The notes under the pieces are model-generated. The model saw only the letters and a list, made by a program, of their open reading frames with translations, searched no databases and was not told where the DNA came from. Below are positions 1 to 40,069 of a stretch of 40,069 nucleotides of DNA, piece after piece. Made by a program: the position numbers and the translations under genes. The first letter of the stretch is position 1. Each line of letters starts with the position of its first letter. This stretch comes from Candidatus Gallacutalibacter pullistercoris (lineage in GTDB: Bacteria > Bacillota > Clostridia > Oscillospirales > Acutalibacteraceae), in NCBI GenBank assembly GCA_018710915.1, contig DVIY01000220.1, forward strand, positions 1-40,069, given 5' to 3'.

Positions 1-654
1 GAAGAAACCATCCGTGCAATTCTGGCCAAGATTGGCAAGACCAGCCCCGAAGACGAGCTGAACTGTGGTTCCTGTGGTTATGCTACCTGCCGTGAAAAGG
101 CGATTGCGGTCTATCAGAACAAAGCAGAGCTGACCATGTGCGTGCCGTATATGAAGGAGCGTGCTGAGTCCCTCTCCAATTATGTGCTGAGTGAAACCCC
201 AAATGTCACGATTATCGTGGACGAAGAAATGAACATCGTGGAATTCAACCGCGCAGCAGAAGAAACCTTTGGCCTTACCCGCCACGAGGCATTGGAAAAA
301 TGCCTGTATGAGATCATCGATTCCTCCGACTTCCAGTATGTGTTTGAAACGGGTGAGTCCATTATCGATAAGAAAGTGGAATATCCGCAGTACGGCATAA
401 CTACCATGCAGAATCTGATTTATATCGGTAAGGAAAAGCTGGTCATGGGCATCTTCCGTGATATTACAAAGGAAGTTGCTGCTCAGGAAAACACCTACCG
501 CCTGCGTGAAGAAACCATGGAAATGGCACAGAAGGTCATCGATAAGCAGATGGTAGCTGCACAGCAGATTGCCAGCCTGCTGGGTGAGACAACGGCCGAA
601 ACCAAGGTTACGCTGACCAAGCTGAGAGACATGATTGTTTTTGATAAGAAATAA
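1..654 (+). CDS. C-terminal part of an [FeFe]-hydrogenase-like Fe-S protein with PAS sensor domain (putative sensory hydrogenase, 5' truncated by window)
   Basis: Open frame continues upstream of the listed ATG at 136 to base 1 (EETIRAILAKIGKTSPEDELNCGSCGYATCREKAIAVYQ...), a CGSCGYxTC Fe-S motif, followed by a PAS-like domain (VTIIVDEEMNIVEFNRAAEETFGLTRHEAL); neighbours are a PP2C phosphatase and a hydrogenase. Confidence 0.8.
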   Translation, partial: EETIRAILAKIGKTSPEDELNCGSCGYATCREKAIAVYQNKAELTMCVPYMKERAESLSNYVLSETPNVTIIVDEEMNIVEFNRAAEETFGLTRHEALEKCLYEIIDSSDFQYVFETGESIIDKKVEYPQYGITTMQNLIYIGKEKLVMGIFRDITKEVAAQENTYRLREETMEMAQKVIDKQMVAAQQIASLLGETTAETKVTLTKLRDMIVFDKK

Positions 655-700
655 GCCAGGCAAAGGTATTGAAAAATTTGGAAAGGTGTGATCCCCAACC

Positions 701-1873
701 ATGAAAATGCATGTGGATGCAGCATACCGGAGCCTGAATAAATATGGAGAAGAACTGTGCGGCGATAAGGTCAAGATTAGCCGTACAGGAAACTCCACCA
801 TCGCAGTACTTGCAGATGGTTTGGGCAGCGGTGTCAAAGCCAATATTCTGTCAACCCTTACCAGCAGTATTATTTCTACCATGCTGGATGAAGGTGCAAC
901 CGTTGAAGAGGCCGTGGAGACCATTGTGAAGACACTTCCTGTGTGCAGTGTGCGCAAGCTGGCCTATTCCACGTTCAGTATTTTGCAGATCAGCGACAAT
1001 GGCGATGCATATCTGGTAGAGTTCGATAACCCGCCCTGCATCTTTATCCGTAATGGAGAAGTACAGGAGCTGGAGCCGGAGTTCCGTCAGGTTGCCGGTA
1101 AAAATATTTCTGAATGCCGTTTTACTGTGCGTCCCGGTGACGTACTGGCGCTGGTAAGTGACGGCATCATTTATGCCGGTGTCGGTCAGGCGCTGAACTT
1201 CGGCTGGAACTGGGATAATGTTTCGTCGTGGCTGGCAAAGGCAACGTTAAAAGAAAAGTCCGCCCCCCGTTTGGCGGCATCTCTTTCACAGGCAGTGAGT
1301 GAATTGTATCTGGACCGTCCCGGAGATGATTCCACCGACCTGGTAATCCGTATTACCCCAAAGAGCGTGGTAAACATGCTTTCCGGACCGCCCGTCAATA
1401 AAGAAGACGACGCGAAGATTGTGCATGATTATATCACTTCTCCCGGAAAACATATTGTCTGCGGCGGTACCAGCGCCAATATTGTAGCCCGTGTGCTGAA
1501 CCGAAAAATTGAAACTTCTTTGAATTATGCCGACCCCAGCCTGCCGCCGGTGGGCAAGATTACAGGCATCGATCTGGTAACCGAGGGTGTGCTGACGTTG
1601 AGCCGTACGGTACAGCTGCTGAAAGACTATGTGGGACATGAAACCGACCCCTTCTATTTCCACAAGCTGGATGAACAGAATGGTGCTGCCATGATTGCCA
1701 AGATGCTGCTTGAAAATTGCACGCATCTGCGCCTGTTCGTGGGTAAAGCCATTAACCCTGCCCATCAAAACCCCGGTTTGCCGGCTGATTTGAGCATCAA
1801 GATGAAGCTACTCGATGAACTTTGCGGATTGCTGGAGAAGATGGGCAAAACCGTAGAACGGCTGTATTATTGA
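701..1873 (+). CDS. SpoIIE-family PP2C serine/threonine phosphatase
   Basis: ADGLGSGVKA and GDVLALVSDGI ... GDDSTDLVIR motifs of the SpoIIE/PP2C family. Confidence 0.85.
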   Translation: MKMHVDAAYRSLNKYGEELCGDKVKISRTGNSTIAVLADGLGSGVKANILSTLTSSIISTMLDEGATVEEAVETIVKTLPVCSVRKLAYSTFSILQISDNGDAYLVEFDNPPCIFIRNGEVQELEPEFRQVAGKNISECRFTVRPGDVLALVSDGIIYAGVGQALNFGWNWDNVSSWLAKATLKEKSAPRLAASLSQAVSELYLDRPGDDSTDLVIRITPKSVVNMLSGPPVNKEDDAKIVHDYITSPGKHIVCGGTSANIVARVLNRKIETSLNYADPSLPPVGKITGIDLVTEGVLTLSRTVQLLKDYVGHETDPFYFHKLDEQNGAAMIAKMLLENCTHLRLFVGKAINPAHQNPGLPADLSIKMKLLDELCGLLEKMGKTVERLYY

Positions 1874-1884
1874 GATCAGAGCCG

Positions 1885-1911
1885 GGGGAGGTGCGAGTGC
1901 ACGCCCTCCCC
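1885..1911 (+). terminator. Hairpin after PP2C gene (possible weak terminator/processing site)
   Basis: GGGGAG-GTGC gagt GCAC-(bulge)-CTCCCC hairpin; only a short T-containing tail. Confidence 0.35.
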
Positions 1912-1986
1912 TTCTATCAAGCCGGAGTCATAGATAAAAATTCAAGAAAATTCCGGTAGATTTTTGTTTAGAGAAAGGATCAGAGT

Positions 1987-3426
1987 ATGCAGTACGATAA
2001 CGACGCGAAACAGTTAAAGTATCGGGTATTGAAAATCGTCGCCGAAAACGAGTTTAAGGGGACGCTGGAGGAAAATCTCGACCAGATTCCCTATGATGTG
2101 ATTCCCGGCCCCCTGCCGGAGTTCCGCTGCTGTATTTACCGCGAGCGCGAAATCATCCGCGAGCGTATGACCGCAGCCAGAGGTATCACCCTGCCGCATC
2201 AGACCGAAAACGGCATTGTCGGCGTGCTTCCCGCCGCCTGCGAGGGCTGCCCCATCAGCCGCTTTACCGTGACCGATAACTGCCAGCGCTGTCTGGCCAA
2301 AAAGTGCCAGGCTGCCTGTCCCTTTGGCGCCATTTCCGTTACCGGACGCGGCGCATATATTGACCCCAATAAATGCCGTGAGTGCGGCCGCTGTGCAGAA
2401 GCCTGCCCTTATCACGCAATTTCTGACACCATGCGTCCCTGTCTGCGTGCCTGCCCGGTAGACGCCATCATCATGGACGAAAACAAGCAGGCTGCCATCG
2501 ACTATTCCAAGTGCATCAGCTGTGGTGCATGTACCAAGAACTGCCCCTTCGGTGCAATTACCGACCGTTCCTACATTGTAAATGTCATTGACCTGATTAA
2601 GAGCGATACACCGGTTTATGCAGTGTTTGCTCCGGCAATCGAGGGTCACTTCGGCTCAGCAAATGTTGGTATGCTGAAAGCAGCCCTGAAAAAGCTGGGC
2701 TTCACCGATGCCGTAGAAGTTTCCCTCGGCGCAGACGCCACTTCTTACCACGAGGCGCATGAGCTGGTAGAAGCTGTCGAAAGCCACACCAAGCTCACCA
2801 CTTCCTGCTGCCCGGCATTTGTAGATATGATTGAGAAGCACTTCCCCAGGGTAGTTCCCTATATTTCGAAAACCGCTTCCCCCATGACGATGACCGTCCG
2901 TTATCTCAAGGCAGAAAACCCGGATATCAAGGTTGTCTTCATCGGGCCGTGCATCGCCAAGAAGCTGGAAGCCCAGAAGGTGCAGGATACCGCCGATTAT
3001 GTGATTACGTTCGAAGAATTGATTGCCATGTTTGATGCCCAGGGGATTAACCCGGCTGATATGGCAGACAACGAGCAGGACGGCAGCCTTGCCGGCAAGA
3101 ACTTTGCTGTCAGCGGCGGCGTAAGCGCAGCAGTAGCACAGGTTCTGGATGAAGAAGGTATTGAACTCCCGTTCACCTGTGTGAAGTGCAACGGTGCTGC
3201 TGAGTGCAAGAAGGCCCTGATGCTCCTGAATGCGGGGCGGTTTAAGGACGATATGATTGAAGGTATGGCCTGTGAAGGCGGCTGTGTTTCTGGTCCTGGC
3301 GGCGTAGAAACGCCTCTGCGCTTGAAGAAGAACCGCGCCAAGCTGCTGTCAGAAGCGGACAGCCGTGGAGTGGTGGAAAACTTCAAACAGCACGATTTCA
3401 GCAAAATCAATATGGAGCAGCGCTGA
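1987..3426 (+). CDS. Monomeric [FeFe] hydrogenase (group B-like) with ferredoxin-type 4Fe-4S domains
   Basis: H-cluster motifs TSCCPAF, IGPCIAKK, MACEGGCVSGPGG; N-terminal CxxCxxxCP clusters. Confidence 0.9.
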   Translation: MQYDNDAKQLKYRVLKIVAENEFKGTLEENLDQIPYDVIPGPLPEFRCCIYREREIIRERMTAARGITLPHQTENGIVGVLPAACEGCPISRFTVTDNCQRCLAKKCQAACPFGAISVTGRGAYIDPNKCRECGRCAEACPYHAISDTMRPCLRACPVDAIIMDENKQAAIDYSKCISCGACTKNCPFGAITDRSYIVNVIDLIKSDTPVYAVFAPAIEGHFGSANVGMLKAALKKLGFTDAVEVSLGADATSYHEAHELVEAVESHTKLTTSCCPAFVDMIEKHFPRVVPYISKTASPMTMTVRYLKAENPDIKVVFIGPCIAKKLEAQKVQDTADYVITFEELIAMFDAQGINPADMADNEQDGSLAGKNFAVSGGVSAAVAQVLDEEGIELPFTCVKCNGAAECKKALMLLNAGRFKDDMIEGMACEGGCVSGPGGVETPLRLKKNRAKLLSEADSRGVVENFKQHDFSKINMEQR

Positions 3427-3446
3427 TTCCAGCGGTTCCGTTCTTT

Positions 3447-3490
3447 CATGCCGCAGCTTACAGGCTGCGGCATGATTCTTTTTCTTCTTT
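3447..3490 (+). terminator. Intrinsic terminator after hydrogenase
   Basis: CATGCCGCAG cttacagg CTGCGGCATG perfect 10-bp stem followed by ATTCTTTTTCTTCTTTTTT. Confidence 0.9.
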
Positions 3491-3512
3491 TTTCGAATAT
3501 TGAGAAGGGTAC

Positions 3513-3541
3513 TTGACAAACAGAAAAAATAGATATATGAT
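3513..3541 (+). promoter_or_regulatory. SigmaA-type promoter for ABC transporter operon
   Basis: TTGACA (3513-3518), 17-bp spacer, TATGAT (3536-3541). Confidence 0.75.
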
Positions 3542-3615
3542 TGCACTAATTCAGTAATACAATCACACAATTGCGAAATTGCTTCAAAAAGTTCGCGAAA
3601 AAAGGAGTGTGAATT

Positions 3616-4551
3616 ATGGCAGCAATTGAGGCAAAGGGGCTAACCAAATCCTACGACAAAACGCTGGCGCTGAAAAGCCTGACGTTGGAAGTGCCAGAAG
3701 GCGGCGTGTGCGGCTTTTTGGGGCCGAATGGCGCTGGAAAAACCACTGCGGTCAAGCTGTTTAACGGCCTTCTGACCCCAACAGGCGGTGAGTGTTCTGT
3801 GATGGGGTTCCGTCCTGAAAAAGAAGCAGAAAAGGTGCATGCGGTCTCTGGTGTGATGACCGAAACGGCACGGATGTATGGCCAGCTTACTGGCCTTGAA
3901 AACTTGTGTTTTTTTGGAGAAACGGCGGGTATGAGCCGGGGGGATGCCCGGCAGCGTGCGGGGGAGCTGCTGCGCTGGCTGGACCTGTGGGAGGCACGCG
4001 ACCGAAAAGCCTCTGCCTATTCTACGGGCATGATGCAGCGGCTTTCTTTGGCAAGGGCATTGATGCACCGGCCCCGTGTTCTGTTCCTGGATGAACCAAC
4101 AAGCGGTTTGGACCCGGAGTCCGCCCAGATGGTCAATAACCTGATTACTGACCTGGCAAAACAGGAGGGAACCACTGTATTTTTGTGTACGCATCAGCTG
4201 CGGTATGCACAGGATATCTGTACACTGTATGGACTGATTGATAAAGGGATGCTGCTGGCCTGCGGCGGATTTGAAGAACTCTGGAAGCAAGCTGGATGCC
4301 GCATCTGGGCAGGCTTCCGTCTAAAAGATGGTGTACATCCACAGGGCGGGTTTGAGCAGAAAGACGGTTGGTGGCGTTTGGCTGTCGATTCAGAAGAAGA
4401 AATGCCTGAAATCCTGCGCGCTCTGGTACAGCAGAATCTGGATATTTACGAAGCCCGGCTGTTCCACCCCGAGCTGGAAGAGGTCTATTTCCGGTTCCTG
4501 CAAAAGGCAGAAGCAGAAAACGGGGAAGGAGGCAGGGGAAATGAAAATTGA
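3616..4551 (+). CDS. ABC transporter ATP-binding protein
   Basis: Walker A GPNGAGKTT, signature-like YSTGMMQRLSLARAL, Walker B VLFLDEPTSGLDP; RBS aaaggagtg. Confidence 0.95.
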   Translation: MAAIEAKGLTKSYDKTLALKSLTLEVPEGGVCGFLGPNGAGKTTAVKLFNGLLTPTGGECSVMGFRPEKEAEKVHAVSGVMTETARMYGQLTGLENLCFFGETAGMSRGDARQRAGELLRWLDLWEARDRKASAYSTGMMQRLSLARALMHRPRVLFLDEPTSGLDPESAQMVNNLITDLAKQEGTTVFLCTHQLRYAQDICTLYGLIDKGMLLACGGFEELWKQAGCRIWAGFRLKDGVHPQGGFEQKDGWWRLAVDSEEEMPEILRALVQQNLDIYEARLFHPELEEVYFRFLQKAEAENGEGGRGNEN

Positions 4552-5350
4552 TATAAAGGCGACAGCTGGGCAAAAAGCCCTGATGCGGAAAGATTTCGCC
4601 GAGGTTTGGAAAACACCCATGCTGCGCAACACGCTGCTGGCGCTGCCAGCTATCCTGATGGTTGTCATGCCGGTAATGTTTTTGCTGGTCGCCTATTTTG
4701 CCCCGATGGAACAGATGAACGGTATGGATGAAATCCTCGCGCTTTTGCCGGAAAAAGCACAGAGCCTGAATGAGAGGCAGATGATGTTTTATACCATGAC
4801 CACCATGATGGCACCCATGTTTTTTCTCATGATTCCGCTGATGAGCTCCACTGTTACAGCATCCAGCTCATTTGTTGGGGAGAAAGAGCGCGGCACCATC
4901 GAAACCCTGTTGCTTACGCCGATGACTGTGCGCCAGATTTTTCGCGCCAAGGTGGAAATGTGCGTGCGCCTTTCGCTGCTGGTGACAGGTATTTCACTGG
5001 TATTGTTTGCAATTACAGCACTTGTGGGAAATGTAATTTTGGAGATGCCTTTCTGGTTTGACTGGAGCTGGGTAGTGCTGGTCGTTTTGCTGGCCCCGGC
5101 GCTTACGGTTTTTGGCGTGGTATTCATGGTACTGGTTTCCGGCCGTTCCAAAAGCTATATGGAAGCCATGCAGACTTCTGGTTATGTAGTCCTGCCTATT
5201 ATTTTGCTGTTTATCGGACAGTTTACCGGTTTGTTTGTGCTGGGGGCAGTGGTACTGCTGGTGGTTGCAGCAGTGGTGATTCTTCTCGATGCCTTCCTGT
5301 TCCGCATTGCCAGTGGATTGTTTACGGCTGAAAAGCTTTTGAAAAAATAA
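4541..5350 (+). CDS. ABC-2 type transporter permease
   Basis: ATG at 4541 overlaps upstream stop, RBS ggaggcagggga; multiple hydrophobic segments, SSSFVGEKERGTIETLLLTP motif of ABC-2 permeases. Confidence 0.9.
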   Translation: MKIDIKATAGQKALMRKDFAEVWKTPMLRNTLLALPAILMVVMPVMFLLVAYFAPMEQMNGMDEILALLPEKAQSLNERQMMFYTMTTMMAPMFFLMIPLMSSTVTASSSFVGEKERGTIETLLLTPMTVRQIFRAKVEMCVRLSLLVTGISLVLFAITALVGNVILEMPFWFDWSWVVLVVLLAPALTVFGVVFMVLVSGRSKSYMEAMQTSGYVVLPIILLFIGQFTGLFVLGAVVLLVVAAVVILLDAFLFRIASGLFTAEKLLKK

Positions 5351-5389
5351 TACCCCGCAAAGCGAGTGGGGGGAAGGAGATATTGGTTC

Positions 5390-6214
5390 ATGTATGCAGA
5401 CCTTCATTGCCATACCATGCGTTCAGACGGCGCTGTTTTGCCCGAAGAGCTGGTGCGGCTGGCTGCCGCACGGAAGCTTCCGGTGGTGGCTATTACCGAC
5501 CATGATACCCTTTCCGGTACACCGGAATTGATCGTGTTGGGGGAATCCCTCGGGGTGCGAGTGGTTCCCGGTGTAGAGCTTTCTACCCGTGACCCCAAAA
5601 CCGGCCGTAAAGCGCATATCCTCGTATATGGTATCCAAAACCCGGAGCCGGTTTCTGCCCTTTGTGAAGAAATCTGCCGCAGCCGTCAGGCAGCAGGTCA
5701 AATTATGCTGGAGAAAACCCAGAAGTATTATCCCATCCCCGCCGAGATGGTGGAGCGCTGGGCGCAGTACTCTCCGGCGCTGTTCAAACAGCATATTATG
5801 TTGGCGCTGATGAGCGCAGGGTATACTGACATCATGTACGGACCCCTGTTTCGGGAGCTTTTTGATTCCAAAAAAGGGCTGGCTTACAGCCCTGTGACCT
5901 ATCCCGACGTCCATGAAGCCCTGCAAGTAGTGCGCGCTTCCGGGGGAATTCCCGTGCTGGCACATCCCAGTGAGTATGGCAGCCAGGCGCTTTTGCAGGA
6001 GCTGGCCGCTTCCGGCGAGATTGATGGCGTCGAAGTATGGCATCCCCGCAATCCGGAAGAAGAAATTCCTGTTTTTATAGAAACAGCGGAAAAATATGGG
6101 CTGCTCATGACCGGCGGAACCGATTTTCACGGAGGAAACACGATAAGATGTTTGCCGCTGGGGTATTCCACTACACCAAAAGAGCATTGGGAACGTCTGG
6201 CGGAAAGGCTGTGA
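5390..6214 (+). CDS. PHP-domain phosphoesterase (TrpH-like)
   Basis: DLHCHTMRSDG, AITDHDTLSG, TGGTDFHGG; RBS ggaaggaga upstream of ATG 5390. Confidence 0.9.
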   Translation: MYADLHCHTMRSDGAVLPEELVRLAAARKLPVVAITDHDTLSGTPELIVLGESLGVRVVPGVELSTRDPKTGRKAHILVYGIQNPEPVSALCEEICRSRQAAGQIMLEKTQKYYPIPAEMVERWAQYSPALFKQHIMLALMSAGYTDIMYGPLFRELFDSKKGLAYSPVTYPDVHEALQVVRASGGIPVLAHPSEYGSQALLQELAASGEIDGVEVWHPRNPEEEIPVFIETAEKYGLLMTGGTDFHGGNTIRCLPLGYSTTPKEHWERLAERL

Positions 6215-6318
6215 GAAAACCTTTGCGTTTTGTCGAAAGCTGATATATAATATAAAGAATGTCAGATTGCAGAACTGTTTGGACAATCCGGCTGAAAAAG
6301 AATTGGAGGACGAAAAGA

Positions 6319-6567
6319 ATGCAGTATACGTATAAGACCAAAGGAACCTGTTCTTCCCAGATTATTCTGGATGTGGAAAACGGTGTTATCAATGAAGTGA
6401 AATTTGTCGGCGGATGCAACGGCAACACCAAGGGTATCAGCGCACTGGTAAAGGGGATGAAAGCTGACGATGTAATCGCTCGTTGTGAAGGAATTCGCTG
6501 CGGTTTCAAGCCCACTTCCTGCCCTGACCAGCTGGCACAGGCGTTGCGTGCTATCGAAAAGAATTAA
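6319..6567 (+). CDS. TSCPD-domain small protein (TIGR03905-like)
   Basis: MQYTYKTKGTCSSQIILDVENGVINEVKFVGGCNGNTKGISALVKGM...GFKPTSCPDQLAQAL; RBS ggagga. Confidence 0.9.
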   Translation: MQYTYKTKGTCSSQIILDVENGVINEVKFVGGCNGNTKGISALVKGMKADDVIARCEGIRCGFKPTSCPDQLAQALRAIEKN

Positions 6568-6579
6568 AAGCGATTGGGT

Positions 6580-6609
6580 GGCCTGCCGGTTCTGGCGGGC
6601 CGTCTTTTT
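6580..6609 (+). terminator. Intrinsic terminator after TSCPD gene
   Basis: GGCCTGCCGG ttc TGGCGGGCC hairpin (with G-T) followed by gTCTTTTTG. Confidence 0.75.
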
Positions 6610-6652
6610 GTAATCTGTTTATAGGGAATACGTATTTGGAGAGGGCAGGAAC

Positions 6653-6825
6653 ATGAAGAGGATATACAGAATCCTCCCCTTTTTACCGCATCTGGATATA
6701 TTCTGAGGTTTATAATAGGACTGATTTTTCAAATGGTATTGATGCAGGTAGAGGGAGTTCCAATCATTATCTGGACTGCGGCAATCTTCTGCTCTGTTTT
6801 CAGGTGCAGTAGTGTCTACCATTAA
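6653..6825 (+). pseudogene. Possible frameshifted small membrane protein remnant
   Basis: ATG preceded by ggagagggcagg; MKRIYRILPF then out of frame at a T5 run; the alternate frame gives TASGYILRFIIGLIFQMVLMQVEGVPIIIWTAAIFCSVFRCSSVYH*. Confidence 0.3.
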
Positions 6826-6854
6826 AAAAGAGGAAAATCATTATCGATAAAGGA

Positions 6855-7625
6855 ATGTGTGGCAATATGAAGCTGTATGAATTCTGTTTCAGCCCGACTG
6901 GAGGAAGCTTGAAGGTTTCAGAAATTTTGAGCCGGGCATGGGACTGTGAAAAGGTATTCGTCGATTTGACCCGGCAGGAAGGAAGCTACCCGGTACCGGG
7001 AAAAGAGGATGTCTGCATTGTGACAGCGCCTTCTTACAGTGGGCGTGTGCCTGCCCCGGAGGCTGAACGGCTGCAAAAGCTTTCGGGTAATGGGGCTGCC
7101 GCCGTATTGGTGACGGTGTACGGCAACCGCGCATTTGAAGATACGTTGATTGAGATGAAAGATTTGCTGATGCAGGCCGGTTTTCACTGTGCAGCGGCAG
7201 TAGCGGCAATTGCAGAGCACTCCATTATGCGGGAGGTAGCGGCAGGCCGTCCGGATGCACAGGATGAAGCCGAATTGGAAGATTTTGGCCGCCAGATCCG
7301 CTGCGTGCTGGAAGAAGGACGTGGGGCAGAGAGTGTGCAGGTTCCAGGAAACCATCCATATCGTGAAACGCATGCTTCTGCGCTCAAACCGGCAGCAAAC
7401 AAAAGCTGTGTCCGCTGCGGCGCTTGTGCCGCGCAGTGCCCGGCGGGGGCGATTTCCAAAGAAGATCCCACACAAACCGATACAGAGCGCTGTTTTGCCT
7501 GTATGCGCTGTATAAAGATATGTCCTCATCATGCCCGTACATTGGATGCCGGTGTGCTTGCTGCATTGACACAGCGGCTGGAAAAAGCCTGTGCAGGCCG
7601 CAAGGAAAACGAGCTGTTTTTATAA
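6855..7625 (+). CDS. EFR1-family flavodoxin/ferredoxin fusion protein
   Basis: FSPTGGSLKVSEIL flavodoxin-like start, YGNRAFEDTL, two CxxCxxxCP clusters (CVRCGACAAQCP, CFACMRCIKICP). Confidence 0.9.
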   Translation: MCGNMKLYEFCFSPTGGSLKVSEILSRAWDCEKVFVDLTRQEGSYPVPGKEDVCIVTAPSYSGRVPAPEAERLQKLSGNGAAAVLVTVYGNRAFEDTLIEMKDLLMQAGFHCAAAVAAIAEHSIMREVAAGRPDAQDEAELEDFGRQIRCVLEEGRGAESVQVPGNHPYRETHASALKPAANKSCVRCGACAAQCPAGAISKEDPTQTDTERCFACMRCIKICPHHARTLDAGVLAALTQRLEKACAGRKENELFL

Positions 7626-7783
7626 AAATATGCAGCCGGCTCCTGCGGGAAACAAGAAAAGCGGATGACTGCCTCAGCAGAAGTGCATCGAACAGTTCGC
7701 CGGAAAAATTCCTTTTTTTGCTTCCAGAACCGGAACTTCTTGACAAACTCGAGTTTGCCTCCACAAAATCATGTATTTTTTTA

Positions 7784-7812
7784 TTGACAAATGGTAACGC
7801 TTCTATTATAAT
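7784..7812 (+). promoter_or_regulatory. Consensus sigmaA promoter for yceD-rpmF
   Basis: TTGACA (7784-7789), 17 bp, TATAAT (7807-7812). Confidence 0.9.
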
Positions 7813-7857
7813 AATTCCTGATGTTTTTCATCAAATGCTTTTTTGGAGTTGTGCCCA

Positions 7858-8352
7858 ATGCTGCTGGATTTAAGAAAAGTATTCGTAGAAGAAATAAAAG
7901 AGCTTCCCTTTTCCGGAACCTTTGATCTTTCGGATACGGAAATCAGTGGCAGTTACCCCTTTGTAACGCCCATCATCTACTCCGGAACGGTGAAAGGCTT
8001 TGCGGGTGAGGCACAGATGGAAGCAGAAGTTTCCTTCACGTTTGAAATCCCCTGTGACCGCTGCACAGAGATGCTCCGCCGGGAATACCGGTATCATTTT
8101 TCTCACATGCTGGTGCGTACGTTGAATCAGGAGGATAACGACGACTACATTTTGGTAGAAGATGAAAAGCTCGATGTGGACGAGCTTCTGCGGGCAGATA
8201 TCCTGCTGGAACTTCCCACAAAATTCCTGTGCAAACCAGATTGCAAGGGATTGTGCAGCCAGTGCGGCCAGAATCTGAATCTGGGCGAATGTGACTGCGA
8301 TAAACGTCGGATAGATCCTCGTCTGGAGGTTCTTCAACAACTGATACAATAG
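7858..8352 (+). CDS. yceD: YceD/DUF177 family protein
   Basis: VSFTFEIPCDRCTE ... KFLCKPDCKGLCSQCGQNLNLGECDC; located directly before rpmF. Confidence 0.9.
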   Translation: MLLDLRKVFVEEIKELPFSGTFDLSDTEISGSYPFVTPIIYSGTVKGFAGEAQMEAEVSFTFEIPCDRCTEMLRREYRYHFSHMLVRTLNQEDNDDYILVEDEKLDVDELLRADILLELPTKFLCKPDCKGLCSQCGQNLNLGECDCDKRRIDPRLEVLQQLIQ

Positions 8353-8379
8353 TGAATTCATATAAGGAGGTGCTGAACG

Positions 8380-8562
8380 ATGGCGGTACCCAAGAGAAAA
8401 GTGTCCAGCGCAAGACAGAACAAGAGACGTTCCAATGTTTGGAAGCTGAGCGCCCCGGCTCTGGCAAAGTGCCCCAAGTGCGGGGAGTACACCACGCCTC
8501 ACAGAGTCTGCGGCAACTGCGGATTCTACAATGGACGGGACGTTCTGAAGAAAGAGGCTTAA
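8380..8562 (+). CDS. rpmF: 50S ribosomal protein L32
   Basis: MAVPKRKVSSARQNKRRSNVWKLSAPALAKCPKCGEYTTPHRVCGNCGFYNGR; RBS aaggaggtg. Confidence 0.98.
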   Translation: MAVPKRKVSSARQNKRRSNVWKLSAPALAKCPKCGEYTTPHRVCGNCGFYNGRDVLKKEA

Positions 8563-8582
8563 TCAGCACCTTTCGCGGAGGG

Positions 8583-8615
8583 ATAGAGAAGGAGGAATCC
8601 TTCTCTATTTTTTTG
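8583..8615 (+). terminator. Intrinsic terminator after rpmF
   Basis: ATAGAGAAGGA GGAA TCCTTCTCTAT perfect 11-bp stem, tetraloop, then T-run. Confidence 0.95.
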
Positions 8616-8700
8616 TATCGGGGAAGGGATGAAAAAAGAGGGCTTTCTTCCTCTTTAAAGTGTGGGCATCAGCTTTGGTGGAATCCGTAAGTTTTTGGAA

Positions 8701-9121
8701 AGCTGCCGCCGCGACGGATCGTTTCCCTTTCCGCAAAGCTAACCCGCGAATTGGCAGCAGGCACTGCCCGCCCCTTGCGGGAAAACGGAGGGGAGCGGCG
8801 TCAGGAACAGGACAAGGCCCCTTTTTTTCTTGCAAAAAGGGGCCTCTTGAAAAAAATCCCACCGGGATATTTTTCAATTCACCACCAAAAATGCGCCCTG
8901 CGGAAAAAAGGGTTTCGCCCATTGCGATGGGCGATTGGGGGCTTCTCGCCCCCTAACCCCCTCGCCGCCTTTTGGTAAAAGTCGGGCGAAAACTTTAACT
9001 TCACGGGGTAGCAAAGTGAAAATTTTTAGCTTTCTCCACGCGAACAGCTGACGCCGCGACAGATAGTTTTCCTTTTCGCAAAGCTTACCCGCGAATTGGC
9101 AGCGGGCACTGCCCGCCGCGA
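8701..9121 (-). repeat. Modular multi-hairpin intergenic repeat, copy A (minus orientation), with two 72-bp direct repeat units (8701-8772 and 9046-9117) flanking the core
   Basis: Reverse complement matches copy B: GGGGGCgagaaGCCCCC, TCGCCCATcgcaATGGGCGA, gcgcattttNggtgaatt, AGGCCCCTTTTTTgcaagAAAAAAAGGGGCCT. Confidence 0.85.
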
Positions 9122-9192
9122 CGGATAGCTCTCTATACGGAAAAGCCCGCCCGTTATTATTATGATTGATACAGTAAGAAAGGAGCGAAACC

Positions 9193-10503
9193 ATGGCAGT
9201 TCTCATCCAACAGGTACACCCAAACGGCCCCGCCGATGCGGCCGGAATCCGGGCGGGGGAAACCCTCGTTTCCATTAACGGCAGCACCATTATGGATGTG
9301 CTGGATTACCGCTTTTATGAGACCGATTCCCGCCTGACCGTGACCGTGCAAAACCAGCAGGGAGAAGAGCGCTCGGTGTTCATCCGCAAGGGGCAGTATG
9401 AGTCCCTGGGGCTGGAGTTTGAAACCTATCTCATGGATAAACAGCACTCCTGCCGGAATAAGTGTATTTTCTGCTTTATCGACCAGCTTCCCAAAGGGAT
9501 GCGGGAAAGCCTGTATTTTAAGGACGACGACTCCCGCCTTTCCTTCCTTTTTGGAAATTATATCACCCTGACCAATCTCAGTGAACATGAAATTGACCGC
9601 ATTATCAAAATGCATATCAGCCCCATCAATGTGTCCATCCACACCACCAACCCCGAGCTTCGGTGCAAAATGATGGGTAACCGCTTTGCCGGAAAAGCCC
9701 TGGGGCTGTTAAAACGCTTTGCCGATGCAGGCATCCACATCAACGGCCAGCTGGTGCTGTGCCCGGGCATTAACGACGGCCCCGAGCTGGAGCGGACGCT
9801 AAACGACCTGTATGCCCTGGGCGAAAATGTCCAGAGCATCGCCTGCGTGCCCGTAGGTGTCACCCGCTATCGGGAGGGTCTGTACCCGTTGACTACCTAT
9901 ACAAAAGAAACCGCCGAAGCCACCCTGCGCCAGATTGAAGCCTTTGGCGACAGGTTCCAAAAAGAGCGCGGCGCCCGCACCGTGTATGCTTCTGATGAGT
10001 TCTATCTGCTGGCAGAAAGGGAAATCCCCGAGCCGGAATTTTATGAGGACTTCGCCCAGCTGGAAAACGGCGTGGGCCTTTTGGCCAGCTTGCAGGAGGA
10101 ATTCCGCTTTGCTTTGGAGGGCTTTACATCACCCGAAATAAAACGCCGCGTCACCATCGCTACCGGTGAAGGGGCTTATGCGTTCCTCAACAGAATGCTT
10201 GACGAACTGCGCGCAAAATGCGATACTATAGAGTGTAATGTGGTTCCTGTTCACAATGACTTTTTTGGCGGAACGGTGAACGTTTCCGGCCTTCTCACCG
10301 GACAGGACCTGTTTGCCCAGCTACAGGGCCGCGATTTGGGGGACGCCGTACTCATCCCCTGCGTCACCCTGCGGCAGCAGGAGGACGTGTTTCTGGACGA
10401 TATGTCAGTCAGTGAGCTTTCTCAAAAGCTGGGCGTGCCGGTTATCCCGGTCATTAACGAAGGCCAGCACCTGCTGGACGCTATTACAGGGAGGGATACC
10501 TGA
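9193..10503 (+). CDS. DUF512-family PDZ/radical SAM-like protein
   Basis: N-terminal PDZ-like NGPADAAGIRAGETLVSING, CRNKCIFCFIDQLPKGMRESLYFKDDDSRLSFLFGNYITLTNL; C-terminal DUF512-like region. Confidence 0.9.
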   Translation: MAVLIQQVHPNGPADAAGIRAGETLVSINGSTIMDVLDYRFYETDSRLTVTVQNQQGEERSVFIRKGQYESLGLEFETYLMDKQHSCRNKCIFCFIDQLPKGMRESLYFKDDDSRLSFLFGNYITLTNLSEHEIDRIIKMHISPINVSIHTTNPELRCKMMGNRFAGKALGLLKRFADAGIHINGQLVLCPGINDGPELERTLNDLYALGENVQSIACVPVGVTRYREGLYPLTTYTKETAEATLRQIEAFGDRFQKERGARTVYASDEFYLLAEREIPEPEFYEDFAQLENGVGLLASLQEEFRFALEGFTSPEIKRRVTIATGEGAYAFLNRMLDELRAKCDTIECNVVPVHNDFFGGTVNVSGLLTGQDLFAQLQGRDLGDAVLIPCVTLRQQEDVFLDDMSVSELSQKLGVPVIPVINEGQHLLDAITGRDT

Positions 10504-11828
10504 TGTCAAAACCGGTAGTGGCCGTTGTCGGCCGCCCCAACGTGGGCAAATCTACCTTGTTTAATAAACTCATCGGCCAGCGCCTGTCTATTGTGGACGA
10601 TACCCCCGGCGTGACCCGTGACCGGATTTATGGGGAATGTGAATGGAAAAACCGGAAATTCTCGCTGGTGGATACCGGCGGTATCGAGCCGGATTCTTCC
10701 GATGTCATTTTGTCTCAAATGCGCTTGCAGGCGCAGCTGGCCATTGACGCCGCCGATGTGATTATCCTGGTAACGGATGTCCGCACCGGTTTGGTGGCCA
10801 CTGATTCGGACATTGCCGCCATGCTGCTGAAAAGCGGTCGGCCTGTCATCGTCTGCGTGAACAAGTGCGACTCGGTGGGCGAGCCCCCGGCAGATTTTTA
10901 TGAATTTTATAACCTGGGCCTGGGCGACCCCATCCAGGTTTCTTCTGTCCACGGCCACGGCACCGGCGATTTGCTGGACGCAGTGGTAGGCCTGCTCCCG
11001 CCCGAGGAGGACGAAGACGAGGACGGCGAAACCATCCGGGTGGCCATTATCGGCAAGCCCAATGTGGGAAAATCCTCGCTGGTAAACCGGATTTCCGGTG
11101 AAAATCGCTGCATCGTTTCCGACATTGCCGGCACCACCCGTGACGCCATTGATACGGAAATTGAAAACGAGTTCGGCAAGTTTGTGCTCATCGACACGGC
11201 CGGCCTTCGCCGCAAAAACAAGGTGGAGGATGCCATTGAAAAATACAGCAACCTGCGGGCCCAAATGGCCATTGAGCGGGCAGATGTGTGCGCCATCCTC
11301 ATTGACGCCGAAGTGGGCTTTACCGACCAGGATTCCAAGGTGGCGGGGCTTGCCCACGAGGCAGGCAAAGGCTGCGTAATCGTGGTGAACAAATGGGACG
11401 CCATTGAAAAGGACCAGGACACCATGTCCGAGTTCCGCAAAAAGCTGGAAAAGGATTTTTCCTTTATGTCCTATGCGCCCTTTGTGTTTATTTCCGCCAA
11501 GACCGGCCAGCGCATCGACCGGCTGTTTGAGCTGATTAAGCACGTGGCCAGCAGCAACTCCATGCGGATTCCCACAGGCATGATTAACGACGTGCTGGCC
11601 CAGGCAGTGGCAAGAGTGCAGCCGCCCACAGACAAGGGCAAGCGGCTCAAGATTTATTATATGACCCAGGCCTCCACCCGTCCGCCCACATTTGTGTGCT
11701 TTGTCAACTCGGCGGAGCTGTTCCACTTCTCCTACCAGCGGTATCTGGAAAACCGGATTCGCGAAACTTTTGGTATGGAGGGTACCCCCATCCGGTTTAT
11801 CATCCGCGAGCGGGGAGAGAAGAACTAA
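10503..11828 (+). CDS. der: Ribosome biogenesis GTPase Der (EngA)
   Basis: Two GTPase domains (GRPNVGKSTLFN, GKPNVGKSSLVN), NKCD/NKWD motifs, KH-like C-terminus. Confidence 0.97.
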   Translation: MSKPVVAVVGRPNVGKSTLFNKLIGQRLSIVDDTPGVTRDRIYGECEWKNRKFSLVDTGGIEPDSSDVILSQMRLQAQLAIDAADVIILVTDVRTGLVATDSDIAAMLLKSGRPVIVCVNKCDSVGEPPADFYEFYNLGLGDPIQVSSVHGHGTGDLLDAVVGLLPPEEDEDEDGETIRVAIIGKPNVGKSSLVNRISGENRCIVSDIAGTTRDAIDTEIENEFGKFVLIDTAGLRRKNKVEDAIEKYSNLRAQMAIERADVCAILIDAEVGFTDQDSKVAGLAHEAGKGCVIVVNKWDAIEKDQDTMSEFRKKLEKDFSFMSYAPFVFISAKTGQRIDRLFELIKHVASSNSMRIPTGMINDVLAQAVARVQPPTDKGKRLKIYYMTQASTRPPTFVCFVNSAELFHFSYQRYLENRIRETFGMEGTPIRFIIRERGEKN

Positions 11829-11885
11829 AGTAAAAACAGTCCCCTCAGCAGTCCGCTATTATCAATATTGAAGGAGAGATTACCC

Positions 11886-12611
11886 ATGGATTTCAGTCAT
11901 TTTGCAGACTTCATCCTGCCGGGAATCGGCGCGGCTATCATTGCCTATCTCTTGGGAAGCCTGAGCTTCTCCATTATCCTCACCCGTATTTTTAAAAACC
12001 ACGAGGACATCCGCTCCTATGGCAGCGGCAATGCCGGCGCTACCAATGTGCTGCGCTCGGTGGGCAAAAAGGCCGCCGCCCTCACCTTTTTGCTGGACTT
12101 CCTCAAGTGTGTGGTGGCCGTGATTATCGGCAAGCTGATTTTCGGCTATGTGGCCGCACAAATCGGCGTGGGGGATACGGCGGTTCAATATGGCGCATAC
12201 ATTGCGGGCTTTGCCTGCCTGCTGGGGCATGTGTTCCCGGTGTATTTTGGTTTCCGGGGCGGAAAAGGTGTTGTCACCAGCGCTGCCATGATGGCGCTGA
12301 TTGACTGGCGTGTGTTTATTATTGTGCTGCTTACCTTTATCATTGCCTTTGCCCTCAAAAAGATTGTGTCCCTCGGCTCGGTGCTGGCAGCTTGTGTCTA
12401 TCCGGTGGCGACTTTCCTGATTACCTTTTTTCTCGACTACAAAATGCAGTTCCTTTCTATGGTCAGCAGTGCGAACATTACCTATGTGGTGATTTCCACA
12501 GTTTTGTCGTTGCTCATCGCGCTGACGGTGATTATCCTGCACCGCGCCAATATCAAGCGGCTGCTGGCCGGGGAAGAAAAGCAGATTTCTTTCAGCGGCC
12601 CCAAAAAATAA
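11886..12611 (+). CDS. plsY: Acyl-phosphate glycerol-3-phosphate acyltransferase PlsY
   Basis: GSGNAGATNVLR, LGHVFPVYFGFRGGKGVVTS; RBS ggagag. Confidence 0.95.
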   Translation: MDFSHFADFILPGIGAAIIAYLLGSLSFSIILTRIFKNHEDIRSYGSGNAGATNVLRSVGKKAAALTFLLDFLKCVVAVIIGKLIFGYVAAQIGVGDTAVQYGAYIAGFACLLGHVFPVYFGFRGGKGVVTSAAMMALIDWRVFIIVLLTFIIAFALKKIVSLGSVLAACVYPVATFLITFFLDYKMQFLSMVSSANITYVVISTVLSLLIALTVIILHRANIKRLLAGEEKQISFSGPKK

Positions 12612-12623
12612 AATAGACAGCAA

Positions 12624-12668
12624 CCCCCGGTTCTGCGTACAGGCAGGACCGGGGGCGTTTATTTTACA
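12624..12668 (+). terminator. Intrinsic terminator after plsY
   Basis: CCCCCGGTTCTGC gtaca GGCAGGACCGGGGG then cgtttattttac. Confidence 0.75.
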
Positions 12669-12699
12669 GGAAACGGAGAAATCATTATTGAAAATGTTA

Positions 12700-13716
12700 T
12701 CACTGCCTTTTCCATTCCTCATAAGGTATTTTATGAGCAATTGCGTATTCGTGGGCATAAGAATCTTTTGGAGCACAAATCACAGCCTGTGAAGTATTGA
12801 CAAAGGCGTCTTCTGCAATGTAAGAGACGCTTTCGGGAATATACACCTTTTCAAGCAGTACACAATCGGCAAAAGCTACATTAGATATGGTCCTTATGGT
12901 GTCTGGAAGTATGACCGAAGTCAGGTCATCAGTAGGCCGAAATGTGCTTGAACCGAGTGCTCTTACCTCGATTCCATCAATCTGGCTGGGGACAATTACA
13001 TCTTTCTCTCCATTTTTTGCGAAAAAACTGGTTATCACACAAACTGGTGCGCCAATGGAATCATATAAGATATCATACACAATCTTTTCATGGTATTGCT
13101 GCATATATACGGCCTGCGGCTTTTCTTTTTCCGGTACTGACACCAGTGGTTTCGGTGTGTAATACTCGAACGGGATATGCTGTTCACAGGCAAATTTTTC
13201 GGCAAAAGAGCCTTTTTCTACATACAGGGTAACGTTTGGGCTGTCAACAAAAGCGTTGTCGGTAATTTCTTCCACACTGGCCGGTATATATACTTCTTTC
13301 AGTGCTTTGCAGTTGGCAAAAGCCATGTTGTAAATAGATTTGACTGTTTTGGGCAAGATTACCTTTTGAAGGTTTGCAAGTCCCTGGAAAGCTTCCCGCG
13401 TAATCTCGGTAATCGGGATTCCATCATACTCATGCGGTGTATCTGCTACAGGGAAGTCATACTCGCCAGCCTTGAATTTTAACACAGCCGCCAGCTTTCT
13501 CCCTTTTTTATCCTGGTGGAAGGAAATCAAAAACTGGCCATCCCGCGATATTCTGGGGCTATACTCTATCTCACAGGCTTTTGCAATCAGGCGCTGCTCT
13601 TCTATTTTTCGAAGCTTGAGTGCATAGGCGCTGCCAAATACCCCTGTTAGCAGCACAGCCGTACCCAATAATATAGTAATAATACGCTTCTTTTTTGTCA
13701 TCCTCCTGTTTTTCAT
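12700..13716 (-). CDS. Membrane-anchored leucine-rich repeat (BspA/LRR_5-type) protein
   Basis: N-terminal KNRRMTKKKRIITILLGTAVLLTG anchor; repeated LQKVILPKTVKSIYNMAFANCKALKEVYIPASVEEITDNAF pattern; RBS on minus strand aaggaggaaag. Confidence 0.85.
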   Translation of the reverse strand: MKNRRMTKKKRIITILLGTAVLLTGVFGSAYALKLRKIEEQRLIAKACEIEYSPRISRDGQFLISFHQDKKGRKLAAVLKFKAGEYDFPVADTPHEYDGIPITEITREAFQGLANLQKVILPKTVKSIYNMAFANCKALKEVYIPASVEEITDNAFVDSPNVTLYVEKGSFAEKFACEQHIPFEYYTPKPLVSVPEKEKPQAVYMQQYHEKIVYDILYDSIGAPVCVITSFFAKNGEKDVIVPSQIDGIEVRALGSSTFRPTDDLTSVILPDTIRTISNVAFADCVLLEKVYIPESVSYIAEDAFVNTSQAVICAPKDSYAHEYAIAHKIPYEEWKRQ

Positions 13717-13789
13717 AAAACTTTCCTCCTTCTTTGACAGTAGGCAATTGTTTTATAAAAATTATAAATTTTGTAAACTTGTTATTTTT

Positions 13790-13818
13790 ATACTATCATC
13801 TATGAGCAAATTTGTCAA
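13790..13818 (-). promoter_or_regulatory. SigmaA-type promoter for LRR gene
   Basis: Minus-strand TTGACA (13813-13818), 17 bp, TAGTAT (13790-13795). Confidence 0.7.
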
Positions 13819-13942
13819 CAAACGACACTTTATTTCCTTTGCAATACCATTTTAAAAAAGCTGTGAATTTGCAGAGCTTTCTCATATTCGATATGCTGTT
13901 TCCATATGCATAAAAGAGAGCAATGTGAAAGGGAGTGACCGG

Positions 13943-14764
13943 ATGTTCGCAGTGTGGAAGAAGCAGCAGGTTCTGGTAGGGTTGGGTGTGTTCGTGGTGT
14001 TTTCCGGCCTGATGGTTTCATGGCTGGCAACCCTGGCACAGGGCGGTGCACAGCCGGCTTCGGCAGACACGAACTGGGGCCTGAGCTTCCAGCAGGAAGG
14101 GAAAACCCCTGTTGGGAATGCTTCCCCGGAGTTTCTTGCCCAGTATGATGCCTGCTATGCCGGAAGTGAAGAAAAAAAGGTGATTTATCTGACTTTTGAC
14201 GCGGGCTATGAAAACGGCTGTACACCCGCTATCCTGGACGCGCTGAAAAAACATTCCGTAAAAGCCGCGTTCTTTGTGGTGGGAAATTACATCGAAACCA
14301 GCCCGGAGCTTGTAAAGCGTATGGTAAAAGAAGGGCATCTGGTGGGGAACCATACATACCACCACCCGGATATGTCTTCAATCTCGGAAAAAGCCTCATT
14401 TGAAAAAGAACTGGCCAGCCTGGAAGCTTTGTATGAAGAAACAACCGGAGAAAAAATGCAGAAATATTATCGCCCACCGCAGGGGAAATACAGCGAGAGC
14501 AACTTGCAGCAGGCGCAGGAATTGGGATATCACACAGTTTTTTGGAGCCTTGCCTATGTAGACTGGTACCAGGACAAACAGCCCAGCCATGAAGAAGCCT
14601 TTGAAAAGCTGACCGGACGCATCCATCCGGGCGCAATTGTGCTGCTGCACAGTACTTCTCAAACCAACGCGGAGATTCTCGATGAACTTCTGACCCGCTG
14701 GGAGCAGATGGGGTATACCTTCGGCACCCTGCCTGAGCTTTTTAAAGAGACATCTTCAAAATAG
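13943..14764 (+). CDS. Polysaccharide deacetylase, PdaA-like (delta-lactam peptidoglycan de-N-acetylase)
   Basis: YLTFDAGYENGCTPAILDALKKHSVKAAFFVVGNYI, GNHTYHHPDM, YRPPQGKYSE; N-terminal signal/TM. Confidence 0.9.
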   Translation: MFAVWKKQQVLVGLGVFVVFSGLMVSWLATLAQGGAQPASADTNWGLSFQQEGKTPVGNASPEFLAQYDACYAGSEEKKVIYLTFDAGYENGCTPAILDALKKHSVKAAFFVVGNYIETSPELVKRMVKEGHLVGNHTYHHPDMSSISEKASFEKELASLEALYEETTGEKMQKYYRPPQGKYSESNLQQAQELGYHTVFWSLAYVDWYQDKQPSHEEAFEKLTGRIHPGAIVLLHSTSQTNAEILDELLTRWEQMGYTFGTLPELFKETSSK

Positions 14765-14910
14765 CAATTAAAACCTTATATAGTTGGTAATGTTTTCTAA
14801 AAAAGCAGGGACTTTTTTCTTTTTGCCTGATGTGGTATACTAAACCTGCTATGAGAAATTGCGGCCGGAGGTTCCGACGCGTTTTATTAAAGTATACAGG
14901 AGGAGATCAG

Positions 14911-15864
14911 GTGGAAGAAAAACGATTTGCAGTATTGATTGACGCAGAAAATGTATCCAATATTTATATCAAATATATTCTCGATGAGATTTCGAATTAT
15001 GGCAGTGTGACCTATAAGCGCATCTATGGCGACTGGACCAGCTCGTCAGCATCCGGCTGGAAGAGCCAGCTGCTCGAAAATTCCATCACGCCGGTGCAGC
15101 AGTACAGCTATACCTATGGCAAAAATGCAACCGACTCCGCGATGATTATCGATGCCATGGATATCCTGTATTCCGGAAATGTGGAGGGGTTCTGTCTGGT
15201 TTCCAGCGACAGTGACTTCACCAAGCTGGCTACCCGTTTGCGCGAATCCGGCATGATGGTGGTGGGGATGGGGGAAAAGAAGACCCCAAAACCATTCAGT
15301 GTGGCATGCAATGTGTTCAAATATCTCGAGGTGCTGCGCGCTGATGCTGAGGCAGAGGCAGCGGAGGAAAAAACCGACAACAGCGAAAATATGACGGATA
15401 TCGATACCATCCTGCGCGCGATGGTGAATATCATCAGTGAGAACAGCGACGAAGAAAAAGGAATCAGCATCGGCGAGTTGGGCAATCACCTGCTCAAGCG
15501 CTACCCGGATTTTGATGTACGCAACTATGGTTATACCAAGCTTTCCAAATTCCTTTCTTCTTTTGACGGGCTGAGCCTCACACGCATCAATAATGTCATC
15601 TTTGTATCGCTGCGGCAGAACCATCTGGACGCAGATTCTGTCCGGCTGGCAATCGTAGCCTATGTGCGCGATTGGGAAAAATCCCGGCACAGCAGGGTGA
15701 ATCTGGGCCAGCTGAACCAGTGGCTGATGGAAAAATACCCGCAGTTCAATGTAAAGAACTACGGGTACACCACTTTTGTGAAATTTGTCAGCGATATCCA
15801 GGGCCTGGTCGTAAAAAGCAGCGGCAAAAACGGACGTATCAAGCATGTGCATCTGGTGCAATAA
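14911..15864 (+). CDS. NYN-domain (PIN-like) protein with two OST-HTH/LOTUS domains
   Basis: FAVLIDAENVS ... DSAMIIDAMDILYSGNVEGFCLVSSDSDFTKLATRLRESG; two repeats ISIGELGNHLLKRYPDFDVRNYGYTKLSKFL and VNLGQLNQWLMEKYPQFNVKNYGYTTFVKFV; GTG start with RBS aggagga. Confidence 0.9.
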   Translation: MEEKRFAVLIDAENVSNIYIKYILDEISNYGSVTYKRIYGDWTSSSASGWKSQLLENSITPVQQYSYTYGKNATDSAMIIDAMDILYSGNVEGFCLVSSDSDFTKLATRLRESGMMVVGMGEKKTPKPFSVACNVFKYLEVLRADAEAEAAEEKTDNSENMTDIDTILRAMVNIISENSDEEKGISIGELGNHLLKRYPDFDVRNYGYTKLSKFLSSFDGLSLTRINNVIFVSLRQNHLDADSVRLAIVAYVRDWEKSRHSRVNLGQLNQWLMEKYPQFNVKNYGYTTFVKFVSDIQGLVVKSSGKNGRIKHVHLVQ

Positions 15865-15872
15865 ATAAAAGT

Positions 15873-16253
15873 TTACAGCACGTTATCCAGCGTGACCGTT
15901 TCGGTTTCAGTCAGTTGTGCAAATTGCGCGGCAGCAAGGCTGCACCGGGCTTCTAATATTCCGATTTCGTGGTTTTGAATCAGCGCAGGCAGTTCGGCCA
16001 GCGTTTCTTGAATGGGCGCCAGGCTGGCATGGGGCATAAAGGTGCACAGCTTTCGGTGTTCTTCTTCCCATTGATGCTGTAAACTTCGGCTTACTGCCAG
16101 TGCACTGGAATAATTCCCGTTGTAAATTTCTGCCCGCAGTCGGCTGAGTCCTTCCGTCATTTTGTGGGAGGAGGACTGTGCAGTGGAATATCCCAGCCCA
16201 CATAATATCAACAGCAATACCAGCAGAATACCGGATGCCCACAAACGTTTCAT
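15873..16253 (-). CDS. DUF4363 family membrane-anchored protein
   Basis: N-terminal TM, paired with downstream-overlapping DUF421 gene as is common in Clostridia. Confidence 0.75.
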   Translation of the reverse strand: MKRLWASGILLVLLLILCGLGYSTAQSSSHKMTEGLSRLRAEIYNGNYSSALAVSRSLQHQWEEEHRKLCTFMPHASLAPIQETLAELPALIQNHEIGILEARCSLAAAQFAQLTETETVTLDNVL

Positions 16254-16957
16254 GATGTGCTGCCCCCTTTCATGGTGGAGAGATTGTCACCCTGCTTGGG
16301 AATGATGGCATACCCGCCCTGCGTGTCGGCGGTCATAATAAATACCTGCCGCAGGGAGAGCCCCTGCTGGGACAGGATGTCTTCGGCCCAGCGGCGGCTC
16401 TGGCCGCACAGGCGCAGGGAAGAGTCCGAAAATTCGCCGTCGCTGATGACCACCACTTCCAGACCCGTGTCGGATGGGCAGAGCCCCAGCAGCTGGTTGG
16501 TGGGCTGGTCAGCTTCCGGCTTTTTGACAATGCTCAGCTTGCCGTTGGTCTCCATAATCGCCCAGGCCACATCGCGGATAGAAAAGACGTCCTTTTCTCG
16601 CAGCTCTTCAAAGAGGTCTTCGATGCTCAAACGCAGACGGGACATTTCTTTCTGATCCAGCTGCCCATTATTGATGAGCACGATGGGTTTGCCACACACC
16701 AGGCGGCGGAATTTACCGCTTTTGAGCATAAAAACAGAGATGGCAATTTCACACATGACCAGAACCGCAATGGGGATAAAGCCACTGGCCAATGGTTGGC
16801 CGGTATCCTGCATGGGAATCGCTGCGATGTCGGAAATCAGCAGGGTTACCACCAGCTCGGAAGTCTGCAGCTCGCTGATTTGCCGTTTCCCCATAAGCCG
16901 TACAGCAGCCAGGATGACTATGTACAGCAGAACGGTGCGCACAAAAGAAATAATCAT
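16250..16957 (-). CDS. DUF421 (YetF-like) membrane protein
   Basis: LYIVILAAVRLMGKRQISELQTSELVVTLLISDIAAIPM; minus-strand RBS ggaggtttct before ATG at 16957. Confidence 0.93.
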   Translation of the reverse strand: MIISFVRTVLLYIVILAAVRLMGKRQISELQTSELVVTLLISDIAAIPMQDTGQPLASGFIPIAVLVMCEIAISVFMLKSGKFRRLVCGKPIVLINNGQLDQKEMSRLRLSIEDLFEELREKDVFSIRDVAWAIMETNGKLSIVKKPEADQPTNQLLGLCPSDTGLEVVVISDGEFSDSSLRLCGQSRRWAEDILSQQGLSLRQVFIMTADTQGGYAIIPKQGDNLSTMKGGSTS

Positions 16958-17071
16958 AGAAACCTCCATTTATCGGGATAAGCCGCAAAGAATGATTCGC
17001 GGAAGCCTATTGCTTTCTTACCCATATTTTGCCGCAAGGAAAAAAGGAATATACATTTCTGCAAAAAAACC

Positions 17072-17100
17072 TTGACATTTTGTATGAGGCTGCGTATAAT
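17072..17100 (+). promoter_or_regulatory. Consensus sigmaA promoter for infC-rpmI-rplT
   Basis: TTGACA (17072-17077), 17 bp, TATAAT (17095-17100). Confidence 0.92.
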
Positions 17101-17106
17101 AACTTA

Positions 17107-17257
17107 GGTAAAACAAAGAAGAACAGAAAGGTTCTCACCTGTGGAGTTTCGTCTGTCACGGGTCAATACGATTGGAAGAACAGAGCAGAGGCTCTGTTTG
17201 TTTTCCTGAGGATTGACGCACGGACAGAACTTTTTGTCCGTGCTTTTGTTTTGATGA
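17107..17257 (+). ncRNA. infC leader / L20-type attenuator
   Basis: ~180-nt leader between promoter and infC with terminator hairpin GCACGGACAgaactttTTGTCCGTGC followed by TTTTGTTTT; position matches known L20 autoregulatory leaders. Confidence 0.7.
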
Positions 17258-17282
17258 CTACGTGTTTTGGAGGTGCTTACCA

Positions 17283-17801
17283 ATTAGCAACAAGGAACTG
17301 CAGATCAACGAAGAAATCCGCGATAAAGAAGTTCGCGTCATCGATTCCGACGGCTCTCAGCTGGGTATCATGCCCGCCAGCCAGGCACTGGAAAAGGCCT
17401 ATGCCCGCAACCTCGACCTGGTAAAGATCGCGCCCACGGCAAAGCCCCCGGTTTGCAAGATCATCGACTACGGCAAGTTCCGTTTCGAGCAGGCAAAGCG
17501 TGAGAAGGAAGCCCGTAAGAATCAGCGCGTTGTGGAAATCAAGGAGATTCGTCTGTCTCTCAACATCGACACCCACGATTTTAACACAAAAATGGGTCAC
17601 GCCAAGCGCTTTTTGGAGGACGGCAATAAGGTAAAAGTCTCCATCCGGTTCCGCGGCCGTGAAATGGGCCACCCGGAGCACGGCTATGAGACCATGCGTC
17701 GGTTCGCAGAAGCCTGCGCCGAGTTTGCCAACGTTGAAAAGCCGGCGAAGCTTGAGGGAAGAAACATGCTGATGTTCCTTGCCCCCAAGCCCGTCAAATA
17801 A
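17283..17801 (+). CDS. infC: Translation initiation factor IF-3 (ATT start)
   Basis: ISNKELQINEEIRDKEVRVIDSDGSQLGIM... ; RBS GGAGGTG at ~17269 is upstream of ATT 17283, no in-frame ATG nearby. Confidence 0.93.
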   Translation: MSNKELQINEEIRDKEVRVIDSDGSQLGIMPASQALEKAYARNLDLVKIAPTAKPPVCKIIDYGKFRFEQAKREKEARKNQRVVEIKEIRLSLNIDTHDFNTKMGHAKRFLEDGNKVKVSIRFRGREMGHPEHGYETMRRFAEACAEFANVEKPAKLEGRNMLMFLAPKPVK

Positions 17802-17826
17802 TAAACACTTCTAAGGAGGAGCAGTC

Positions 17827-18030
17827 ATGCCCAAGATTAAGACTCACAGCGGCGCAAAAAAGCGCTTCAAGATTTCTAAAAATGGTAAGGTTATCCGCGC
17901 ACATGCCAACAAGAGCCACCTGCTCAACGGCCACGGCAAAACCCGCAAGACCAAGCGCGCTCTGCGTGGAACCACCGTTGCGGATAAGACCAATGTCCGT
18001 CAGGTGAAGAGACTCCTGCCCTACAAATAA
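17827..18030 (+). CDS. rpmI: 50S ribosomal protein L35
   Basis: MPKIKTHSGAKKRFKISKNGKVIRAHANKSH. Confidence 0.98.
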   Translation: MPKIKTHSGAKKRFKISKNGKVIRAHANKSHLLNGHGKTRKTKRALRGTTVADKTNVRQVKRLLPYK

Positions 18031-18075
18031 GATTTTGACTCATTGATTCCTATAATTTAGTTGGAGGTATAAGAA

Positions 18076-18429
18076 ATGGCACGTGTAAAAGGCGCGTTGA
18101 TGACCCGCAAGAGAAGAAAAAAGGTTCTGAAGCTGGCTAAGGGCTATTGGGGTTCCAAGAGCAGACACTTCAAGATGGCCAAGCAGGCTGTCATGAAGTC
18201 CGGCAACTATGCATATATCGGCCGTAAACACAGAAAGAGAGATTTCCGCCGTCTGTGGATCACTCGTATTTCTGCTGCCTGCAAGATGAACGGCATCAAC
18301 TATTCCACCTTTATGAACGGTCTGAAGAAGGCTGGCATCACGCTGAACCGCAAAATGCTGTCCGAAATCGCCATCGCCGACGAAGCCGCATTCAAGGCTC
18401 TGGTCGAGCAGGCCAAGGCTGCTCTCTAA
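18076..18429 (+). CDS. rplT: 50S ribosomal protein L20
   Basis: [42 protein letters not shown]. Confidence 0.98.
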
Positions 18430-18505
18430 TAAGCTGTTAGTGCGCTCGGGGCCTGTTGGCTCCGGGCGTATCTTTTAGCTGCATTTTGAGAGAGAAAGGA
18501 CACGC

Positions 18506-19297
18506 ATGGCTAACCATATTTCAAGCCGCAAAAACGAACTGGTTAAAGAAATCGCCGGGCTCGTGCGTTCTGTGGAAAACAGAAGGGCACAGGGCCTTTT
18601 TGTCGTGGAAGGCGCACGGCTGTGCTATGATGCCCTGCGCAGCAATACTACGGTGCGGCGGCTGTTTTTCACCCCAAAAGCGGGGGAGAAATATCATGAT
18701 TACCTTGAGCCGCTGGCAGAGCAGGCAGAAGAGGTCTATACTGTAGAACCGCATGTCGCCGAGCTGCTTTCCGATACCAAAAGCAGCCAGGGCGTGTTTG
18801 CTGTATGTACGCTCCCAACCCCTGCCGGGCTGGAAAAGCTGCATCCTGCCGGGAAATATATCGCGGTCGAAAACTTGCAGGACCCGGGCAACCTGGGTGC
18901 GGTGATGCGTACCGCAGAGGCGCTGGGGATTTCCGGCCTGGTTCTGTTTGGTACCTGCTGCGATGTATTCAGCCCCAAAACGCTGCGCGCCGGTATGGGG
19001 GCGGCGTTCCGGCTGCCTGTTTTTGAAGGCGGAGAATTTACCGCCTGTGCGGCGCAGCTGCACCAGCGCGGCTTTACTACTTTTGCCGCTGTACCGGATT
19101 CTTCTGCGGAAAAAGTGACGGAATGTTCTTTCCCCGCTGGCTCGCTTCTGCTGGTGGGCAATGAGGGGAATGGCCTGCTGCCGGAAACCATTGCCGCATG
19201 CAGTAAACGGGTTACCATCCCCATGGGTGGGCGCGCAGAATCGCTGAATGCAGCATCTTCTTCGGCCATCCTGATGTGGGAAATGGTTCGCTCATAA
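18506..19297 (+). CDS. TrmH/SpoU-family RNA 2'-O-methyltransferase
   Basis: FVVEGARLCYDAL, VENLQDPGNLGAVMRTAEALG, LLVGNEGNGL, IPMGGRAESLNAASSSAILMWE. Confidence 0.92.
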   Translation: MANHISSRKNELVKEIAGLVRSVENRRAQGLFVVEGARLCYDALRSNTTVRRLFFTPKAGEKYHDYLEPLAEQAEEVYTVEPHVAELLSDTKSSQGVFAVCTLPTPAGLEKLHPAGKYIAVENLQDPGNLGAVMRTAEALGISGLVLFGTCCDVFSPKTLRAGMGAAFRLPVFEGGEFTACAAQLHQRGFTTFAAVPDSSAEKVTECSFPAGSLLLVGNEGNGLLPETIAACSKRVTIPMGGRAESLNAASSSAILMWEMVRS

Positions 19298-19347
19298 TCG
19301 TTCACACAAAAGACCAATCTATACTGTAAAGAAAGAAGGGCAGCTGT

Positions 19348-20553
19348 ATGGAAGAAAACGCTTTGTACTGGATTTGGGCACAGCAGGTTTTCGGTGTGGG
19401 AAGCCGCAAACCCATGCAGCTATGCCGGAAGTTTTCTTCTATCCGCTCGTTTTTCGAAGAGGCTCCCGCTTTGTGGGAAGACCACACGGTTTTTACACCA
19501 GGCGAGTCTGTCCGTGCGTCTCAAATTACGCTGGAAGACTGCGCTGAAATTTTCAGGCAGGCCGAAGCAAAAGAAATGCAGGTTCTGACCCCGGACAGCC
19601 GGGGGTATCCAGACTGTCTGCGCCAGATTGCCGCCCCGCCTGCGGTATTGTATGTGCAGGGAGAATTGCCACCGGTCGATGATATTCCCACGATTGCAAT
19701 CGTGGGCACGCGTCAGCCCTCAGAAGGCGGCGTGATGGCGGCACGCACCCTCAGTGCACAGCTGGCCCACGCCGGGGTGGTTGTGGTGAGCGGCGGCGCT
19801 ATCGGTATCGATTCCGCAGCTCATAATGGGGCGATAGAAGCCGGTGGAAAAACGCTTTCGCTGTTGGCGACTGGGTTGGATGTCCCGTATCTCAAATCCA
19901 ATCAACAGCTGCGCAAAAGTATCCGCAGCCACGGGGCGCTGGTCAGCGAGTTTCCGCCCGGCACAGCGGCGAGAAAATGGCATTTCGGCATCCGGAACCG
20001 GTTGATTTCCGGGCTGAGCTGCGGCGTACTGGTGACAGAAGCAAGCCAAAAAAGCGGAAGTTTGATGACAGCGCAGCATGCGGTGGAACAAGACCGAGAT
20101 GTCTTCACGTTAATGGTGGACTGTTGGCGCTCCAATGCAGAGGGCGTTTTGCAGCTGTTATGGGATGGCGCCAAGCCTGTTTCCTGTGCGGCGGACATCC
20201 TTGTGGAATACAAAGGCCGTTTTCCAGCCTTGCAGGTTCCCGAACGTCAGCCATTGTCAGAGATAATGCAGGGCATGTCGCTGGACGGGCCGAAATCATC
20301 CGATACTTCGAAAGAAGAATCTTCTGAAGAAGCGCCGGAAATAGAGATGCAGACGCACTCCGGAACAGAAAAGCCGCTTTCGGCAGATGCACAGGCACTG
20401 TATGAATCACTCACACGCGAACCACAGACCGTGTACCGGTTGATAGAAAAAACCGGCCTGACTTTCTCAAAGCTTTTGATTGCCGTTACTGAGTTGGAAA
20501 TGGCTGGGCGTGTACAGGCCTTTTCCGGCAGACGTTATGCCAAGAAAAGCTGA
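19348..20553 (+). CDS. dprA: DNA-processing protein DprA
   Basis: IAIVGTRQPSEGG, VVVSGGAIGIDSAAHNGAIEAGGKTLSLLATGLD, RNRLISGLSCGVLVTEASQKSGSLMTAQHA. Confidence 0.92.
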   Translation: MEENALYWIWAQQVFGVGSRKPMQLCRKFSSIRSFFEEAPALWEDHTVFTPGESVRASQITLEDCAEIFRQAEAKEMQVLTPDSRGYPDCLRQIAAPPAVLYVQGELPPVDDIPTIAIVGTRQPSEGGVMAARTLSAQLAHAGVVVVSGGAIGIDSAAHNGAIEAGGKTLSLLATGLDVPYLKSNQQLRKSIRSHGALVSEFPPGTAARKWHFGIRNRLISGLSCGVLVTEASQKSGSLMTAQHAVEQDRDVFTLMVDCWRSNAEGVLQLLWDGAKPVSCAADILVEYKGRFPALQVPERQPLSEIMQGMSLDGPKSSDTSKEESSEEAPEIEMQTHSGTEKPLSADAQALYESLTREPQTVYRLIEKTGLTFSKLLIAVTELEMAGRVQAFSGRRYAKKS

Positions 20554-20688
20554 CTCCTTTTGGTAAATCCTGTGAAAGCCGGCCCATTGCGGTCGGTTTT
20601 CACAAGATTTACATTTCCCAACGCTTTCAATCGACGGGGCATATTCGACAAATACAGCAAAGTACAAATGATACGATGAAGCTGTACT

Positions 20689-20713
20689 GCTTTCCGGAAT
20701 TCGTCCGGAAAGC
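20689..20713. other. Inverted repeat between dprA and topA
   Basis: GCTTTCCGGA attcg TCCGGAAAGC, perfect 10-bp arms. Confidence 0.7.
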
Positions 20714-20763
20714 CCCGGGCCGGTTTGAAAGTATCCGACTATATGAAAGATAGGTGAACTGCC

Positions 20764-22854
20764 TTGTCAAAGCTTGTCATTGTGGAGTCGCCTTCCAAGG
20801 CGAAAACCATTAAAAAATATCTTGGCCCCGGCTATGAAGTGGTGGCCTCTATGGGGCATGTGCGCGATTTGCCGGAAAAACGGCTGAGCGTGGATGTGAA
20901 GCACGACTTTGCCCCGAAATATACCATTATCAAGGGCAAGGAAAAGCTGGTGGACGAACTGAAAACCGCCGCTGCCCAAAGCGACGGCATTTATCTGGCA
21001 ACCGACCCTGACCGGGAAGGGGAAGCCATTTCCTGGCATCTGGCCTACATCCTGGGGCTGGATATCAACGAGGAAAACCGTGTAACCTTTAATGAAATTA
21101 CCAAAACCGGCGTGGCAACCGGTATGGAGAACCCCCGCCGGATTGACATGGATTTGGTCAACGCCCAGCAGGCCCGCCGGATTCTCGACCGCTTGGTAGG
21201 CTATAAGCTCAGCCCGTTTTTGGCAAAAGTCATCCGCAAGGGGCTTTCGGCTGGCCGAGTGCAGTCGGTGGCCGTGCGTTTAGTGGTGGACAGGGAAGAG
21301 GAAATCCGCGCCTTTAAGCCCGAGGAATACTGGACTATCGATGCAAAGCTGATTCCCAAGGGCGGAAGGAAGGCGTTCCCCGCATCCTTCTATGGGGACG
21401 AGGCCGGGAACAAGATCAAGATTTCCAACAAAGAAGAAGCCGACGCAATTCTGGAAAAGCTGGAGGACGCCCAGTTTACCGTTGCCAAAATTAAAAAGGG
21501 CAGCCGCCGCAAGTCCCCTGCGCCGCCGTTCAGCACCTCCACCATGCAGCAGGAAGCTTCCCGCAAGCTGGGGTTCCAGGCACGCCGTACCATGAAGGCT
21601 GCCCAGGAGCTGTATGAAGGCGTGGAGATTGAAGGGCAGGGTGCCGTGGGCCTGATTACCTATATGAGAACCGACTCGCTGCGTTTGTCGGAGGACGCGG
21701 TGAAGGAAGCCGCCGAATATATCCGTGAGCGTTGGGGCGACCGGTATGTGCCTGACAAACCCCGCCAGTACAAAACTAAAGTCGGCGCACAAGACGGCCA
21801 CGAGGCTATCCGCCCCACCAATGTGCGGTTGACCCCTGACGAGGTAAAATCCAGCCTGACCGGCGACCAGTATAAGCTTTACAAGCTCATCTGGGAGCGG
21901 TTTGTGGCCTGCCAGATGGCAAATTGTCTGCAAAGTACTACCCAAGCTGACATTACTGCCAATGGATACCTGTTCAAAGCTTCCGGCTACACTGTCACCT
22001 TTGACGGCTTTACCGTGCTGTATGTCGAAGGTAAGGACGAAGAAAGCGAAGAGACTGGCGCACTGCCCGTGCTGGAGCAAGGCATGCCCCTGCGCAAGAA
22101 AGAGCTGGTCGGAAACCAGCATTTTACCCAGCCTCCGGCACGCTATACCGAAGCTTCTCTGATTAAAGCACTGGAAGAAAACGGCATTGGCCGTCCTTCC
22201 ACTTATGCTGCCACCATTTCCACCATTACCGGGCGGGAATATGTGGTGCGGGAAGGAAAGGCATTTAAGCCCACGGAGTTGGGCGAAGTTTCTACCCAGC
22301 TGATGAAGGAGCGTTTTCCCAAAATCGTCAATGTGAAATTCACCGCACAGGTCGAAAGTGATTTGGATAAGGTGCAGAGCGGCGAAGAAAACTGGGTGGA
22401 GACGCTGCATAACTTCTATGATGATTTTGATAAAACATTGCAAAAGGCCAAAACCGAAATGGAAGGCGTTAAAATCACCCTGAAAGAAGACCAGACGGAT
22501 TTAATTTGTGAAAAATGCGGCCGTCCCATGGTGGTCAAATTTGGCCGGTACGGAAAATTTATCGCCTGCTCCGGTTACCCGGAATGTAAAAATATCAAAA
22601 AAATCGTCCACGAAACGGGCGCGGAGTGCCCCAAATGCGGCGGCAAGGTTGTGCTGAAAAAATCCAAGCGGGGCCGCGTGTTCTATGGATGCAGCGAATA
22701 TCCCAATTGCGATTTTGTTTCGTGGGATGAGCCGACTATGGAGAAGTGCCCCCGCTGCGGCAAAACGCTTCTGAAAAAGAAGGGGAAGCATCCCAAGTTC
22801 TACTGTATCACGCCGGACTGCGGCTATGAAAAGGTGCAGGAAGACGAAGAATAA
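20764..22854 (+). CDS. topA: DNA topoisomerase I
   Basis: KLVIVESPSKAKTIKKYLGPGYEVVASMGHVRDLP, SAGRVQSVAVRLVVDREEEI, C-terminal zinc ribbons (CEKCGRPMV.., CPKCGGKVV.., CPRCGKTLL..); TTG start. Confidence 0.97.
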   Translation: MSKLVIVESPSKAKTIKKYLGPGYEVVASMGHVRDLPEKRLSVDVKHDFAPKYTIIKGKEKLVDELKTAAAQSDGIYLATDPDREGEAISWHLAYILGLDINEENRVTFNEITKTGVATGMENPRRIDMDLVNAQQARRILDRLVGYKLSPFLAKVIRKGLSAGRVQSVAVRLVVDREEEIRAFKPEEYWTIDAKLIPKGGRKAFPASFYGDEAGNKIKISNKEEADAILEKLEDAQFTVAKIKKGSRRKSPAPPFSTSTMQQEASRKLGFQARRTMKAAQELYEGVEIEGQGAVGLITYMRTDSLRLSEDAVKEAAEYIRERWGDRYVPDKPRQYKTKVGAQDGHEAIRPTNVRLTPDEVKSSLTGDQYKLYKLIWERFVACQMANCLQSTTQADITANGYLFKASGYTVTFDGFTVLYVEGKDEESEETGALPVLEQGMPLRKKELVGNQHFTQPPARYTEASLIKALEENGIGRPSTYAATISTITGREYVVREGKAFKPTELGEVSTQLMKERFPKIVNVKFTAQVESDLDKVQSGEENWVETLHNFYDDFDKTLQKAKTEMEGVKITLKEDQTDLICEKCGRPMVVKFGRYGKFIACSGYPECKNIKKIVHETGAECPKCGGKVVLKKSKRGRVFYGCSEYPNCDFVSWDEPTMEKCPRCGKTLLKKKGKHPKFYCITPDCGYEKVQEDEE

Positions 22855-22860
22855 ACCATG

Positions 22861-23190
22861 CGCGGCGGACAGTGTCCGCTTCCGAGTTCGCGAGGCAGCA
22901 GCATAAAAACTTGCACCTATTTCCCCGCGGCGGACAGTGTCCGCATCCAAGTTCGCGGGGCAGCAGCATAAAAATTTGCACCTGTTTCCCCGCGAATATA
23001 AAGTTTTCGTCAACCTTTTTCAAAAGGTTGCGAGGGGATAAGGGGGCGAGAAGCCCCCAATCGCCCATCGCAATGGGCGAAACACCCCAAACCTGAAAGG
23101 CGCATTTTCGGGGGTGAATTACAAAACATTCCGGGGGAATGTTTTGTAAGAGGGCCCCTTTTGCAAGAAAAAAGGGGCCCTGCCCTGTTT
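22861..23190 (+). repeat. Modular multi-hairpin intergenic repeat, copy B, with a tandem 65-bp unit at its 5' end
   Basis: 65-bp tandem units 22861-22925/22926-22990; hairpins 23011-23030, 23042-23058, 23061-23080, 23119-23149, 23151-23181; matches reverse complement of copy A. Confidence 0.88.
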
Positions 23191-23276
23191 CAAATGTAGC
23201 CTTTCCCTGGTTTTCCAAGGGGAAACCAGAAATGTAATCCCCTCATACCAGAACCCCAACAGGAAAGGAGTCCCAC

Positions 23277-24587
23277 ATGGAGCTGACCGTTATCGGGGCA
23301 GGGCTCGCCGGTTGTGAGGCCGCATGGCAGGCTGCACAAATGGGCGTGCCTGTCCGTTTGATTGAAATGAAACCGGAAAAACGCACACCGGCCCATCAAA
23401 GCCCCCTGTTTGCAGAGCTTATCTGCTCCAATTCCCTCAAGGCTGCCCGGCTGGAAAGCGCCGCGGGGATGCTGAAAGAGGAAATGCGTCGGTTCGGCTC
23501 GCTGCTAATGGCCTGTGCCGACCAGTGCGCCGTCCCCGCAGGCGGCGCTTTAGCTGTGGACCGGGTGGAATTTGCCAAAATGGCCACTGAAAAGATAGAA
23601 GCCCATCCGCTGATTACCGTTGTCCACGAAGAGGTTACAAAAATCCCGAAGGAGGGCTGTGTGGTCATCGCTACCGGCCCCCTCACCGCAGATGCGCTGG
23701 CAGAGGATATCTTCAAAATGTGCGGCGGCGGGTTGAGCTTTTTTGATGCGGCTGCCCCCATTGTCACAGCAGAAAGCCTTGACCGTTCTCTGTGTTTTGC
23801 CGCTTCCCGCTATGATAAGGGCGAGGATGACGCATATCTCAATTGCCCCATGAACAAAGAGGAATATGAAGCCTTCTATGACGCGCTGGTAAATGCCGAG
23901 CGCGCCCCGGTACACGATTTTGATGTGGCGAACCCCAAGGTTTATGAAGGCTGTATGCCGGTGGAAGTGATGGCACAGCGGGGAAAGGATACCCTGCGGT
24001 TCGGGCCGCTAAAACCGGTGGGGCTGCGCGACCCCCGCACCGGGCACCGTCCCTGGGCCGTGGTGCAGCTGCGCCGGGAGAATGCAGAAGGGACGCTGTA
24101 TAATCTGGTGGGCTTCCAGACCAATTTGAAATTTGGCGAGCAGAAGCGGGTGTTCGGGATGATTCCCGGCTTGCAGGATGCGGAAATCGTCCGCTATGGC
24201 GTGATGCACCGCAACACGTTTTTAAAATCGCCGGGCTTCCTCTCGGCAGATTACAGCGTAAAATCCCGGCCGGAGCTGTTCTTTGCCGGGCAGATTACCG
24301 GTGTGGAGGGCTATATGGAGTCCGCTTCCTCCGGGATTTTGGCAGGCAGAAATGCCGCTGCCCATTTGCTTGGAAAAAAGCGGCTGATTCTTCCTCGTGA
24401 AACCATGATGGGTGCGCTGGCAGATTATGTGGCCAACAGCCCCACCAAAGACTTTCAGCCCATGGGCGCAAACTTTGGCGTCCTGCCGCCCATCGAACCC
24501 CATATCCGGGACAAGCGTTCCCGTTATGCAGCCTTATCACAAAGAGGGCTTACTATGGTTTCGGAGATTCTCTCCCATCAAGAATAA
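23277..24587 (+). CDS. trmFO: Methylenetetrahydrofolate--tRNA-(uracil-5-)-methyltransferase TrmFO
   Basis: MELTVIGAGLAGCEAAWQAAQMGVPVRLIEMKPEKRTPAH, FAELICSNSLKA, GQITGVEGYMESASSGILAGRNAA. Confidence 0.97.
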   Translation: MELTVIGAGLAGCEAAWQAAQMGVPVRLIEMKPEKRTPAHQSPLFAELICSNSLKAARLESAAGMLKEEMRRFGSLLMACADQCAVPAGGALAVDRVEFAKMATEKIEAHPLITVVHEEVTKIPKEGCVVIATGPLTADALAEDIFKMCGGGLSFFDAAAPIVTAESLDRSLCFAASRYDKGEDDAYLNCPMNKEEYEAFYDALVNAERAPVHDFDVANPKVYEGCMPVEVMAQRGKDTLRFGPLKPVGLRDPRTGHRPWAVVQLRRENAEGTLYNLVGFQTNLKFGEQKRVFGMIPGLQDAEIVRYGVMHRNTFLKSPGFLSADYSVKSRPELFFAGQITGVEGYMESASSGILAGRNAAAHLLGKKRLILPRETMMGALADYVANSPTKDFQPMGANFGVLPPIEPHIRDKRSRYAALSQRGLTMVSEILSHQE

Positions 24588-24633
24588 AAGAAATTGTCCG
24601 GCCAAAGCTTGCCGGTGAAATGAGGTGTTTGCA

Positions 24634-25659
24634 GTGAAAATCATCGTAGACGCATTTGGAGGGGACAACGCCCCCCTGGAAATCCTGAAAGGCTGCCAGA
24701 TGGCAGTGGAAGAGCTGGATATCGACATTCTGCTCACGGGCAGCGAGAAGGTGATTCGTCAGGTAGCAGCGGAAAATAATATTTCCCTAAACCGTATGGA
24801 GATTGCTGATGCACCGGACGTGATTACCATGGACGATTCCCCCAAGAGCATTATGAAAGAAAAAAGCGGCTGCTCCTTGGCAGAGGGCCTGCGCCGGTTG
24901 GCTGCCGGAGACGGTGACGCCTTTGTTTCTTCCGGAAACAGCGGCGCGCTGGTATTCGGTGCTAACATGATTGTGAAGCGCATTAAGGGCGTAAAGCGTG
25001 TGGCGTTTGCTCCGGTAATGCCCAAGGATGAGGGTTTCTTTATGCTGATTGACGGCGGTGCCAATGTGGAGTGTCGTCCCGAAATGCTCCAGCAGTTCGC
25101 CATGATGGGTTCGGCTTATATGGAGCATGTGATGGGTGTGAAAAATCCCCGTGTTGCACTGGCCAATGTGGGCACCGAAGACCACAAGGGCGGCGAACTC
25201 CAGCTGGAGGCTTTCGAGCTTTTGAAAAATACGCCGGTGAATTTTGTCGGCAATATTGAAGCAAGAGATATTCCTGTAGACGCTGGCGACGTGATTGTGT
25301 GCGACGGCTTTACCGGAAACATCATTTTGAAGCTGTATGAAGGCGTTGCTTTGACTTTGATGAAGAAGATTAAGAATGTCTTTACCAAGAGCACGAAAAA
25401 CAAGCTGGCGGCTGCTTTGATTTTGAACGATATGAAGGAGCTCAAAAAGCAGGTGGACTATAACGAGTATGGCGGCGCACCGATTATGGGTGCAGCAAAA
25501 CCTGTATTCAAAGCCCATGGCAGTGCCAAGGCGCAGACCTTTAAAAATGCACTTCGGCTGACAAAAGCCTATGTAGAGGGCGATGTGGTGAGTAAAATTA
25601 CCCGTTCTGTACAGGAAATGAAGACTGCCGAAACCACAGCTGAAGGAGGTCAGGCATGA
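24634..25659 (+). CDS. plsX: Phosphate acyltransferase PlsX
   Basis: KIIVDAFGGDNAPLEILKGC, DGGANVECRPEMLQQFAMMGSAYME; GTG start with RBS tgaggtg. Confidence 0.95.
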   Translation: MKIIVDAFGGDNAPLEILKGCQMAVEELDIDILLTGSEKVIRQVAAENNISLNRMEIADAPDVITMDDSPKSIMKEKSGCSLAEGLRRLAAGDGDAFVSSGNSGALVFGANMIVKRIKGVKRVAFAPVMPKDEGFFMLIDGGANVECRPEMLQQFAMMGSAYMEHVMGVKNPRVALANVGTEDHKGGELQLEAFELLKNTPVNFVGNIEARDIPVDAGDVIVCDGFTGNIILKLYEGVALTLMKKIKNVFTKSTKNKLAAALILNDMKELKKQVDYNEYGGAPIMGAAKPVFKAHGSAKAQTFKNALRLTKAYVEGDVVSKITRSVQEMKTAETTAEGGQA

Positions 25660-26351
25660 AGAATCTTCAGGAATTGGAAGAAAAAATCGGTTATCACTTT
25701 AAAGAGCCAACCTATATTATGACTGCGCTTACCCATTCCTCCTATGCCAATGAACATAAAGACGGCTGCAAGTGTAACGAGCGGCTGGAATTTTTGGGTG
25801 ACTCGGTGCTGGGCGTGGTGGTCGCCGACTACCTGTTCAAGCACCGCCCCGATTTGCCCGAAGGTGATTTGACCAAGATCCGCTCTTCGCTGGTGTGCGA
25901 AAAAGCACTGTGCGGTTACTCCAAACAGATGGGCGTGGGCGACTATCTGCGCCTGAGCCACGGCGAACGGAATTCCGGCGGAAGGACCCGCCCCAGTATT
26001 CTGGCCGATGCCTTTGAAGCGATTATTGCAGCGGTCTATATGGACGCCGGGGAAGAGCATGGCATGGAGGAAGCGCGGAAATTTATTCTCAAATATGTGC
26101 TGCCCGCGCTGAAAAGCGCCCGCCCCAAGGCATTCCGCGATTTCAAGACCGCTTTGCAGGAAATCATCCAGCAGAATCCCGAGGAGCGGCTGGAATATGT
26201 GCTCACCGGCGAGAGCGGCCCTGACCACAACAAGCACTTTACTGTGGAGGTCCACCTGAACAGCAACGTAATCGGCAAGGGCGGCGGACGCAGCAAAAAA
26301 GAAGCCGAGCAGCAGGCTGCCCGGGAAGCCTTGGAGCTGATGGGCTATTGA
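25656..26351 (+). CDS. rnc: Ribonuclease III
   Basis: NERLEFLGDSVLGVVVADYLF, ADAFEAIIAAVYMDAG, dsRBD GKGGGRSKKEAEQQAAREAL; ATGA overlap with plsX. Confidence 0.97.
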   Translation: MKNLQELEEKIGYHFKEPTYIMTALTHSSYANEHKDGCKCNERLEFLGDSVLGVVVADYLFKHRPDLPEGDLTKIRSSLVCEKALCGYSKQMGVGDYLRLSHGERNSGGRTRPSILADAFEAIIAAVYMDAGEEHGMEEARKFILKYVLPALKSARPKAFRDFKTALQEIIQQNPEERLEYVLTGESGPDHNKHFTVEVHLNSNVIGKGGGRSKKEAEQQAAREALELMGY

Positions 26352-27361
26352 GCCGGGGGAATGTAGCGGTTTTTGTGCCCCACAACGGCTGCCCGCATCA
26401 GTGCAGCTTTTGTGACCAGCGACGCATTACCGGGCAGCAAAAGCAGCCCGCGCCGGAGGAGGTGTGGGCGATTGCCCAAAAAGCTGCACAGACGCAGGAT
26501 GTTTCCCAGTGTGAGTTGGCTTTTTTCGGCGGCAGTTTTACGGCCATTGACCGGGATTATTTTTGTTCTCTGCTGGCGGTTGCCAAACGTGCCCGCGAGG
26601 AGCTTGGCTTTGCCGGAGTGCGCTGTTCCACCCGTCCCGACGCAATTGATGAAGAACGGCTGGTACTTTTAAAAGAACATGGATTTACCACCATCGAGCT
26701 GGGCGCGCAGTGTATGGATGATGCGGTGCTGCGCCGGAATGGTCGGGGGCATACCGTACAGGATGTACAGCATGCTTCTGCACAAATCCAGGATTTTGGC
26801 TTTTCTCTGGGGCTGCAAATGATGACGGGCCTGCCCGGTGCAGACGAGAGCATTGACCGGGAAACGGCTGCGGCGTTTGCCGCCATCCACCCCGATTTTG
26901 TGCGGATTTACCCTACGTTGGTGCTGCCGGGAACCCGCCTTGCCCAGTGGTATGAAGAGGGCAGCTATCGGCCGCAGACATTGCAGCAGGCAGTCGAGCT
27001 TTGCAGCGGCCTGCTGCTGTTTTTTGAAAAAGCGGATATCCCCGTCATCCGGCTGGGGCTGCACGATACCCCGGACTTACAGCAGCAGGTACTCGCAGGG
27101 CCTTATCATCCGGCTTTCCGGCAGCTCTGCGAGAGCCGTATTTTTTTGCGAAATACGCTTTCCCTTTTGGGCGAAAATTGCCGGAACAGCGGGGAAGAGG
27201 TGGTTCTGGCGGTGCATCCCAAGAGCATCTCCAATGCATTGGGGCAGAAAAGGGGCAATCTCACGGAACTGCAAAAGCGGGGCTGGCGAGTCCGGTTTGT
27301 GCAGGATGCTTCCGTTTTGCCGGGGCAGATAGAAAAAAGAGTCAACGAAAGGAAAAGGTGA
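26348..27361 (+). CDS. Elp3-like radical SAM protein
   Basis: VAVFVPHNGCPHQCSFCDQRRITG (CxxxCxxC), FFGGSFTAI, ELGAQCMDDAVL; TTG start overlapping rnc stop. Confidence 0.88.
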   Translation: MSRGNVAVFVPHNGCPHQCSFCDQRRITGQQKQPAPEEVWAIAQKAAQTQDVSQCELAFFGGSFTAIDRDYFCSLLAVAKRAREELGFAGVRCSTRPDAIDEERLVLLKEHGFTTIELGAQCMDDAVLRRNGRGHTVQDVQHASAQIQDFGFSLGLQMMTGLPGADESIDRETAAAFAAIHPDFVRIYPTLVLPGTRLAQWYEEGSYRPQTLQQAVELCSGLLLFFEKADIPVIRLGLHDTPDLQQQVLAGPYHPAFRQLCESRIFLRNTLSLLGENCRNSGEEVVLAVHPKSISNALGQKRGNLTELQKRGWRVRFVQDASVLPGQIEKRVNERKR

Positions 27362-27367
27362 AAAACC

Positions 27368-30300
27368 GTGCTGCTGAAGTCATTGGAATTACAGGGGTTC
27401 AAAACCTTTCCCGATAAAACAACGCTGCACTTTGAAGAGGGCATCACCGCAGTGGTAGGCCCCAATGGCAGCGGAAAAAGCAATATCAGCGACGCTATGC
27501 GGTGGGTGCTGGGCGAGCAGTCGGTGAAAACGCTGCGCTGCTCCAAAATGGAGGATGTGATTTTCAGCGGGACGCCGGCGCGAAAGCCGATGGGCTATGC
27601 AGAAATCACCCTGACCATCGACAACACCGGCCGGGAGCTTCATTTTGACGGGGATACCGTGGCGATTACCCGACGGTATTACCGTTCCGGAGAAAGCGAA
27701 TACATGATCAATAAAGCCGCCGTGCGCCTGCGCGATATCCACGAACTTTTTATGGATACCGGCCTTGGCCGCGACGGTTATTCCATCATCGGGCAAGGCA
27801 AGATTGACAGCATTGTGGCGGCCCGTTCTGAAGACCGCCGCGAAATTTTTGAAGAAGCCGCCGGGATTTCCCGTTTCCGTTACCGCAAAGAAGATGCGGA
27901 GCGCCAGCTGGCAAAGGCGGAAGAAAACCTGCTTCGCCTGCGTGATATCGTCTCTGAGCTGGAAAGCCGCATTAACCCGCTGCGCGAACAGGCGGAAAAG
28001 GCAGAACGTTTTCTCGCGCTGTCGCAGGAAAAGAAGACGCTGGAAATCGGCCTGTGGCTGGAAACTTTGAACCGTTCCGGCCGTGTGCTGCGTGAGCAGG
28101 AGGATAAAATCACGTTGGCGCAGTCCCAACAAGCAGACATTACCGGTGAGCTGGATGCGCTGGCCGCCCGGATTGAAGAAACCTATACCGCGATCAATAC
28201 CTGTTCTGTACAGATGGAAGAGCTGCGCAATCAAGCTGCTTCTGATGAAGAGAATGCTGCCCGGCTGGAAGGTGAAATTTCCGTGTTGGAAAACGATATC
28301 CACCACGCCCAGCAGGATATGGAGCGGATTCAGGACGAAATCCAGCGTTCTGCTTCTTCCCAAAAAAATCTGGATTGGGAAATTGCATCCCGCCAGACCG
28401 AAATGCAGGTGAAGGAGAAAGAAGCTCAGGCGCGTGAAACGGAGTTCCAGCAGGCAACCGAAAGTCTGAATGACTTGCGCCGCAGCGCCGACGAAGTTGC
28501 CCGGCAGGTAGACAGCCTTTCGGTGCAGTTGGCCGAAAAGAATACCGCGCTTTCTGAGGCGCGCGTGCAGGCAACTGGTGCAGAATCCACTGTGCGGGAA
28601 ATCACCGCCCGGCAAGGTTCGATTGAACAGACCCTTGCTGCCCGGCAGGAACAGGAAGCCAAAATACAGCGGGAGATTCTGGAAACAGAAGAGATGCTGC
28701 ATGCGGCAGATGGGCGGATGGAAAGCCTGCGTAATGCTGTGCGCGGGTATGAGATGCGCGTAGAGTCCCGCCGCAAAAAGGCAGAGGAACAGAAAAAGGT
28801 CAATGACCAGCTGCATCTGGACATTCAGGAGCAACTGCGCCGTGCGAAAATCCTCGAAGATCTGGAACGGAATCTGGAAGGCTTTGCACAGAGCGTCAAA
28901 GCTGTAATGAAAGAAGCGCATCGAGGAAATCTTTCCGGTATTCACGGGCCGCTTTCCCGCTTGTTCCGGGTTCCGCAGCAGTATGCAGTGGCCATTGAAA
29001 CCGCTATGGGTGCCGCCATGCAGAACATCGTCGTGGGAACGGAGCAGGATGCAAAAGCAGCTATCCGATTGCTGCAGCAGAGGGACGCAGGCCGTGCCAC
29101 GTTCTTGCCTCTTTCCACGATTCGCGGCAATCTGCTGGAAGAGCCTTCACTGGAAAATTGCCCTGGATTTGTCGGGGTGGCCGCTTCGCTGTGCAGCTGT
29201 GAGGAGGAATATGAGGGTGTACTCAATTCTGTGCTGGGAAGAATCGCGGTTGCCGAGGATTTGGACAGCGCCGTTGCGATTGCCCGGCGATTCCGCTACC
29301 GCTTCCGCATTGTCACGCTGGATGGTCAGGTGGTCAACGCCGGCGGCTCGCTGACCGGCGGTTCGCTGGCGAGAAATTCCGGCCTTTTAAGCCGCGCCTC
29401 CGAAATCGTCCGGCTCCGTGAAAAAGCCGCTGCCATGCAGCAGAAAGCGCAGAAAGATGCCGCCCGTCTAAAAGAGTTGAACGCAGAGGTTGCCGCTGCG
29501 CAGGCAGAGCTTTCTTCTTCCAAAGGAGACCTTTCTGCCGCGCAGGAAGAACGCTTTCAGATTGAAACTGAAAAAAAGCGCATGGAAACCGAGCTGCTCA
29601 CCGTCCGGCACCATATTGGGGAGCTATTGCAAGAGCAAAAAACAGCCGATACCCGCCTGCAAGCGCTGCGGCAGAAGTTAAAGGAAGCCCGGAAGCTGGA
29701 AGAAAGCCTTTCTGCAGAAATCGACAGGTTACAAGAAGAAATCCAGTCTGCTGTGGGCAATCGGGAAGATTTGTCCCGGCGCAGTGAAGAAGTCACCGCC
29801 CATTTGCAGGAAATCCGCATGGCGGCGCTTTCTGCCCAAAAAGACCGCGAAGCGCTGGAAAATACAGTCGAAGACCTGCGCCGCCGCAAGGAAGATTTTG
29901 CGGGAAGAATGGAAGAATTACGGGGGCAGATTGAGAAATCGAAAACCTCTATACAGGAATTTTCCCGGGAAATCGAAGACCGCCGCCATCAGGTGGAAGA
30001 GCGCAGGGAGTCGGCACAAAGCGCCCGCGAAAAGGCAGAGCTTGCCGGAAAACGCCGCGATGAGCTGGAAAAACGCTCTGGCGAGCTGAGAGCCAGCGAG
30101 CGGGACTATAACAACCAGCGCGAAAACCTGAGCCAGGAGCTTGCCCGGTTGGAAGAACGCCGCGACGGCCTGCAAAAGGAATATGACGGCATTATCAGCC
30201 GGTTGTGGGATGAATATGAGCTGACCCGTCGGGAAGCAGAACAAATCGGCATCCGCATTTCTGATGAAGGCGAAGCCAAGAAACGCTTGAACGAAATCAA

Positions 30301-30937
30301 GCTGAAAATCCGCGGCCTGGGCAGCGTCAATGTGGCGGCCATTGAGGAGTATCAGGAAGTATCCGAACGGTATGAATTCCTTATGGCACAGATTGAAGAC
30401 GTAGAGCACTCCAAAGAAGAGCTGGTACGGCTGATTCACGATTTAACCCGCCATATGCAGGAGCTGTTTACGGCCCGGTTCGATGAAATCAGCCGTCATT
30501 TTACCGGAATTTTCAAAGAATTATTTGGCGGAGGAACCGCTTCGCTGACGCTGACCGACCCCAGCGACGTGCTGCATTCGGGCATAGAGATTTCGGTGCA
30601 GCCGCCGGGAAAAATTGTCACGCATATCGAGTCGCTTTCCGGCGGTGAAATGGCGCTGGTGGCCATTTCGATTTACTTTGCCATTATGAAGGTCAGCCCG
30701 CCGCCGTTCTGTGTGCTGGATGAGATTGAGGCCGCGCTGGATGACGTAAACGTAACGCGGTTTGCCAATTACCTTCGGCGCATGAATCGGAATACCCAGT
30801 TTATCGCTATCACCCACCGCCGGGGCACCATGGAAGAAGCCGACGTGCTCTACGGTGTGACGATGCAGGACCAGGGCGTTTCCAAATTGCTGGAGCTGCG
30901 CAATACGGAAGATGGCGAGAAAATGGGCGCAATATAA
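27368..30937 (+). CDS. smc: Chromosome segregation protein SMC
   Basis: VVGPNGSGKSNISDAMRWVLGEQS, long coiled coil with hinge, C-terminal ESLSGGEMALVAISIYFAIM...VLDEIEAALDDVNV. Confidence 0.97.
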   Translation: MLLKSLELQGFKTFPDKTTLHFEEGITAVVGPNGSGKSNISDAMRWVLGEQSVKTLRCSKMEDVIFSGTPARKPMGYAEITLTIDNTGRELHFDGDTVAITRRYYRSGESEYMINKAAVRLRDIHELFMDTGLGRDGYSIIGQGKIDSIVAARSEDRREIFEEAAGISRFRYRKEDAERQLAKAEENLLRLRDIVSELESRINPLREQAEKAERFLALSQEKKTLEIGLWLETLNRSGRVLREQEDKITLAQSQQADITGELDALAARIEETYTAINTCSVQMEELRNQAASDEENAARLEGEISVLENDIHHAQQDMERIQDEIQRSASSQKNLDWEIASRQTEMQVKEKEAQARETEFQQATESLNDLRRSADEVARQVDSLSVQLAEKNTALSEARVQATGAESTVREITARQGSIEQTLAARQEQEAKIQREILETEEMLHAADGRMESLRNAVRGYEMRVESRRKKAEEQKKVNDQLHLDIQEQLRRAKILEDLERNLEGFAQSVKAVMKEAHRGNLSGIHGPLSRLFRVPQQYAVAIETAMGAAMQNIVVGTEQDAKAAIRLLQQRDAGRATFLPLSTIRGNLLEEPSLENCPGFVGVAASLCSCEEEYEGVLNSVLGRIAVAEDLDSAVAIARRFRYRFRIVTLDGQVVNAGGSLTGGSLARNSGLLSRASEIVRLREKAAAMQQKAQKDAARLKELNAEVAAAQAELSSSKGDLSAAQEERFQIETEKKRMETELLTVRHHIGELLQEQKTADTRLQALRQKLKEARKLEESLSAEIDRLQEEIQSAVGNREDLSRRSEEVTAHLQEIRMAALSAQKDREALENTVEDLRRRKEDFAGRMEELRGQIEKSKTSIQEFSREIEDRRHQVEERRESAQSAREKAELAGKRRDELEKRSGELRASERDYNNQRENLSQELARLEERRDGLQKEYDGIISRLWDEYELTRREAEQIGIRISDEGEAKKRLNEIKLKIRGLGSVNVAAIEEYQEVSERYEFLMAQIEDVEHSKEELVRLIHDLTRHMQELFTARFDEISRHFTGIFKELFGGGTASLTLTDPSDVLHSGIEISVQPPGKIVTHIESLSGGEMALVAISIYFAIMKVSPPPFCVLDEIEAALDDVNVTRFANYLRRMNRNTQFIAITHRRGTMEEADVLYGVTMQDQGVSKLLELRNTEDGEKMGAI

Positions 30938-31009
30938 ATTCTGCTGATTTTACCGCAGAAGTGTGCTATACTATAACAAACCGCCACCATTATGAATGGA
31001 GTGATTTGA

Positions 31010-31930
31010 ATGGGATTATTCAGTAAAATCAAGGAAGGCCTGAAAAAGACCCGTGAGAGCATCAGCTCCCAGATCAGCGGGATGCTGCGTTCCTTTACCA
31101 AAATTGACGAAGAGTTGTTTGAAGAGCTGGAAGAGCTGCTGGTGATGGGCGATGTGGGCGTCACCACTGCTGGGCATATCTGCGATACCCTGCGCCGCCG
31201 GGTGAAAGAAGAGGGAATCAAAGACCCCAACGCCATTATGGGTTTGTTGCAGGAAACCGTGGCCGAGATGATTCGCGGTGGGGAAGAATTGAACATCGGC
31301 ACTCGCCCCTCCATGATTCTGGTAATCGGCGTTAACGGTGCAGGTAAAACTACCACCATCGGCAAGCTGGCTTCCCGCCTGAAAGGGGAAGGGAAGCAGG
31401 TAATTCTGGGCGCGGCGGATACCTTCCGCGCTGCAGCCATTGAGCAGCTGGAAATCTGGAGCCAGCGGGCAGGCGTGCCCATGATTAAGCACGCCGAAGG
31501 CAGCGACCCGGCAGCCGTGGTGTTCGATACCATCGCGGCAGCAAAAGCCCGCGGCAGCGATGTGATTATCTGTGACACCGCCGGACGGCTGCACAACAAG
31601 AAAAACCTGATGGACGAGCTGGCAAAAATCAACCGCATCACCGACCGGGAGCTGCCCGGCTGTGATAAAGAGGTGCTGCTGGTGCTCGATGCCACTACCG
31701 GCCAGAACGGTGTGAACCAGGCACGGGAATTCAGCGCGGCGGCGGGAATTACCGGTATTGTGCTCACCAAGCTGGACGGCACTGCCAAAGGCGGCGTAGT
31801 ATTGGCGATTCGGGAAGAGCTGGGTCTGCCGGTGAAATTTATCGGTGTAGGCGAACAGGTAGACGACTTGCAGCCCTTTGACGCCGATGATTTTGCCCGT
31901 GCGCTGTTTGAGCGGGACGACCGCTGGTAA
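31010..31930 (+). CDS. ftsY: Signal recognition particle receptor FtsY
   Basis: GVNGAGKTTTIGKLASRL, AADTFRAAAIEQLEIW, ICDTAGRLHNKKNLMDEL, TKLDGTAKGG. Confidence 0.97.
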   Translation: MGLFSKIKEGLKKTRESISSQISGMLRSFTKIDEELFEELEELLVMGDVGVTTAGHICDTLRRRVKEEGIKDPNAIMGLLQETVAEMIRGGEELNIGTRPSMILVIGVNGAGKTTTIGKLASRLKGEGKQVILGAADTFRAAAIEQLEIWSQRAGVPMIKHAEGSDPAAVVFDTIAAAKARGSDVIICDTAGRLHNKKNLMDELAKINRITDRELPGCDKEVLLVLDATTGQNGVNQAREFSAAAGITGIVLTKLDGTAKGGVVLAIREELGLPVKFIGVGEQVDDLQPFDADDFARALFERDDRW

Positions 31931-31949
31931 GCGGGGAAAGAAAACAGTA

Positions 31950-32164
31950 CGCGTGGAGAAAGCCTACAAAAAGCAGTATCTACCCCGCGGATATACGGAT
32001 TCCAAAGGGGCTTAGTCCCTTTGGCGAGGGGGTTAGGGGGCGAGAAGCCCCCAATCGTCCGTCGCAACGGACGAAATTTTTATACATCCAACAACGCGGG
32101 AAGAGGTGAGAAAACTGTCCGGTGGACAGTTTTCGAGGGGAAACCCACGTCTGGGGTTTTCCCT
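31950..32164 (+). repeat. Modular multi-hairpin intergenic repeat, copy C (diverged)
   Basis: cgcgtggagaaagc...taccccgcg as in copy A; hairpins 32002-32024, 32036-32052, 32055-32074, 32110-32134, 32136-32164 in same order as copies A/B. Confidence 0.8.
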
Positions 32165-32209
32165 ATAAAACTTTCTGCTTTCGAAAAATTGATTTCCTGG
32201 AGGTTCCCC

Positions 32210-32788
32210 ATGAAATTTGTCATTGCAACCCATAATAAACATAAATTGCAGGAATTGCAGCGCATCCTTACCCCGCTGGGTATCGAAGCGATTACCGCCG
32301 ACCTCTCAGAAGTGGAAGAGACCGGCACCACCTTTGCCGAAAATGCCTGCCTGAAAGCAAAAGCTGCCTGTGAAGAAACTGGCCTGCCCGCTGTGGCTGA
32401 CGATTCCGGCCTGGAGGTAGATGCACTGGATGGCCGCCCTGGTGTGTATTCCGCCCGGTATGCCGGAGAAGAGGCTACCGACGCCCAGCGCATCGAAAAA
32501 CTGTTGGGTGAGCTTGCCGAGGTGCCCGCCGAAAAGCGCACCGCACGGTTCGTCAGTTCTATCTGCTGTGTGTTCCCGAATGGGGATATCCTGCGCGCCG
32601 AGGGCGAATGCCCCGGTTCTATCGCATTTGCCCCCGCCGGAGAAGACGGCTTTGGCTATGATCCGGTGTTCCTCTGTGGTGAAAAAACTTTTGCCCAGAT
32701 GACCGCTGCTGAAAAGGACGCCGTGAGCCATCGCGGCAAAGCACTGGAAAAATTCAATCTGGTGCTGAAAGACTATTTGAAAAAATAA
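32210..32788 (+). CDS. rdgB: XTP/dITP diphosphatase (RdgB/HAM1-like)
   Basis: MKFVIATHNKHKLQELQRIL, VADDSGLEVDALDGRPGVYSARYAGE; RBS ctggaggttc before ATG 32210 (listed longer ORF reads through repeat C). Confidence 0.95.
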   Translation: MKFVIATHNKHKLQELQRILTPLGIEAITADLSEVEETGTTFAENACLKAKAACEETGLPAVADDSGLEVDALDGRPGVYSARYAGEEATDAQRIEKLLGELAEVPAEKRTARFVSSICCVFPNGDILRAEGECPGSIAFAPAGEDGFGYDPVFLCGEKTFAQMTAAEKDAVSHRGKALEKFNLVLKDYLKK

Positions 32789-32809
32789 CCTGACAAAAGG
32801 AGTATGAAT

Positions 32810-33112
32810 ATGCTGACAAGCAAACAAAGAGCCTATCTGCGTTCCCTCGCAAACCCTATCGATACTATCGTCATGGTGGGAAAATCCGGCATGAGCCCCG
32901 AGCTGGTCAAACAGGCGGACGACGCCTTGACTGCCCGTGAGCTGATTAAGGGCCGCGCACTCGAGACCGCTCCGTTTTCTGCCCGTGAGGCTGCCGAAGA
33001 GCTGGCAAAAGAGACCAATTCCGAGGTGGTACAGGTCATCGGTACCCGGTTTGTGCTGTACCGCCGCCACCCCAAAGAACCCAAAATCGTGCTTCCCAAA
33101 GGAAAAGACTGA
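32810..33112 (+). CDS. yhbY: YhbY-family ribosome assembly RNA-binding protein
   Basis: MLTSKQRAYLRSLANPIDTIVMVGKSGMSPELV...LIKGRAL...VIGTRFVLYRRHPKEPKIVLP. Confidence 0.93.
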   Translation: MLTSKQRAYLRSLANPIDTIVMVGKSGMSPELVKQADDALTARELIKGRALETAPFSAREAAEELAKETNSEVVQVIGTRFVLYRRHPKEPKIVLPKGKD

Positions 33113-33127
33113 AACAGGTGATGTACC

Positions 33128-33748
33128 ATGGCAAAAATCGGCCTGTACGGTGGAACATTCAATCCCATTCATGAAGCCCACGTCCATCTGGTAAAGGATT
33201 TTGCTGACCGGTTGGGTCTGGATAAGGTTCTGTTGATGCCCACCTTCCAGCCGCCCCATAAGCAGGCGCACCAGCTGGCAAGCCCCGAAGACCGTATGGC
33301 TATGTGCCGTTTGGCGGCGGCAGGGGATGAGCGGATACAGGTTTCCGATCTGGAAATCCGGCGGGCAGGAAAGAGCTACACCGCCGAAACATTGGAAGAG
33401 CTGCACCGGCTGTACCCCGGTAATCAATGGCATTTACTCATGGGGGAGGATATGTTCCTCACCATCGACCGCTGGTATCGGCCAGAAACTATCTATCGTT
33501 TAGCTGTGTTGTGTGCTGCGCCCAGAAGCCCGGACGGGCTTCCCCGGCTGGAAAAACACGCTCAATTTTTGCGTACTTGGGGTGCCGAAACGGTGCTGTG
33601 TGATATCCGTTATCTGCCGGTTTCCAGCACGCTGGTGCGGGAGGCTGTTGCTGCTGGCAAGCCTCTTGATGGGCTGGTTTCTCCCGGAATTGCCCGGTAT
33701 ATCCGGGAAAAAGGCCTGTACCGGGACAAAGAAGGCAATCCATCATGA
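33128..33748 (+). CDS. nadD: Nicotinate-nucleotide adenylyltransferase
   Basis: IGLYGGTFNPIHEAHVHLVKDF, LMGEDMFLTIDRWYRPETI, VSSTLVREAVAAGKPLDGLVSPGIARYI. Confidence 0.96.
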   Translation: MAKIGLYGGTFNPIHEAHVHLVKDFADRLGLDKVLLMPTFQPPHKQAHQLASPEDRMAMCRLAAAGDERIQVSDLEIRRAGKSYTAETLEELHRLYPGNQWHLLMGEDMFLTIDRWYRPETIYRLAVLCAAPRSPDGLPRLEKHAQFLRTWGAETVLCDIRYLPVSSTLVREAVAAGKPLDGLVSPGIARYIREKGLYRDKEGNPS

Positions 33749-34209
33749 TGAAAAAAATTCTGGCATTTGCCGGTGTGCTCTTTTGCATGTGGGGCTGTTA
33801 CTGTATCTATTTTGGATTTGCCAATTATCAGATGCAGCAGTCGCAGAAAGATTGGCCGGTCACCGATGCAGCAGCCATTTCCGTGGAACGGCGCCGAGAA
33901 TCCAGCGGTGGCAGACGGCATAGCAGTTCCAGATGGGTGTATGATATTACCTACGAGTATACGGTAGGCGGTACAGTTTATACTGGGGAAATCATCGGTA
34001 CTGTTTCTCAAAAAGAAATTGGAGAATCTTTTTCGATCAAATACGACCCCAAAGTCCCGTCGGTTTCTACGGATATTCTTTCTCCACAGCCTGATGCGTT
34101 GGCAGCAAACCTGTTAGGCGGGTTGTTTTTTCTGGCAATCGGTGCCTGGGCAATTGTTTTCCCGCCGGGGAGAAAAAGAAAAGGGGAACCTGATTTCACC
34201 ACATTGTAA
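33745..34209 (+). CDS. DUF3592-like membrane protein
   Basis: Two TM segments flanking a region with YDITYEYTVGGTVYTGEII...SIKYDPKVPSVS; start overlaps nadD stop. Confidence 0.75.
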   Translation: MMKKILAFAGVLFCMWGCYCIYFGFANYQMQQSQKDWPVTDAAAISVERRRESSGGRRHSSSRWVYDITYEYTVGGTVYTGEIIGTVSQKEIGESFSIKYDPKVPSVSTDILSPQPDALAANLLGGLFFLAIGAWAIVFPPGRKRKGEPDFTTL

Positions 34210-34249
34210 CAGAAAATTGGCTTCTTTCCGGGAAAAACGGGGGAATCCC

Positions 34250-34279
34250 TTGACACGGAGAAGTGTGGTAGAGTATAAT
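34250..34279 (+). promoter_or_regulatory. SigmaA promoter upstream of T-box
   Basis: TTGACA (34250-34255), 18 bp, TATAAT (34274-34279). Confidence 0.85.
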
Positions 34280-34309
34280 TTACGGTAACAGTGTAATATG
34301 TAAAAGGCT

Positions 34310-34558
34310 GTGAAGGGAAAAAGACAGCATAAACCACTTGCAGAGAGCCGGCGGCTGGTGGAAGCCGGCAGGGTTTGGCTGTGAATAGCTCATCCCGGAG
34401 CCTTCGCCCTGATAAGGGGTGGACGGATGGCCCCCGTTACCGGCCGGGATGTAAAGTCCCATAAGGGCCGTGAAGAGCGGCCGAATCAGGGTGGTACCGC
34501 GGACAGAAATTGTTTCGCCCCGGATATGGCGCAGGCTGTATCCGGGGTTTGTTTATTT
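34310..34558 (+). ncRNA. T-box leader (probable Leu specifier CUC at 34389-34391)
   Basis: Stem I agagagccggcggctGGTGGAAGccggc; T-box AGGGTGGTACCGCG (34488-34501); terminator CCCCGGATA...TATCCGGGG + TTTGTTT (34518-34552); leuS in operon. Confidence 0.93.
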
Positions 34559-34579
34559 GCCGGAAAGGAGAGAGTTTGA

Positions 34580-35200
34580 TTGGGTAAAAAAGACCGAGAG
34601 AGAGAAGAGTCACTTTTTGAGCGCTTTCCCACTGCAAAAGCCTATGCCGAACAGATTCGGCCGCTGCTCAGCGAATACCGCTACCGGCACAGCATCAATG
34701 TGGCATATGAGGCGGTGTTCCTTGCCGAAAAGTATGGCGCAGACCCGCAAAAAGCTGCCGAGGCCGGCGTGCTGCACGACTGTATGAAGGATTCCAGCCC
34801 CGCCGAACAGCTTACACTGATTGAAAAGGCAGGTATCCGTCTTTCTGAGGTAGAACAAGGCGCCAAAAAGCTGTATCATGCTATCAGTGGTATGGCTTAT
34901 ATGCAGGAGGTATTACATATCCATGACCGTGATATGCTCAATGCCGTGTATTACCATACCGTCGGGCATGCAGGTATGAGCCCCCTGGAGAAGGTGATCT
35001 TCATTGCAGACTTCACTTCTGCTGACCGTGATTATCCCGGCATAGAACGTATGCGGGAAAAAGCTCGGAAGGATTTGCGGCTTGCCATGATCGAAGGATT
35101 ATCTTTTTCTATCAAAGATCTGGCAGAGCAGGAGATACCCATCCATCCCGACACGGTAGCTGCTTTTAACTGGGTACTGATGCATCCTGAACATTTTTAA
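34580..35200 (+). CDS. yqeK: YqeK-like HD-domain hydrolase
   Basis: YRHSINVAYEAVFLAEKYGADPQKAAEAGVLHDCMKD, YHTVGHAGMSPLEKVIFIADF; TTG start. Confidence 0.92.
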   Translation: MGKKDREREESLFERFPTAKAYAEQIRPLLSEYRYRHSINVAYEAVFLAEKYGADPQKAAEAGVLHDCMKDSSPAEQLTLIEKAGIRLSEVEQGAKKLYHAISGMAYMQEVLHIHDRDMLNAVYYHTVGHAGMSPLEKVIFIADFTSADRDYPGIERMREKARKDLRLAMIEGLSFSIKDLAEQEIPIHPDTVAAFNWVLMHPEHF

Positions 35201-35244
35201 CTCGTAAACAAAACACAAATTACTATAAGGAAGGAATTATACCT

Positions 35245-35595
35245 ATGACAGAACTGGAACTGGCTAAAGCCGCTGCCAAAGCGCTGGACAGCAAAAAAGC
35301 CCTGAACCTGAAGATTCTGCACATCACTGAGCTTTCTGTGATTGCCGATTACTTCGTCATCGCCACCGGTACCAGCAATACGCAGGTCAAGGCGCTGGCC
35401 GATGAGGTGGAATATCGGCTCAAGGAAAAAGGCGTTGCCCCCGGCCATATTGAGGGTTACAACTCCAATTCCTGGGTGCTGCTGGATTACGGCAGTGTGG
35501 TAGTCCACGTGTTTACCCAGGAATCCCGCAGTTTCTATGACCTCGACCGCCTGTGGCAGGATGGGGAAGAGGTTGACCCGGAACTTTCTGAATGA
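35245..35595 (+). CDS. rsfS: Ribosome silencing factor RsfS
   Basis: KALNLKILHITELSVIADYFVIATGTSNTQVKALADEVE...WVLLDYGSVVVHVFTQESRSFYDLDRLW. Confidence 0.96.
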   Translation: MTELELAKAAAKALDSKKALNLKILHITELSVIADYFVIATGTSNTQVKALADEVEYRLKEKGVAPGHIEGYNSNSWVLLDYGSVVVHVFTQESRSFYDLDRLWQDGEEVDPELSE

Positions 35596-35644
35596 TTTTA
35601 TTCTGTAAGCCAATTCATTTTTTATAAAAAGGAGCATTTCCCTC

Positions 35645-38050
35645 ATGAGATACGATCCCAAAGCAATTGAACCAAAATGGCAGGAAAAATGGGAAGAGGC
35701 TGGCATTTTCCACGCCTCCAACGATTCCGATAAGCCTAAATACTACACCCTGGTAGAATTCCCCTATCCCTCCGGGCAGGGCCTGCACGTGGGACATCCC
35801 CGCCCCTATACTGCCCTGGACATCGTTTCCAGAAAGCGCCGGATGCAGGGCTATAATGTGTTGTATCCTATTGGCTGGGACGCTTTCGGCCTGCCGACCG
35901 AGAACTATGCCATTAAAAATCACGTGCACCCCGCTGAGGTCACGAAGCAGAATATTGCCCGCTTTAAAAAGCAGATCCAGTCTTTGGGTATTTCCTTTGA
36001 CTGGAGCCGTGAAATTAACACTACCGATCCCGAGTATTACAAATGGACCCAATGGATTTTCCTCCAGCTGCTCAAGCACGGCCTGGCTTATAAGAAGGAA
36101 ATGGCCGTGAACTGGTGTACTTCCTGTAAATGCGTGCTGGCTAACGAAGAAGTGGTCAACGGTGTGTGTGAGCGCTGCGGCAGCGAGGTGGTCCGTAAGG
36201 TCAAGTCTCAGTGGATGCTCAAGATTACCGAATATGCCCAGCGCCTCATCGACGACTTGGCACAGGTGGATTATCCCGAGCGCGTGAAGGCCCAGCAGAT
36301 TAACTGGATTGGCCGCTCCACCGGCGCAGAGGTGGATTTTAATACCACCGCTGGCGATAAGCTGACCGTTTATACTACCCGTCCCGACACCCTCTATGGC
36401 GCCACCTACATGGTGGTTTCTCCTGAGCACCCTTATCTGGAGAAGTGGGCCGACAAGCTGAACAACCTGGATGAAATCCGTGCTTATCAGGCCGAGGCTG
36501 CCAGAAAGTCTGACTTTGAGCGTACCGAGGTTGTCAAAGAAAAAACAGGCGTACGCCTGGATGGAGTTTCCGCCATTAACCCGCTGACCGGCAGGGAGAT
36601 CCCGATTTTCATCTCCGACTATGTGCTGGTATCCTATGGTACCGGCGCCATTATGGCTGTGCCTGCCCATGATACCCGCGACTGGGAGTTTGCAAAGAAA
36701 TTCGACCTGCCGATTATCGAAGTGGTCAAGGGCGGCGACGTGGAGAAAGAGGCCTTCACCGACTGTGAAACTGGCGTCATGGTCAACTCCGGTATTTTAA
36801 ACGGCCTGAGCGTGGAAGATGCCAAAAAGCGTATTATCGAGCATCTGACCGAAATGGGAATTGGCCACGAGAAGGTCAACTTCAAGCTCCGTGACTGGGT
36901 GTTCTCCCGCCAGCGTTACTGGGGCGAGCCTATTCCGGTGGTATACTGCGAGAAATGCGGCTGGGTTCCCCTGCCGGAGGATCAGCTGCCCCTGACTTTG
37001 CCGGATGTGCAGTCCTATGAGCCTACCGATAACGGAGAATCCCCCCTGGCCCACATGACCGACTGGGTGAATACTATCTGCCCACACTGCGGCGGCCCTG
37101 CCCGTCGTGAAACTGACACCATGCCCCAGTGGGCCGGTTCTTCCTGGTACTTCCTGCGGTACATGGACCCCCACAATGATAAAGCTCCTGTAAGTAAAGA
37201 GGCACTGGGGTATTGGAACCGGGTAGACTGGTACAACGGCGGTATGGAGCATACCACCCTGCACCTGCTGTACAGCCGTTTCTGGCACAAGTTCCTGTAT
37301 GATATCGGTGTGGTGCCCACTGCTGAGCCCTATGCAAAGCGCACCAGCCATGGCATGATTCTGGGCGATAATGGTGAAAAGATGAGCAAGTCCCGCGGCA
37401 ACGTAGTGAACCCGGACGATATTGTCAACGAGTATGGCGCTGATACCATGCGTTTGTACGAGATGTTCATCGGCGACTTTGAAAAGGCCGCCCCCTGGAA
37501 CATCAACAGCCTGCGCGGCTGCCGCCGTTTCCTGGACCGTTATTGGAATTTGCAGGAAAGCCTCATCGAAGGTGGTCTGCGTCCTGAAATGGAGACGGTC
37601 TTCCACAAGACCATTAAAAAGGTTACTGAGGATATCGAGAGCCTGAAGTTTAACACCGCAATCGCCGCGCTGATGGCTCTGCTCAATGAGATTGCCGATA
37701 AAGGCTCTATCACCAAAGAAGAGATGAAAATCTTTACCCTGTTGCTGAACCCCTTTGCCCCTCACATCACCGAAGAGGTGTGGGAAGCAAACGCATTGGG
37801 TGATGGTTTGGCCTCTGCCGCTCAGTGGCCGGTATATGATGAAGCCAAGTGCAAGGACGCCACCGTGGAGATCGTAGTGCAGGTCAACGGTAAATTGCGC
37901 GCCCGTATGCAGGTTGCTGCGGATATCTCAAAAGACGATGCCATTGCACAGGCCAAGGCTGACGCAAAGATCGCTGCAGAGATTGATGGCAAGCGTATCG
38001 TGAAAGAAATCTATGTTCCCGGCAAGCTGGTGAACATTGTCGCGAAGTAA
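35645..38050 (+). CDS. leuS: Leucyl-tRNA synthetase
   Basis: [52 protein letters not shown]. Confidence 0.98.
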
Positions 38051-38110
38051 AAATTTTTGTTTTCCTTTTTTCGCATACAGGAAGAAATGCTTCGTCGGCC
38101 AGTTCGGGTA

Positions 38111-38147
38111 TGTGGTGTTGCTTGCTGCTATGGCAAACAACACCACA
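38111..38147 (+). other. Strong hairpin in leuS-XRE/cupin intergenic region
   Basis: TGTGGTGTTG ... CAACACCACA perfect 10-bp arms, extended internally by TTGC/GCAA; no T-run. Confidence 0.6.
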
Positions 38148-38246
38148 GGCGGCCCTTGGCAGAGAGCAGGCATTCACAGCAGGAAAAGGAAACCGGATAA
38201 AAATCGGTTATTGCAAAAAACAACATACGAAAGGGGCTGTAACCCT

Positions 38247-38834
38247 ATGGAAGCAAGAGTACTTGAAATTTCCCAGCGCATCCGGGAATTGCGCGAAATT
38301 TGTGATTTCACACTGGAAGAAATGGCAGAGGAACTGGGAGTTTCTGTGGATGATTATCAGGCACATGAAGAAGGGAAGAAAGATTTTAATTTTACCTTCC
38401 TGTATAAATGCGCTGATAAATTTGGTGTTGATATCGTAGAACTGCTCACTGGCCAAAACCCCCATCTTTCTTTCTATTGTATTGTTCGGAAGGATGAAGG
38501 GTTGGATATGCGGCGTCGCAAAGGCTTTACCTATAAGCATCTGGGCTATCGGCTCAAGGATAAACTCGCAGAGCCATTCCTGGTCACAGCGCCTTTTATT
38601 CCAGAAGAGCAAAATGCCCCGATTGCCCTTTCTACCCATGCAGGTCAGGAATTTGATTACATTCTTTCTGGTTCTCTGAAAGTGCAGATGGAGAGCCATA
38701 CTGAGGTCTTAAAAGCAGGCGATGCCATTTTCTATGATTCCGGCCGCGGCCATGGTATGATTGCCACTGGCGGAGAGCCCTGCCAGTTTCTTGCCATTGT
38801 CATCAAAGACCAGGAGGAAGAGGAATCATGCTGA
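38247..38834 (+). CDS. XRE-family HTH transcriptional regulator with C-terminal cupin
   Basis: ISQRIRELREICDFTLEEMAEELGVSVDDYQAHEEG HTH and HAGQEFDYILSGSLKVQMESHTEVLKAGDAIFYDSGRGHGM cupin. Confidence 0.93.
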   Translation: MEARVLEISQRIRELREICDFTLEEMAEELGVSVDDYQAHEEGKKDFNFTFLYKCADKFGVDIVELLTGQNPHLSFYCIVRKDEGLDMRRRKGFTYKHLGYRLKDKLAEPFLVTAPFIPEEQNAPIALSTHAGQEFDYILSGSLKVQMESHTEVLKAGDAIFYDSGRGHGMIATGGEPCQFLAIVIKDQEEEESC

Positions 38835-40069
38835 ACATTCATCAGAAATATTGCCGCGAAACCTTTTATGATGGGCAGTTAGTCGGATTTGAGCCGGTAT
38901 ATAACGAAAATTTCAATTTTGCCTATGATGTGGTAGACGCTATTGCCCAAGCTGAGCCGCTGCGCCGCGCGATGCTGTGGTGCAATGAAGCAGGTGAAGA
39001 GCATACCTTTACTTTTGAAGATATTTCAAAAGCGAGCAACCGTGCTGCGAATTATTTTTCTTCGTTGGGAATTGGCAGTGGCGACCGCGTACTGCTGATT
39101 TTGAAACGTCATTATCAGTTCTGGTTTGCACTCTTGGGTCTGCATAAGCTGGGCGCCATTGGAATTCCGGCTACTAACCAGCTGACAAAAAAAGATATTG
39201 CCTATCGCTGTAATGCAGCTGGTGTCAAGGCAGTTATCTGTACTACCGATGGTGGTGTGACCGAGCATGTAGATTCTGCTATGGCAGACTGCCCCACTGT
39301 AGAAGTGAAAATTAGTGTGCATGGTAAATACCGTGACTGGATGAACTTCGATGGGGAATACCGTAAATTTTCTGATAGTATGAAACGTGCAGAAACCCGT
39401 GCGCTGGACCCCATGCTTATCTATTTTACCTCCGGTACTACCGGTATGCCCAAAATGGTATGCCATGATTTTACCTACCCCATTGCACATATTGTCACCG
39501 CCAAATATTGGCAGAATATTGTCCCGGATGGCCTGCATTTGACCATCTCTGATACCGGCTGGATGAAATCTATGTGGGGTAAGCTGTATGGTCAATGGTT
39601 TATGGAAGCAGGTATTTTTGTCTGCGACTTTGACCGTTTCCATGCAGAAGCAATTTTGCCTCTGTTTGCCAAATACCAGATCACCACGTTCTGTGCACCA
39701 CCCACCATGTACCGGTTCTTCATCAAGGAAGATTTGTCAAAATACGACCTTTCTTCTTTAAAATATGCCTGTATTGCAGGCGAACCGTTGAATCCAGAGG
39801 TGTTTAACCAGTTCTATAAAGCTACAGGTCTAAAGCTGATGGAAGGCTTTGGTCAGAGTGAAACGACGCTGGTTCTGTTTAATCCTATTGGTACTACTCC
39901 AAAGCCCGGCTCTACCGGCCGTCCGAACCCGGCATATCACGTGGATTTGGTAGATCGGGAAGGGCACAGTGTTCCCACTGGTGAAGTGGGAGAAATTGTC
40001 ATCCGTACTCCTGGCAAAAAGCCTGCGGGATTGTTTAACGGATATTATTTGGATAAAGAACGTACCAGC
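38828..40069 (+). CDS. AMP-binding acyl-CoA synthetase (3' truncated by window)
   Basis: ATG 38828 overlaps upstream stop; YFTSGTTGMPKMVCHD, SDTGWMKSMWGKLYGQW, EGFGQSETT, GSTGRPNPAYHVDLVDREG; open to window end. Confidence 0.92.
   Translation, partial: MLNIHQKYCRETFYDGQLVGFEPVYNENFNFAYDVVDAIAQAEPLRRAMLWCNEAGEEHTFTFEDISKASNRAANYFSSLGIGSGDRVLLILKRHYQFWFALLGLHKLGAIGIPATNQLTKKDIAYRCNAAGVKAVICTTDGGVTEHVDSAMADCPTVEVKISVHGKYRDWMNFDGEYRKFSDSMKRAETRALDPMLIYFTSGTTGMPKMVCHDFTYPIAHIVTAKYWQNIVPDGLHLTISDTGWMKSMWGKLYGQWFMEAGIFVCDFDRFHAEAILPLFAKYQITTFCAPPTMYRFFIKEDLSKYDLSSLKYACIAGEPLNPEVFNQFYKATGLKLMEGFGQSETTLVLFNPIGTTPKPGSTGRPNPAYHVDLVDREGHSVPTGEVGEIVIRTPGKKPAGLFNGYYLDKERTS

What the first reader, a model, noticed from the sequence alone, without database searches (positions are those of the whole stretch)
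8701..32164. Family of modular multi-hairpin intergenic repeats (three copies in 40 kb)
Three non-coding spacers (A 8701-9121 minus, B 22861-23190 plus, C 31950-32164 plus) share one architecture. It runs: a CGCGgGG...CCCCGCG-type region, hairpin H1, 'gagggg(t/a)taa', H2 GGGGGCgagaaGCCCCC, H3 TCG-N5-cgca-N5-CGA, a spacer, H4 (11-14 bp stem with GGT/GGG loop), then H5 (11-12 bp stem, C/G-rich). No transposase or protein-coding signature is present. The copies sit between housekeeping genes (rpmF/DUF512, topA/trmFO, ftsY/rdgB). The organisation resembles BOX-type modular repeats of streptococci but the sequence is different. I do not recognise a named family, though novelty cannot be established here. 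Possible roles include transcript processing or stability, protein-binding sites, or a non-autonomous mobile element.
Basis: partly seen in the sequence, partly recalled or inferred. Interest (0 to 1): 0.75.

Follow-up and report, generated by a model that had tools for sequence, protein, structure and literature searches.

The report
Hairpin-mosaic mobile repeats in Heritagella
The three look-alike spacers are copies of an undescribed family of DNA repeats built from swappable hairpins, scattered through these gut bacteria and their relatives; one branch jumps with the help of an IS1182-type transposase that lands on gene-end hairpins and copies the whole hairpin on both sides.

Summary
Spacers A, B and C belong to one dispersed, hairpin-built repeat family. 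The genome has ~42 BLAST matches to copy B, and all five genomes of the genus (Candidatus Heritagella) carry the family. Rfam has no match. Stems covary strongly (98.4% of cells paired, 22 of 33 pairs with compensatory change) and G·U pairs are rare, which points to a DNA-level palindrome mosaic rather than an RNA gene.

There are two 3' halves: type I (A, B) and type II (C). Modules are swapped, duplicated and invaded by a second repeat at orthologous sites of sister species.

Intact type-II copies are MITEs of an IS1182-family insertion sequence: both end types match. They are flanked by 21-34-bp direct repeats equal to the target's entire terminator hairpin, in Heritagella and another genus. 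Full-length IS copies show the same (20-33 bp). One insertion has a clean empty site in the sister species. Such hairpin duplication was drawn for IS1182-type transposition (Wan 2017, pathway b) but not observed there.

What moved A and B (type I) is unresolved: no IS1182 ends, no target duplication. The H1-H2-H3 core recurs in at least 20 genera of the family.

The parts
8701..9120 (-). Copy A (type I), antisense to rpmF and DUF512; flanked by two ~72-nt copies of a link/alpha-like module in the same orientation
9046..9117 (-). A: 5' link/alpha-like module
   Evidence: direct repeat D2, 90% to 8701-8772
8701..8772 (-). A: 3' copy of the link/alpha-like module
   Evidence: direct repeat D2
9000..9044 (-). 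A: alpha module TTCGCGTGG...CCCCGTGA
   Evidence: sequence; nhmmer module census
8963..8989 (-). A: H1 hairpin after AAAGTTTTCG
8937..8953 (-). A: H2 GGGGGCgagaaGCCCCC
8915..8934 (-). A: H3, loop CGCA
8847..8877 (-). A: H4, GGT loop, after the GCGCATTTTTGGTGGTGAATT linker
8815..8845 (-). A: H5
22861..23229 (+). Copy B (type I), between topA and trmFO, starting 7 bp after the topA stop codon
22861..22925 (+). B: first link-alpha unit; tandem duplicate of 22926-22990, absent from the orthologues in G003 and G004
22926..22999 (+). B: second link-alpha unit
23012..23029 (+). B: H1 AACCTTTTTCAAAAGGTT
23042..23058 (+). B: H2
23061..23080 (+). B: H3
23100..23120 (+). B: conserved linker GCGCATTTTCGGGGGTGAATT, the Heritagella-specific signature
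23119..23149 (+). B: H4, GGG loop
23151..23181 (+). B: H5
23207..23229 (+). B: H6 CTGGTTTTCCaaggGGAAACCAG, 3' end of type I
31947..32163 (+). Copy C (type II 3' half, IS1182-type ends not recognisable), between ftsY and rdgB
31947..31990 (+). C: alpha module TACGCGTGG...CCCCGCGG
32002..32024 (+). C: alternative first hairpin H1' CCAAAGGGGCTTAGTCCCTTTGG
32036..32052 (+). C: H2; the sister species G004 carries the nested repeat X just upstream of it
32055..32074 (+). C: H3
32110..32134 (+). C: type-II H4' GAAAACTGTCCggtGGACAGTTTTC
32137..32163 (+). C: type-II H5' GGGGAAACCCacgtctGGGGTTTTCCC

Best explanation
A, B and C are copies of a dispersed, non-autonomous mobile repeat made of DNA hairpins joined by conserved linkers. 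Shown by sequence: the family is dispersed and polymorphic; its type-II branch is a MITE of an IS1182-family insertion sequence (both end types shared); new type-II copies sit between two copies of a whole terminator hairpin of the target. Inferred mechanism for type II: the IS1182-family transposase acts in trans, recognises a cruciform-prone terminator and joins the element ends at the two feet of the stem-loop; gap repair then duplicates the entire hairpin as a 20-34-bp target duplication. Inferred for internal variation: exchange of stems and 3' halves at fixed loci reflects recombination or conversion between copies anchored in the shared linkers. Not shown: what moved the type-I copies A and B. 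They share alpha-H1-H2-H3 with the IS1182 MITEs but have a different 3' half, no IS1182 ends and no target duplication.
For: Copy number and dispersal. Empty site: the C103 insertion (L028, 327 bp) is absent from sister species G004, which has one terminator hairpin there; G000 has two flanking the element, a 30-bp perfect repeat. Other type-II copies: hairpin duplications of 26 and 28 bp in Heritagella, more by eye. In another genus, type-II MITEs of mostly 258 bp have 21-34-bp hairpin duplications in all ten copies with both ends found (nine by script, L264 by eye because of a loop indel). IS partner: a 1526-bp IS in G106 and a 1510-bp IS in G109 have hairpin duplications of 20-33 bp in 7 of 8 copies with both flanks read; the eighth (L187) shares its right hairpin with L181, as after recombination. 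The transposase scores 400 bits against NF033551 IS1182, cut-off 270. Both end types, CAGnnTGTCGAnnAACCC and CAGnnTGTCGAAAAAGT, match between IS and MITE. G003 (same genus) has the C-terminus of such a transposase followed by end TTTTTCTACAAGCTG and a hairpin. Module exchange: site C is type II in G000 and G004 but type I in G003; further swaps, an oppositely oriented copy and a tandem duplication. DNA-level palindromes: 98.4% of cells paired, 338 compensatory cells against 114.5 in shuffles; G.U 1.5% of alignment cells (0.4% of hairpin pairs) against 6.4% in tRNAs.
Against: None of the three window copies has intact IS1182 ends or a target duplication, so the mechanism is shown for relatives, not for A, B or C themselves. 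IS1182 ends were found only with type II, never with the type-I 3' half. No complete autonomous IS was found in Heritagella, only a contig-edge fragment in G003 and a scrap in G000, and none in the MITE-rich g99 genomes. A's site in G004 is not clean: an H4/H5 relic remains, so A may have eroded in G004 rather than arrived in G000. The type-II insertion L096 has an empty site but no visible duplication. Type I shows a context bias (54 of 58 between co-directional genes, 37:17 sense) that random insertion does not predict.
Confidence: 0.72

Rival explanations
1. The elements are functional structured RNAs placed in 3' UTRs or between cistrons (stabiliser, processing site or attenuator), kept by selection on the transcript.
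For: Strong covariation with conserved loops and linkers. Type I lies almost only between co-directional genes (54 of 58 against 237 of 365 wide spacers, p = 3e-6), sense 37:17 (p = 0.009), often within ~40 bp of the upstream stop codon.
Against: Both orientations occur (A is antisense). G.U pairs are about four times rarer than in tRNAs in the alignment and rarer still in the hairpin scan. A.C mismatches, the G.U of the other strand, are about half as common as G.U (21:11 in the alignment, 11:6 in hairpins, the latter not different from equal, p = 0.33), so pairing is not clearly strand-specific. Terminator-like sites: none in B, one in C (0.6 expected), four in the A region of which one is the rpmF terminator (1.3 expected). 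Presence, orientation and modules change between species at the same locus. No Rfam family.
Confidence: 0.15
2. The core (H1-H2-H3 to H5) is a mobile unit in its own right, moved by an enzyme not yet identified; the IS1182 ends are only one vehicle that captured it. This is compatible with the best explanation for type II and differs on type I.
For: The core without IS1182 ends is repeated in other genera and in a second family of the order, with genus-specific outer sequences. Type I has none of the IS1182 ends.
Against: No candidate enzyme: the genus's Y1 transposases are not flanked by modules, and no copy with an ORF between modules was seen. Copies without ends could simply be decayed MITEs.
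Confidence: 0.35
3. Three unrelated terminator clusters, or an assembly artefact.
For: The genome is a fragmented assembly and hairpins are common at gene ends.
Against: Identical blocks with no chance expectation; copies inside contigs of five separately held genomes of the genus; orthologous copy B in three of them.
Confidence: 0.01

Closest known systems
BOX elements of streptococci (boxA-boxBn-boxC; PMC3049150)
   Same: Short, dispersed, intergenic, modular, with a tandemly repeatable module and strong predicted hairpins; non-autonomous.
   Different: By eye no resemblance in sequence (not tested with BOX models); here the 3' half is exchanged and stems vary with compensation; type II has IS1182-family ends and hairpin-length target duplications.
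IS1182-family insertion sequences, especially IS1272 (PMC5678879)
   Same: Transposase family (NF033551); inverted repeats/terminators as targets.
   Different: IS1272 replaces the target hairpin and leaves no duplication; here the hairpin is duplicated at both sides, which that paper only drew as a possible pathway (b). Most copies here are MITEs without a transposase gene.
MITEs (e.g. RUP of pneumococcus, an IS-derived repeat)
   Same: Terminal repeats shared with an IS, internal hairpins, no ORF, high copy number.
   Different: Target duplication is a whole variable hairpin of 20-34 bp; multi-hairpin core conserved across genera.
REP/BIME with RAYT (Y1) transposases
   Same: Hairpins at gene ends, non-autonomous.
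   Different: No Y1 transposase next to modules here; type II uses a DDE transposase and leaves a target duplication.

Membership tests
MITE of an IS1182-family IS (type II) | Both terminal sequences shared with the IS | tested here: met
   CAGnnTGTCGAnnAACCC and CAGnnTGTCGAAAAAGT at the two ends of IS and MITE; not recognisable at window copy C
MITE of an IS1182-family IS (type II) | No transposase gene | tested here: met
   257-327-bp elements, too short for a transposase
MITE of an IS1182-family IS (type II) | Target duplication like that of the IS | tested here: met
   Hairpin-length duplications in both
MITE of an IS1182-family IS (type II) | Autonomous partner in the same genome | tested here: inconclusive
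   Fragment at a contig edge in G003 and scrap in G000; none in g99
MITE of an IS1182-family IS applied to type I (A, B) | IS1182-type ends | tested here: not met
   ISL/ISR modules never found with the type-I 3' half
IS1182 family (the IS in G106) | Transposase over the curated cut-off | tested here: met
   NF033551, 400 bits, cut-off 270
BOX elements | boxA, boxB and boxC sequence modules | not tested
   Architecture resembles it (PMC3049150); BOX models were not run
Rfam structured RNA | Score at or above a family's gathering threshold | tested here: not met
   Only a T-box at 34301-34525 in the window; weak sub-threshold hits over the elements
IS200/IS605-type (Y1) non-autonomous elements | Y1 transposase with matching ends in the host | tested here: not met
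   Five Y1 matches in the genus, no modules beside them

The most novel reading that the evidence does not exclude
A hairpin-mosaic core shared by at least two families of the order is a mobile unit that spreads by DNA shape. IS1182-family transposases carry one form of it, cutting at both feet of terminator cruciforms so that the whole hairpin becomes the target duplication, while type I spreads by a second, unknown route. This would be a large unnamed class of bacterial repeats plus direct sequence evidence for a transposition pathway so far only drawn.
Probability: 0.4. Interest if true: 0.78.

Novelty: new variant of a known kind. Interest (0 to 1): 0.6.

Why it matters
Small interspersed repeats shape operons and genome assembly, yet few families outside enterics, neisseriae and streptococci are described (my knowledge). 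This one is abundant in gut Clostridia, absent from Rfam, and several contigs of the assemblies end in it. The hairpin-length target duplication gives a simple, testable prediction of how IS1182-family transposases read DNA shape rather than sequence, and would explain why they land harmlessly at gene ends. The near absence of G·U pairs in covarying stems is a caution: covariation in repeats need not mean a functional RNA.

Tried and rejected
1. Rfam at gathering and at relaxed thresholds: nothing credible over the elements. 2. Y1 (RAYT-like) transposases as movers: five matches in the genus, none flanked by modules. 3. DDE_Tnp_1_6 hits in G000 (L178, L179): no CAGnnTGTCGA ends seen beside them. 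4. The first genome contigs pattern was wrongly spaced and found nothing; the corrected one found 22 stretches in Heritagella and like MAGs and one chance alphaproteobacterium. 5. The first gene-context count was spoiled by spurious ORFs inside the elements; replaced by a codon-bias caller. 6. Several 'empty' sites in G004 (A, C238, C162) turned out to hold relics, so they are not used as proof of insertion. 7. Alpha as a free-standing element: rejected, never found alone in the census. 8. Terminator function of type I: B has no terminator-like site, A and C are not far above shuffles.
Full report
OBSERVATION. The three spacers were read directly. They share exact blocks that shuffled sequence does not produce, and the repeat finder pairs them independently. 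The neighbours are DUF512, topA, trmFO, ftsY and rdgB by Pfam. No Rfam family reaches its threshold over them.

COPY NUMBER AND RANGE. Copy B has ~42 BLAST matches in its own 2.35-Mb genome; some are two pieces of one copy. All five genomes of the genus match: 33, 5, 10, 42 and 24 matches at E <= 0.001 to the B core. A pattern on the type-I linker, scanned over one genome for each of 84,980 species, found 22 stretches in Candidatus Heritagella and like uncultured Clostridia, and one chance hit. The H1-H2-H3 part of the core (query positions ~10-97) matches 26 of 300 genomes drawn from the family, in 20 of 135 genera. A strict pattern on the type-II 3' half finds 37 copies in G203, 7 in G273, and 10 and 6 in two genomes of another family of the order, with no hit of the reversed control pattern.

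ANATOMY. In sense order: optional link hairpin; alpha (TTCGCG(T/G)GG ... CCCCGCGA); AAAGTTTTCGTC + H1, or an alternative H1'; GCGAGGGG; H2; H3 with a CGCA loop; then one of two 3' halves. Type I is linker GCGCATTTT..GTGAATT, H4, H5, H6. Type II is CGCGGGAAGGGGTGAG, H4' with a GTCCGGTGGAC core, and H5' GGGGAAACCC..GGGTTTCCCC. A and B are type I, C is type II. H4 and H4' occupy the same place and share the GGT-type loop, so the two halves are probably homologous (inference).

STRUCTURE. On 42 type-I cores, 98.4% of cells pair, 22 of 33 pairs show change on both sides, and the covariation score is 0.596 against 0.208 in shuffles; sliding the partners by one column drops pairing to about 62%. These copies are related, so counts are not independent events. 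G·U pairs are 21 of 1382 cells in that alignment and 11 of ~2720 pairs in a hairpin scan that penalises mismatches, against 33 of 516 in tRNAs of the sister genome (Fisher p = 1.5e-7 and smaller). A·C mismatches, which are the G·U of the other strand, are about half as common (11 and 6), not clearly different from equal. This favours maintenance of palindromes in DNA over selection on a transcript (inference); tRNA is an imperfect control.

DYNAMICS. G004 is a sister species (about 94-96% identical in most flanks) of which most sequence was fetched. Comparison shows: C103 (L028) absent from G004 as a clean empty site; a copy in opposite orientation at C200; site C type II in G000 and G004 but type I in G003; the nested repeat X present at site C in G004 only; the 65-bp alpha duplication of B only in G000; stems replaced with linkers kept at C256. 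A ~270-bp type-II insertion in G003 (L096) has a clean empty site in G004, without visible duplication. A's site in G004 keeps an H4/H5 relic, so erosion is possible there.

THE IS1182 LINK. Intact type-II copies begin CAGnnTGTCGATAAACCC and end CTTTTTCGACAnnCTG. An IS1182-family IS (473-aa transposase, NF033551 at 400 bits) in G106, and a related one in G109, have the same two end types. Seven of eight copies with both flanks read lie between perfect direct repeats of a complete terminator hairpin: 20, 21, 33, 22, 30, 26 and 31 bp. The exception, L187, shares its right hairpin with L181, consistent with recombination between copies. MITEs show the same: 30, 26 and 28 bp in Heritagella, and 21-34 bp in another genus, nine copies by script plus L264 by eye. 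G003 holds the C-terminal part of a close transposase whose end abuts a hairpin.

MECHANISM. [quoted passage not shown] Wan et al. 2017 (PMC5678879) drew exactly this as pathway b, while reporting for IS1272 replacement of the hairpin and no duplication. The paper also notes that an earlier review described palindrome targeting by some IS1182 members without detail; that review could not be read here, so prior notice of such duplications cannot be excluded. The joining step itself is inferred from sequence, not shown.

TYPE I. A and B have no IS1182 ends, and that is general: ISL/ISR modules were never found with the type-I 3' half. Type-I copies lie between co-directional genes in 54 of 58 cases against 237 of 365 wide spacers, with 37:17 sense, and the 5' end is often close to the upstream stop codon. 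They also follow the G-rich strand 23:7. Gene calls came from a simple codon-bias script, and orthologous copies are counted in each species. Y1 transposases are not associated. The mover of type I stays unknown.

COMPARISON. The family works like BOX or a MITE. Type II meets the defining features of an IS1182 MITE except a proven autonomous partner in the same genome. Type I fails the end test and should not be filed there. BOX sequence models were not run.

VERDICT. A real, unnamed, modular, hairpin-built repeat family; type II mobile by IS1182-family transposition with hairpin-length target duplication (well supported for relatives, not shown for the window's own copies); type I of unknown mobility; an RNA role possible but weakly supported.

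Noticed in passing
L005:1400-1520; L057 near 19070; L060:15081; L236: A second repeat X (TGTTGTTTGCCAGTGGCAAACGTTGAACACCGACCGAGCCGGCAGGCGAGA and variants) sits inside hairpin loops or linkers of the main family and of another repeat, and also occurs in other genera. At site C it is present in G004 and absent in G000.
   Followed up: partly
L106:7870-8020: At the C44 site the sister species has, in place of the element, a different repeat containing CTCCCTCCGTCACGGCTTATGCCGTGCCACCTCCCTC.
   Followed up: no
window 34301-34525: T-box leader (RF00230) on the plus strand.
   Followed up: no
L187 and L181 (G106): IS copy L187 has two different hairpins at its sides, its right one equal to the left one of L181, consistent with recombination or rearrangement between two IS copies.
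   Followed up: partly
L070:7190-7400 vs L084:4100-4400: The H4-H5 stems are replaced by another pair of hairpins (AAAAGTTGACGC..GCGTCAACTT and GAAAGAAAGCG..CGCTTTCTTT) at an orthologous locus.
   Followed up: partly
L061:9665, L065:7009, L068:982, L116:11661: The H1' hairpin (TCCAAAGGGACTTAGTCCCTTTGG) also occurs alone, away from other modules.
   Followed up: no
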